Shown one piece after another: positions 1 through 64,000 of a stretch of DNA of 64,000 nucleotides (the stretch's first letter is position 1; each line of letters begins with the position of its first letter). This stretch comes from Porodaedalea pini (taxonomy: Eukaryota; Basidiomycota; Agaricomycetes; Hymenochaetales; Hymenochaetaceae). The stretch is from NCBI GenBank assembly GCA_002794775.1, contig NBAY01000012.1, positions 377,001 to 441,000 on the forward strand, given 5' to 3'. The notes under the pieces were generated by a model. The model saw only the letters and a list, made by a program, of their open reading frames with translations. It was not told the origin of the DNA and made no database searches. Position numbers and translations under genes: made by a program.

Positions 1-455
1 ACCCGAGTCTCCACCCTTATCCGCGGCATCAGCACCAGCGACAGAGGCGCTCGCCGTCCCCGCGCGGCCTTAGTCCAGAGTCTCCCGGTTCAACTCGAAG
101 GGCCTCTGTATCCAGTTCGAATGGACCAGCGCGCACGCGTCCCTTGCTCGACGACAAGCAGAAGCGAATGAATCACATTATGTCCGAGCAGAAGCGGCGC
201 AACGCGATCCGCGATGGTTATGCCCAGCTCACGACCCTCCTTGCACCTGCGGGCGCGCCTCCAGGTACTGGCATGCCGACGCGAGGGCGACCGAAGGGGA
301 GTGGCGCAAAAGGAAAGGGGAGACCTGGTGCAGGCAAGAGCGGCGTTCTCCTCCGTGCAGTAGAATATTGTCGGTGGCTTGAGGAGGGCAGGGACTCACT
401 TTTGGAAGAAGTGAAGCGCGTAGAGGTAGCGGCAGGCCTCCGTGTGGATTTCTAG
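1..455 (+). CDS. bHLH transcription factor, C-terminal part (5' end outside window)
   Basis: The frame is open from base 3 to the TAG at 453-455, so the window begins inside the gene. After a Ser/Pro/Arg-rich stretch comes a basic region with the His-Glu-Arg pattern of E-box-binding bHLH proteins (NHIMSEQKRRNAIR), then helix 1, a long basic loop and helix 2 (GVLLRAVEYCRWLEE). The loop contains an AT-hook-like GRPKGSG segment. The protein ends about 20 residues after helix 2 with no leucine zipper visible. Small fungal proteins of this kind (INO4-like and others) bind CANNTG sites as dimers in the nucleus. The exact subfamily cannot be told without the N-terminus. An ATG-initiated reading from 171 is possible, but the open upstream frame argues for a longer protein. 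Confidence 0.8.
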   Translation, partial: PSLHPYPRHQHQRQRRSPSPRGLSPESPGSTRRASVSSSNGPARTRPLLDDKQKRMNHIMSEQKRRNAIRDGYAQLTTLLAPAGAPPGTGMPTRGRPKGSGAKGKGRPGAGKSGVLLRAVEYCRWLEEGRDSLLEEVKRVEVAAGLRVDF

Positions 456-1988
456 CTGCGATTTCCAAGAGTGAGTTTATTTCATGCGTGCATTTAGTTA
501 TGTTTCGTTTTTAACGCGATTGTTCTTAGATTCATTTGTCTTGTGTCGTCTCTATTTTCCCCCCTTTCCTTTCGCTCAGATTACTCTTCATTTTGACTCT
601 GTATACCAGAAGGCTCATGATTTTTAATAATCTCTGTGCGCTGGCCACCTTATTGTACCCGAAGAGCACAACACCGCAACGACCCTCCCGAGCCCATCCG
701 AATCAGTCCGATGGCACACGTCCTCTTCCGTCTCTGCCCATTCGGTAGCTGCGATTTACCTCCCTCTTGTTTATTGCTTCCTCCTTCCTGCCGTATAATC
801 TCTGTTGTACTTTACTTCAATGTGTGTATGAAGATCCAGCTCGCTCAAGGTCTGGTCTGATTGTCAACTCTGCGAATTATAAATTGATCAGGCTATATGC
901 GAAACCGATCCCGGATCCGAGTTCAAATCCGAGAGAGATCTTAGATGTTGCAGTCGACTTTCTAGCGTAGATTGCGTAGTCGGGGAACAAAGCAATACCC
1001 GTTCAACCTTTAAAATAGCGCTAGCGCTGCTGTGCTTGCTATGGATTTCATATGGTACCGTATCTCTTCCGTTTCAACTTCGAGGCGTACCCACCAGCTT
1101 CAAAATATAACGCCGAAGACATCGAGGATCTGAGAGACACTACATGCTCATCACCGACGGAATTTCAATGTCGGAAAGGAGACTGAGGCTCCCTTTGTCG
1201 TATTGTTCTACTGTAGTATGGTTATTGGTCACTACGGCGAGGGATATTGCTACGCAGGAACGCGAAAGTCTGCATGGCGAGTCGAGGAAGACAGAAAACA
1301 GACTCCGCGATTGCTGGGCTGCAGAAGGAGGCCGGGAAAGAAGCGACTGTCTTGCAGTTGAACTTTACGGGTTTGAAGGTCATAGAGAGTCCTGCTGAGT
1401 AATTCAAGAATGTGCACTCTTTGTTTTGTTCAGAAACTTAACGTGATTTTCGGTACGTAAGCACGTTCAATTAGCAGGAATCCGAGTTGCTATAATAATG
1501 TGTAAGTGTCTATGAGGAGAATACAGGACTGACTATATAACTTAATCATTATCAGAGGCGTCATGTGGGCGCCTACGAGCATACTATATATATGTACAGC
1601 GTAGGGGTACGACTTACAATTCGGAGCGAACGTCTTCGGTCCGTACTCTACTCGTGCAGAGCCTGACGATCGGCAAGCGGGACAGATAATCCTGTCTCTT
1701 TTCCTCCAGGTCGCTTCTACCCCGCCAAACTACTCTGTCCCTCTTGACTAAATCAGCCCGAGCGGTTTAATGTGCATTATTACCACCTCGTACTTTGCAC
1801 ACTATTCCCCCCAAATGTCGAGTACAAGGCAGCCACATACGGCTAGGAGCGAGTCAGAAGGGTCTAGAAAGGCTTGTATAACCAGAACAAATCTGTTAGT
1901 ACCACTCTGATCTAGGGACAGCATTTGCTTCGACTGATTATCTGTGTGTGACGCATCTTTTGCGAGAGGACGTGCAAGAAGGTATTTA
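456..1988. other. Intergenic, no recognisable gene
   Basis: About 1.5 kb follow the bHLH stop. The only open frames are short (under about 85 codons), overlap one another and match no family I know. T/C-rich tracts and short AT-rich stretches are present. A diverged gene or untranslated exons cannot be excluded. I see no repeat, tRNA or splice-site series that would support a call. Confidence 0.5.
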
Positions 1989-2745
1989 CAGTACCGTGCA
2001 AAAGTTCTGTCACCCCCCTCTGAAACATGTAATTTGACAATTTCTCACTCAATTCCTGACCATTTCCTCTACAAAAATTCATGGAAACAGCCCTTGGGGG
2101 TATACATAACATGCATGAGTTTCAAAGGAGTTGACCTGAGTGTTCTCTTTGTGTGATGCAGAAGCTACCTGAGAAATTGGCTAAAAAATGCCACTTTTTT
2201 GGCACTATATGCACTGTAGAAATCCAAGCTGTAATGTAGGCACCTTGAAAATTTGCATATTTGTAGATGTGCTATTTATTACCATGATGTGATTTTATTA
2301 GAATTTTCATGCTTCTCAGAGGAGAGAAATAGTTGAATTCCTCTAAGACTCCTAATTTTAAACTTTAAATTGGCCAAAAATGAGACACTTTGGATTGTAG
2401 AGACTATTTCTCACCTCTGAAAGGCCTTGAAAACCTAATAAAATCACATCATGGTAATAAATAGCACATCTACAAATATGCAAATTTTCAAGGTGCCTAC
2501 ATTACAGCTTGGATTTCTACAGTGCATATAGTGCCAAAAAAGTGGCATTTTTTAGCCAATTTCTCAGATAGCTTCTGCATCACACAAAGAGAACACTCAG
2601 GTCAACTCCTTTGAAACTCATGCATGTTATGTATACCCCAAGGGCTGTTTCCATGAATTTTTGTAGAGGAAATGGTCAGGAATTGAGTGAGAAATTGTCA
2701 AATTACATGTTTCAGAGGGGGTGACAGAACTTTTGCACGGTACTG
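1989..2745. mobile_element. Foldback MITE with about 310-bp inverted arms, TA-flanked
   Basis: The left arm (1989-2300) and right arm (about 2436-2745) are reverse complements with only a few differences: one substitution and two single-base length changes in C/G runs were seen. They enclose a unique centre of about 135 bp. TA dinucleotides flank both ends (1987-1988 and 2746-2747), the target duplication of Tc1/mariner elements. The tips begin CAGTACCGTGCAAAAG. No transposase is encoded, so the element is non-autonomous. The inner part of the tip (AAAAGTTCTGTCAC) resembles the tip of element A (AGAAGTATTGTCAC), which hints at the same transposase group. Confidence 0.9.
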
Positions 2746-3456
2746 TAAATGATGGAATAGTGTCTGTCATATGTGCCGAGACGCCTTTGGTTTGGGGGAG
2801 TGCGGAGCTTACAAGAAACGCACAGGACTATCTAAGACATACACATACACACTAAATTATGCGATCAAAGGTATCCAGTGCTTTGTTGTCTGGTTTGCTC
2901 TGGCCCTTAAACCACATTTCTGTATGTGAATTGTTGTTTGGTGCATTGACCAGGCATTTCTCTGGAACTTCTTGGGTACCAAAGATGCCAACGATAGATT
3001 TTCATCTCGTGGATGTGGAGCGAGCGACCCGAAGGTGGGTGAAGAGTTATCGAACTGTTTTGAGAAGCAGATGGAGAAGAATACTTGACAATCTCATATA
3101 TTACAAGCCCTTCCTCCATAATTTTGAGAGCATAAAACTCTTTGGGAGTGGAAGACTGAGTAGCAGCTTGAGAGACTACATTGATTTATTGTGGAAGAAT
3201 TGGCACTTGGCCACATTGTCAAATCGCGACCGCCTTGGATACCTTAGCCTTGTTATGATATCAACCAGATGTAAATTGCTGGATAGGAATGAGCGCCATG
3301 GTGGCTCAAAAATGATAGTCAATAAGAATTACGATGAACAGGGAGAAAGAATGGCTTCAAGAGAATGATTTAATTTCACTTACCAGTGCCAATACCTCGT
3401 TTCATGACTCTTGGGAAGTCCCTGCTTGTAAAAATTTCCACTGCCCAAATGAATTA
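2746..3456. other. Spacer between the MITE and element A
   Basis: AT-rich spacer. It contains a 169-codon open frame at 2859-3368 on the plus strand. Its translation matches no family I recognise and shows no clear splice sites or conserved motif. I leave it uncalled: it could be a decayed TE fragment or chance. TA at 3455-3456 is the left target-site copy of element A. Confidence 0.4.
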
Positions 3457-5689
3457 CTGCCCTTTTCAGAAGTATTGTCACACATCAAATTCATGTGGTT
3501 TTGACGTGTCTTGCAGCATAACTGCCAAAATTTGAGTAAATGACAATTTACTGTGTCAATTCCTCACAATACATGTTCATTAAGCACTCAAAAAAATGTA
3601 CTTGCTCATCCAAATCCAAATCTGTAAAAATATCCAAGGTTAGATGAATTTTTTTGTCAAAATAAGTCAAACAATGTCGACCAGCCCTGTTTCAACACCT
3701 CACCCTCCCTATATGCAAAAATCATACCCCTTTCCTCTCATCCTATAATTTTTTTTCTCCACCTATAAATTAGGTTCACATGTATGGCAATCTTGTGCAT
3801 AAGTTTGGTGTCATTCTGTGCACTATTCGTGGTGTAATGGGGATGTTTCTGTTCTTCAGACACCTGCTCTCACTTGGGTTTGGACAGTCCATTTCATACA
3901 GCTCTGCCAATTTGACAGGTAAAAATACAAAACTTCTTGCACTACATAGACAATCCTATCTACTACAGCCTGGGTTATTTGGGGGCCCCTCCACCTTGAT
4001 TTGACACTGTAGTGGTAATTTATTTTTGACCTGCGCACTGTAGCACCATGCGCTGCCTGCACATCTGAAGTATAGAAGTTGGGAACAATGTGTTGCTTCA
4101 TAAGTACTACTCCATCTCAAGAAGAGATGGCTGCAGATATCTCACCGGCATACCAGGTGAGCGTATCCACCATGCAGGACCACTAGTAGATACACAAGTG
4201 TATGTTCATGCAAACAGACTCAAAGACGTCCTTTCAGATCCAGAACAGCAACAGCTGGCAGCCTCTTCTTGGTCAAGAGCAAGGCATAACCATTGTTGCC
4301 CACAGTCTAGACAGAAGAGCAGATGGCTTCGCTGAAGAGAGGTTGGTGTGCTACAATGGTCAGCGGTATATGCAGATTAGGGGTTGGCACATGAACACAT
4401 TCACCACAAAAACACCCTTCTCTCCCACCATGATGACATGTGGCAAGGCCCTCTCAAATGATGCACGATCCATTCTCTTCAAGCTGCACCAATCCAATGA
4501 GTTCACCATGGACCATCTTTCTGTGTTGATGGACGTCAATTGTCGAACAATCTATTAGATCATAAAAGACTGGGAGGCTACTAGGGGTGTTGAGAGAGAT
4601 GAAAAGAGGACTGGCTGGCCAAGGCTGTTGGACTATCCAGATGTACAGGTGAGGTGTAGTGTGCCAGCGCTGACAGATGTTACTCATCAGGATTCCATTT
4701 GCCACCAGTATTTCCTCAGTTCAGTCAATCAATGCAGGGACCTATTCCTTGACAAGCTGAGGCAGAAGCTCGGTGCATCTTCTGGTAAATACGTTTTGGA
4801 CTCTACAATATGAAGGACATTGGAATGGGCTGGATTCACTATGAAAAGGGTATGGTCTTTTGTTTTCAACTAGTCGAGCCCAAATCCAACCTGATCGAAG
4901 ATTTCAAAGAAGGCACGTGAATGCAGTGAGACTGTGCAAATACAATATCATCTTAAAATTGGCAAGAAATATGAAGCTGAACAGCTCATGTTCATTGATG
5001 AAAGTGCTTGCAACTGTCATACTTTCTTGAGAAAAAAGGCATGGGCTTTATGTGGGCATCAAGCCAGCCACAAACAGTTTTTCACCAGGGAAAAGAGGTA
5101 CACGTAGTCCCATCATACCTCAGGGTGTCATATGTCAAACTTCTTCCAGGTATTCAATCCTTCCAGCAATCTCTCTTGATGGAATGCTCAACTGCATCAT
5201 CTTGGAAGGCTCATTCAATACAGAATCCTTTACTGCTTTCATCACACATTTCCTCAATCATATGGAACCTTTTTCAGGACCAAACTCAGTCATTGTCATG
5301 GACAACTGTGCTATCCACAAGTCAAATGAAATTTGTGAGTTGATTGAATCCAGGTGCAGTGCTTTTTCCTCCTGTGCATCACTCCAGCACTGATGCATTC
5401 TGTAATTGCGTGTCTAGTGGCATGAAGCTTGAATTCCTTCCTGTGTACTCTTCAGATTTCAATCCAATCAAATTGGCCTTCTCACTACTCAAAACTCAAC
5501 TTTGATGACTTGCTCTGCCAGAAGAAGGAGGAGATGTTGTGGTGTATGCATGGCTTTATGGAGAGATTATGTTGATTAGCACAAATGACTGTTGAGCCTT
5601 CTACCAACACTGTGGGTATGTCTGCTGGCCCTGGTGCGTAGCTACCCTCAATTCTCAAGTGAAATCCTCTGACGACGTGCTCAGGTGAA
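3457..5689 (+). repeat. Element A, left terminal inverted repeat
   Basis: Reverse complement of 29797-38606 once the solo LTR (30251-30691) and element 4 (30752-36877) are subtracted. The lengths then match exactly at 2,233 bp. Only scattered substitutions separate the arms, for example at 5184-5280 and near the inner end at 5630-5680. The arm holds a transposase pseudogene and about 970 bp of outer sequence without a convincing ORF. The inner edge lies about 160 bp from the stop of gene X. Confidence 0.9.
4430..5688 (+). pseudogene. Tc1/mariner-like DDE transposase, left arm of element A (disabled)
   Basis: An N-terminal helix-turn-helix segment (start about 4430) is followed by spliced blocks of a DDE endonuclease. 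The first Asp is in FIDESACN (about 4995), the second in IVMDNCAIHKS (about 5300). The third acidic position reads NPIK at 5461-5472, where element B has NPIE, so the catalytic Glu is replaced by Lys (GAA to AAA). Further damage includes a TAG after the HTH block (about 4555), TGA TGA near 5502 and a frame change before the C-terminal GEIM...FYQHCGY block. A candidate intron lies around 4850-4878. The right arm carries the same TAG and the same Glu-to-Lys change. This enzyme would cut and join DNA at TA sites if active; as read it is dead. Confidence 0.85.
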
Positions 5690-5845
5690 TTGGCTAGGAC
5701 TGCTAGGGATACGTAGATTTATAAATAAGCTCTAAATTGTCATTTGTTCACTTTTCGATCACTGTTGGAAGTGGACTACATAAGATGAAGGAAATGTTTG
5801 CATAAAGAACAAAAGCAAAGTCATGAAACCAAGGAGAGGAATAAT

Positions 5846-7721
5846 TTACCGTTGAGCCCACTGATGCATGGCAGCTGCAAGCAGCAGGTCCACAGGTGCC
5901 ACAGCAGTGTCGACTTCAAGATTTGTGAAATCAGTTGTCACCATAATGAGCAGTGTTTGTAGGTCCCTCCTGCAGCTCGGAAACTTTGTTTTAGCCTCAA
6001 GCACTGCATGTTCCCAAAGATGTTTCAAAGTTTTGTCTGGTGGGGAGCTTGGGTGTGCATATGAGTTCCCATCCTCATGAAGCTCCCAGTCATCTACCAA
6101 GATTGCGTACAACTCTTGCTTTTGTGCAAGCATAGCGCGAGTGAACATAGCATCGTTAATTTTTCCTTCCAACTTCTTCAAAGTTCCCTTGATTTGCATC
6201 GCAGCATGCTGTACGTAGTGAAGCCAGTTCTTCTCCCCAATGGCATGGACTTTTGTGATCAAACATTGCAGCTTGATGGGTTGTAGGGTATTGTGATGAT
6301 TTGCATAGACATTTTTGAGCTCAAGAAAGCTGTCACGGATGGTCTCGGCGACTACTGCAAATCTGTCTTGTTCACCCTGAAGTTGTCTCACCTGTGCACA
6401 CAGCATTGCCACATAGCCCAGCAGGGTGGCAAGCCAGACATCAAGTTCATCTGCATCAAACTCCCAATATTCTCTCATCACTTTTTTTCCTGTTAGTTTA
6501 CTAGTCCACACCTTGGTGACGTTATTGCCATTGGCTATTTTTTTCCAGAATGTCATCCACACCAATGTGTCAAGCTGGTGGTATGCATTGAGTGAGTGAT
6601 ACCATTTGTTTGCCCATGGTCTGCCTTCCTTTTCTATTGTGTCCTCGGATATCTTCACTCCGATAAGTCCTGCATGTTCTTTGAGTAATTTGGTTACAGC
6701 CTCCTTCACAAGCACATTTGCCTCATCTCTCATCTTTGCCTTTGCCTGTCTCAAAGCTTTCTTTTTAATCAGTGCCAACAATTCTGACCCCTGCTCTACT
6801 GGAAGCTGTGTGTATTCTGAGGTCGGGGTGTTGCTAGCAGATGCAACTGACACATGAGAGCTCGGCAAGACAATGCTCTCTTTGGCTGGTACATTGAATA
6901 TGGAAGCATGGAGAGGGCTATACCAGTATCGTAGGTAGTCATTGAGGAAAAAATACATTCTGTCATAGAAATGATGGCGCCTATAGTTGAGGAGGTGTCG
7001 GCGCAGTATAGCATTATGTGCCTCCACCAACTGATGGTAAAATTAATCCCAGTAAGTTTGCTTATCAATGGCCAAAATAGGGACCTGCTTATGTTCAATA
7101 TAAGAGCTCGCTCCAGCACATGGATCTGATTTTGCATTGTGGCAGCTCCTGCATCATGCAATTCTTTCTGAATGTCCACTGAAGACTGAATGTAGTCTAG
7201 CTTTTGATCAACTTCCACATGGTTCTCTGCCTGCTGCTGCTCCAGTTCTGCCTGCTGCTGCTGCTCCCATTCTGCCCGCTGCTGCTCCTATTCTGCCCAC
7301 TGCTGTGCAACTTTCAGCTCCACTTCTACTGGAACTTTCAGTGCCACTTCTTCTGCAACTTTCAGCACAATCCTCTCATTGATCTGTGTAGATAACTCCT
7401 CTCATCATGTTTTCATACCCTGCTTTTGCTTCCTCCCTGCTGTCAGCCACTGTCCAGCGTGGGTCTCTTTCTCACCTTGAATTTCTAAGGATTCACCTTT
7501 TTCTTTTGATAAGGTGGCTTCAGCCACCACCGTCTTTGCCATCATCTGGATAAAGATCCCTGCAGAAGCTGCAAACCAAAGATAAATTGAAAGGGGTGAA
7601 AAAAGAAAGCAACTTGCTCTGACTTACTGTCTGATGTTAATGATTCAAAGAGATCATGGGATGCTGATGACCCACTTGTGCTGCTACTTAGCTGGTCCTC
7701 TTCCTCATTATGGCTCTCCAT
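5846..7721 (-). pseudogene. Element A gene X: coiled-coil protein of unknown function (decayed)
   Basis: Read on the minus strand from ATG at 7721: an acidic Ser-rich start (MESHNEEEDQLSSSTSG), a probable donor near 7628, a second exon from about 7570 with a Gln/Glu-rich coiled coil (plus-strand CTG/CTC repeats at 7225-7300), then a long all-helical domain open from 7030 to the TAA at 5846-5848. Several stops interrupt the coiled-coil exon, for example around 7400 and 7290. The order acidic start, coiled coil, helical region, and the position and strand opposite YZ, match gene X of element B, although sequence similarity is weak. No known domain is recognised. It is probably a structural or DNA/protein-binding accessory of the element, which is an inference from position only. 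Confidence 0.6.
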
Positions 7722-8015
7722 GTTGCGATCGAGATCTAGTGTGGTGCAACAAGGGGATATGTCCGAGACAACACGACTGCATGGCATGAGTGATAAGAGG
7801 GGACAATGTGAGTGTGAGCTTACATATATCTCAGCCATTGTCATGTGGACTGATCTCTATCTGGCAGGCCCCCAACACCTTACTGTACAGCTGGGATGAA
7901 GAAGTGTGCTAGGACTTGCCTTTTACAGTTTCTGACCTTATATACCCAGAGCACTAGCCGAATGCTGTAATCTAAGCATTGCATATTCACTTTTCCATGT
8001 GGATTTTTTTCTCTT
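7722..8015. promoter_or_regulatory. Divergent promoter region of X and YZ in element A
   Basis: 294 bp separate the start codons of the divergently oriented genes X and YZ. The equivalent gap in element B is 380 bp. A shared bidirectional promoter is the simple reading. TATAT at about 7930 is a possible core element, but I cannot assign a transcription start. Confidence 0.45.
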
Positions 8016-9561
8016 ATGCCTCAACGTACCAAAATCCCCTCCAAAAAGGCCAAAGTGGCTGAGGAAGCCAAGGCTATCAAAAATGTGCCCAAGCATCCCC
8101 ATGGCTGACCAAGAAAGATCGCAGAAGCAGCCGCAAGCCCCAAAGCAAAACTAGCCATTTGCAAGTCCCCACAAACTCCTGCACCTCAAACACCTTTCAA
8201 TTTGAATGCTAAACCGACCAGGAGGCCACTGAAAAAGTGTGCCAGAAAGGTGACTTGGACATCTTGAGAATCTATACTTACTTGTACTGACATTCTGCTT
8301 TTACTCTCTTCCTTTGGAACTGTCACGAACAGGATTACAACAGTGATAATGATGATGACGACGATGACATCAATGTCAATCCAGCTGCTGTAGCAGAAAT
8401 CTCAGTCCTTGATGTGGCACAAGCCAAGGGTTATAATGGTCCTGCTGATGAAACTCTACAGTTAGACAGTACTTATGAGGAAGTTCCCGACTTCCCATCC
8501 AATAGCAGCTTTTTTTCGCCGGGTAAGAGATATTTTTACATCATAAACATGGTCTTACATGTATATCAGATGGCCCTACCAACTGGAGTATTCCTTCCCT
8601 TGGAACAGCCAAGGCATGAGGGATGGTTACGTCAACACCAGCTGCAGACAGGGCAGACAAAGACATGATTGAAGTAAAGGTCTTGGTTTTGGATGGCATC
8701 AGCGGACGGGAGCTGATCTTGTGCTCCAACATGCTATTAAATGATTTGTTGGTTGAGGTTGCAAAGGTGACAAGAGGCTCCTGCATCATTACGTGTCTTG
8801 GAGTTGAGGGCCCATGGTGTATCAAAGAAGGCCCAAACAAATACCTTCTGGAGTATCTAGATAATCAGAGTGCATTGGATAAGGTCTTTGCAGAGGTCTG
8901 CAAACACTGCAAGGAGCAAGTGGCCAAAAAGATGAAAACTGAAAGTGATCCAAAGATCATCATCAGAGATCTCCCAGAGGTTTGTTAAATTGTGTTTCAT
9001 CACCAGCTATTTCAACTCAGATATTCTGGCTGGATAGGATTCTAACATGCAGGGCAAAAGGGGCAAAAAGACTCTGGCAAAAGCTAAGCCGACAGTAGTG
9101 CCACTCGATAACGTGAAGAGCACATATGATAATGAGATTGAGGAAATCATATGCAAGATTGTAGCGAGCTTCACATGTGATGAGCATGGCAGTAAACTGT
9201 GCACAACACTGAAAGGTATGCAGGAGCATGTCACATACACTATGGAGGATATCACTGAGCACGCGAAACTTCTTGTGAGTCTTAAATTGTCATTTTGCAC
9301 ACAAGTCTATATATCTCACTCAAAATGTCTATTGTTATCTCTAAGCACCAAAACACGCCAGGAGTGACCTACACTGATCTACCTGAGGCTCTTAAACTTC
9401 TAGATAGAAAGCCACACAAGTTGTACTCAGCTACAAGAGTAGCTGAGAGGAATGCAGAAGTTTATACCCATGCAGCTCCACCTGATCCTGTGTCACGCGA
9501 TGTAACACCAACCAGTTCATTGGGCACAGAACGAGCGGAATGCACGCGATGTACATCATGA

Positions 9562-10251
9562 AGTTGAAGAGCCTCGACTCAGCAATCAAACGGAGCGGTA
9601 CACCCAGATCGGCAGAGATTACCCGAACACGGAATGCACGCAATGACCAGATCACACGCATCAGCTACTCGGACTGACCCCAGTGCACTTATCTGTGTGC
9701 GTGTCCTCTCGACCCTGCCAAAGGTTTGTTCATTTGCCTTTGTCTAACGAACATGCACCAGCCCGGCATTGGTCGTTCCGGCTCCATACAAAGGATCCCG
9801 AAGCTCACTGATGCTATGCCAAGTCAACACGCACTGTCCCCGCCTTTCAGTAGTTCGGATCATGGAGCAGCTCAAAGGAACACTCAGGAGGCTCAGTGGT
9901 AGGACAATAGAGGACTCGTCTTATTTTATTTCACCTTTCATGTTTACGCAGGACATTTGTTTAGTATTTATAGAGCGCCGAATGTTGTAGATAGAACAGC
10001 AATTCCACCCCCGAGTTTTGATGCCTAACTTTGTGTGATATCTCTCAGGATGGTCTCTAGGTACTCCTCAGAGCCTTAGTGACTCGAATTGCTCACCTCA
10101 ACTTTGTTTTATTCGCGTTGCGCTCGTTGCACTCATTCTGTCCGTTCCGTCTTTGCCTCGTTCCGCTTCATTCTCGTTACCTCGACTTCGCTCCCTCTCA
10201 TCTCTTATCTTCCGATTTAAGTCCTGTATCTCACCCTGCTCTCTGGTACTC
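9562..10251. other. Sequence of unknown origin inside gene YZ of element A
   Basis: Together with 28969-29320 this makes about 1.04 kb lying between the zinc-like and SAM-like parts of YZ, where element B has only about 200 bp of coding linker. Base composition shifts to C/G-richer text from about 9480. I see no LTR, TIR or ORF that identifies it. It may be another insertion, or a lost exon/intron arrangement. Confidence 0.4.
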
Positions 10252-10686
10252 TGTTAGGACTTGAACTTTCACCTTTTCTTTTCTTTTCCTTTTTACCATT
10301 TCTTTCCTTTTAATCGCTCCTTTTTATTATATTTAATCGTCTTTCCAATCATTTCCCACACTCCTTCCACCAGACCTTCATTCATTCCATTCCAAGTTAC
10401 ATAAACTATACAGTACTTAGATAATCCAGTCTCACAATCGGCGTGAATAAAAGGTTCGAGGAACTCGCATGAACACTTGTTCTGCTTTTCCTCTTACCTC
10501 CACGACAACCTAGGTGAGACTGTGTCCCCTCCTGTAGTAGTGTATATTGTATTAATCCTCTTACCTCTGTGATGACCTAGCCTGAGTATAGCGTGTCCCG
10601 AGTCCCCGCTCGAGTATAGCACGTCCCAGACAACAGTCAGCCAAGGCCTGCCCAGTCCAAGTCGTCTCCCGGACTCCCACCTAACA
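10252..10686 (+). repeat. 5' LTR of gypsy element 1
   Basis: Begins TGTTAGGACTTG and ends CGCCTAACA-type (here CACCTAACA). It contains AATAAAAGG as TATA-like box and the conserved GTTCTGCTTTT start-of-transcript motif. Its partner is 28529-28963. Confidence 0.9.
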
Positions 10687-11148
10687 TAAAAGCAGAACCA
10701 CACCCAGGCTCATCCTCAGCGTACGTCGTCGCTGTCGACTCGCCTTCACTCAGTCTAGAGGAGCTCTCCCCTTGACAGACTTGACGTGTAAACCCCCTAA
10801 ACGACAACCCTCAACCCTGCCCGGACGTTTTTGGACATTCGTGTATTACATAAACTTTGCAACCGACTCTTCCCGACCCTGGCTCTCCGCATCTCCCTTT
10901 GGTGGAGAAGCCACTTAACTTGGATGTGGGTGACACACCGTGTACAGTCATCGACATCGTTGTCGATTGTTATCACTGTTGCCTCCTTCCGTCTCATTAT
11001 CAATTTTGCCGACAAACCCATTCAACGTTGGTGTAACCCCGGATCGAACGCACAACTGATCCCTGTCCCTCCACCATCATCAAGATAGATCTCACCGACG
11101 AACAGCAACAGGCCCTCCCTGCATCAGCCCGTTGGGATCCAGACCGAC

Positions 11149-11573
11149 TGTCAGAACTTGAACTTTTACCTTTTCTTTATTTCCCCTTTTCCTTTTCCTT
11201 TTCTTTTAATCACTCCTTTTCATTATCCCTAACCATCGTTCCAATCACTTCCCACACTCCCTTCATATAACCTTCATTCGTTCCATTCCCACTCATTATG
11301 TAATGTTAGGTAATATAGTCTCACGGTCGTCACTATATAAGGTCGCAGGAATCGCATGAACTCCTTGTTCTGCTTTTCCTCTTACCTCCGCGACGACCTA
11401 GGTGAGACTCGTCCCCCTTGTATTAGTCTAGTCTTGTATTAATTCCTCTTACCTCCACGACGACCTAGTCTGAGTACAGCGTGTCCCGAGTCCTGCTCAA
11501 GTATAGCACGTCTCAAACAACAGTCAGCCGAGGCCTGCCCAGTCCGAGTCGTCTCCCGGACTCCCGCCTAACA
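11149..11573 (+). repeat. 5' LTR of gypsy element 2
   Basis: TGTCAGAACTTG...CGCCTAACA. TATATAA lies 33 nt upstream of GTTCTGCTTTT. The PBS AAAAGCAGAAC follows one base after the LTR, at 11575. Confidence 0.93.
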
Positions 11574-12296
11574 TAAAAGCAGAACCCCACCCAGGCTCAT
11601 CCCCAGCGTACGTCGTCGCTGTCGACTCGCCTTCACTTGGTCTAGAGGAGCGCTCCCCTCGACGGACTTGACGTGTAGAACCCCTAAACGACAAAACCCT
11701 CAACCCTGCCCAGACATTTTCGGATGTTCGTGTATTACGTAAACCTACACCCGACCTTTCCCGACCCTGGCTCTCCGCCTCTCCCTCTGGTGGAGGAACC
11801 ATCTGACCTGGACGTGGGTAACACACCGTGTACAGTCCTCGACGTCGTTGTCGATTGTGCTCTCGGCCACCTCCTTTTGTTTGGTCATCAAATTTGCCGA
11901 CAAACCTGTCCTTCGCCAGCGTAACGTTCATCCGGACAACCAGCCCCTCCCAGTTCCCCCCCCGGTCTAGTCAACATAGATCTTACCGAGGAACAACAGC
12001 AGGCTCTCCCTCATTCGTCGCGCTACAACACCGAACGACAGTCGTACGTAGCCGACGATAGAAACCACGTCACTCATAACCTCTGGTGGAGTGACATTAG
12101 ACATGCCTGGTACTCAACTGACCCATCAGGCGAAAGAACTCGGTGGGCGCCTTGAACCCCTCGCGCCCCAGCATCCCCTACCGTTTCGACATCGTCGGTC
12201 GTCCTTCCCAGCGAACCAGGAGGATACCAAACGCCCCGCAGAGACTCGTCACCGCCGACACCCCCTGAATGCCTAACACACACGCCCGTACCAGTG

Positions 12297-13364
12297 ATGT
12301 CAGAAGGCTTTACCCAAAGGCAGCAACAGGAAATTGCAGTGATCGTAGCGGCTGCCTTTACCCGTGCTGCAACGAATGCCCCTGCAGCCCAAGCCCCAGC
12401 TCCCTCGATCGACGTCGCCCGGCCACGCGAATTTGCTGGCGGCGATGACTACCTCGACTTCAAGCGTGAAGTCCTTCTCTTTGTCTCGGCAAACCCCTCG
12501 AAGTACCCCTCGTCGTTGAGCAAAATCTATGTCGCCCTCTCCTACCTCAAGGGTGGCAACGCGTCGACGTGGGCACAAAACTACGTCCAGGAATTCACAA
12601 CGGGCGGCGTCGTGAGCTTCACGGATGACTGGACCAAGTTTCAGGAATGACTGGATGCTTCCTTCGACAACCCAAACAGGAAGGAGAAGGCGTTGAAGAA
12701 GTTCCGAGACAAGGTCCAGAAGGACCTCTCTGCCAACGAGTTCTTCCAGGATCTCGACGTGATCATCAAGGCAGCGGAGCTGAAGGATGATAGCGTCATT
12801 TGCGACCGCCTGAAGCGTGCAATGAACATCGAGGTGGTCCGCGGGGTGTTGAGGTCGACGCCAGTACCGACGACGTATGAGGCATGGAAGAAGAAAGCCG
12901 TCGAAATTGACCGAGGCGAACAACAGATTCGCGCGATCCAACGAGGTAGGACATTACCATTCACACCCCGCCTGACGCCCCAACAAGCACCCCCCACGCG
13001 CCGACAGGTGGTGGCCCCGCACATCAACAAACGCGACACGACTGGAATCACCTTTGGAGGCGCTGGCCAGCCGATGGACGTTTCGATGAACGAAGCGCAA
13101 CGCCGACGCGCATGCTGGATCTGCAGTGGTTTGGGCCACTTTAAGGACAAGTGCCCGCAGGCGAAACCGATCATCCAGCATATGCTGGAACTGATGGCAC
13201 CAGGTGAACGTCGCGTCCTCGCCGATGAGCTCGGAGCGATGAAGGAATCGGCATTCGAGGAAGTCGTAGACACTCGAAGGTCGATGGTGGAAGAATACGT
13301 TGAGGAGGGAGAGAACGACGAAGAGGTTGTCGACTCGCAGTGTTTTGCGAGTGGTCAGGCGTAG
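12297..13364 (+). pseudogene. gag: Gag of element 2 (one nonsense codon)
   Basis: Frame opens at ATG 12297 (MSEGFTQRQQQE) and ends TAG 13362-13364. A TGA at 12648-12650 replaces CGA of element 3 and splits it. The retrotransposon Gag fold region contains the block YVALSYLKGGNASTWAQNY. A CCHC zinc knuckle CWICSGLGHFKDKC lies near 13114, followed by an acidic tail. Gag packages the RNA in the particle. The frame ends just after the slippery heptamer at 13340-13346, which here reads GTGTTTT instead of GGGTTTT. Confidence 0.88.
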
Positions 13365-16300
13365 CCATCAGGGCGACTGACCGAGAAGAACAAGGGACTT
13401 CAAATCCAGACTCGTTAAAATATAACCAACCGTCTGTACAATACGTAGATGCAAACGACGTCGATGGTTTTCCCAAGTACGAAGCCCCCACCGGTGTGAA
13501 AGGAAGTGGAGAGTACGAGCAGCTGTTCATGAGAGGAACTGGCAGATGCCAGCTGGACCTTCTCCTGAACGTCGGGCACAGCGTGGAAGGTGAAGTGAGG
13601 GAGGTGGACGCACACGCGCTCGTAGATTCAGGATGTACAGGATCGTGCATTGACGTGAGATTCATCGAATGGTACGGGCTAGAGACGAAGTGTTATATCC
13701 GACCCCTTGCGGTACTCAATGCTGACAGCACACACAACGAAGCTGGGTTGATCGAGGAGTACGTTGACATTGAACTTACGATCGGTCACCATAAGGAACA
13801 GATCGTCCTGGCGGTAACCTCACTGGCGTCATCTAACATCTTCCTGAAGTACGACTGGCTTCGACGGCACAACCCGGAGGTTGACTGGAAGACGGGTACA
13901 CTTGACTTTACTCGCTGCCCGAGCGAATGTGCGATCGAAAGGGAGCCAGTGGAGGACCTAGGTGAGGTGAAGGAGGTGGTGGAGCAGATGAGGAGGGTGA
14001 GTGGGATGCAAATGGACAAGGCGTCCTGGCCCGCATACCTAGATGATTACGCCAATGTCTTCTCGGAGAAGGGATTCGAGAAACTGCCGGAACACCGCCC
14101 ATGGGACCATGTCATCGACTTGAAACCCGACTTGAAACCTAGCGACTGCAAGATCTATCCACTGACACCAACGGAGCAGGAGTCGCTGAAGGATTTCCTC
14201 GAGGAGAACTTGAAGTCTGGTCGTATACGCAGGTCAATATCCCCGATGGCCTCACCTTTCTTTTTCATCAAGAAAGCCAACAAGTCCCTACGCCCGATCC
14301 AGGACTACCGAAAGCTTAATGACGGTACAGTCAAGAACAAGTATCCCCTTCCCCTCATCGACAAACTCGTCGACAAGGTCAAGAAGGCGAAATACATCAC
14401 TAAGCTTGACCTTCGCTGGGGGTACTACAACATCCGGATCCGCGAAGGCGATGAGTGGAAGGCAGCATTCCGCACAAACATGGGTCTCTTCGAACCGACA
14501 GTAATGTTCTTCGGTCTCTGCAACACCCCGGCGACGTTCCAGGCTTTTGTCAATCACATCTTCAAGGACCTGATTTACGCTAACCTGATCATTGTATACC
14601 TCGACGACATACTGATCCTCTCGGAAACCATTGAGGAACATATAGACACATTGAGGCGCGTCCTCCAGATCCTTCGAGAGAATGGCCTATACCTGAAACC
14701 GGAGAAGTGTGAGTTCAATGCCAAGGTCGTCAAATACCTCAGTCACATCATCGGCAACGGTGAGATCAGGGCCGACCCGGCGAAGACGGAGGCGATTGCG
14801 AACTGGCCTATCCCGCGAAACCTCAAGGAGCTACAGCAGTTCCTTGGTATGGGAAACTGGCTGAGACAGTTTATTAAGGACTACAGCAAGGTGGTCCGAC
14901 CGTTAACGTCATTAACAGGCAAGAAGGACTGGGCATGGGAGACCGAACAGCAGGAAGCGTTCAAGGAGCTGAGACGACGTCTCTGCTCACCTCCAGTCCT
15001 TGCGATCGCCAATGACGAGGGCCCTTTCTGCGTAGAGGCGGACTCGTCGAACTACGTGCTCAGAGGTGTGCTGTTGCAGAAGCAAGAAGGGAAGTGGAGG
15101 GTGATCGCCTACCGATCGGAAGCGCTCCTGCCGGCGGAACGAAACTACAAAATCTATGATAAGGAGATGCTTGCCATCGTTTCGGTGCTCAAGGAGTGGC
15201 GACAATACCTCCTTGGCGCCCGACACAAGATCGAGATCTGGTCCGACCACGCCAACCTGACCTACTTCAAGTCGGCACAGAAGCTGAGCTACCAACAAGC
15301 TCGCTGGCGAACCGAACTCGAAGAATTCGACTTCCACCTCGAACACAAACCGGGGAAGACGATGGGCAAGGCCGACCTGCTGTCGCGCAAAATGGGTTAT
15401 GATCAGGGCAAGGGAGACAACAATGACGTTGTATTCATCAAGGAGAAATGGCTGAACTGTGGAGTGGTGAGGACGTCGCGTGATGAAGTGTTGGAACGAG
15501 TGGGTGAAGCGCAGAGAGCGCAGGACGAGTCGGAGAGGCCGACGAACATGATGAAAGTCAACGGGTTGTGGCGGATGAAAGGCAAGGTGTACGTGCCGTC
15601 GACGATGAAGGAAGCGGTATTGCGGGAGTGCCATGACTCGACCCTGGCAGGACATCCTGGATCGTCGAAGACGGTCGAACTGGTATGTCGAGACTTCTGG
15701 TGGGCGTCGATGTTCTCCGATGTCTGAACATACGTCCGAGGATGCGACCGTTGCCAACGGACGAAAGCCTTAAGAACGTCGAGGTCGAGACCGCTTCATC
15801 CAAACGCGATCCCTGAAGGTCCCTGGGAGATCGTCACGGTTGACCTAATCGGAGAGCTCCCAGACTCTAAGGGACACAATGCAATCTGCGTCTTCATGGA
15901 CAGATTCTCAAAACAGATGCATGCAATCCCGATGACGATGAAACTGTCAGTGGAAGGCATGGCTCAGTTGTACCGCGACCACGTCTTCCGCCTCCATGGC
16001 TTACCAAAGAAGATCATCCACGACTGAGGCACACAGTTCGATGCGTCAATGATGAAGGAGCTGTACAAACTCCTACACATCGAAGGCAACCCGTCAACGG
16101 CGTACCACCCGCAAACGGACGGTCAAACGGAACGCGTCAACCAAGAGCTCGAACAGTACCTCCGGCTCTTCGTCGATCATCGGCAATCGGATTGGAAGGA
16201 CTGGCTCCCCCTCGCAGAGTTCGCCTACAACAACTGCGAACATTCAGCGACAAAGATGTCACCCTTCTATGCAAACACTGGACATCACCCTATGAGCTTC

Positions 16301-16990
16301 GACACCATACGAACTTCCTCTGCCAATATGTCGGCGGAAGAATTCGTGAAGCACATCAAGGAGACTCATCGCGTGGCAAAAGACAATCTAGTTAAGGCGG
16401 CTGAGGACATGAAACACTATCATGACCAGACGGCAGGAGCATCAGTGGAGTACAAGGCAGGAGACAAGGTTTTCCTCGATGGGCGAAACATCAGTACAGA
16501 TTCGCCCACGAAGAAACTTGCCGACAAATGGTATGGTCCCTTCGACATTGTTGACAAGATTGGAGCGAGCGCGTACAAGCTCAAACTCCCAAAGCGATGG
16601 AAGAAGGTCCACCCCATCTTCAATGAGGCACTACTCAAACCTGCCATCGAACCGACCTTCGAAAGCCAGAAACAGCCGCCACCGCCTCCACCAGAAATCG
16701 TCGACGATGAGGAAGAGTACGAGGTCGAGGAGGTCATTGACTCACGGCTGCACCGAGGTAAACTACAATACCTCGTCAAGTGGGTCGGGTACAACGAACC
16801 GACCTGGCAACCAGAGAAGGACTTTGGTGAGAACGCAAAGGAGGCGATCACTGAGTTTTACCTCAAACACCCCGGTGCTCCTCGCAAACTCGACATCCCT
16901 CGCTCACGACTCCGCCCGCTCTTCGTCGACACCAAGCCAGACGACCGCGATCTTGGTTGGTCGGGACGCCCAACCTTGAAGGGGGGGTAA
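13346..16990 (+). pseudogene. pol: Pol of element 2: PR-RT-RNaseH-IN-chromodomain (two nonsense codons)
   Basis: This is the -1 frame relative to Gag and is open from the heptamer. It has aspartic protease DSGCTGS (about 13630), RT with the full GLCNTPATFQ and YLDDILI motifs (14515-14620), RNase H (from about 15000), integrase zinc finger H-H-C-C (about 15630-15760), the DDE integrase core ending in the TAYHPQTDGQTE block (about 16100), and a C-terminal chromodomain (EEVIDSRL...YLVKWVGY, about 16720-16850). TGA at 15725-15727 and 16025-16027 stand where element 3 has CGA. The RT here is complete, unlike in element 3. The stop codon overlaps the polypurine tract. Confidence 0.92.
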
Positions 16991-17415
16991 TGTCAGAACT
17001 TGAACTTTTACCTTTTCTTTATTTCCCCTTTTCCTTTTCCTTTTCTTTTAATCACTCCTTTTCATTATCCCTAACCATCGTTCCAATCACTTCCCACACT
17101 CCCTTCATATAACCTTCATTCGTTCCATTCCCACTCATTATGTAATGTTAGGTAATATAGTCTCACGGTCGTCACTATATAAGGTCTCAGGAATCGCATG
17201 AACTCCTTGTTCTGCTTTTCCTCTTACCTCCGCGACGACCTAGGTGAGACTCGTCCCCCTTGTATTAGTCTAGTCTTGTATTAATTCCTCTTACCTCCGC
17301 GACGACCTAGTCTGAGTACAGCGTGTCCCGAGTCCCGCTCGAGTATAGCACGTCTCAAACAACAGTCAGCCGAGGCCTGCCCAGTCCAAGTCGTCTCCCG
17401 GACTCCCGCCTAACA
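16991..17415 (+). repeat. 3' LTR of gypsy element 2
   Basis: Directly follows the G7 tract and the pol TAA. It matches 11149-11573 except at about five positions, such as GGTCTCAGG versus GGTCGCAGG. Confidence 0.93.
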
Positions 17416-17668
17416 CCGACCAAGTTACGTCGCGACCAACAATAGCGGCGTTACATATGACATCTGGTGGAGTGAGATCCGGCGTAGCTGGTATTCGACG
17501 AATGAAGACGGAAGGAGAGCTAGGTGGCCCCCAGCTGTCCCATCGTCACCTGCACCGTCAACGTCCACCGTCAACTTACCACCGACTCCAGGACCCTACC
17601 GCGAGACTCAGAGAGATCCTTCACCACCAACCCCTCCTGAACCTTTGACGCCTACACCTGAACCCGCA

Positions 17669-18747
17669 ATGTCAGCAGGAGGTTTCAGTCAGCAGCAGAT
17701 GGAGCAGATCGCGGCCATCGTCGCAAATGCCTTTGCCCATCAGGTGAACAACGCCCTGGCACCGGTTGCAGCAGCTAATCCCCCGACCCCCAACATCGAC
17801 GTCGCCTGGCCATGTGAATTCACTGGTGGCGACGACTACCTGGACTTCAAACGTGAGGTCCTCCTCTTTGTCTCAGCAAACCTGAGCCGGTACCTGACAT
17901 CTGAGAGCAAGATCTACGTCGCTCTCTCCTACCTAAAAGGTGGCAATGCAGCAACGTGGGCACAAAACTATGTGGAGGAGTCAACGACAGCGGGAACCGT
18001 GACCTTCACCGACAGTTGGACAAGGTTCCAAGAGTGACTAGACGCCTCGTTCGATGACCCGAACCAGAAGGAAAAAGCGCTAGCAGAATTCTGAACCAAG
18101 GTTCAGAAGGACCTCACTGCCGATGAGTTTTTCCAGAAGCTCGATGTTGTCATCCTGAGAGCAGGACTGACGGACAACAGCATCATCTGCAACCATCTAA
18201 AGCACGCAATGAACATCGAGGTGGTCCGAGGGGTGTTGAGGTCGATGCTGGCCCGACAATGTACGATGACTGGAAGAAGAAGGCCATCGAGATCGATTGT
18301 GGCGAACAACAGATCTGTGCAATCCAATGAGGTCGGGCTTTCCCACTTCCACCACGCCAGCAACAACAGGCACCCCCGGCTCGTCGACAGGTCCCAGCCC
18401 CCCACGTCGACAAACGTGATGCGACTGGCGTTACTTTCGGAGGTGCCGGCCAACCGATGGACGTCTCGATGAACGAGGCCCAACGAAGGAGGGCGTGCTG
18501 GATCTGTGGCAAACTCGGCCACTTCAAGGACACGTGCCTGCAAGGGAAGACAATCGTGCAGCGTATGCTGCAGATGATGGCACCTGGTGAACGTCGCCTT
18601 CTTGCCGATGAACTAGGTGCAATGAAGGAATCGGCCTTCGAGGAAGTCATAGACACTTGAAAGACAACGGTGGAGGACTATGTGGAAGAAGAAGGTGATG
18701 ACGAAGAGGTTGTTGACTCACAGGGTTTTGCAAATGGTCAGGCGTAG
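17669..18747 (+). pseudogene. gag: Gag of element 1 (stops and a frameshift)
   Basis: Starts MSAGGFSQQQMEQ at 17669. TGA at 18035-18037 and 18092-18094, and a frame change between about 18240 and 18460, break it; the total length is not a multiple of three. The zinc knuckle CWICGKLGHFKDTC (about 18500) and the acidic end survive. TGA at 18658-18660 follows. The frame ends at TAG 18745-18747 inside the frameshift stem-loop. It is a decayed copy of the 360-residue Gag of element 3. Confidence 0.88.
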
Positions 18748-19992
18748 CCATTGGGGCGACTGACCGGGAAGAGCAAGGGATTTCGAATTCAGACTCGATA
18801 ATATATAGTCAACTGTCTGTACAACACTTAGATGCAAACGATGTCGATGACTTTCCCGATTACGAAGCCCCCACCGATGTGAACAAGGATGAGGAGTATG
18901 AGCAGCTGTTCATGAGAGGAACTGGCAGATGCCAGCTGGACCTTCTCCTGAACGTCAGACACAGTGTAGATGGCGAAGTAAGGGAGGTGGATGCGCACGC
19001 CCTCATAGATTTGGGGTGCACAGGGTCGTGCATTGACGTAAGGTTCGTCAAAAGGTACGGGTTAGAGACGAAACATTATATCTGACCCCTTGTGGTGCTC
19101 AATGCCGATGGTATGCACAATGAGGCCGGATTGATCAAGAAGTACGTCGATGTTAAACTTACGATCGGCCACCATATGGAACAGATCGTCCTTGCGGTAA
19201 CCTCCCTGGCATCGTCCAACATATTCCTAGGGTATGACTGGCTTCGACGTCACAATCCTGAGGTCAACTGGAAAACGGGTATGCTCGACTTCACCCACTG
19301 TCCAAGCGAATGTGTGGTCGAGAGGGTTACGGAAGAAGAGGTGAGGAGGGTGAGAGAGGTGCGAATGGACAAGACGTCCTGGCCTGCATATCTCAACGAC
19401 TACGCCGACGTCTTCAGCGAGAAAGGCTTTGAAAAACTGCCAGAACATTGACCCTGGGACCACGTCATCGACTTGAAACCCAACTTCAAACCTAGCGATT
19501 GCAAGATCTATCTGCTCATGCCAACTGAGCAACAATCGCTAAAGGATTTCCTCGAAGAGAACCTGAAGTCAGGCCGCATACAAAAGTCAATCTCGCCAAT
19601 GGTGTCACCTTTCTTTTTCATCAAGAAGGCCGACAAGTCCCTACGCCCGATTCAGGACTACCGCAAACTCAACGACGGTACAATCAAGAACAAGTATCCT
19701 CTCCCCCTCATTGACGAACTGGTCGACAAGGTCAAGAAGGCGAAGTTCATCACCAAACTTGACCTCCGATGGGGATACTACAACGTCCGGATCCATGAGG
19801 GCGATGAGTGGAAGGCAGCCTTTTGCACGAATATGGGTCTCTTTGAACTGATGGTAATGTTCTTTGGTCTTTGCAACACACCGGTGACGTTCCAAGCTTT
19901 CATCAACCACATCTTCAAGGGACTGATCTACGACAACCTGATCATTGTTTACCTCGATGACATACTGATTCTCTCGCAAACTCTCAAGGAAC

Positions 19993-20406
19993 TGTTAGAA
20001 CCTGAACTTTCACCTTTTTCCTTTATTTTCCCTTTTACCATTTCCTTTATTATATTCGTCCTTTTCATCATATTTACCCATCTTACACAATCATTCCCAC
20101 ACTACCTTCATTCGTTCCATTCCCACTTGTTATGTAATGTTAGGTAATATAGTCTCACGGTCGTCGCTATATAAGGTCTCAGGAATCGCATGAACTCCTT
20201 GTTCTGCTTTTCCTCTTACCTCCGCGACGACCTAGGTGAGACTCGTCCCCCTTGTATTAGTTTAGACTGGTATTAATCCTCTTACCTCCGCGACGACCTA
20301 GCCTGAGTAAGCGTGTCCCGAGTCTACGCTCGAGTATAGCACGTCCCAGACGACAGTCAGCCGAGGCCTGCCCAGTCCGAGTCTCCTCCCGGACTCCCGC
20401 CTAACA
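19993..20406 (+). repeat. 5' LTR of gypsy element 3
   Basis: TGTTAGAACCTG...CGCCTAACA. TATATAA at 20168-20174. The inferred transcript start motif GTTCTGCTTTT is at 20201-20211, 33 nt downstream of the TATA start. Confidence 0.95.
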
Positions 20407-20407
20407 T

Positions 20408-20418
20408 AAAAGCAGAAC
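20408..20418 (+). promoter_or_regulatory. Self-priming primer-binding site (Tf1 type) of element 3
   Basis: AAAAGCAGAAC, one base downstream of the 5' LTR, is the exact reverse complement of GTTCTGCTTTT at 20201-20211 in the LTR, the inferred 5' end of the RNA. Tf1/sushi retrotransposons prime with their own first 11 nt instead of a tRNA. I infer the same here. The same pair occurs in elements 1, 2 and 4. Confidence 0.8.
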
Positions 20419-21115
20419 CTCACCCAGGCTCATCCCCAGCGTACGTCGTCGCTGTCGACTCGCCTTCACTCAGTCTAGAGGAGCGCTCCCCTCGACGGAC
20501 TCGACGTGTAAACCCCCTAAACGACAACCCTTAACCCTGCCCGGACGTTTCCGAACGTTCGTGTATTACATAAACCTACACCCGACCTTTTCCGACCCTG
20601 GCTCTCCGCCTCTCCATCTGGTGGAGGAACCATCTGACCTGGACGTGGGTAACACACCGTGTACAGTCATCGACGTCGTTGTCGATTGTGATCTCGGCCG
20701 CCTCCTTCCGTTTGGTCATCAACTTCGCCGACGAACCCGCTCAACGTTGGCGTAACCCCGGATCGAACACGCAACCGATCCCTGTCCCTCCGCCAACGTC
20801 AAGATAGATCTCACCGACGAACAGCAACGGGCCCTTCCTGCTTCAGCCCGTTGGGATCCAGACCGACCAGGCTACGTCGCGACTAATAATAGCGGCGTCA
20901 CTCACGACATCTGGTGGAGTGAGATCCGGCGCAGCTGGTATTCATCAGACGAACGAGGAAGGAGAGCAAGGTGGCCTCCAGCCGCTCCGTCGTCACCTGC
21001 ACCGTCAACGACTACGGTCAACCTACCACCGACCCCAGGTCCTTACCGCGAAACCAACAGAGACCCCTCGCCGCCAACTCCTCCAGAACCTTCGACACCC
21101 GCACCCGAACCTACG

Positions 21116-22198
21116 ATGTCAACAGAAGGTTTCAGCCCACAGCAAATGGCGCAGATCGCAGCCATCGTTGCGAGTGCTTTCACCCATCAGGCGAACAACG
21201 CCCCAGCACCGGTCGCGGCCGCTAACCCCCCGACCCTCAACATAGATGTCGCCCGACCACGTGAATTCACTGGTGGCGACGACTACCTCGACTTCAGACG
21301 TGAAGTTCTTCTTTTTGTATCCGCGAACCCGAACCGATACCCTACGTCGGAGAGTAAAATCTATGTAGCTCTCTCCTACCTGAAGGGTGGTAATGCGGCG
21401 ACGTGGGCACAGAACTACGTCGAGGAGTCGACAACGTCGGGAATCGTCACCTTCACCGACAGCTGGGAGAGATTCCAGGAACGACTCGACGCCTCGTTCG
21501 ACGACCCGAATCGCAAAGAAGCCGCGCTGAAGGAATTCCGGGAGAAGGTTCAAAAGGACCTCACCGCCGACAAGTTCTTCCAGCAGCTCGACGTCATCAT
21601 CAAGCGTGCGGAACTGAAGGACGACGGTATCATCTGTGATCGTCTCAAACGTGCGATGAACATCGAAGTAGTGCGTGGAGTCCTGAGATCAACGCCGGTC
21701 CCGACGAAATACGAGGACTGGAAAAACAAGGCTATCGAGATCGATCGCGGCGAGCAACAGATCCGCGCAATCCAACGAGGCCGCCCATTTATACCCCAGC
21801 CTCGCCCGCAGCAACAACAAGGCCCCCCGGCTCGCCGTCAGGTAGCGGCCCCTCACGTCGACAGACGCGACGCGACCGGCGTCACTTTCGGAGGCGCGGG
21901 ACAACCGATGGACGTCTCCATGAACGAGGCGCAACGACGACGCGCGTGCTGGATCTGCGGCGGGCTGGGCCATTTCAAGGACAAGTGCCCGCAGGAGAAG
22001 CCGATCATCCAGCGCATGCTGGAACTAATGGCACCAGGCGAACGCCGTATCCTTGCGGACGAGCTCGGCGCGATGAAGGAATCGGCCTTCGAGGAAGTCG
22101 TAGACACTCGGAGATCGACGGTGGAGGACTATGTGGAGGAAGGAGAGAATGACGAAGAGGTCGTCGACTCGCAGGGTTTTGCGAGTGGTCAGGCGTAG
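21116..22198 (+). CDS. gag: Gag of element 3 (intact, 360 aa)
   Basis: Starts at ATG 21116 (MSTEGFSPQQMAQ) and ends TAG 22196-22198. It has a Gly/Pro/Ala-rich start, the Ty3-type capsid region with YVALSYLKGGNAATWAQNYV, a helical middle, a Pro/Gln/Arg linker, the CCHC knuckle CWICGGLGHFKDKC (about 21950) and an acidic C-terminus. It forms the particle and binds RNA. The start agrees with the start of Gag in elements 1, 2 and 4, and the 360-residue length is shared with element 4. The stop lies within the loop of the frameshift stem, so most ribosomes end here and a minority should continue into pol. Confidence 0.93.
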   Translation: MSTEGFSPQQMAQIAAIVASAFTHQANNAPAPVAAANPPTLNIDVARPREFTGGDDYLDFRREVLLFVSANPNRYPTSESKIYVALSYLKGGNAATWAQNYVEESTTSGIVTFTDSWERFQERLDASFDDPNRKEAALKEFREKVQKDLTADKFFQQLDVIIKRAELKDDGIICDRLKRAMNIEVVRGVLRSTPVPTKYEDWKNKAIEIDRGEQQIRAIQRGRPFIPQPRPQQQQGPPARRQVAAPHVDRRDATGVTFGGAGQPMDVSMNEAQRRRACWICGGLGHFKDKCPQEKPIIQRMLELMAPGERRILADELGAMKESAFEEVVDTRRSTVEDYVEEGENDEEVVDSQGFASGQA

Positions 22199-22216
22199 CC
22201 ATCGGGACGACTGACC
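22174..22216 (+). promoter_or_regulatory. -1 ribosomal frameshift signal between gag and pol (element 3)
   Basis: The gag-frame codons CAG GGT TTT contain the slippery heptamer G GGT TTT (22174-22180). After a 6-nt spacer, GGTCAG (22187-22192) can pair with CTGACC (22211-22216), and the gag stop lies in the loop. The pol frame is -1 and open from the heptamer. The stem is preserved in elements 1 (18736/18760), 2 (13353/13377) and 4 (34713-34718/34689-34694). Confidence 0.8.
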
Positions 22217-25200
22217 GAGAAGAACAAGGGACTTCGAATCCGTACTCGTTAAAATATAACCAACCGTCTGTACAACACGTAGATGCGAACGACGTCGATG
22301 GTTTTCCTGAGTATGAAGTCCCCACCGGTGTGAAAGAGAGAGAAGAATGTGAGCAGCTGTTCATGAGAGGAACTGGCGGACGCCAGCTGGACCTTCTCCT
22401 GAACGTCGGACACAGCGTGGAAGGTGAAGTGAGGGAGGTGGACGCACACGCACTCGTGGATTCGGGATGCACAGGATCGTGCATTGATGTAAGGTTCGTC
22501 GAACGGTACGGACTGGAGACGAAGCGTTATGTCCGACCCCTTGCGGTACTCAATGCCGACGGCACGCACAACGAAGCCGGATTGATCGAGAAATACGTCG
22601 ACATCGAACTTACGATCGGTCATCATAAAGAACAGATCGTCCTGGCGGTAACCTCGTTGGCATCGTCAAACATCTTTCTAGGGTACGACTGGCTTCGTCG
22701 ACACAACCCGGAAGTCGACTGGAAGACGGGAACACTCGACTTTACGCGTTGCCCGAGCGAATGTGTAGTGGAGAGGAATGTGGAGGAAGGCATGCGGAAG
22801 GTGTGGAGAGCGGTGGAAGAGACGAAGGGGGTGAGAGAGGTGCGAATGGACAAGACGTCCTGGCCCGCATACCTCAACGACTATGCCGACGTCTTCAGCG
22901 AAAAAGGTTTCGAAAAGCTACCGGAACATCGCCCATGGGACCACGTCATCGACTTGAAGCCCGACTTCAAACCGAGCGACTGTAAGATCTACCCGCTCAC
23001 ACCAACTGAGCAGCAGTCGCTCAAGGACTTCCTCGATGAAAATCTGAAGTCAGGTCGCATTCGACAGTCGATATCGCCCATGGCGTCGCCTTTCTTCTTC
23101 ATAAAGAAGGCCGACAAATCGCTACGCCCGATCCAGGATTACCGCAAACTCAACGACGGCACGATCAAGAATAAGTACCCCCTCCCTCTCATCGACGAAC
23201 TTGTTGATAAGGTCAAGAAGGCGAAGTACATCACTAAGCTCGACCTTCGCTGGGGGTACTACAACGTCCGGATCCGCGAAGGCGACGAGTGGAAGGCGGC
23301 ATTTCGCACGAACATGGGCCTATTCGAGCCAACGGTCATGTTTTACGCGAACTTGATCATCATATACCTCGACGACATACTAATCCTCTCAGAAACCATT
23401 GAGGAACACATCGACACGTCGAGGCGCGTACTTCAGATCCTCCGAGAAAACGGCTTGTACTTGAAGCCGGAAAAGTGCGAATTCGATGCCAAGGTCGTTA
23501 AATATCTTGGTCACATCATCGGCAACGGCGAGATCAAGGCGGATCCGGCAAAGACGGAGGCGATTGCGAACTGGCCAGTCCCACGAAACCTCAAGGAGCT
23601 ACAACAGTTCCTCGGCATGGGTAATTGGCTACGACGGTTCGTCAAGGACTACAGCAAGGTGGTCCATCCGCTGACATCGCTGACGGGCAAGAAGGACTGG
23701 GTATGGGAGACCGAACAGCAGGAGGCGTTCGAGGAGCTGAGACGACGTCTCTGCTCACCTCCAGTCCTGGTCATCGCTAACGACGAGGGCCCTTTCCGCG
23801 TTGAAGCGGACTCGTCAAACTTCGCACTCGGAGGCGTGCTATTGCAGAAACAGGAAGGCAAGTGGAGAGTAGTCGCCTATAGGTCAGAAGCGCTCCTACC
23901 GGCCGAACGAAACTACGAGATCTACGACAAGGAGATGCTCGCAATCATTTCGGCACTCAAGGAATGGCGTCAATACCTCCTGGGCGCTCGCCACAAGATC
24001 GAGATCTGGTCCGACCATGCCAACCTCACCTACTTCAGGTCGGCACAGAAACTGAGCTATCGACAAGCTCGCTGGCGGACCGAACTCGAAGAATTCGACT
24101 TCCACCTCGAGCACAAGTCGGGGAAGACGATGGGCAAGGCGGACTTACTGTCGCGCAAAGCAGGCTATGACGAGGGAAAGGACGACAACGATGACGTCGT
24201 GTTCATCAAGGACAAGTGGCTGAATCGTGGAGTGGTGAGGACGTCGCGTGAGGAAGTGTTGGAACGAGTGGGTGACGCGCAGAGGGCGCAGGACGAGTCG
24301 GAGAGACCGACGGGAATGGTGAAGGCCGACGGGTTGTGGCGGATGAAGGGAAAGGTGTACGTGCCGTCAACGATGAAGGAAGCGGTCTTACGGGAATGCC
24401 ACGACTCGACCCTGGCAGGACATCCCGGATCGTCAAAGACGGTCGAACTGGTACGTCGAGACTTCTGGTGGGCGTCGATGTTCTCCGATGTTCGAGCATA
24501 CGTCCGAGGATGCGACCGTTGCCAGCGGACGAAGGCTCTGAGAACATCGAAATCCAGGCCACTTCACCCGAACACGATCCCGGAAGGTCCATGGGAAATT
24601 GTCACGGTCGACCTCATCGGAGAACTCCCAGACTCCAAGGGGCACAACGCAATCTGTGTCTTCGTCGATAGGTTCTCGAAACAGATGCACGCGATCCCGA
24701 CAACGACGAGGCTGTCAGCAGAAGGCATGGCCCAGCTGTACCGAGACCACGTCTTCCGCCTCCACGGCTTGCCGAGGAAGATCATCCATGACCGAGGCAC
24801 GCAGTTCGACGCATCAATGATGAAGGAGCTGTACAAACTCCTACACATCGAAGGCAACCCGTCGACGGCGTATCACCCACAGACAGATGGTCAGACAGAA
24901 CGCGTTAACCAAGAACTCGAACAGTACCTTAGACTCTTTGTGAACCATCGCCAATCGGACTGGAAAGACTGGCTCCCCCTCGCAGAGTTTGCGTACAATA
25001 ACCGCGAACATTCGGCGACGAAGATGTCCCCTTTCTACGCGAATACAGGACGTCACCCCTTGAGCTTTGACACGACACGAACCTCGTCTGCCAATATGTC
25101 GGCGGAAGAATTCGCGAAGCACATAAAGGAGACTCATCGTGTTGCGAAGGACAACCTGGTCAAAGCGGCAGACGACATGAAACGCTACCACGACCGGACG

Positions 25201-25758
25201 GCAGGAGCTTCGGTGGAGTACAAGGCTGGCGATAAGGTCTTCCTCGATGGACGAAATATCAGCACAGATTCACCCACGAAGAAACTCGCCGACAAATGGT
25301 ACGGTCCCTTTGACATCGTCGACAAGGTAGGAGCGAGCGCGTACAAGCTCAAACTCCCGAAACGATGGAAAAAGGTCCACCCTGTCTTCAACGAAACCCT
25401 GTTGAAACCCGCCGTCGAACCGTCCTTTGAAAGCCAGAAGCAACCGCCGCCGCCGCCGCCAGACATCATCGACAACGAGGAGGAATACGAACTCAAGGAA
25501 GTCCTAGACTCACGTCTACACCGAGGGAAACTACAGTACCTTGTCAAGTGGGTCGGCTACAATGAACCTACTTGGCAACCTGAGACGGACTTCGGCGAAA
25601 ACGCGAAGGAAGCAATCGCTGAGTTCTACCTCAAACATCCTGGTGCACCTCGGAAACTCGACATCCCTCGTCAACGACTCCGTCCGCTCTTCGTCGACAC
25701 CGAACCTGACGATCGTGATCATGGTTGGTCGGGACGCCCAACCTTGAAGGGGGGGTAA
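22180..25758 (+). CDS. pol: Pol of element 3: PR-RT(deleted)-RNaseH-IN-chromodomain, made by frameshift
   Basis: Open for 1,192 codons from the frameshift site to TAA 25756-25758, which overlaps the polypurine tract. Protease DSG is at 22459. RT carries [22 protein letters not shown] and YLDDILI (about 23365). However, MFY at 23340 joins what in element 2 are residues 22 codons apart, so the GLCNTPATFQ block of the RT palm is missing. RNase H, the integrase zinc finger (H-H-C-C, 24390-24535), the integrase core and the chromodomain (about 25470-25620, YLVKWVGYNEPTW) are intact. Integrase and chromodomain should still bind and join DNA. The RT should be inactive, which is inferred from the missing motif. 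The protein is otherwise free of stops. Confidence 0.92.
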   Translation, partial: CEWSGVAIGTTDREEQGTSNPYSLKYNQPSVQHVDANDVDGFPEYEVPTGVKEREECEQLFMRGTGGRQLDLLLNVGHSVEGEVREVDAHALVDSGCTGSCIDVRFVERYGLETKRYVRPLAVLNADGTHNEAGLIEKYVDIELTIGHHKEQIVLAVTSLASSNIFLGYDWLRRHNPEVDWKTGTLDFTRCPSECVVERNVEEGMRKVWRAVEETKGVREVRMDKTSWPAYLNDYADVFSEKGFEKLPEHRPWDHVIDLKPDFKPSDCKIYPLTPTEQQSLKDFLDENLKSGRIRQSISPMASPFFFIKKADKSLRPIQDYRKLNDGTIKNKYPLPLIDELVDKVKKAKYITKLDLRWGYYNVRIREGDEWKAAFRTNMGLFEPTVMFYANLIIIYLDDILILSETIEEHIDTSRRVLQILRENGLYLKPEKCEFDAKVVKYLGHIIGNGEIKADPAKTEAIANWPVPRNLKELQQFLGMGNWLRRFVKDYSKVVHPLTSLTGKKDWVWETEQQEAFEELRRRLCSPPVLVIANDEGPFRVEADSSNFALGGVLLQKQEGKWRVVAYRSEALLPAERNYEIYDKEMLAIISALKEWRQYLLGARHKIEIWSDHANLTYFRSAQKLSYRQARWRTELEEFDFHLEHKSGKTMGKADLLSRKAGYDEGKDDNDDVVFIKDKWLNRGVVRTSREEVLERVGDAQRAQDESERPTGMVKADGLWRMKGKVYVPSTMKEAVLRECHDSTLAGHPGSSKTVELVRRDFWWASMFSDVRAYVRGCDRCQRTKALRTSKSRPLHPNTIPEGPWEIVTVDLIGELPDSKGHNAICVFVDRFSKQMHAIPTTTRLSAEGMAQLYRDHVFRLHGLPRKIIHDRGTQFDASMMKELYKLLHIEGNPSTAYHPQTDGQTERVNQELEQYLRLFVNHRQSDWKDWLPLAEFAYNNREHSATKMSPFYANTGRHPLSFDTTRTSSANMSAEEFAKHIKETHRVAKDNLVKAADDMKRYHDRTAGASVEYKAGDKVFLDGRNISTDSPTKKLADKWYGPFDIVDKVGASAYKLKLPKRWKKVHPVFNETLLKPAVEPSFESQKQPPPPPPDIIDNEEEYELKEVLDSRLHRGKLQYLVKWVGYNEPTWQPETDFGENAKEAIAEFYLKHPGAPRKLDIPRQRLRPLFVDTEPDDRDHGWSGRPTLKGG

Positions 25759-26172
25759 TGTTAGAACCTGAACTTTCACCTTTTTCCTTTATTTTCCCTT
25801 TTACCATTTCCTTTATTATATTCGTCCTTTTCATCATATTTACCCATCTTACACAATCATTCCCACACTACCTTCATTCGTTCCATTCCCACTTGTTATG
25901 TAATGTTAGGTAATATAGTCTCACGGTCGTCGCTATATAAGGTCTCAGGAATCGCATGAACTCCTTGTTCTGCTTTTCCTCTTACCTCCGCGACGACCTA
26001 GGTGAGACTCGTCCCCCTTGTATTAGTTTAGACTGGTATTAATCCTCTTACCTCCGCGACGACCTAGCCTGAGTAAGCGTGTCCCGAGTCTACGCTCGAG
26101 TATAGCACGTCCCAGACGACAGTCAGCCGAGGCCTGCCCAGTCCGAGTCTCCTCCCGGACTCCCGCCTAACA
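25759..26172 (+). repeat. 3' LTR of gypsy element 3
   Basis: No difference from 19993-20406 by eye over 414 bp. It begins immediately after the pol TAA. Confidence 0.95.
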
Positions 26173-28528
26173 GGAACATATCGAAACGTCGAGATGCGTC
26201 CTTCAGATCCTGCAAGAGAACGGCCTATACCTGAAACCGGAGAAGTGCAAGTTCGACGCCAAGGTGGTAAAGTACCTCGGCCACATCGTCGGCAATGGCA
26301 AGATTAGAGTGGACCCAGCAAAGACAGAAGCAATTGCAGACTGGCCAGTCCCACAAAACGTCAAACAGCTACAACAATTCCTTGGCATGGGCAACTGGCT
26401 GCGACGATTCATCAAGGACTACAGCAAGGTAGTCCATCCGCTGATGTTGCTGACAGGCAGGAAGGACTGGGTATGGGAGACCGAACAGCAGGAGGCGTTC
26501 GAGGAGTTGAGACGACGTCTCTGCTCACCTCCAGTCCTGGCTATTGCGAATGATGAGGGCCCTTTCCACGTCAAAGCGGACTCATCAAACTTCGTGCTTG
26601 GAGGAGTGTTGTTACAGAAGCAGGAAGGCAAGTGGAGGGTAGTCACCCACAGGTCGGAAGCGCTCCTACTGGCAGAACAAAACTACGAGATCTACAACAA
26701 GGAGATGCTCACGATCATTTTGGCACTCAAGGAGTGGAGACAATACCTCCTCAGCGCCCGTCACCCTATCAAAATCTGGTCCAATCACGCCAACCTCACC
26801 TACTTCAGGTCAACACAAAAGCTGAGCTATCGACAAGCTCGCTGGCGGACAGAGCTTGAGTAATTCGACTTCCACCTCGAGCACAAGTCGGGGAAGATGA
26901 TGGGCAAGGCGGACTTACTGTCGCATAAGGCAGGCTATGATGAGGGCAAGGATGACAATGACGGTATCATGTTCATCAAGAAGAAGTGGCTGAATTGTGG
27001 AGTGGTGAGGATGTCGCATGATGAGGTGTTGGACAGAGTGGGTGAAGCACAAAGGGCACAACATGAGTTGGAGAGGCTGACAGGGATGACGGAGGTCAAT
27101 AGTTTGTGGTGAATGAAGGGGAAGGTATACGTCCCGTCGACAGTGAAGGAATCTGTGTTGCGAGAATGTCACGACTCAGTACTGGCGGGGCACCCAGGAG
27201 CGTCGAAGACGGTGGAACTTGTCTGTCAAGACTTCTGGTGGGTGTCGATGTTCTCCAACATCCGAGCGTACGTCCGAGGATGTGATCGCTGTCAGTGAAC
27301 AAAGGCTCTGAGGGCATCAAGGTCAAGGCTGCTTCACCCAAACGCAGTCCCAGAAGGTCCTTGGGAAGTCGTCACAGTCGATCTCATCGGAGAGCTCCCG
27401 GACTCCAAGGGGCACAACGCGATCTGCGTCTTCATTGATAGGTTCTCGAAACAAATACACATGATCCCAATGACAATGAAGTTGTCGGCGGAAGGCATGG
27501 CTCAGCTGTACCATGACCATGTCTTCCGCCTCCACGGCTTGCCAAAAAAGATCATCCATGACCGAGGCACGCAGTTTGACGCATCAATGATGAAGGAACT
27601 GTACAAACTCCTACACATTGAAGGCAACCCATCAACGGCATATCACCCACAGACCGATGGTCAAACAGAACGTGTTAACCAGGAACTCGAACAGTACCTT
27701 CGACTCTTTGTCAACCATCGTCAATTAGACTGGAAGGACTGGCTCCCCCTCGCAGAGTTCGTGTACAACAACCACGAACACTCGGCAACAAAGATGTCCC
27801 CCTTCTATGCGAACACAGGGCGTCACCCCTTGAGCTTTGACACAACACAAACCTTGTCTACTAACATGTCAGCGGAAGAATTCGCAAAGCACATCAAGGA
27901 GACTCATCACGTTGCGAAGGACAACTTGGTCAAGGCGGCGGACAACATGAAATGCTACCATGACTGAACAGCAGGGACTTTGGTGGAATACAAAGCGGGA
28001 GACAAGGTTTTCCTCGACGGGTGAAACATCAGCACAGATTCGCTGACGAAGAAACTAGCTGACAAGTGGTATGGCCCCTTCGAGATTGTTGACAAGGTAG
28101 GAGCTAGCGCGTACAAGCTCAAGCTCCCCAAGTGATGGAAAAAGGTCCACCCGGTCTTCAATGAGGCTCTGCTAAAGCCCGCCGTCGAACCATCCTTCGA
28201 AAGCCAAAGACAACCACTACCACTGCCACCTGACATCATCGACAACGAGGAGGAATACGAGATCGAGGAAGTTCTAGACTCGCGTCTGCACCGAGGGAAG
28301 CTACAGTACCTCGTCAAGTGGGTTGGCCACAACGAACCGACTTGGCAGCCAGAGATGGACTTTGGCAAGAATGCAAAGGAGACAATCACTGAATTCTATC
28401 GAAAACACCCCAGCACCCCTTGAAAACTTGACATTCCTCGCCAACGACTTTGCCCACGCTTCGTCGACACCGAACCAGATGACCTCGATCTTGGTTGGTC
28501 GGGACGCCCAACCTTGAGGGGGGGATAA

Positions 28529-28963
28529 TGCTAGGACTTGAACTTTCACCTTTTCTTCTCTTTTCCTTTTTACCATTTCTTTCCTTTTAATCGCTCCTTT
28601 TCATTATATTTAATCGTCTTTCCAATCATTTCCCACACTCCTTCCACCAGACCTTCATTCGTTCCATTCCAAGTTACATAAACTATACAGTACTTAGATA
28701 ATCCAGTCTCACAGTTGGCGCGAATAAAAGGTTCGAGGAACTCGCATGAACACTTGTTCTGCTTTTCCTCTTACCTCCACGACGACCTAGGTGAGACCGC
28801 GTCCCCTCCTGTAGTAGTGTATATTGTATTAATCCTCTTACCTCCGCGACGACCTAGCCTGAGTATAGTGTGTCCCAAGTCCCCACTCGAGTATAGCACA
28901 TCCCAGACGACAGTCAGCTGAGGCCTGCCCAGTCCGAGTTGTCTCCCAGACTCCCGCCTAACA
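28529..28963 (+). repeat. 3' LTR of gypsy element 1
   Basis: TGCTAGGACTTG...CGCCTAACA, followed by the TACTC duplication at 28964-28968. It differs from the 5' LTR at several sites, including the third base of the terminal TGT. Confidence 0.92.
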
Positions 28964-30250
28964 TACTCCAGACGACGTCTGTTGAGCACAGGGACTAGCC
29001 GTCCATCCTGAGGACAATCCCGCTCCGAGAAATTGCACTAGTATTAGTGCGTCTCCATGTCTTCTGACACAGCCACCGACAATCCCCCACACATCTCGAG
29101 CGCTCTGCCAGCGCTATGCTTCAAACACTTTCCTACTAGTACGCTTTGCCGATTCTGTTGCCCCTGACACACCAGAACACATGCAACCCGAACCCTGCAA
29201 TCTGGAACCCACAGAACTTGACCGGAACGAGGGTATTGACCCACTAGACACGTCTCCCTTGAACTCATTCATCTGATTCCCCTTCACTAACAACCGGAAC
29301 TCAGTATTATCAGCGAACCTCCTGTGATCAACCACCCCTCAACTATGCAGCTGCAAGCCATGATGCAGCACCCTCTCATGATGCAGACTATGTTTGACAA
29401 CAACATGATCAGTCAAAGGTGGCCTCGAGAGTTCCCATCCATTAGCAAGTGGCTGGACTCTCTGCATGAGGATATGGAACAGGGCCAAGCTCCCTGCCCT
29501 AACTATCAGATTTTTAGGCAGTCATTCAAAGAGTGAGGTCTAGTTCACCTGGATGATATCCAAGGGCTGTCCAAGGATAACATATGGAAAATAGTAGAGG
29601 AGGATAAATTAGTCATCAACCTCGGCCTTGTCAATTGTCTTCATCACTATGTGGACCAAGATTACAACCTCATTGTCAATTCTCACAGCTAAATGATCAC
29701 TCTTAATCATTACTATCAAAGCATGTCAATAGAGGACTACACTTGAAAATGACATAGATTTGTTGATAATTGAAAGCTATTTCTGTCCATGTGACTTTCA
29801 CCTAAGCATGTTGTCAGAGGATTTCACTTGAGAATTGAGGGTAGCTACACACCAGGGCCAGCAGACATACCCGCAGTGTTGGTAGAAGGCTTGACAGTCA
29901 TTTGCACTAATCAACATAATCTCTCCATAAAGCCATGCATACACCACAACATCTCCTCCTTCTTCTGGCAGGGCAAGTCATCAAAGTTGAGTTTTGAGTA
30001 GTGAGAAGGCCAATTTGATTGGATTGAAATCTGAAGAGTACACAGGAAGGAATTCAAGCTTCATGCCACTAGACACGCAATTACAGAATGCATCAGTGCT
30101 GGAGTGATGCACAGGAGGAAAAAGCACTGCACCTGGATTCAATCAACTCACAAATTTCATTTGACTTGTGGATAGCACAGTTGTCCATGACAATGACTGA
30201 GTTTGGTCCTGGAAAAGGTTCCATATGATTGAGGAGATGTGTGATGAAAG

Positions 30251-30691
30251 TGTCAGGACTCGAACTTTTCCCTTCTTTTATTTTCCCTTTTACCATTTCT
30301 TTTCTTTTAATCGCTCCTTTTCATTATAATTAATCATCTTTTTTCAATCATTTCCCACACTCCCTCCATATGACCTTCATTTGTTCCATTCCGCTCCCTT
30401 TATGTAATCTTAGATTATTGGGCAACCGGTTCTCACAAGGTGATCGCTGTATATAAGGAAGAGGAATCGCATCTGAACACCTGTTCTGCTTTTCCTCTTA
30501 CCTCTGTGACAACCTAGGTGAGACCATGTCCCCCTCCTGTAGTAGAGTATATTGTATTAATCCTCTTACCTCCGCGACAACCTAGCCTGAGTACAGTGTG
30601 TCCCGAGTCCCCGCTCGAGTATAGCATGTCCCAGACAACAGTCAGCCAAGGCCTGCCCAGTCTGAGTCATCTCCCGGACTCCCGCCTAACA
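30251..30691 (+). repeat. Solo gypsy LTR in the right arm of element A
   Basis: The 441-bp LTR begins TGTCAGGACTCG and ends CGCCTAACA. It has TATATAAGG and GTTCTGCTTTT. It is flanked by GAAAG (30246-30250, 30692-30696), which is single-copy in the left arm. No internal sequence remains, so it arose by LTR-LTR recombination. It is closest to the LTR type of element 1. Confidence 0.95.
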
Positions 30692-30751
30692 GAAAGCAGT
30701 AAAGGATTCTGTATTGAATGAGCCTTCCAAGATGACGCAGTTGAGCATTCC

Positions 30752-31110
30752 TGTTAGGCGGGAGTCCGGGAGATGACTCGGACTGGGCAGGCCTCAGCTG
30801 ACTGTTGTCTGGGATGTGCTATACTTGAGCGTAGACTCGGGACACGCTTACTCAGGCTAGGTCGTCACGGAGGTAAGAGGAAAAGCAGAACAAGGAGTTT
30901 ATGCAATTCCTGAGACCTTATATAGCGGCGACCATGAGACTATCTTATCTAAAGTTACATAAACGAACGGAATGGAACGAATGAAGGTCATGTGGAGGGA
31001 GTGTGGGAAATGATTGAAAAGACGGTTAAATATAATGAAAAGGAGCGGTTAAAAGAAAGGAAATGGTAAAAGGGGAAATAAAAGAAAAGGTAAAAGTTCG
31101 AGTCCTAACA
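30752..31110 (-). repeat. 3' LTR of gypsy element 4
   Basis: On the minus strand it starts TGTTAGGACTCG directly after the G-rich tract (plus-strand C7 at 31114-31120) and ends at CGCCTAACA (30752). Confidence 0.93.
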
Positions 31111-34100
31111 TTACCCCCCCCTCAAGGTTGGGCGTCCTGACCAACCAAGGTTGAGGTCATCTGGTTCAGTGTTGACGAAGTGTGGGCGAAGTCGTTGGCG
31201 AGGAATGTCAAGTTTTCGAGGGGCGCCAGGATGTTTTTGGTAGAACTCAGCGATCGTCTCCTTTGCGTTCTCGCCAAAGTCCATCTCGGGCTGCCAAGTC
31301 GGTTCGTTGTAGCCAACCCACTTGACGAGGTATTGTAGCTTTCCTCGGTGCAGACGCGAGTCTAGCACTTCCTTGATCTCGTACTCCTCCTTGTTGTCGA
31401 CAATGTCAGGTGGCGGCGGTGCTGGTTGTTTCTGGCTCTCGAAGGATGGTTCAATGGCGGGCTTTAGCAGGGCCTCGTTGAAGACCGGGTGTACCTTCTT
31501 CCATCGCTTGGGGAGCCTGAGTTTGTACACGTTAGCTCCCACCTTGTTGACGATCTCGAAGGGGCCATACCATTTGTCAGCTAGTTTCTTCGTCGGCGAA
31601 TCTGTGCTGATGTTTCACCCATCGAGGAAAACCTTGTCTCCAGCCTTGTACTCCACCAAAGTCCCTGCTGTCCGGTCATGGTAGCGCTTCATGTCGTCTG
31701 CCACCTTGACCAAGTTGTCCTTCGCAATGCAATGAGTCTCCTTGATGTGCTTTGTGAATTCTTCTGCCGACATGTTGGCAGATGAGGTTTGTGTTGTGTC
31801 AAAGCTCAAGGGGTGACGTCCTGTGTTTGCATAGAAGGGGGACATTTTTGTTGCCAAGTGTTCACGGTTGTTGTAAGCGAACTCCGCGAGGGGGAGCCAG
31901 TCCTTCCAGTCCGATTGATGATGGTTAACAAAGAGTCGAAGGTACTGTTCGAGCTCCTGGTTAACACGTTCCATTTGACCATCGGTCTGTGGGTGATATG
32001 CCATTGATGGGTTGCCTTCAATGTGTAGGAGTTTGTACAGTTCCTTCATCATCGACGCGTTGAACTGCGTGCCTCAGTCATGGATGATCTTTTTTGGCAA
32101 GCCGTGGAGGCGGAAGACGTGGTCGCGGTACAGCTGAGCCATGCCTTCCACTGACAACTTTGTCATCATCAGGATCACATGCATCTGTTTTGAGAACCTA
32201 TCGACAAAGACGCAGATCGCGTTGTGCCCCTTGGAGTCCGGGAGCTCTCCGATGAGGTCGACCATGACGATTTCCCAGGGGCCTTCAGGGACTGCATTTG
32301 GGTGGAGTGGCCTTGACCTTGACGCCCTCAGAGCCTTTGTTCACTGACAGTGATCACACCCTCAGACGTACACTCGGACATCAGAGAACATCAACATCCA
32401 CCAGAAGTCTCTTCGGACGAGTTCCACCGTTTTCGACGCTCCTGGGTGTCCAGCCAGTACCGAGTCGTGGCATTCCCGTAATACGGCTTCCTTCATTGAC
32501 GACGGCACGTACACCTTGCCTCTCATCCACCATAACCCATCGACCTTTGTCATCCCTGTCGGCCTCTCCGACTCATGTTGCACCCTCTGCGCTTCACCCA
32601 CTCTGTCCAACACCTCCTCACGCGACATTCTCACCACTCTGCGATTTAGCCACTTGTCCTTGATGAACACAACACCGTCATTGTCATCCTTGCCTTCATC
32701 ATAGCCCGCCTTCTGCGACAGTAAGTCCGCCTTGCCCATCGTCTTCCCCGACTTGTGCTTGAGGTGAAAGTCAAATTCTTTGAGCTCTGTCCGCTAGCGA
32801 GCTTGTTGATAGCTCAGCTTTTGTGCCGACCTGAAGTAAGTGAGGTTGGCGTGATCGGACCAGATTTTGATAGGGTGACGGGCACCAAGGAGGTATTGTC
32901 TCCATTCCTTGAGTGCCGAAACGATCACGAGCATCTCCTTGTCGTAGATCTCGTAGTTTCGTTCCGCCGGCAGGAGTGCTTCCGACCTGTAGGCGACTAC
33001 CCTCCACTTGCCTTCCTGCTTCTGCAACAACACTCCTCCAAGAGCGAAGTTTGACGAGTCCGCTTCGACGCGGAAAGGGCCCTCATCGTTCACGATGGCC
33101 AGGACTGGAGGTGAGCAGAGACGTCATCTCAACTCCTCGAATGCCTCCTGCTGTTTGGTCTCCCATACCCAGTCCTTCTTGCCTGTCAGCGACGTCAGCA
33201 GATGAACTACCTTGCTGTAGTCCTTGATGAATCACCGCAGCCAGTTGCCCATTCCGAGGAATTGCTGCAGCTGTTTGAGGTTTTGAGGGACTGGCCAGTC
33301 TGCGATCGCTTCCGTCTTTGCTGGGTCAGCTCTGATCTCGCCATTTCTGATGATGTGGCTGAGGTACTTCACAACTTTAGCGTCGAACTCACATTTTTCC
33401 GGTTTTAGGTACAAGCCATTTTCTTGCAAGATCTGAAGGACACGTCTCGATGTCTCGATATGTTCCTCGAGAGTTTGTGAGAGAATCAGTATGTCGTCGA
33501 GGTAGACAATGATCAAGTTGTCATAGATCAATCCCTTGAAAATGTGGTTGACAAAAGCCTGGAACGTTGCCAGTGCATTGCAAAGACCAAAGAACATGAC
33601 CGTCGGCTCGAAGAGACCCATATTCGTGCGAAAGGCTGCCTTCCACTCATTGCCTTCGCAGATCCGGATGTTGTAGTATCCCCAGCAAAGGTCAAGCTTA
33701 GTGATGTACTTCGCTTTCTTGACCTTGTCGACGAGTTTGTCAATGAGAGGGAGGGGATACTTATTCTTGACTGTACCTTCATTGAGCTTATGGTAATCCT
33801 GGATCGGGTGTAGCGACTTGTCGGCCTTCTTGATGAAGAAGAAGGGCAACACCATGGGCGATATTGATCATCAGATACAACCAGACTTCAAGTTCTCGTC
33901 GAGGAAGTCCTTTAGCGACTGTTGCTCGGTTGGCGTGAGCAGATAGATCTTACAATCGCTAGGTTTGAAGTCGGGCTTCAGATCGATGACGTGGTCCCAT
34001 GGTCGATGTTCAGGCAACTTCTTGAATCCCTTCTCCGAGAAGACATCGGTGTAGTCGTTGAGGTATGCGGGCCAGGATGCCTTGTCCATTTGCACCTCTC

Positions 34101-34725
34101 TCACCCTCCTCGTCTCTTTCACCTCCTCCTTCCCGATCGTGCACTCCTCTGGGCAATGGGTGAATTCAATCAAACCCACCTTCCAGTTGACCTCCGGGTT
34201 GTGACGTCGAAGCCAATCATAACCAAGGAAGATATTTGACGATGCCAGTGACGTCACTGCAAGGACAATCCTCTCTTTGTGGTGCCCAATCATAAGTTCA
34301 ACATTGACGTATTCCTCGATCAACCCAGCTTTGTTGTGTGTGCCATCAGCATTGAGCACTGCGAGGGGCCGAATGTATTGTTTGGTCTCCAACCCATATC
34401 ACTCGACGAACCTCATGTCAATGCATGATCCTGTGCATCCCGAATCCACAAGGGCATGCGCATCCACCTCTCTCGTCTCACCCGCTACGCTGTGTCCGAC
34501 ATTCAGGAGGAGGTCCAGCTGGCATCTGCCAGTTCCCCTCATGAACAACTGTTCATACTCGTTCTCTTTGTTCGCACCGGTGGGGACTTTGTAATCGGAA
34601 AAACCATTGATGTTGTTTGCATCTACGTATTGTACAGACGGTTGGTTATATTTTATCAAGTCCGGATACGAGGCCCCTTGTTCTTCTCGGTCAGTTGCCC
34701 CGGTGGCTACACCTGACCACTTGCA
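31111..34725 (-). pseudogene. pol: Pol of element 4 (many stops)
   Basis: Read on the minus strand from the heptamer at 34731-34725: protease DSGCTGS (about 34440), RT with intact GLCNALATFQ and YLDDILI (33600-33490), RNase H, integrase zinc finger, TAYHPQ-like core and chromodomain (about 31380-31250). Stops interrupt it near 34396, 33868, 33229, 33125, 32790, 32345, 32073 and 31617. Most are at Arg codons in element 3 (CGN to TGA), others at Gln or Glu. It is dead for replication, while its Gag remains open. Confidence 0.9.
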
Positions 34726-35789
34726 AAATCCTGCGAGTCGACGACCTCTTCATCATCACCTTCTTCCTCCACATAGTCCTCCACCGTCACCTTTCGAGTG
34801 TCTACGACTTCCTTGAAGGCCAATTCCTTCATCGCGCCTAGCTCATCGGCGAGAAGGCGACATTCGCTGGGCGCCATCATCTGCAGCATACGCTGCACGA
34901 TCATCTTCCCTTGCGGGCACGTGTCCTTGAAATGACCGAGCTTGCCGCAGATCCAGCACGCCCGTTGCCATTGCGCCTCATTCATCAAGACATCCATTGG
35001 CTGGCTAGCTCCTCCGAAAGTGACACCAGTCGCATCGCGTTTGTCGACGTGGGGGGTCGTGATCGGGTGGCGAGCCGGGGGTGCCTGCTGCTGAGGTTGA
35101 CGTGGTGGGAGTGGAAACGCGTGACCTCGCTGGATTGTGCAGATCTGCTGTTCACCCTGATCAATCTCGATGGCCTTCTTCTTCCAGGCGTCATACGTCG
35201 TTGGGACTGGTGTGGACCTCAGTACTCCGTGGACCACCTCGATGTTCATCGCACACTTCAGGCGGTTGCAGATAATGGTGTCATCCGTCAGTCCCGCTCT
35301 CGTGATGACGACATCGAGCTTCTGGAAAAACTCGTCAGTGGTGAGGTCCTTCTGGACCTTAGTTCGGAACTCTGCTAACGCCTTTTCCTTCCGGTTCAGG
35401 TCGTCGAACAAGGCGTCTAGGCACTCTTGGAACCTTGTCCAACTATCGGTGAAGGTCACAATTCCTGCTGTTGTCGCTTCCTCCACATAGTTTTGCGCCC
35501 ATGTCGCTGCGTTGCCACCTTTTAGGTAGGAGAGAGCAACGTAGATCTTGCTCTCAGATGTCAGGTACCGGCTTGGGTTTGCCAAGACAAAGAGGAGGAC
35601 CTTGCGTTTGAAGTCCAGGTAGTCGTCGCCACCAGTGAATTCACGTGGCCGGGTGACGTCGATGTTGGGGGTCGGGGGATTAGCTGCTGCAACCGGTGCC
35701 AGGGCGTTGTTCGCCTGATGGGCAAAGGCGCCTGCGACGATCGCTGCGATCTGCTCCATCTGCTGCTGGGTGAAGCCTCCTGTCGACAT
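34707..35789 (-). CDS. gag: Gag of element 4 (intact, 360 aa)
   Basis: ATG at 35789 (MSTGGFTQQQMEQ) gives a 360-residue protein, exactly the length of Gag in element 3, ending at TAG 34707-34709. It carries the capsid block YVALSYLKGGNAATWAQNYV and knuckle CWICGKLGHFKDTC (about 34950). The frame is open further upstream to 35924, but the alignable start of the other copies is 35789. The slippery site reads GGATTTT. An open Gag beside a dead Pol may be chance or may mean that Gag can act for other copies. Confidence 0.85.
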   Translation of the reverse strand: MSTGGFTQQQMEQIAAIVAGAFAHQANNALAPVAAANPPTPNIDVTRPREFTGGDDYLDFKRKVLLFVLANPSRYLTSESKIYVALSYLKGGNAATWAQNYVEEATTAGIVTFTDSWTRFQECLDALFDDLNRKEKALAEFRTKVQKDLTTDEFFQKLDVVITRAGLTDDTIICNRLKCAMNIEVVHGVLRSTPVPTTYDAWKKKAIEIDQGEQQICTIQRGHAFPLPPRQPQQQAPPARHPITTPHVDKRDATGVTFGGASQPMDVLMNEAQWQRACWICGKLGHFKDTCPQGKMIVQRMLQMMAPSECRLLADELGAMKELAFKEVVDTRKVTVEDYVEEEGDDEEVVDSQDFASGQV

Positions 35790-36499
35790 TCTTGGTTCGG
35801 GTGTCGGCATCGAGGGTTCAGGAGGGGTTGGCGGTGATGAATCTCTACGAGTCTCACGGTAGGGTCCTGGAGTCAGTGGTAAGTTGACGGTGGATGTCAA
35901 CGGTGTGGGTGATGACGGGACCACTGGGGGCCACCTAGCTCTCCTTCCTTCTTTGTTCGTTGAATACCAGCTACGCCGGATCTCACTCCACCAGATGTCG
36001 TATGTAACACCGCTATTGTTGGTTGTGACGTAACTTGGTCGGTCTGGATCCCAACGGGCTGATGCAGGGAGGGCCCGTCGCTGTTTGTCAGTGAGATCTA
36101 TCTTGCCGATGGGGGAGGGACAGGGATCGGTTGTGCGTTCAATCCAGGGTTACGCCAATGTTGAACAGGTTCGTCGGCGAAGTTGATGATGAGACGGAAG
36201 GACACGGTGGAAATAACAATTGACAATGAGATCGACGATTGTACACGCAACGTTACCCATGTCCAGGTTAAGTGGCTCCTCCACCAAAGGGAGATGCGGA
36301 GAGCCAGGGTCGGGAAAGGTCGGTTAAGAAGTTTACATAATACACAAACATCCGAAAACATCCAGGCAGGGTTGAGGGTTGTCGTTTAGGGGGGATACAT
36401 GTCAAGTCCATCGAGGGGAGCGCTCCTCTAGACTGAGTGAAGGCGAGTTGACAGCGACGATGTATGTTGGGGATGAGCCTGGGTGAGGTTCTGCTTTTA

Positions 36500-36877
36500 T
36501 GTTAGGCGAGAGTCCAGGAGACGACTCGGACTGGGCAGGCCTCGGCTGACTGTTGTCTGGGACGTGCTATACTCGAGCGTAGACTCGGGACATGCTTACT
36601 CAGGCTAGGTCGTCACGGAGGTAAGAGGAAAAGCAGAACAAGGAGTTCATGTGATTCCTGGGAGTTCATGCGATTCCTGAGACCTTATATAGTGGCGACC
36701 ATGAGACTATCTTATCTAAAGTTACATAAATGAACGGAATGGAACGAATGAAGGTCATGTGGAGGGAGTGTGGGAAATGATTGAAAAGACGGTTAAATAT
36801 AATGAAAAGGAGCGGTTAAAAGAAAGGAAATGGTAAAAGGGGAAATAAAAGAAAAGGTAAAAGTTCGAGTCCTAACA
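36500..36877 (-). repeat. 5' LTR of gypsy element 4, with 19-bp internal duplication
   Basis: 378 bp versus 359 bp in its partner. The extra 19 bp duplicate the segment between TATATAA and the inferred transcript start (plus 36640-36680). The TATA-to-start distance becomes about 52 nt instead of 33. Confidence 0.9.
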
Positions 36878-38608
36878 ATTCCATCAAGAGAGATTGCTGG
36901 AAGGATTGAATACCTGGAAGAAGTTTGACATATGACACCCTGAGGTATGATGGGACTACGTGTACCTCTTTTCCCTGGTGAAAAACTGTTTGTGGCTGGC
37001 TTGATGCCCACATAAAGCCCATGCCTTTTTTCTCAAGAAAGTATGACAGTTGCAAGCACTTTCATCAATGAACATGAGCTGTTCAGCTTCATATTTCTTG
37101 CCAATTTTAAGATGATATTGTATTTGCACAGTCTCACTGCATTCACGTGCCTTCTTTGAAATCTTCGATCAGGTTGGATTTGGGCTCGACTAGTTGAAAA
37201 CAAAAGACCATACCCTTTTCATAGTGAATCCAGCCCATTCCAATGTCCTTCATATTGTAGAGTCCAAAACGTATTTACCAGAAGATGCACCGAGCTTCTG
37301 CCTCAGCTTGTCAAGGAATAGGTCCCTGCATTGATTGACTGAACTGAGGAAATACTGGTGGCAAATGGAATCCTGATGAGTAACATCTGTCAGCGCTGGC
37401 ACACTACACCTCACCTGTACATCTGGATAGTCCAACAGCCTTGGCCAGCCAGTCCTCTTTTCATCTCTCTCAACACCCCTAGTAGCCTCCCAGTCTTTTA
37501 TGATCTAATAGATTGTTCGACAATTGACGTCCATCAACACAGAAAGATGGTCCATGGTGAACTCATTGGATTGGTGCAGCTTGAAGAGAATGGATCGTGC
37601 ATCATTTGAGAGGGCCTTGCCACATGTCATCATGGTGGGAGAGAAGGGTGTTTTTGTGGTGAATGTGTTCATGTGCCAACCCCTAATCTGCATATACCGC
37701 TGACCATTGTAGCACACCAACCTCTCTTCAGCGAAGCCATCTGCTCTTCTGTCTAGACTGTGGGCAACAATGGTTATGCCTTGCTCTTGACCAAGAAGAG
37801 GCTGCCAGCTGTTGCTGTTCTGGATCTGAAAGGACGTCTTTGAGTCTGTTTGCATGAACATACACTTGTGTATCTACTAGTGGTCCTGCATGGTGGATAC
37901 GCTCACCTGGTATGCCGGTGAGATATCTGCAGCCATCTCTTCTTGAGATGGAGTAGTACTTATGAAGCAACACATTGTTCCCAACTTCTATACTTCAGAT
38001 GTGCAGGCAGCGCATGGTGCTACAGTGCGCAGGTCAAAAATAAATTACCACTACAGTGTCAAATCAAGGTGGAGGGGCCCCCAAATAACCCAGGCTGTAG
38101 TAGATAGGATTGTCTATGTAGTGCAAGAAGTTTTGTATTTTTACCTGTCAAATTGGCAGAGCTGTATGAAATGGACTGTCCAAACCCAAGTGAGAGCAGG
38201 TGTCTGAAGAACAGAAACATCCCCATTACACCACGAATAGTGCACAGAATGACACCAAACTTATGCACAAGATTGCCATACATGTGAACCTAATTTATAG
38301 GTGGAGAAAAAAAATTATAGGATGAGAGGAAAGGGGTATGATTTTTGCATATAGGGAGGGTGAGGTGTTGAAACAGGGCTGGTCGACATTGTTTGACTTA
38401 TTTTGACAAAAAAATTCATCTAACCTTGGATATTTTTACAGATTTGGATTTGGATGAGCAAGTACATTTTTTTGAGTGCTTAATGAACATGTATTGTGAG
38501 GAATTGACACAGTAAATTGTCATTTACTCAAATTTTGGCAGTTATGCTGCAAGACACGTCAAAACCACATGAATTTGATGTGTGACAATACTTCTGAAAA
38601 GGGCAGTA

Positions 38609-39403
38609 ATAGTGCATCAAGTGTTGTTGGAAGGAGGTAAGGTAGACAAAAGTTAAACTCAACAAGCCATTGTCACATCACTGTCACAGACCTTGAACCT
38701 TGAGTCTTTCCCCATTTGAAATGATCGGTGGCCAAAATTTGGCCAGGAGGAAAAGTCGGTTCATGGGACCTTGGATTATTTTTTAACAAGGAAGCAGGGA
38801 TGCTTTCTGTGCCCTTCTACAGTATTTTAAATGTGATCACAACACAGTTAGAGGCTCTGAAGACCTTCAAGATAAATGTACTATATGTGGTTTATGACGA
38901 ACACAATCGGCTAAATGATGACACAATAATATTCCATATTTAGAATGATCGGTGCAGCCAAAAGTGAGATCTAAAAAGTTCAAATTTTTCTCAAAAGCAT
39001 GGAATTGATATGTACACAATCCTGAGGTGTTTGGGAAAAATAGACTTTTTGCCCTACTAGTCCCCCAGTATTTGATAATTAAAAAATCTAAGACCACAGA
39101 GTTGTAGCTATGGACATCCTCTAGACTTCTGTGGAGACAAAATATGCATTTGATCCATCTTAATATTGAACCGACAAAGGCCCTTTTGCCCACAGCCACC
39201 ATCAGAAATGACAAATTCTGACAAATTCTGACTAAAACTGACTAAAATTTGTCAGAATTAGTCACTATTAGTCACTATTAATCAGCCTTCTCTCTGTTGC
39301 TTTTGCACCTTTTATCACAGCACCCCCCGAAAGCAGAGTTGCCCTTTTGCCCACAGCCACCATCAGAAATGACCAATTCTGACCAATTCTGACCAATTCT
39401 GAC
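38609..39403. other. AT-rich spacer between element A and the outer MITE, with short direct repeats
   Basis: No credible gene; a 115-codon minus-strand frame (38867-39214) is unsupported. A block of about 58 bp starting CCCTTTTGCCCACAGCC occurs twice (about 39180 and 39345). Each is followed by runs of the decamer GACCAATTCT or GACAAATTCT. TA at 39404-39405 is the left target copy of the outer element. Confidence 0.5.
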
Positions 39404-39532
39404 TACAGTCATTTTCATAAGTCCTGCAACACGTGCATGTCACATGAAGTGAGCCACGTCAGAGCCAAAGTGTCGAAGAATTGGAATGAATGCCTATTTT
39501 CTCTGTGAATTCTGCACAGTATCTGCTCATTA

Positions 39533-41532
39533 CAGCCATTTTCATAAGTCCTGCAACACGTGCATTTCACGTGAAATGAGCCGCATCTGAGCCAAAACGT
39601 CGAAAAATAGAATAAATGTTGATTTTCTCTGTAAATTCTGCGCAGTACCTGCTCATTAAGTACTCAAAAAATAGGCATGGTTCTCAGGAGCAGAAATATG
39701 TAAAATAGGGAGCAATACATTGACTGTGTAGGTGGGTGGAGATCAAACAAGTGCAGCCAGTCTGTTCTCTCATACATTTCCACTGAGATTCAAAAATTAT
39801 GGCTCCCCTACATCTACCTATAAAATTCTTTCCCATGACTGTAAATTAAGTATATGACTATACCAACAGCTCCTGCAAGTCTGAAGCCAATCCATGCAGT
39901 ATTCATGGTGCAGCAGCAAGGTTTGTGTTCCACTTTGAGCTCTTTCCACCTTCCTCTTCTCACAACAGGTCTTGCAGCACGGGCGAGAAGACCGCTAAGA
40001 TTATGATTCTTTTTGTGTAATTATCGGACACATAAAAGCCATCTTCCCTGCAAGTTTCCTGTCCATTCGCTTTGTGCTTCGACTGCTATGCTCAAATTTC
40101 TGTGCATACTACCAACACCTGTGAGCACGTGAGCACGTGTTAGCCAAGCCACCGCCATGCAAACACAAAAGCCAACACTCTACTTCCTCCTCCTCTCAGG
40201 TCGTTCCATGATGGTTTCAGGCAAGGCACTCTCAGATGATGCAAGACACATCATATTCAGACTGTATCAGTCACAACTCTTCACCGTGCATGACCTGGCC
40301 AGGGTAATAGATATCCATCGAGCAACAATCCACCGAACTGTTGCTCAACACGAGCGCATGGGGCATTTATGACAGGAGGGCACGAGGACTGGAAGACCAA
40401 GGTTGCTTGATTATGCGGATACACAGGTGAGTGCATTTTTTGAATTGTAATGACTCGCTGCGGCTAACTGAACTATAGTATCTCTTGAGCATGATAGAGC
40501 ATCGCAAGGACCAGTACTTAGATGAGGTGAGGGAGGAGCTGGAAAGGGTAACAGGCAAGAAGGTTTCGGACACTACAGTATGGAGGTCTCTGCGCCGGGC
40601 TGGGTTCACTCTGAAGACGGTGCGGTGATGCTTATGGCTTCGCATCAGCAAACTTACTCTGCTCAAGATATCGAAAAGGGCACTTGAATGCAGCGAGTCC
40701 GCTCGGCTCTGGTACACATTGAGAATGGGATCTCAATATGAGGCAGAACAGCTCATCTTTGTCGACGAGAGCGCATGCAACCGATGTACCTTCTTGAGGA
40801 AGAAAGCATGGGCTTTGCAGGGTTATCAGGCATGTTGGAAAGTGATCTTTACACGGGGAAAAAGGTGCGATGCTTACCTTTATGACTGCAGATCTGACTG
40901 CTTGCCTCTTCTAGGTATTCGATCTTGCCCGCAATCACTTCAACTGGCATGCTTGACTGTACAATACTGGAAGGATCCTTCAATGCCACCTCCTTCTCTG
41001 CATTTATCAGGGATCTCTTGGACCACATGCAACCTTGGCCGGCCCAAAACTCTGTCGTGGTGATGGACAACTGCACAATCCACAAGTCACTGGAAATCCG
41101 CGAACTCATTGAGTCAAGGTCCGTCTATTTTGACCTGTCGTGCTGCGACGCAGGGCTCTTACTGATCTGACTCCACACAGGGGCATGAAGCTGGAATTTC
41201 TCCCTGCATATTCTCCGGACTTCAACCCGATCGAGCTGGCATTCTCTCTGCTGAAATCTCGACTTCGTCGGGTCAAATTCAGTGATGAGGAAACGGACGC
41301 TTCAGTATTCGCAAAGCTTTACGGTGAAACCATGTCTATCAGTGCTGCGGACTGTCGTGCTTTCTATCATCATTGCGGTTATCTCTGTTAGTGTTGGGTT
41401 TCTTCATCGAGTGGATACAGGCTTCCTTGTCACTGTCTCAACTGGTCCAACAATGTAATATATTCTGTCTATATGATGTACGCATAACTACTGTTCCTTG
41501 ATGTGAGAAACATCCTCCTGCGCATATCGAAC
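39533..41532 (+). repeat. Element B, left terminal inverted repeat (2,000 bp)
   Basis: Reverse complement of 54142-56141. Differences are concentrated in the outermost ~90 bp (around 39550-39590); the transposase part looks identical. The inner 45 bp (41488-41532) are an antisense copy of the last codons of gene YZ, so this arm looks like an inverted duplicate of the right end. Confidence 0.92.
40157..41391 (+). pseudogene. Tc1/mariner-like DDE transposase, left arm of element B (two nonsense codons)
   Basis: Starts at 40157 or at 40209 (MMVSGKALSDDAR). HTH: FTVHDLARVIDIHRATIHRTV. Exon 1 ends at 40426 and a GTGAGT...CTATAG intron runs to 40478. A second homeodomain-like block (KKVSDTTVWRSLRRAGF) leads to the DDE_3 catalytic core: first Asp at 40764-40766 (FVDESACN), second at 41066-41068 (VVMDNCTIHKS), Glu at 41233-41235 (SPDFNPIEL), with two further introns between. 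All three catalytic residues are intact. TGA at 40370-40372 and 40626-40628 interrupt the frame at places where CGA (Arg) fits. Both stops are also present in the right arm. It would catalyse cut-and-paste at TA; as read it needs readthrough or help in trans. Confidence 0.85.
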
Positions 41533-41554
41533 AGTGTGAGTGAGTAATGCAAGA

Positions 41555-41695
41555 CTTGTCTCGACCTCTGCATCCTTCGCTCTTGGACCATATGCAGTCT
41601 TGCCGTGCCCAAAGGCTATCGTAGCGATGGACAATGAGTTGAGCGGTGCGGAACATCACGCACTCCATCATCATGGTCACTTTCTAGCAGTAAAC
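41555..41695 (+). pseudogene. Degenerate transposase fragment just inside the left arm of element B
   Basis: CTCTTGGACCATATGCAG...GCGATGGACAA and CATCATCATGGTCACTTT are mutated copies of the second-Asp block (LLDHMQ...VMDN) and the C-terminal FYHHCGY block of the neighbouring transposase, with the intervening part deleted. It suggests an older transposase copy or an abortive duplication at the arm boundary. Confidence 0.6.
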
Positions 41696-41960
41696 TTCAA
41701 TCATTGAATAAATAAAATGTACATTCTACACAACTAATCATACAAAACCCTGGTATTTCTGTATGAAAGAAGACTTAGTAGGAGGAATACAAAAGGAAAT
41801 AGTAGACAAAAGGATTTGAGGCTATGCGAGAGCATGTGTCTGATTGTTCAGACCGATTTGATCCACGCTTGAATCCCTCCTCATTACCGCCACTCCAGTG
41901 ACCACCTTGGACGCCTCGAGGTCATCGTCGTGATGTCAGAGCAACTCTTCCGGAACTCTC

Positions 41961-44900
41961 TCAGTGATGTCCACATCTACCCCCTCTTCTGGAGTAGCTG
42001 TATTCCCGTCTCTGGTAGTCTCTATCCTCTCTTCCGGAGTAGCTGTATTCCCGTCTCTGGTAGTCTCTATCCTCTCTTCCGGAGTAGCTGTATTCCCGTC
42101 TCTGGTAGTCTCTATCCTCTCTTCCGGAGTAGCTGTATTCCCGTCTCTGGTAGTCTCTACCCCCTCTTCTGGAGTAGCTGTATTCCCGTCTCTGGTAGTC
42201 TCTATCCTCTCTTCCGGAGTAGCTGTATTCCCGTCTCTGGTAGTCTCTATCCTCTCTTCCGGAGTAGCTGTATTCCCGTCTCTGGTAGTCTCTATCCTCT
42301 CTTCCGGAGTAGCTGTATTCCCGTCTCTGGTAGTCTCTATCCTCTCTTCCGGAGTAGCTGTATTCCCGTCTCTGGTAGTCTCTATCCTCTCTTCCGGAGT
42401 GGTAGTTGTGTCTCCATTTCTGGTCGCTTCTACCCTCTCTTCCACCCTCTCTTCTGTAGTTCTCGTAAGTCTGATGCCAGTCAGCGGGGGGAGGTGGCCG
42501 GGACGAGGACGAAGTGAGGAGGGACCGGGATGTGTTTCCATGAGCTGTGCCTCCCCTTCCGGCATTAAACAAATTAGAGGGGCCTGGCTGGAGCGAGGAC
42601 GAAGTGAGGGGGGATGGCGGGGACGTGTCTCCACGAGCCATGCCTCCTTTCGAATTAGAGGGGCCTTCGTCATGCGGGTAATCCGATCGATTCTTTTTTT
42701 TCTCTGGCCTCGTCGTAAGGGCATGATCGTCAGCGGGACGCTTGCGAAATGATTTCGCAGATGACGACGGATAGGATTGCAATGCACTGGATTCCCGTTC
42801 ACTGGATCGCACCGCATTGTCCACATGTGGAAGGGGGAACCCTACGCTTATAGGTCCGTCGGGGATACTGTTATGCATGTTGATTCCCTGCTGGACGGCC
42901 AAAATCGCTCTGAAATGTGGAGCACACTCCTTAAACTGCCCCTGCGAAACGCCATGCTCCTCCAATGCCTTTATTGCAGCTTTGTAAGATTCCACAGGCT
43001 TGGACATATCATGGGCACCTCCGTGTAACGCAACTACGAGTGAGTCATAGGCATCTTCCTGCAATAGAATGTCGGCAATTCCGTCCTCCAAGAGCTTGAG
43101 AGCTGCCGATAGCGCAGACAGGTCCTTGATGAAAGGCATATACGCCCTAAGATTCCTGTAATTCCTGCATAGCGAGTGCTTCACACTGCCCGCTGGTGCA
43201 CTGGCCTCTGCGAGAAGTACTTGGGCATCCAGTTCTTCGTACGACAAGCTTGCTTCATTACAAGGATCCACAACAAGATCGGCATATTCTCTCATTCGAC
43301 TATCGGCCGACTTAAAATCATATTTTTCCGGTCCCTCCAGTTGCGGTATCGGGGAAGCGCTAAACAAGATATCCACATCCTCTTTTCGTTGTCTGAAGGC
43401 GAGACAAAGTACGTATGCGATTCGGTTGACAGAATCGCGCGTAAGTCTCTTTTTCAAATCAAATTGCGTGCCCAATACAGTATCGCAAGGGGTAGAGCCC
43501 ACGTCAGAGAGTTGGGAAGAGTGCGTGGAGTAGTGAGCAGAGCCTCTTTTAGGCCAACTCTTTTTAGACTTTTGCTGATACTGATTGAAAATCCACATCG
43601 CTTCGTGGCCCGCGAAACTCTCGATTTTGCTCATAGTCTCGGGTTTCCCCTTTAGCTCCGTGGATATCTCGGATGCCTGTGGAAGTCCGCTCCTAATAAC
43701 TTCCGCCAGAACAAGGGCGTCCGCATCGTTGTATTGGGCCCGGTCGCAGAAAGGTTTGCAATCTCCATATCCTGCCTGTTCCACCCTCATGACAAAGGAA
43801 AGCGAAGCGTTCATCTCCCAGAAACTCGGCCGTTCATGAGCACGCATAAAAGCAGCTAACAAGTCGTGCAAGTTTTGGATTACCTTCTCTCTGTCGTACT
43901 TCGGATAGAGTTGCCCAAGATCGAATGCGTGGTTTTCCGTTATATTGGCGATTGATTTGAATGCCTCGAAGGGCACGCCAGGGCCTGCCTTTGGGGTTTG
44001 AGCGCACTGCACAAGGTCCCTCAAGACCCGTTCGTATGTCCATGGGTCACACGCTGTGTTTTCCTGAATACGAGGGTGGTCGATCGGGATGAAATAATGA
44101 ATCCTTTTAGGCTTGTGGACATCCTCATTATTTGAAGTGTTTCCCGAGCAGTAGCGAATCTGCAGGACACACTCCGCAACACTGAATCCCGTAAGGAGTA
44201 TAATCTTTCCTTCCTCGATTAATTTTCGAAGGTGCAACTTATCCGCCGCTTCAGGCTCCTAAATCAGAATGTGAGAATCAAGTAGAGTGATACTAGAGAA
44301 GGAGCTTTACCCCGAGAATAGCATCCATATGAAGACTAAGTACACCACGTATTTCATCTTCTACTCGACGCACATTGATTTCGCTTTGTTCATTTTTCTC
44401 CTCCAACGTATTAACCCGATCCGTGACAAAAAGAAGGCCGACCTGGGCCTCCGAAGAACGTGCCTTGTCGGCTGCAGCAACATCTTGAACAGTTCGAAGC
44501 ACGGTGGCCTCGCTTGTGTGGATTTGTGACTCGAGTTGGGTTATCCTAGCCAAGAGAGAATCATAATTTTTTCTGGCGTGAAGACGTTTTTTATGCCGCT
44601 TTGACTTTTCCTCAATCTGACCATGCTTAGCAACAGCTGCCTCCGCAATTACCACAACTTTGTCATAGGACTGTGATGCCTTCGCTTGAACGAGCTGCTT
44701 CTTTAGCGCTGCACTTTCGGACGCTGAAAAATAGTGCACAGATGCATCAGGACGATCCCGCAGCAATTGTATAAATAGTACTTACGGCTACTACGACTAG
44801 GTTCCTCCCCTGAATGCTCTCAAGCCACTTCCTTTCCCTTTCCTTTTGAATCATTCTCTGCAGGTCCTTCAGAAGAAACTTCATCTGACGTCACGTCAGA

Positions 44901-45071
44901 AGGGCCCATGGAACTTACCAGGGAAGACATATGCTTACCAGATAGCACCTCTTGCAACTGCTCAGAGTCTTCCATGGTGTCTTCATGATCATGAACTTCA
45001 CTGGGTGCTACACAAAATGCCTGTTTGTAAGCCACCAAAGACTTAGAATGTGGTGATCTATTCCGTGCCAT
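41961..45071 (-). pseudogene. Element B gene X: coiled-coil protein with 15-residue C-terminal repeats, unknown function
   Basis: Three exons fit in phase: 45071-44786, 44723-44311 and 44258-41961, with GTAAGT...TTTCAG and GTAAAG...TTTAG introns, giving 999 codons. One in-frame TGA (44820-44822, codon 84) interrupts exon 1, so it is listed as a pseudogene; it may be a simple CGA-to-TGA change. Exon 1 is acidic and Ser-rich. Exon 2 is a Lys/Glu-rich coiled coil. Exon 3 has a large helical domain, then a Ser/Pro/Arg-rich low-complexity stretch with a KKKNR basic patch, then about nine tandem copies of SGREDRDYQRREYSY. No known family is recognised. The Arg/Tyr-rich tail recalls RNA- or condensate-forming tails, which is an inference. 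Layout matches gene X of element A. Confidence 0.65.
41979..42416 (-). repeat. 45-bp tandem repeat array in gene X of element B
   Basis: About nine near-perfect 45-bp units coding SGREDRDYQRREYSY. Some units have the variant SRRGGRDYQRREYSY. Because 45 is a multiple of three and the unit lacks stops in several frames, long frames also open on the plus strand (41930-42752) and in another minus frame. Those are by-products. Confidence 0.9.
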
Positions 45072-45451
45072 TAACCATGACTATGTCACTGGAAGGATCC
45101 ATAGGATGCCGTCCAGCTTGTCCTTCCGTAGCAATGGGTACTTATAGGGGTGAGCGATGAGGCGGGAGAGCAAGACTGATGGGGATGGGAGGAGAAGGAC
45201 GAGAGATAAAGATGAGACCGGTGCATTTTGATGCCCTGAACCCTCCTTTTGTATTCTTGCCACATTGGGATAGCCAGTTCCCTACCTTCAACCTTGGTCC
45301 ACAATGGCTCAGTCGGCATGAAAGCAATAGTCATGAAGGAGGTAGAGGTCGCCGACATCTTTCGGGAGGCTTAGGTACCAAAATATTCGGTAAGCAAAAA
45401 TATCTGATGCTCTAAGCGAAATCGAATTGCGTTTCTTTTCCTGACCCTACG
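45072..45451. promoter_or_regulatory. Divergent promoter region of X and YZ in element B
   Basis: 380 bp lie between the start of X (minus) and the start of YZ (plus), the same head-to-head arrangement as in element A (294 bp). No clear TATA box. Co-expression of the two genes is inferred from the arrangement only. Confidence 0.45.
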
Positions 45452-48400
45452 ATGCCGCCTCAACGTGTCAGAAAGAAGTCCAAAAAACTCAAAGACGGCG
45501 AAGAACTAGCTGCAGAATTAGCTGTGCAGATGAAGAAACGCCCTGTTGGTCGCCCCAGGAAAAATGAAGTCCCCAATCAGGTCCCCGAAACTCCCACAAA
45601 AAAGCAGTCGAAATCGAGTGGGAAGAAATATGCTACAACAGCAAAGCCGACCCGCCGAACTGTGAGTTGTGAAATTTGATGCAAATGCTCTCTCTGACCG
45701 GTTTTCATGCCCATAGCCGCGCAAGAAGGGCAATGACAAGGATACAGTTGAACAGGAGCATTCGCCTGAAGATCAGGGGGATATATCCATTGCGGACGTC
45801 GTTCGGGCTTCAGGACTTGGCTTGAACGACACTATGAATGAAACGCAGGGTTTTGACGATGACAGATCGGCCTTCGATGAAATTCCTGACTCCCCTGACA
45901 AGCCTGATGAGCGTTCTTTCCATCTTGATGATGGTACGAAACCTCCATTCATTGTTGCCTAAGGCTGTGGCTAAGAAAAGTATAGCTGGTGAGTATGTGG
46001 ACTGGAATACTCCCTCCCTTGGACATGCAAAAGCTTATGGATGGATCACATCGACACCTGCTGCAGAGAAAAAGCCCGAACTGGAAGTCATGGTAAAAAT
46101 TCATGACGGTACTGGCGTGCGAGACATGAAGATCAACTCCAAGATGTCGCTGGCTGATTTGATCAATGAAGTGGTTTCAATCACCCGGGGCCATTCTACA
46201 TTCGACCAACTTGGTTACACAGCTTGCTGGTCTGTGAAGTCTGGGACAAAGCTTGAACCAGAATATTTGGATACACAAGACCAGTTGGACGTGCTGTTTG
46301 TCAGCAACGGACTACGGGTACGCAAATGGTAGCCGGGTCGCGCGGAACTCAGTCAGAGGAGGAGGGAGACAAGAGAGAGAGCAGTGAGCCAGGGGGAACT
46401 GACACAGCGCGGAGATAAGGAGCAGCTTCTGGACGTAGCCAGGTAGAATTGACCAGGTCGAAACTAGGGGATAAGTACAGGAGGACTACCTACTTATATA
46501 CCCTTCAGCGGCTGCGCACGGACCAGGAAATTAACTACTACATAAGGATAGATGATAGAACGTTGTGGAACTTCATAGAATAATGAAATCATAGGATCGG
46601 TCAGCGAGTAAGGATAGTGCGAGAAGGAGCGTAATGAATAAGCGTGATTAGTGATGGATGGATAAGATAAGATAAGAGAAAATGATAAGATAAGATAATT
46701 TAAAAAGCGTCCATGACATGACCCTCCCCTTCAAGGCGAGCGTCCCGATCGCCCTTGTTCCCTACCCTGGAACTTACCGGCCCACCACTGTGCCACTCTT
46801 TTCTGTCTCTCAGGCTCCGTCATTTCAAACACGGGTCGGAACTTCAGCTGCGACATCTCTAGGGTGTTGAGGGCGCAAGGAGCACTGGGAGTTGATTTAT
46901 GAAATTCGTCAATGGCCTCTTGAGAGTTCGTCAAATTCTCAATTGGCTCCCAGGTGCGTTCTTCGTTCGGATACCCTTTCCAATGTACGAGGTATTTGAG
47001 CTTCCCTCGCACAAGTTTGGAGTCGACAACCTTTTCGACCTCATATTCCGGCACATCGTCAATGATTTCGGGCGGGGGTGGAAGATCCTGCTTTTGCGAC
47101 GTATACTGCGGCTCGTGGTATGGGGAGAGGAGCACTTCATTGAAAACCGGATAGACTTTTTTCCATGTACGTGGAAGTTTAAGTCTATATGCGGACGTGC
47201 CGATTTTCTTTTCGACAATGAAAGGCCCATAACGTTTATCTCCCAGCTTCTTCATAGGACGATCTGTCTTTAAGTGAGTTCCTTCGAGCATGACCTTTTC
47301 CCCAGGTTTATACTCGATGGATTCTCCCTTCGTCCTGTCATAGAAGCGCTTCATGGTTTCGGCCGCATGCTTTAACGCCGATTCGGTTTCCTCCCTGATC
47401 TTGGCCATCCGGTCGGCAAACTGCTTAGCGGACTCATTGGTCGATTCGCGTCTAGGATTCGTGCCCTTATATGGGTGTCTCCCATGGTTGACGAAAAAGG
47501 GTGACGCTCCTGTCGACGTTTGTTCTTTGTCATTGTACGCGAATTCCGCTAGCGCAAGCCATTCCGCCCAGTCCAACTGATGGTGGTTAACAAAGAGACG
47601 AAGGTACTGTTCAATCTCTTGGTTTATCCATTCTGTCTGACCATCTGTCTGTGGGTGATATGCCGTTGACGGGTTTCCCTCGATGCCCAGTAACCGGTAT
47701 AGTTCGTTCATGAATTTGGACTCGAACTGTGATCCTCTGTCATGAATAAACTTGTGCGGTATGCCGTGTAGCCTGAAGACATGATCCCGGTAGAGCCTCG
47801 CCATTCCTTCCGACGTTATGCTCACTGAGGTAGGGATCGCATGCACCTGTTTACTGAACCTGTCAACGAAGACACAGATTGCGTTATGCCCATTGGACTC
47901 GGGTAGTTCGCCGATAAGGTCTGCTGTGACGATTTCCCAAGGACCTTTCGGGATCTTGTTTGGGTTCAGAGGATTGTGCGGTTTCGCTCTGTGTGCCTTC
48001 GTACGTTGGCACGCATCACATCCCTCGACATACATTCGAACATCTCGTTGGATTCCCGGCCACCAGTAGTTGCGTGTGATCAACTCATGGGTCTTGTAGC
48101 GTCCTGGGTGTCCTGCGAGCGTGCTGTCGTGATGGTTTCGAATGATGTCTTCTCGGAGTTTATGGTCTTTCGGCACGTAGATCCTGCCCTTCCACATCAA
48201 CAACCCTTCTTCTTCCTCCCACTCTCGTTCCTTCTGCTCTAACGCCTTCACAACTGCTCTGTCCCTGTTGTTTCATACCCTTTTAATTCGTTTAACAAAG
48301 TCTGCATCCAGCGCTTCTTGCAGTGTTTCGTTTACAAATAAGTCCGGCTTGAGCAAAACAATGTCGATATTGTCGTTCTCCCCCCTCTCATGATCCGCTC

Positions 48401-51400
48401 GTCTCGAGAGGAGGTCAGCCTTAGTCATCAGGGCACCTGGTTTATGGAACAGTTTGAAGTCGTAGTCCGCTAACTCCTGTAGCCATCTCGCTTGTCGGTG
48501 GTTAATCTTCTGGGGTTTTCGGAAATACTGGAGGTTGAGGTGATCCGACCAGATTTCGAAGGTTTGCGTTGCCCCTAGAAGATATTGTCGCCAGTCATCC
48601 AGTGCGCACATGATCGCGAACATCTCTTTGTCATAGATTTCGTAATTGCGCTCTGCTTGGCTAAGTGCTTGCGATCGGTATGCGATTGGATGCCACTTTC
48701 CGTCAACGAATTGGGACAGAATGGCGCCGTTAGCGAAATGCGACGAATCAGCCTCCACCCGAAATTGACCGTCATCAGTAGGCACTGTGAGTACAGGTTC
48801 TTCACAGAGCTTCTGTTTCAGACGTTCAAAGGCCTCCTGTTGCTCCACCTCCCACTTCCACTCTACATCTCTGGTCAACACTGTCAAGGGCTTCGCATAG
48901 TGACTGAATGCTAGGATGAAGCGGCGGTAATAGTTGCAGAACCCAAGGAAAGACTGTAGTTCTTTCTTGTTCTTAGGCACTGGCCAATCTTTTACACCCG
49001 CCACTTTGGCTGGATCCATGCGAATCTGTCCGTTGCCGAGGATATGCCCAAGATAGTTCACGGTCTCTTGAGCGAAGCTGCACTTTTCTGGCTTTAAGAA
49101 CAGCTTGTTTGCTCGCAACACTTCCAGGACTTGTCGGACGAGTTTGTCATGATGTTCGCGAGTTCGTGTGAAGATCAGGATGTCGTCCATGTAGACTATG
49201 ACGTGTCCATCATTGACGAGTTCTCGGAAGATTTCGTTCATGAATCCTTGGAAGGTTGCCGGTGAGTTTGTGAGACCGAAAAACATGACCGTTGGTTCGA
49301 ATAGACCGCGGTTTGTCCTGAAGGCGGCTTTATGCTCGTCGCCCTCTCGAATCCGAATGTTATTGTAACCCCAACGTATGTCAAGCTTCGTGAAGAATTT
49401 TGCCTGTTTCGTTTTGTCAATGAGCTCTTGGATTAGAGGTAACAGGTATTTGTTCTTAACCGTCATCTCGTTGAGCCGGCGATAGTCCTGTACGGGGCAA
49501 AGCTTGCCATCCTTCTTTTTTATGAAGAAGAAGGGGGATGCCATCTCAGATTGAGAGTTACAAATACGGCCAGTTCTCAAGTTTTCGGTGAGGAATTCGT
49601 CCAGTGCCACCTGTTCGGATGGGCTGAGCGGGTAGATTTTACAGTCAGAGAGCTTTGATCCCGGCTTGAGTTCAATAGCATGATCCCAAGGGCGTCTCTC
49701 TGGTAACTGATCAAATTCCTGTTCACTGAAGACGTCCGCGAACTCTTTGACATAGTTCGGGACTTCCTCGAGCACCTGTTGTCTGACCTTCAGTGCTTTT
49801 CTCGGATCGGACTTAATGTACCTGTCCCAATCGAAGAGGAAGAGCTGATCGCCGTCTTCAAGTTCCACCAAATCAAGGTTTTCGTCGGGGTCTGCATCAA
49901 TGTCCTCTAGACTACGGATATAGCCGCATACATCGGGGCATCGATCAAATTCGATCGTTGATTTTTGCCAGTCAATGTTGGGATTGTGCAGCTTTAACCA
50001 TTCATGTCCAATGAACACATCTGTTTTCCCTAGATCTGTGACCGCGAAGTGGATGCGCTCCAAATGATCTTTAATCGTCATGCGCATTTCCACAAACTCT
50101 GTGATCGAGCCGTCCTTGTTGAGCGTGCCGTCAGCATTATAGACTCGGATTGGGATGGGTGTCTTTTTTGTCCGGATCTGATGCTTTTCGACGAAGGATC
50201 GGTTGATACATGAGCCAGTGCAGCCACTGTCCAGTAGGGCGTCTACCTTGAACTGGTTACCGGTGTCGGTCGTTTGAAGGAGAATCGGTACCATGAGCTG
50301 TTGCCCCCGAGACCCTCTTACGAACCGTTTCGGACCCCTCAGGTCCCTAACAGCTGCCACGGCATCTGGTTCTTCTAGCACAATGATTTGACTCACCGTC
50401 TCTTCATTCGCTTCAGCATGCCTCTGCTGTTTCATCCATACTCGGAGAGTCGTTAAAGCACTTTCGAGTTTATCCTCTTTGAGACGCCGTACTACCCATG
50501 GGGCCGTAAAGGGGACAGGGCGATCTCTCCAGGACTTCCTCTCAGCTTGTTTCGACGAGTTTTCATTTTTCACGGATTTCGGTTCAGTTCCGGCCAAGGA
50601 AGAAATAGAATTAAAAGATTCGGAACAGGGTTTTACATGATTTTTTGACACAGGAGTAGGACGAGATGATGAGGCAGACGTGTTGTTACATATAGGCATA
50701 TCTATACTACTAGCTACTGGTACAGGGACAGAAGGAATATTTTTGCGAGTGACATTGCTTTTTACATTTTTTTGTATTTTATCTAAATTATCTACAGAGT
50801 CCATAGAATTATCAAAAATGGCCGTTTGAAAAACCGAAACTGAACCTATCCCAGTCAGTGCCGTGTTCACTGCTGGGGTTCCGCAAAATCCAACTCCCGC
50901 TCAAAGAGCGCCTCCTCTTCTTCCTCTGCAAAGTCTGACTCCTTGAGTGTCGCGGTCTCGTCTGCCCAGACTTTTCTCTCTCAGGGTTCCATTCCCATCA
51001 ACACAGCCCTTATCACCTTCTTCTGCATCGGGCAATTCCTCTGTAGATGTCCAGATTCCTTGCAGTAGTAGCAGAGTCCGGCTTTCCTCAGCTCTTCGAG
51101 TGAGACGTCCATCGGCTTCCCCATGCCTCCGTATGTGACTCCGGTGGCATCGCGTCTTTCGGGGATTCTCGGTGTGAACGTCTGGGTAGGTTTTGGTGGG
51201 AGCACCTGAGGTCTGGACGGGGCAGCGCGCATTTGTTTGATGGCCTTCATCTGACGTCTAGCGTTGTCGAATCGAATGGCTTTTTCTTGCCAGCCTTTGT
51301 ACGTGGTTGGGACCGTGTCACTCATTTCGATTCGGTATACGATCTCTCTATCCAAGGCTTTCGTCAGTTTGTGGATGAGGGTGTCGTCATTCTTTGCGTC

Positions 51401-54186
51401 ATCGTTGTATCCTGCCGCACGGCGATAGATGTCGAACTGCTGGAAGAATTGGTCGGCTGTGATGTCTCGGGTGTGCTTCCAGCTATCCAATTTTTGCATG
51501 GCGTTCATGCGTTCATTCGGATCTCCGAACGCTTTCTCCAGCTGTTCGTTAAACTTCTGGTGACTGACGAGCGAAAAGATCAGATAGCCATCCATCTTGA
51601 TGCTTTCCAGGAAGTTCTGTGCCCAGAGTGCGGCCGAGCCTTCCGTCATGAACGACAACACGAAAAGGAAGTAGTCCTTGTCGTTCATGAAGTCCTCTGC
51701 GTTAGCTTCAACGTAAAGGGTGATGGCACGTTCGAACTTCTTGTAGTCTCGCCCATTGAACGCCTCGGGTTTGGCGATATGTCTTCCTCCACTGCGGCTT
51801 GTTGGTGGAGGGACAGGTGCGGCTGCGGCTGCTGGCGTGGGGGTTGCGAGTAATCCCAGGCCGTGTAGCGCGTTGATGATCTCCTGCATCATGTCGTTTG
51901 AGATCGTCATTGTTGCGGCTGCTGGCGCAGCTGGGGCTTGGGGTTCTGCCATGATAGGCGGTGGTGTTGGTGATGGGTGGGGTGGTTGGTGGGCTCCTAG
52001 CTCGTCGTCTAGGTGTACCAGGTCGTCGTCGGTCAGGGGTGGTAGTTGTGCGAGGACAGCGTCGGCAGTGTCTTCTGGTGGTGTATTCCACCGCTGTGCC
52101 GCTGATCCAGGCAGTCGAGCGTACGGGTGTGGAGCCAGCTCAAATCAGAGACAACACTGCCAGCCGACAGGTGGTGCGGACGCCTGCGGATCTGATTGAG
52201 CGCTGTAACAAAACTCCTGATGTGGTGGTCGACTTTCACTTGCTGATCAAACCCGGATCTTCCTCTGTGAAGACTCCAACGGGCGCCAAGGGACCTTTCC
52301 GAAGATCACCCCCAAGGCCTGGTAGCTACTCTCGAGTGGGTCGGACTCAACGTTACCCCCTCTCAAACGAGCGCTAGTTGATCGAATAGAAAGAGGACGG
52401 CGGGTTGTGAAACGAGTGAGTTTAATAATGAAGGTAAGGAATTAACGACGTATCGGCCTGATCGATGCACGTGAGATCGATCTAAGAATAGGTGTGGGTC
52501 GAAGCGATCGCAGTCGGGGTCGCAGTCCAAGTCGTCGGACGCGTCGGATGAGAATGTTGGTCTAGAGTTCGGGGTTACGGACAGGTAGTGGTCGGTTTTG
52601 AGGTTGTTGGACGAGATGAGGGTTGAGAGTGATGATGATAGATAGTAGGAATAGTTCAATGGTGAGAGTGATTTGCAGGGTACAGGTGAAGGTGTAGATG
52701 GTAGCGTGGTAGAGAGATCGTTGTTGGTAGGAGATGCGAATGTTTAGAGCCAGCGTGGTGTTGGTGACTGAGAATGCGCAAGGCGGTAGGGGTGAGTTTC
52801 GACCTTGTGTCAGCGACGGACTACGGGTACGCAAATGGTAGCCGGGTCGCGCGGAACTCAGTCAGAGGAGGAGGGAGACAAGAGAGAGAGCGGTGAGCCA
52901 GGGGGAACTGACACAGCGCGGAGATAAGGAGCAGCTTCTGGACGTAGCCAGGTAGAATTGACCAGGTCGAAACTAGGGGATAAGTACAGGAGGACTACCT
53001 ACTTATATACCCTTCAGCAGCTGCGCACGGACCAGGGAATTAACTACTACATAAGGATAGATGATAGAACGTCGTGGAACTTCATAGAATAATGAAATCA
53101 TAGGATCGGTCAGCGAGTAAGGATAGTGCGAGAAGGAGCGTAATGAATAAGCGTGATTAGTGATGGATGGATAAGATAAGATAAGAGAAAATGATAAGAT
53201 AAGATAATTTAAAAAGCGTCCATGACACTGTTCAAACAAGTTCACAGGCATCAAGCAGCTGAAAAGAAGAAGAAACGAGGTAACGAAAACCCCGGAATTG
53301 TCATTCGGAATCTCAGTAATCAGGTTCATCTATAGTATTTGATGTATAAAGTGGTTCCTGACATGCAGTGAAGAATACACGTGGGAACAATGGGAACAGC
53401 AATAAACAGCAAAGTGCAACTAGAACGAATGCGACTCCTTCAGGGGTCACCGGTGCTAAGGAAGCTTACGATGCTGCACTCGAACGGATTATGGCGCAAA
53501 TCGCAGCAGCGTTCAAATGCGATAAACACGACGGCAGGCTCTGTGGTAAAATAAGAGGGTCAAAAGACCATCTTATGTATTCCAACAAACATCTTGTTGA
53601 ACATGCAAAACTGATTGTGAGTCCATTGACAAAGCACAATCTCACCGGACTAAAAGCATACTTTGTCCAGTATAAGAATACTCCCGGAGTCAAAGTGGAC
53701 GAAGTACCGGGGCAACTGAAAGTATTGGACAAGCAGTGGAAAGCAGCTGACAATGCCAGTGCAGGAACCGGCTCTGACATAGCAACTGGGCCTACAACAT
53801 CCCTCCCCAACAGTGCTCCTGTGACAGCTGGAACAGTGGCAACTGTAGTGCCAATGCAACCTTTCAACCAGCCGGTCATTGCCCAGCACTACGAAATGCA
53901 TAACCGGGTGATAGCTGAGCGCAGGCCACGCGATTACCCTTCTGTTCGGAATTGGATTGAATCATTGCACGATGACATGGAGAGAGGCCGCGATGACTAC
54001 CAATACAGGTCTCTGCTACCTGTTTTCGAGGCCAATGATGTTAAACACTTGGATGACTTGGCTTACTTAGAATTTGGAAGGCTCGAGAAGATGGTTATTG
54101 ATGCTCAAGTGGAGGCAAGCATTGGGTTACTCAATCGTATCGTTCGATATGCGCAGGAGGATGTTTCTCACATCAAGGAACAGTAG
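45452..54186 (+). CDS. Element B gene YZ: AT-hook / beta-grasp-like / CxxH-C / SAM-like protein, interrupted by gypsy element 5
   Basis: Exons 45452-45661, 45717-45933, 45986-46298 plus 53233-53315 (joined once element 5 and one CTGTT copy are removed), 53369-53616 and 53671-54186. All phases fit and give 528 codons without a stop. From the N-terminus: a Lys-rich start, AT-hook KKRPVGRPRKNE, a second basic patch, an acidic stretch, WNTPSLGHAKAYGW, a beta-grasp-like region (LEVMVKIHDGTG...), a basic patch, the zinc-like CDKHDGRLC plus His, a linker, RDYPSVRNWIESLHDDME, and a SAM-like helical end (HLDDLAYLEF...GLLNRIVRYAQED). AT-hook and possible zinc ligands suggest DNA binding. Similar multi-copy proteins of unknown function are, from memory, common in Agaricomycetes. 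The last 45 bp lie inside the right arm. The insertion makes this copy non-functional now. Confidence 0.7.
46299..46718 (-). repeat. 3' LTR of gypsy element 5
   Basis: On the minus strand TGTCATGG...GCTGACA. It follows the GAAGGGGAGGG polypurine tract (plus 46722-46733). Confidence 0.93.
46731..50885 (-). pseudogene. pol: Pol of element 5: PR-RT-RNaseH-IN-chromodomain (one nonsense codon)
   Basis: Minus strand, -1 frame relative to gag and open from the heptamer at 50891-50885. Order: a Ser/Lys-rich start, protease LLDSGCTGS (about 50240), RT with GLTNSPATFQ and YMDDILI (49280-49180), RNase H, TGA at 48273-48275, integrase zinc finger (H-H-C-C, about 48120-48010), integrase core with TAYHPQTDGQTE (about 47640), and a canonical chromodomain (VEKVVDSKL...YLVHWKGY...TWEP, about 47040-46930). 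The RT is complete. Apart from the single TGA the polyprotein reads through about 1,384 codons. The chromodomain binds methylated histone tails in related elements and directs integration. Confidence 0.92.
50850..50891 (-). promoter_or_regulatory. -1 ribosomal frameshift signal of element 5
   Basis: On the minus strand: heptamer G GAT TTT (50891-50885), 7-nt spacer, then CCCAG-CAGTG (50877-50868) pairing with CACTG-A-CTGGG (50860-50850), a ten-pair stem with one bulged A and a 7-nt loop. The original gag stop (TGA 50869-50867) lies in the stem. GGATTTA is the known MMTV pro-pol slippery site, so GGATTTT is plausible. Confidence 0.75.
50867..51952 (-). pseudogene. gag: Gag of element 5 (one premature TGA)
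   Basis: Minus strand from ATG 51952 (MAEPQAPAAPAAATM). A Pro/Ala-rich start is followed by a Ty3-type capsid region (FLFVLSFMTEGSAALWAQNF), then GVTYGGMGKPMDVSLEELRKAG and the zinc knuckle CYYCKESGHLQRNC (about 51080). TGA at 50981-50983 ends the open frame. Reading on in the same frame gives an acidic tail (FAEEEEEALFERELDFAEPQ) like that of the other family, ending at TGA 50869-50867 next to the frameshift site. I therefore take 50981 as a nonsense mutation. Confidence 0.85.
51953..52807 (-). other. Leader of element 5 with self-priming site
   Basis: Untranslated leader between the 5' LTR and gag. AGGTCGAAACT on the minus strand (plus 52795-52805), two bases from the LTR, is the exact reverse complement of AGTTTCGACCT in the LTR (plus 52964-52974), which lies 35 nt from the start of TATATAA (plus 53003-53009). 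This is the Tf1-type primer arrangement. Open frames elsewhere in the leader are unsupported. Confidence 0.75.
52808..53227 (-). repeat. 5' LTR of gypsy element 5
   Basis: 420 bp with TATATAA on the minus strand. It differs from the 3' LTR at about five sites (for example GCGACGG/GCAACGG on plus). Most differences are C/T or A/G at or near CpG. Confidence 0.93.
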
Positions 54187-56141
54187 TTATGCGTACATCA
54201 TATAGACAGAATATATTACATTGTTGGACCAGTTGAGACAGTGACAAGGAAGCCTGTATCCACTCGATGAAGAAACCCAACACTAACAGAGATAACCGCA
54301 ATGATGATAGAAAGCACGACAGTCCGCAGCACTGATAGACATGGTTTCACCGTAAAGCTTTGCGAATACTGAAGCGTCCGTTTCCTCATCACTGAATTTG
54401 ACCCGACGAAGTCGAGATTTCAGCAGAGAGAATGCCAGCTCGATCGGGTTGAAGTCCGGAGAATATGCAGGGAGAAATTCCAGCTTCATGCCCCTGTGTG
54501 GAGTCAGATCAGTAAGAGCCCTGCGTCGCAGCACGACAGGTCAAAATAGACGGACCTTGACTCAATGAGTTCGCGGATTTCCAGTGACTTGTGGATTGTG
54601 CAGTTGTCCATCACCACGACAGAGTTTTGGGCCGGCCAAGGTTGCATGTGGTCCAAGAGATCCCTGATAAATGCAGAGAAGGAGGTGGCATTGAAGGATC
54701 CTTCCAGTATTGTACAGTCAAGCATGCCAGTTGAAGTGATTGCGGGCAAGATCGAATACCTAGAAGAGGCAAGCAGTCAGATCTGCAGTCATAAAGGTAA
54801 GCATCGCACCTTTTTCCCCGTGTAAAGATCACTTTCCAACATGCCTGATAACCCTGCAAAGCCCATGCTTTCTTCCTCAAGAAGGTACATCGGTTGCATG
54901 CGCTCTCGTCGACAAAGATGAGCTGTTCTGCCTCATATTGAGATCCCATTCTCAATGTGTACCAGAGCCGAGCGGACTCGCTGCATTCAAGTGCCCTTTT
55001 CGATATCTTGAGCAGAGTAAGTTTGCTGATGCGAAGCCATAAGCATCACCGCACCGTCTTCAGAGTGAACCCAGCCCGGCGCAGAGACCTCCATACTGTA
55101 GTGTCCGAAACCTTCTTGCCTGTTACCCTTTCCAGCTCCTCCCTCACCTCATCTAAGTACTGGTCCTTGCGATGCTCTATCATGCTCAAGAGATACTATA
55201 GTTCAGTTAGCCGCAGCGAGTCATTACAATTCAAAAAATGCACTCACCTGTGTATCCGCATAATCAAGCAACCTTGGTCTTCCAGTCCTCGTGCCCTCCT
55301 GTCATAAATGCCCCATGCGCTCGTGTTGAGCAACAGTTCGGTGGATTGTTGCTCGATGGATATCTATTACCCTGGCCAGGTCATGCACGGTGAAGAGTTG
55401 TGACTGATACAGTCTGAATATGATGTGTCTTGCATCATCTGAGAGTGCCTTGCCTGAAACCATCATGGAACGACCTGAGAGGAGGAGGAAGTAGAGTGTT
55501 GGCTTTTGTGTTTGCATGGCGGTGGCTTGGCTAACACGTGCTCACGTGCTCACAGGTGTTGGTAGTATGCACAGAAATTTGAGCATAGCAGTCGAAGCAC
55601 AAAGCGAATGGACAGGAAACTTGCAGGGAAGATGGCTTTTATGTGTCCGATAATTACACAAAAAGAATCATAATCTTAGCGGTCTTCTCGCCCGTGCTGC
55701 AAGACCTGTTGTGAGAAGAGGAAGGTGGAAAGAGCTCAAAGTGGAACACAAACCTTGCTGCTGCACCATGAATACTGCATGGATTGGCTTCAGACTTGCA
55801 GGAGCTGTTGGTATAGTCATATACTTAATTTACAGTCATGGGAAAGAATTTTATAGGTAGATGTAGGGGAGCCATAATTTTTGAATCTCAGTGGAAATGT
55901 ATGAGAGAACAGACTGGCTGCACTTGTTTGATCTCCACCCACCTACACAGTCAATGTATTGCTCCCTATTTTACATATTTCTGCTCCTGAGAACCATGCC
56001 TATTTTTTGAGTACTTAATGAGCAGGTACTGCGCAGAATTTACAGAGAAAATCAACATTTATTCTATTTTTCGACGTTTTGGCTCAGACACGGCTCACTT
56101 CATGTGAAATGCATGTGTCGCAGGACTTATGAAAATGGCTG
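54142..56141 (-). repeat. Element B, right terminal inverted repeat (2,000 bp)
   Basis: Mirror of 39533-41532 with no length difference. It contains the 3' end of gene YZ (54142-54186) and a complete transposase reading, so it looks like the original end from which the left arm was copied. Confidence 0.92.
54283..55517 (-). pseudogene. Tc1/mariner-like DDE transposase, right arm of element B (two nonsense codons)
   Basis: Predicted protein segments are identical to those of the left arm (40157-41391), including HTH, intact D-D-E residues and both TGA codons (54302-55517 region, mirrored at about 55304 and 55048). It runs convergent with gene YZ; the two stop codons are about 100 bp apart. 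Confidence 0.85.
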
Positions 56142-58114
56142 TAAGTACTCAAAAAAAAGGCATGGTTCTCAGGAGCAGAAATATGTAAAATATGGAGCAA
56201 TACATTGACTGTGTAGGTGGGTAGAGATCAAACAAGTGTGGCCAGTCTGTTCTCTCATACATTTCCACTGAGATTCAAAAATTATGGCTCCCCTACATCT
56301 ATCTATAAAATTCTTTGCTATGTCTGTAAATTAAGTATATGACTATACCAACATCTCCTGCAAGTTTGAAGCCAATCCATTCAGTATTCATGGTGCAGCA
56401 GCAAGATTTGTGTTCCACTTCAAGCTCTTTCCACCCTCCTTTTCTCACAACAGGTCTTGCAGAGTAGAACACAAATCTTGTTGCTGGACCATGCTTACTG
56501 AATGGATTGGCTTCAAACTTGCAGGAGATGTTGGTATAGTCATATACTTAATTTACAGATGCAGGAAAGAATTTTATAGGTAGATGTAGGGGAGCCATAA
56601 TTTTTGAATCTCAGTGGAAATGGGTGAGAGAACAGACCAGCTGCACTTGTTTGATCTCCACCTGCCTACACAATCAATTTATTGCTCCATATTTTACATA
56701 TTTCTGCTCCTGAGAACCATGCCTTTTTTTTGAGTACTTAATGAGCAGATACTGTGCAGAATTCACAGAGAAAATAGGCATTCATTCCAATTCTTCGACA
56801 CTTTGGCTCTGACGTGGCTCACTTCACATGACATGCACGTGTCACAGGACTTATGAAAAAGGCTGTAATATGCCATCTTCTCCATGAGTATTGGTGTATA
56901 AATTGCCACATCACATCAACTAATTTGAGCTTTCTTGATGATGAAAAAATAGTTTGCATATATAAGACAGCACAGGACCTTTATGGAATGCACCTAGGTA
57001 GTGCCAACACTTGAGCCCACAAGACAGACAGGACAAAACAATCTTTGTTGCTGTCAGATAGACTGGAAATATATACAGGAAAATTGTCTACTCACCTTTG
57101 TTGCTGTCAGATAGACTGAGGCAACAAAGGCATTAGAAAGGGTTCAAATAGAAAGGATTATATAATATGAACTATACAGTACCAGTCTGAAAGGAATCCA
57201 TTGAGAATTGCTCTTGGAATATGTAACTCAGCATTTGCATGCTGAAGGATCACTTGACTCAGTGCGAGTGTGTATAAGCATCGGACAAGTTCACATTAGC
57301 TTCAGATGGGTTGGGGAGTGAAGGGAATATGAAAAGGATATAAATAGAATGTAACGTGCCCTGCTCTGAAGGTCCCGAGGCTATGCTGCCACTAAGTTTT
57401 GGGCTCAGAGTCAGTCTTCAGGCTCAGACTCAGTACGTTTACCAGACTCAGCACTTGGGCTCAGACTTGGCACGATCATGAGACTTGGCACTCAGACTCA
57501 GACTCGGCATGGTCATGGTGTAGACTCGGTATCATGGTGTAGACTCAGTACTCCAAGTCATGACACAACGTCCAGACAGTTGGTGTTATGTCGGCTGTGG
57601 TAAGAACACTCTGGCAGACTTACACTTTATATTATATTAGGACTCACTCCAATGGATGTCCCAAGGAAAAATAAGGTGATACATAAAGCTGAGAACATAG
57701 GAGCATAACTTGCAGCCAGACTGAAGATTGCAGTGAAGTACAATGTAAGGTTGAAAGCAGTACTCTGAGTGAGTAAGTCAGAGCCTCCAGAGAAAAAGTC
57801 AGCAAGGGAAATCTTTGTTTAAGCATTGAATTCCTACATGATCCTCATCCTACAGCACTGAGCATCATTCCAGAAAACATTGAGGAAGAGAGATCTACAA
57901 TATGGCTGTCTATAACTGTAGAAGTTGCAAGTTAAGCAGAAATGTGCAGGAACAAAAGAAAAGATTGTACATATTAGTCATAAGCTTACTACACCTGTCC
58001 TTATACATGGGCAACTGACATAATGTGACAACCAATATTGTATTTAGTGGGGCTTTGGTGTAATTAGAATTTCACAATAAAATTCAAGTTTCTTCTAGAC
58101 AGACTAAGATAATA

Positions 58115-58213
58115 CAGGTGGGTGTAAGTGAAGGCTAAGTCATGTGCATCAGTTTGGCTGGGAGTTGCTGCATAAAGCTTGCACATGACTCAGCCATCAC
58201 TTACACCCACCTG
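58115..58213. mobile_element. Small palindromic MITE, 99 bp, TA-flanked
   Basis: Tips CAGGTGGGTGTAAGTGA and its inverse, with TA on both sides (58113-58114, 58214-58215). The inverted arms extend for about 34 bp with two mismatches. No coding capacity. Tips differ from those of A and B. Confidence 0.8.
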
Positions 58214-58234
58214 TATATTGTCTGTAGAACTCAG

Positions 58235-58441
58235 ATAAAGCCAGAATAGATATGAGCACTGTGTTTAAAAAAAACAAGTCCTGGTGAAGCCAGGATGGAT
58301 CTAAGCATTGTGTTTAAAAAAACAAGTCCTGGTGAAGCCAGGATGGATCTAAGCATTGTGTTTAAAAAAACAAGTCCCGGCGAAGCCGGGATGGATCTAA
58401 GCACTGTGTTTGAAGCGAAGTCCCGGCTTCGCCGGGACTTC
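58235..58441. repeat. Tandem array of about 48-bp units with a hairpin core
   Basis: About four to five units of AAGTCCTGGTGAAGCCAGGA plus GGATCTAAGCATTGTGTTT and an A-run. The last unit ends in a perfect hairpin, GAAGTCCCGGC-TTC-GCCGGGACTTC (58417-58441). Earlier units carry C-to-T versions (CCTGG for CCCGG, GGTGAAG for GGCGAAG). Confidence 0.8.
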
Positions 58442-58738
58442 AGCTGGTTGTGTTGAGGGAGTAATGCTTGTCGATGTGAGCAGCTGGATCTGGCAAGTGA
58501 GGTTAGAATCACGTGTGTCACAGCTAGTCGAGTTTAACTTTCGTCTACCTTATTACGGGTTATGGCGTGAATAAGATGATCAAAGGGAAGAGGTCCAGTA
58601 GCCGTAAATTTGAATGATCTTCTTGCCTTTCTAGGTATTGCCATTCCAGGTAGGCGGACGAGTCATCTCATCAGTTTTCTGCTCTTGAACAGTGCTAGTG
58701 ACCTCCATCTTAGACGCGATATTACCCCTCAGTTGGCA

Positions 58739-59394
58739 ATGGAGACTCATATATCAGTAAGCTCGCCGACTTCTAATGCAATGAACATACGTCTGAGAAG
58801 GGATAACCGGTTTTTCAGTTCCCCGAAGTTTCTGTACTGGCCAAAAAGTATCCGAAAACTGCTGGCAGTTTATTCGCTACGTATAATGATTTACTATTAG
58901 GCGAGTTTCCTTTTCTCTCTATTCATCTACTTATAAAATCAAGTTTTCGACCTGCATTCCGAATGTCTCGATGATGTTTGCGAATACTCAGTACTGACTC
59001 ATTTCGTTTTTACACAGTTCAGATGTGGGTCGCTCTGGAAGTCATCGATATTCCAAGTTGCTCGAGAGGCGCTCTTCGGGGTCGTCGGCCAAACTCTGTG
59101 AAGAATTCGGTACTGTTAGTAACAGTCGTGCACCTTTCTCACTCGACTCTATTTCTAGGACACCACTGATGCCGTCGTCCCTTGCGCCATGGCGGAAGTA
59201 CTATCTCTTGCTTGGTGTGTTTTGCTGGTTTGATCGGAAGTAGCAATGTGCTGACTGAGATAATTTGTTTAAGGATTAAAAACGCATTCAAGGATTTGAA
59301 GGACCCTCCCGAGCTGTACCTCGCCGTTTGCACTGAGGACTCGTCTCTCGTGTATTACAAGATAAGTCGGGGATTCACCAAGCCTCCTTTGTAG
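58739..59394 (+). CDS. SEN15: tRNA-splicing endonuclease subunit Sen15
   Basis: Five exons fit in phase: 58739-58756, 58819-58900, 59018-59109, 59159-59214 and 59274-59394, giving 122 codons plus stop. The protein has the Sen15 pattern: YPKTAGSLFATYNDLLL, WVALEVIDIP, RGRRPNSVKN, LAWIKNAFKDLKDPPELYLA, DSSLVYYKISRGFTKP. Sen15 is a structural, non-catalytic subunit of the Sen2-Sen34-Sen54-Sen15 complex that removes introns from pre-tRNAs. Exon 1 is only 18 nt. Intron 2 needs a GC donor (G|GCGAGT at 58901) with a normal AG acceptor. GT alternatives break the frame. The start is chosen because the ATG at 58739 splices in phase to the conserved block. A longer N-terminus is possible. Confidence 0.88.
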
Positions 59395-60243
59395 CCTTCT
59401 GTTGGGGCTGCATAATTCTATCGAAGGCGAGTGACTCTGACGTAGTGGCATGTGTCCGTCTCATAACCCTTGGCTGAGAGCATAGACTTATAGTCTTGCA
59501 CGTGAGCGTGCCTCAATAAGCATTCTCCTTCCCTCGGAGCCGTATGAACGGCACAGGTGCCGAAAGATAGTTAAGCTTACTGGTGCGATAATAGCCTCGG
59601 AAGGTAGGTGTTGCATGGCGCCATCGGTGTAAGTAGCGGCGCTTTTCTCCGGACAGCGCGACAACCTAGCCAGACTCCTCTTGTGCACTCTGTATTCCTA
59701 CGTCATGCGGTCAGACTTCGGTCTTCTTTTGTCTGCAAAGCCGAGAGTCTGGAAACAGTCGCGATTGACGATTATTTGTAGAAAAAGTCTCTGAACGGAG
59801 TTTATATGCGACTTTGCAGTAAACAAGCAAATCCTAGAAAGGCGTTCCGATCTGTTTCTCCGGTGGTACTCAGGTCCTTTTCTCTTGCTTCGTTATTCTG
59901 GTAATAGACCTTTATGGAATGATTTTTGTCTATTTAACCTCGCCGCAATCTCGGGACCAATGCCGTCTGCAATGCTAATCTTGGACGATATTTCCCGCAG
60001 GTTAGCGACAACATGAACAGCAAGTAGGTACTGAATGCTCGAACAGCGGAATCGCATGTGCCAACAAAACCTCGGTCTCAAAATATGTACATTCACTCTT
60101 CTTTAGCGCTTGAAATATGTTTGCCACTTAGCATCTCGCTGGCACCAAACTCCGGAAAGGTCTTCGACTTCGTGGGCGACTTGATAAAGAGCAGTCCACT
60201 CTAAACACCATGGACAAAATAAAAGACTTGGAGATATTTCCCT
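59395..60243. other. Intergenic between SEN15 and the GH74 gene
   Basis: About 850 bp with only short, unsupported open frames on either strand. It should hold the SEN15 3' end and the GH74 promoter. A TTGATAAAGA motif about 65 bp before the GH74 start is a possible core promoter. Confidence 0.45.
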
Positions 60244-62909
60244 ATGCCCATGCATCTCGGGCTAGCTTCTTCTGTCGCTCTCGCCGTCGTCGTGGTGCGT
60301 GCTGCGGTGGCTTCGGACCCTTATGTCTGGGAGAACGTTAAGATCGGCGGAGGGGGCGGCTTCGTTCCAGACGTGATCTTTAACCCTAGCGCACAGGGTC
60401 TTGCGTTCGCTAGGTAAGTGTACTGGTTGTACCGTTTTATCTTTCCAGATTCCTGCAAAATAAAGTATTGACTCTGTGTAGGACGGATATCGGCGCCGTG
60501 TATCGCCTTAATGCGGACGACTCTTGGACGCCACTGCTTGACTTCGCTGACGATGCGCACTGGGACTACTGGGGAACCGGTCTGTTCTCACTTCTCTGCA
60601 TGAGCAACTGATTGTCCAAGTCTGACCAAACGTGTCTTGTACTACAAGATGCACTCGCAACCGACCCCGTCAACCCTGACAACCTCTATATTGCCTGTGG
60701 CATGTACACGAACTCCTATGATCCCAACAATGGCACCATGCTGATCTCGCGTGACCGCGGCGACTCGTTCACCGCGGTTGGGTTCCCATTCAAGTTCGGA
60801 GGGAACATGCCCGGCAGGGGTTTGGGCGAGCGACTTGTTGTCGACCCGAACAATGCAAGTCTTTGTGCATTATCCCTAATGGAAGAGAATGATGCTCACT
60901 TCGTTCGGAAATGGATGTAGAACAGCATCCTCTACTTCGGCGCCCGTTCAGGACATGGTTTATGGAAGTCCACAGACGCGGGCGAGACGTGGTCGCAAGT
61001 GACCGATTTCCCCTCAGTGGGTACATATGCTCAGGACCCGTCGGACCCAACCGGTATCGGGAGCGATCTCATGGGAATTGCCTGGATCACGTTCGACAAG
61101 AACTCTGCATCTTCTAGTGGATCAAGCAGAATCTTTGTGGGTGTCGCAAATATGGGCTCGGACAACGTCTTTGTTTCCGAGGACGCCGGGTCGACTTGGA
61201 GTGCTGTCGAGGGGCAGAGGAATGACTTCATTCCTCATCATGGTGCGCATTCTCCTAAAACATCAGAGTATTATGAATAACGACACTAACGTCATCTTCC
61301 TTCAGGTGTCCTCTCACCTGCGGAAGATGCGCTCTACCTTCCGTACGCGAATGGCATCGGGCCCTGGGATGGAACCGCCGGATACGTCATGAAGTATTTC
61401 ATCTCGAACAGCACATGGCTCGACGTCACGCCTGCACAGGGCATCGCTGACAATAGCTACGGATACAGCGGGATGTCTGTTGATCTCCAAAATCCTGGAA
61501 CGCTTATGCTCGCTCCGTTCAACGAATGGTACCCTGATGCAAAGTGCGCTTCAGACCTGAGCGTCTAATTCTTAGTTGCTTCAATGATCAACTGATGTTT
61601 TATTCGTTGAATAGTATTATGCGCTCGACGGATGGCGGGGCCTCGTGGACTCAGATCTTTAGCTACGGTTACCCGCCCCCGGACTACACTCTAGCCATCT
61701 ATCCGAACTATAACTACGATGTCTCAAAGGCACCGTGGATCACGACCTTCATGACGGGCGATACGAAAACTGTCGGCTGGGGCATTCAGGGACTTGCCAT
61801 CGACCCCTTTGACTCGGATCACTGGCTCTACGGGACAGGCCTCACTATCTATGGAGGTCATGACCTCACGAACTGGGATGCGAGTCCACGAAAGAACGTC
61901 ACTCTCGCGAGCTTGGCGGATGGTGTCGAGGAGACGGCGGTCCAAGGGCTGACCGCTCCGCTATCTGGACCGAAACTCGTATCGGCCGTTGGCGACGTTG
62001 GTGGGTTCGTGCATACCGACTTGACCACTCCCCCGCCGACGTTCACGAACCCTATTTGGGCTGGGGTAAGCCGTTATTCCTCCCCAATAATGTTATTCAA
62101 CTAAATCGTTGTTTTCGATTCAGACCACGAGCGATGTTGACCATGCTGGAGCGAATGTTTCAAACATTGTCCGCCTTAGCGGGATTTCCGGCTCGAGCTC
62201 GGTCTCTATCGCTACTTCAACTGACGGCGGAGCGACATGGTCGCCGTACGCCGGAGCGCCCTCCACATCTGAGAATATATACGGCGGGAAGATAGCGATG
62301 TCGGCGAACGGCGACACACTTCTCTGGACACAAGCCACCGGGTTCTCAGGCGTCATGGTCTCGAGGAACGGTGCAGCATTCACCGCTTCCACAGGCCTGC
62401 CCAGCGGGTCAACCATCCAGGTCACCTCCGACAAACTGAACAACACCGTGTTCTACGCCGCTACTGGGGCGAACTTCTTCGTCTCCATTGACGGCGGTGA
62501 GAGTTTCAAGCAGATCAACACGCTGGGCAGTGCGACGAGTACGTCGCAAATTGCTGCCAGTCCGTTCACGGCGGGAGAGTTGTTCGTCTCTACGGACCAC
62601 GGCATCTGGCATTCCACAGACTTCGGTTCTCAATTTACTGGCCTTGAAGGCGCGACGGCTGCATGGAGCATCTCAGTTGGGAAAGCCAAGGAGACCGACG
62701 GGCCAGTGGCGCTGTACGCTGCGGCAACTATTGGCGGCGAGAACTCGCTGTTCAGGACAGACGACCTTGGCGCGAGCTGGGCAAAACTCCCGACTGTGGA
62801 AGAGGCGCTGTCATCTGCGTCAAACATGGTGCTTGCTGCGGACCCGAATGTATATTCGCAAGTATTTGTGGGGACAAACGGAAGAGGAATCTTCGTTGGG
62901 CATGCATGA
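60244..62909 (+). CDS. GH74 xyloglucanase / oligoxyloglucan-specific glycosidase, secreted
   Basis: Seven exons fit in phase (60244-60413, 60482-60579, 60649-60854, 60921-61242, 61306-61543, 61615-62065, 62124-62909), giving 756 residues. A signal peptide (about 24 residues, hydrophobic core ALAVVVV) precedes DPYVWENVKIGGGGGFVP, the usual GH74 start. Repeated Asp-box-like S.D.G..W blocks (SRDRGDSF, STDAGETW, SEDAGSTW, STDGGASW, STDGGATW) mark two seven-bladed propellers. RTDIGAVYR and VGDVGGFVH hold the two Asp that act as base and acid in GH74. Blocks GMYTNSYDPNNG and GGNMPGRGLGERL are typical. It hydrolyses the beta-1,4-glucan backbone of xyloglucan outside the cell. No CBM1 follows: the protein ends RGIFVGHA. 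Intron 3 (60855-60920) uses a GC donor (GCAAGT). Confidence 0.92.
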
Positions 62910-64000
62910 TACGGAAATGAGGACCTAGTATTCACACCTCAGTGTGCTTAACTTTGGCCCGTTATAACATCTCATACACTCGCAGGTGTCTGAATCTACC
63001 TAAAGAGAGACCGCCTCGCCTCTTGCGGAGAAATAAATTTCAGAGTCCGACAATTACTCTGGACTCACAACCAGGTGCTTCCTTCGACCCCACACTACAC
63101 ATTGTCTTTCACCCTGGATCTCTCAATTGCCAATGCTATTATTTCACCTGCACTGCAAAGGACGCTTTCATCTGATTGATCCTGCTCGCATCGTCTGTTA
63201 CTCCAAGTCTGACGCGGTGCGCATGCGAAGATTCTGACCCAAAGAGAACGGAAAGGGCGAGTAAACGGCAAAATGCGCGAGAATCAAGAGGCTCGTTCGT
63301 CATTATTTCATATTTCGGCCTTCGTGCTTTGAGGAAAACTACGTGGGACACCGGACTCTTGCTCCCGCGAGGCAGTCTAATCAGCTCGGACGCGAACAGC
63401 CGCGAGTGAAGATCGTCCTTCAATGCATTTGGGGTAAATTTTCTATTAGCTCCTTGTTTATGCCCTATCTCATTCTAAGCGCATATTTGACAGATCGTGA
63501 AAATTTGTGCCAGGTTATCCTACGAGAGCAGTGCAATCTATCAGCTGTATCTTATTTATACACTGAGCCAGGGGGATGAGTGAGAACTTACAGTTGGATA
63601 TCTCTGCAATACGACATACACCACGATCTGCGTCTCCTTGAACCTCGAACTTCAGGATGTCTTCACACTCTGGAACGCGCTGGCTGTGAAGATCTTTACA
63701 TTGGACTGTGTGCATTGGCGCTCCCGCAGAGAATCTTATGTAGTTTCGAGTGCAACGTGCCAGTACATTCCACCAGATCCTGAAAGGCCCGGGTTTGGTA
63801 CGTTGAACGACCTTTCGATGAGCTGTCGACCCTTTGACTCTGACGACTACCCAGGCTCGTCACTTAATGATGGTACACAGCAGGCACCCTTAGAATCGTC
63901 GGTCTCGAAATGTACAGGACGCTCCACCTTGTTCAAAGGAAATTATTGCAGAGTACCTGGATTACGCACGATTCGTTGATGCCCAGAGATGATTGATGCT
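62910..64000. other. 3' flank of the GH74 gene, no supported gene
   Basis: AATAAA-like ATAAAT at about 63032 may be the GH74 poly(A) signal. Open frames such as 63638-63979 (113 codons, plus strand) and 63139-63423 (minus) match nothing I know and may be parts of a gene that continues beyond the window. Confidence 0.4.

Follow-up and report, generated by a model that had tools for sequence, protein, structure and literature searches.

Tc1/mariner-type transposons of Porodaedalea pini with a divergent gene pair between two transposase-bearing arms

Results

The window analysed here, a stretch of 64,000 nucleotides from Porodaedalea pini, contains one copy each of two Tc1-type transposon families, A and B, both interrupted by retrotransposons. 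We propose, with a probability of about 0.6, that A and B are Tc1/mariner-type DNA transposons with three genes, two of which, X and YZ, act as nuclear accessory helpers, and that their arms are subject to gene conversion. Both elements have TA ends and inverted arms of 2.0-2.2 kb, with a DDE transposase gene of the DDE_3 type in each arm that reads inward; between the arms lies a divergent gene pair, YZ leftwards and X rightwards. An earlier note on this DNA had described TA ends, matching tips and mirrored arms each with a DDE transposase, and this was borne out by tip scans and a window repeat scan covering the 20 largest repeat families and the 25 longest inverted pairs. Arm alignments, a test set beforehand, showed that the arms mirror each other in A and in B, and the divergent YZ/X pair was found in both, in agreement with the same internal genes, order and orientation claimed for them. 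The two are not copies of one element, as had been thought, and belong instead to two multicopy families, accompanied by a probable third (C). Gene models of X, YZ and the transposase were drawn by hand from DNA alone.

Element A is delimited by TA at 3455-3456 and 38607-38608, with tips TACTGCCCTTTTCAGAAGT, and comprises the following features:

3457..5689, plus strand: left arm with inward transposase gene; mirrors 38606-36878 plus 30250-29797; DDE_3 at E 1.3e-9 in 5031-5390
5849..7721, minus strand: YZ gene; coiled coil followed by a helical region; approximate hand-drawn model based on the relative C72
8015..9493, plus strand: X gene, 5' part, start approximate, severed by a nested insertion (break relative to L071)
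9494..29313, no strand: nested LTR-type insertion cluster in X, foreign to A (L071 break; LTR-like repeat families)
29314..29686, plus strand: X gene, 3' part, SAM-like end (85% to A-type X exon; L071)
29797..30250, minus strand: right arm, inner piece, mirror of the left arm
30251..36877, no strand: second nested LTR-type insertion, within the right arm (repeat and arm comparison)
36878..38606, minus strand: right arm, outer piece, mirror of the left arm

The net length of A had been put at 9.86 kb. Comparison with L071, a relative without these interruptions, shows A to be broken from about 9494 to about 29313 and at 30251-36877, and its length was corrected to about 8.70 kb. The relative C72:73759-82466, which has TA ends, measures 8,708 bp, and positions 5858-7042 of the window match its Y exon at 82%. 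The matching flanks of C72 were considered as a conversion product, and this was rejected: C72 is flanked on each side by a copy of a distinct 148-bp miniature element.

Element B is delimited by TA at 39531-39532 and 56142-56143, with tips TACAGCCATTTTCATAAGT, and lies within a miniature element of its own type:

39404..39532, plus strand: B-type miniature element, left end, target of the B insertion; 85% to B arm positions 2-129
39533..41574, plus strand: left arm, transposase exons at about 40208-41391 by eye; 99% mirror of 54100-56141; DDE_3, HTH_38
41964..44258, minus strand: YZ exon 3 (Y); 59 matches in its own genome
44296..44975, minus strand: YZ exons 1-2 (Z, coiled coil); ORFs, modelled by eye
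45452..46298, plus strand: X exons 1-3, with AT-hook-like motif, acidic stretch and conserved core; severed by Gypsy
46299..53227, minus strand: Gypsy LTR retrotransposon nested in X; 420-nt LTRs 98.8% identical, 5-bp duplication, RVT_1 at E 9e-37
53228..54186, plus strand: remainder of X exon 3 and exons 4-5, with Cys/His stretch and SAM-like C-terminus
54100..56141, minus strand: right arm with second transposase gene, mirror of the left arm
56142..56868, minus strand: remaining part of the miniature element split by B; mirror half 56727-56748 shows the empty site

Removal of the Gypsy element confirmed the net length of about 9.68 kb given previously. The arms (39530-41574/54100-56144) are 99% identical over 2,045 nt; their innermost 40 nt or so show fixed differences and are probably non-homologous, which leaves a true arm of about 2.0 kb. 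An identical stop is present in both transposases of this copy. The modelled starts of YZ and X are separated by about 480 bp, and 45-bp repeats occur at 41886-42490 in the region of YZ exon 3. The insertion of B in a copy of its own miniature element preserved an intact mirror site: the flanks of B read CTGCTCAT-TA and TA-AGTACTC and the mirror half reads CTGCTCAT-TA-AGTACTC, which shows the TA duplication at B.

The TA target expected of Tc1/mariner elements is thus seen in this insertion, as well as at the ends of A, B and C72, and the encoded protein is predicted to be a transposase of the DDE_3 type with an N-terminal helix-turn-helix. DDE_3 matched above its cut-off in pieces of both A and B (E 4.3e-11 and 1.8e-9 in B). 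HTH_38 was detected in the B transposase at E 2e-5, with 24.6 bits against a cut-off of 27, and an HTH profile scan of the shorter A piece gave nothing significant. The transposase is 57% identical to a Sanghuangporus protein carrying DDE_3, and the D, D and E motifs are visible; for a putative DD34E spacing, 34 residues were counted by hand across an inferred splice site. A PDB sequence search returned only a weak match to Sleeping Beauty (E 0.16).

Analysis of the 53 Mb genome revealed dozens of copies each of families A and B, together with traces of the third family; these counts are lower bounds, 40 of 548 and 40 of 242 candidates having been scored. In the window, each tip was found only at the two ends of its element, save two one-mismatch B tips (39404 and 56867) that belong to the miniature element, and shuffled window sequence contained none. 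With up to 3 mismatches, the genome contains 906 B and 313 A tips, many of them on miniature copies, against 0 for the reversed pattern, so the tips are not due to chance. Among 137 transposase-exon matches, 14 under 73 bits were dropped before counting; of the 123 stronger ones, 113 had X or YZ less than 2 kb away on the inward side, and most of the remaining 10 were in family C, in interrupted copies or at the ends of contigs. The counts exclude five weak matches (38-47% over fewer than 50 aa), which may be ordinary Tc1 relatives. The exons form 46 inward-facing pairs. Arms were present on each side at 28 of 30 loci, the window's own two included, and of 24 close B pairs, 21 had a gap of 2,169-2,179 bp between the matched YZ and X exons. 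At least two diverged forms of the X/YZ unit exist, with its design kept.

This distribution bears on a composite origin, in which two single-gene Tc1 elements would have flanked a two-gene segment of the host and then moved jointly. Each arm by itself does contain an entire transposase gene and has a tip at one of its ends, and an ordinary 1.6-kb Tc1 element with DDE_3 is known in Pleurotus (PMC4905642). Yet the inner end of the arm lacks a second tip in both window elements, nearly all of the stronger transposase exons adjoin X or YZ, and the diverged families retain the same design. A composite origin is thus largely refuted as an account of the present elements, for which we consider it improbable, and at most describes their distant past.

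X was then examined as a possible ordinary host gene, the alternative that the earlier note had set as a test. In this one genome X tracks the transposase: a matching exon lies within 3 kb of 54 of the 60 counted X clusters, five of the other six being 4-11 kb from one and the last 36.6 kb. The count leaves out small A-type fragments, including the fragment-only copies C105:59548 and C71:66243, and becomes 54 of 62 with both. No convincing case of a stand-alone X was found among these clusters.

The earlier note had described a conserved gene pair with strongly diverged proteins. Conservation holds for X, which can be aligned between A and B at 31-40% identity (E 2e-27 to 2e-14). YZ has no detectable sequence similarity between the two (best E 1.9), and its likeness is confined to location, orientation and overall layout. 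The transversions in X are biased towards silent changes (11:7, ratio 0.32, nominal p 0.022, n=18 variants, one of several tests). No constraint on YZ was detected within family B (35 non-silent versus 4 silent transversions, ratio 1.83, p 0.30); purifying selection on YZ is thus unsupported there, and YZ might be dispensable or under other selection. Among copies drawn from the best-scoring matches, stop-free ones numbered 3 for X and 5 for YZ, out of 24 each. An apparent recurrence of the last 30 X residues at the end of Y was rejected, the mirror arm overlapping the end of X.

The lack of constraint on YZ in B and its failure to align between families would suit X and YZ being host-useful cargo or passengers, dispensable for the transposon, and large fungal elements such as Starships do carry cargo genes (PMC12134995). 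This is unlikely: no convincing stand-alone X was found, both full families carry this pair with its orientation unchanged, and X is conserved across the A-B split, over which the DNA matches only along about 540 bp of the transposase. The term "cargo" used for X and YZ is better replaced by "accessory genes".

In the predicted structure of the X C-terminus, a SAM match was tied with RAD51 N-terminal domains (best Foldseek E 0.23); Pfam found no SAM profile in this region, and PDB searches by sequence gave no match for X and a best E of 0.15 for a profile of its C-terminal part. The predicted structure of Y was uninformative (pLDDT 35). Pfam and NCBIfam scans of X and YZ returned no recombinase, kinase or toxin-like family of weight. 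In a database of 5.8 billion proteins, which includes agaricomycete proteins such as relatives of the transposase, no X homolog reached E 0.001 among the 7,996 candidates scored, and residues 196-700 of YZ gave one match among 7,995 scored, 94% identical and on a 4.5-kb contig. Such absence says little, since transposon-encoded genes often go unannotated. X patterns had no match in IMG/VR. A selfish killer-antidote or drive pair maintaining the element in the population would fit a divergent pair with a fast-changing YZ partner, but we regard it as very improbable: X and YZ look like nuclear proteins by their size, their layout and the features resembling SAM and AT-hook, no toxin-like family of weight emerged from the scans, and dozens of copies per genome would make such a pair redundant.

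Within an element the two arms are in most cases almost identical, whereas separate elements differ by about 4%. Variant states common to both arms of an element numbered 272, versus 40 differing, and 38 left-right differences were observed against 117 expected from cargo decay. Exon scores were identical in 32 of the 46 pairs (21/30 and 11/16), shuffles giving at most 7 in either group. The clearest case is A, whose right arm is cut in two: against the left arm, the outer piece (38610-36878) has 0 differences in 1,733 and the cut-off inner piece (30250-29797) has 12 in 454 (Fisher p 6e-9). From this contrast we infer arm-to-arm gene conversion that continues after insertion. Alternatively, the arms could owe their identity to recent transposition, being copied or renewed with each jump and not converted afterwards. 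Some copies with few differences would agree with this (C35, 1 observed versus 0.8 expected), and in 4 of 14 elements left-right differences equal or slightly exceed the number expected with no conversion, which makes conversion patchy. The two pieces of the A arm speak against it, as does copy C15, which has 85 private cargo changes and 2 arm differences where 36 were expected, and we hold recent transposition as the whole explanation to be rather unlikely. C-to-T changes at CpG affected 15.9% of cells, versus 0.2-0.6% elsewhere, and fell on stop, non-silent and silent sites alike, indicating that most copies are decaying.

Discussion

Under the proposed three-gene reading, and going by what is known of the Tc1/mariner family, transposase from either arm would pair both ends, excise the element and insert it at TA, and would also move the miniature copies. 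One arm would overwrite the other by gene conversion, after insertion as well. Less surely, X and YZ would be nuclear proteins aiding the element, as transposition co-factors or as a counter to CpG-methylation silencing; X may be a DNA-bound oligomer, through its AT-hook-like motif and SAM-like end, and YZ its fast-changing coiled-coil partner.

An accessory role of X and YZ in transposition or anti-silencing would resemble that of the extra ORFs of ciliate Tc1 elements. Tec of Euplotes and TBE of Oxytricha are described as Tc1/mariner elements with a DDE transposase and two further ORFs, with terminal inverted repeats (TIRs) of about 700 bp in Tec; the extra TBE ORFs are under selection, the 57 kDa one being much less conserved (PMC7325037, PMC4724952). 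A and B likewise combine a DDE transposase with two more ORFs, but Tec and TBE belong to ciliates and have a single transposase ORF, and they encode a recombinase (Tec) or a zinc finger/kinase (TBE), domains that profile scans did not find in X or YZ. A 22-kDa ORF is also among the accessory ORFs of the ciliate elements. In Paramecium, Sardine is reported as a Tc1/mariner element of about 6.7 kb with up to four ORFs; TIRs of Sardine and Thon measure 425 and about 700 bp, and Thon has solo-TIR relatives (PMC3464196). These are also multi-ORF Tc1/mariner elements with long TIRs, but their own TIRs are palindromic, a tyrosine recombinase is present, and the TIRs would be too short for a whole transposase, unlike the arms of A and B.

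Descriptions of Tc1 elements give a size of about 1.3 kb and a single ORF (PMC7325037), and the Tc1-mariner elements of Sclerotinia measure 1.8-2.3 kb with 36-70-bp TIRs (PMC4188875). TIR_1 of Pleurotus ostreatus shares the DDE_3 transposase, TA duplication and inverted repeats with A and B but differs in its 1.6 kb, its 214-nt repeats and, as described, its transposase-only content (PMC4905642). Starships, of 42-606 kb in Tremella (PMC13066641), are also large fungal DNA elements carrying genes, but use a tyrosine-recombinase captain, whereas A and B are DDE elements of 8.7-9.7 kb; Pfam scans of X, YZ and arm pieces revealed no such captain. VANDAL is a Mutator-type plant element; no sequence relation of its VANC protein to X or YZ is expected, and VANC serves only as a working model, the observation here being a CpG decay pattern. 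VANC of Arabidopsis is reported to be a rapidly diversifying protein, encoded by a transposon, that strips silent marks off the copies of that transposon (PMC10398659).

The claim that no described family has this design stands for fungi in the literature searched, with subscription papers and Repbase outside its scope, where no fungal Tc1 element with a transposase per arm and a second gene pair was encountered; it does not stand for Tc1/mariner elements at large, given the multi-gene precedents in ciliates. In this fungus, Tc1 machinery comes with an accessory module of two genes in a fixed arrangement and with its transposase gene in duplicate. Tentatively, and with considerable doubt, they may represent an undescribed Tc1/mariner class of Agaricomycetes, with palindromic spare transposases that correct each other, X and YZ as an anti-silencing or transpososome pair, and an arms race between YZ and CpG methylation by the host. 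The palindromic arms provide a countable natural assay of gene conversion, in which for each copy the cargo is the control and the arms are the test. Should movement or evasion of methylation depend on X and YZ, these elements would offer a natural test system for DNA transposons versus silencing in fungi.

Two adjacent elements from separate multicopy families

The window contains two adjacent elements, A and B, both of them long inverted-repeat elements in which a divergent gene pair (X rightwards, YZ leftwards) lies between arms, each holding a DDE transposase gene read inwards.

Elements A and B and their interruptions (window coordinates)
3455 (TA) to 38607 (TA): element A
about 9494-29313: insertion 1 in A, inside X
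30251-36877: insertion 2 in A, inside the right arm
39531 (TA) to 56142 (TA): element B; arms of about 2.0 kb, 99% identity
46299-53227: Gypsy retrotransposon interrupting X of B; LTRs 98.8%, 5-bp duplication

Without insertions, B measures about 9.68 kb, as the earlier note had estimated, and A about 8.70 kb once both interruptions are removed, so that the 9.86 kb proposed there for A was too long. LTR-type repeats, direct and inverted, are densely nested inside A (10252-36877). Outside the elements, a palindrome at 1984-2750 (arms 2092-2333/2403-2644, 95%) represents another miniature element or a fold-back repeat, and a gene piece at 62109-62909, probably of the host, matches BNR and Sortilin-Vps10 (E 1e-7).

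Searches of the genome (53.27 Mb in 201 contigs; the window is C12:377001-441000) gave 59 matches to the B-type Y exon (exon 3 of YZ in B), 117 to the X exon and 44 to the A-type Y exon. After merging, YZ formed 41 clusters of B type and 29 of A type, with possible double counting of a copy that a large insertion has interrupted. A and B had been described as two copies of one transposon; the common design was confirmed, but they belong to separate multicopy families. YZ and X are arranged back to back, and the distance between their matched exons hardly varies (2,169-2,179 bp in 21/24 close B pairs; 1,920-2,078 bp in 14/15 close A pairs). Full-length copies span 9,311-9,411 bp in B (7 of the 13 arm pairs listed) and 8,545-8,729 bp in A (4 of 12), and the longer arm pairs of both families presumably contain insertions, like A and B of the window. 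A probable third family, C, was recognized from sequence at two places (C4:1455033-1460601 and C150:15345-27194), with paired transposase exons 66-67% identical to B and X 36-37% identical to B and 31-32% to A; no YZ was seen there. In the window copy of B, the C-terminal part of YZ carries a 45-bp tandem repeat (41886-42490; units GREDRDYQRREYSYS), which is expanded: its Y exon has 765 codons vs 645-660 in most long open copies among the matches listed.

X, YZ and the transposase occur together

The genome harbors a TA-inserting, DDE_3-coding multicopy unit in which X and YZ keep their position. Of the 137 matches to one B transposase exon, the 123 stronger ones (at least 73 bits) were used: 113 of them had X or YZ coding sequence no more than 2 kb inward, and 46 inward-facing neighbouring pairs were identified among the transposase-exon matches. 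X clusters lay within 3 kb of a transposase exon (from a list that also included five weaker exon matches) in 34/37 B-type and 20/23 A- and C-type cases; of the six beyond, five were at 4-11 kb and one (C23) at 36.6 kb. Outside these 60 clusters are two fragment-only A-type copies, at C105:59548 and C71:66243, whose distances to an exon are about 3.6 kb and about 50 kb, respectively; counting them gives 54/62. The recurrence of X and YZ between inverted transposases, proposed earlier as a check, is observed within this genome. Among fetched loci, the arm adjoins Y in 27/30 and X in 27/30 (28/30 each allowing for the window's own two). That the element is a chance composite is the less likely explanation. 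Ten of the 123 exons lack a close X or YZ. Two of these sit at contig starts, two form the inner sides of family C, and four are 2.4-20 kb from X or YZ; the remaining two (C78:87604 and C19:403688) have neither, contig C78 still holding two A arms. The exon at C19:403688-403912 is 56% identical, neither X nor YZ was seen close to it, and it perhaps belongs to a fourth family or else to a simple relative. Five weak exon matches elsewhere in the genome (38-47% over less than 50 aa) may be ordinary Tc1 elements.

Insertion sites and miniature elements

Tips, the outermost arm ends, numbered 906 for B and 313 for A in the genome, with 0 for reversed-pattern controls. Among the first 100 tip places listed for each family, counting by eye gave 20 inverted B pairs spaced 840-854 bp and about 24 inverted A pairs spaced 1,038-1,083 bp; these closely spaced pairs are miniature offspring of the two families. 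Element B itself is inserted at the TA at position 128 of a B-type miniature element (39404-39532/56142-56868), with arm positions 2-129 to its left and 128 onward to its right. B is flanked by CTGCTCAT-TA and TA-AGTACTC; in the other, mirror half of this miniature element, which is intact, the sequence is CTGCTCAT-TA-AGTACTC, so that the TA-duplicated target and the empty site are visible together. Since the same junction occurs on the left side of another copy (C19:121549-122533; left side only), this TA may be a hot target for B. A distinct miniature element of about 148 bp was found at C72:73614-73761 and 82464-82611 and in about 50 more places (its tips gave 52 and 51 matches vs 0 for the control); the A-type relative on C72 fits exactly between its two copies there, a TA being shared at each joint.

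Homogenisation of the arms

Both arms could be read in 15 elements. Their left and right arms differ by 1.5% on average, compared with 4.3% between elements; in most copies the comparison covers about 1.1 kb per arm (the extent of the fetched loci). Fourteen fixed left-right differences fall in the innermost 40 nt, which are probably outside the true repeat. Leaving these positions out, the two arms of an element agreed in 272 variant states and differed in 40, and 17 of the changes private to one element occurred in both arms vs 4 in one. The rate at which private changes occur in the cargo (X and YZ) predicted 117 left-right differences over 14 elements, of which 38 were observed. The deficit was strong in some copies, among them C15 (2 vs 36), C5 (2 vs 14) and C38 (0 vs 7), and absent in four copies (C24, 6 vs 5.6; C28, 9 vs 6.7; C46, 8 vs 6.8; C35, 1 vs 0.8). 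Transposase-exon scores were identical within 32/46 pairs (21/30 and 11/16 in the two groups), shuffled partners giving at most 7 in either group. In element A of the window, the outer arm shows 0/1,733 differences vs 12/454 in the inner piece severed by a retrotransposon (p 6e-9). The simplest reading is arm-to-arm gene conversion following insertion; renewal of the arms at each jump would instead fail to explain this element.

Decay and selection

Across the 15 elements, C-to-T changes in the cargo affect 15.9% of CpG cells vs 0.2-0.6% in other C contexts, a pattern that points to methylated CpG. X was whole in 24/33 fetched stretches, 22/24 keeping a length in threes and 3/24 being stop-free; YZ was stop-free in the aligned frame in 5/24 copies, the copies of both genes being drawn from the best-scoring matches. 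Since both transposases of B in the window share the same premature stop, and C-to-T changes are about equal across silent, non-silent and stop sites, the majority of copies are dead or dying. Transversions were used for the selection test because they lie outside this decay process. In X (21 copies), 11 non-silent and 7 silent transversions (ratio 0.32, p 0.022) suggest constraint; in YZ (24 copies, residues 1-610), transversions indicated none (35 non-silent to 4 silent, ratio 1.83, p 0.30). Between families A and B three exons of X are 40, 37 and 31% identical, and no conservation of YZ across families was detectable by sequence.

Comparison with known elements and proposed mechanism

The nearest named proteins to the window's Tc1-type transposase are agaricomycete (Sanghuangporus 57%, Tricholomella 52%, Amanita 48%), which makes an agaricomycete host very probable. 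The published description of Tc1 elements gives a length of about 1,300 bp and a single ORF (PMC7325037); an ordinary basidiomycete Tc1 has 1.6 kb and 214-nt repeats (PMC4905642), and a Marasmius oreades paper names a mariner family of 3,972 bp (PMC9674265). Multi-ORF Tc1 relatives have already been described in ciliates (Tec, TBE, Sardine and Thon). No fungal element of the A/B design was found in the open papers searched.

By analogy with Tc1 biology, the arm-encoded transposase would cut and paste the element. Conversion between the arms would keep its two transposase copies nearly equal and its ends equal. As for X and YZ, both host cargo and a killer pair are less likely explanations. Our preferred guess is that they encode accessory proteins serving the element, which would act either as co-factors or against silencing; CpG decay and the rapid change of YZ slightly favour anti-silencing.
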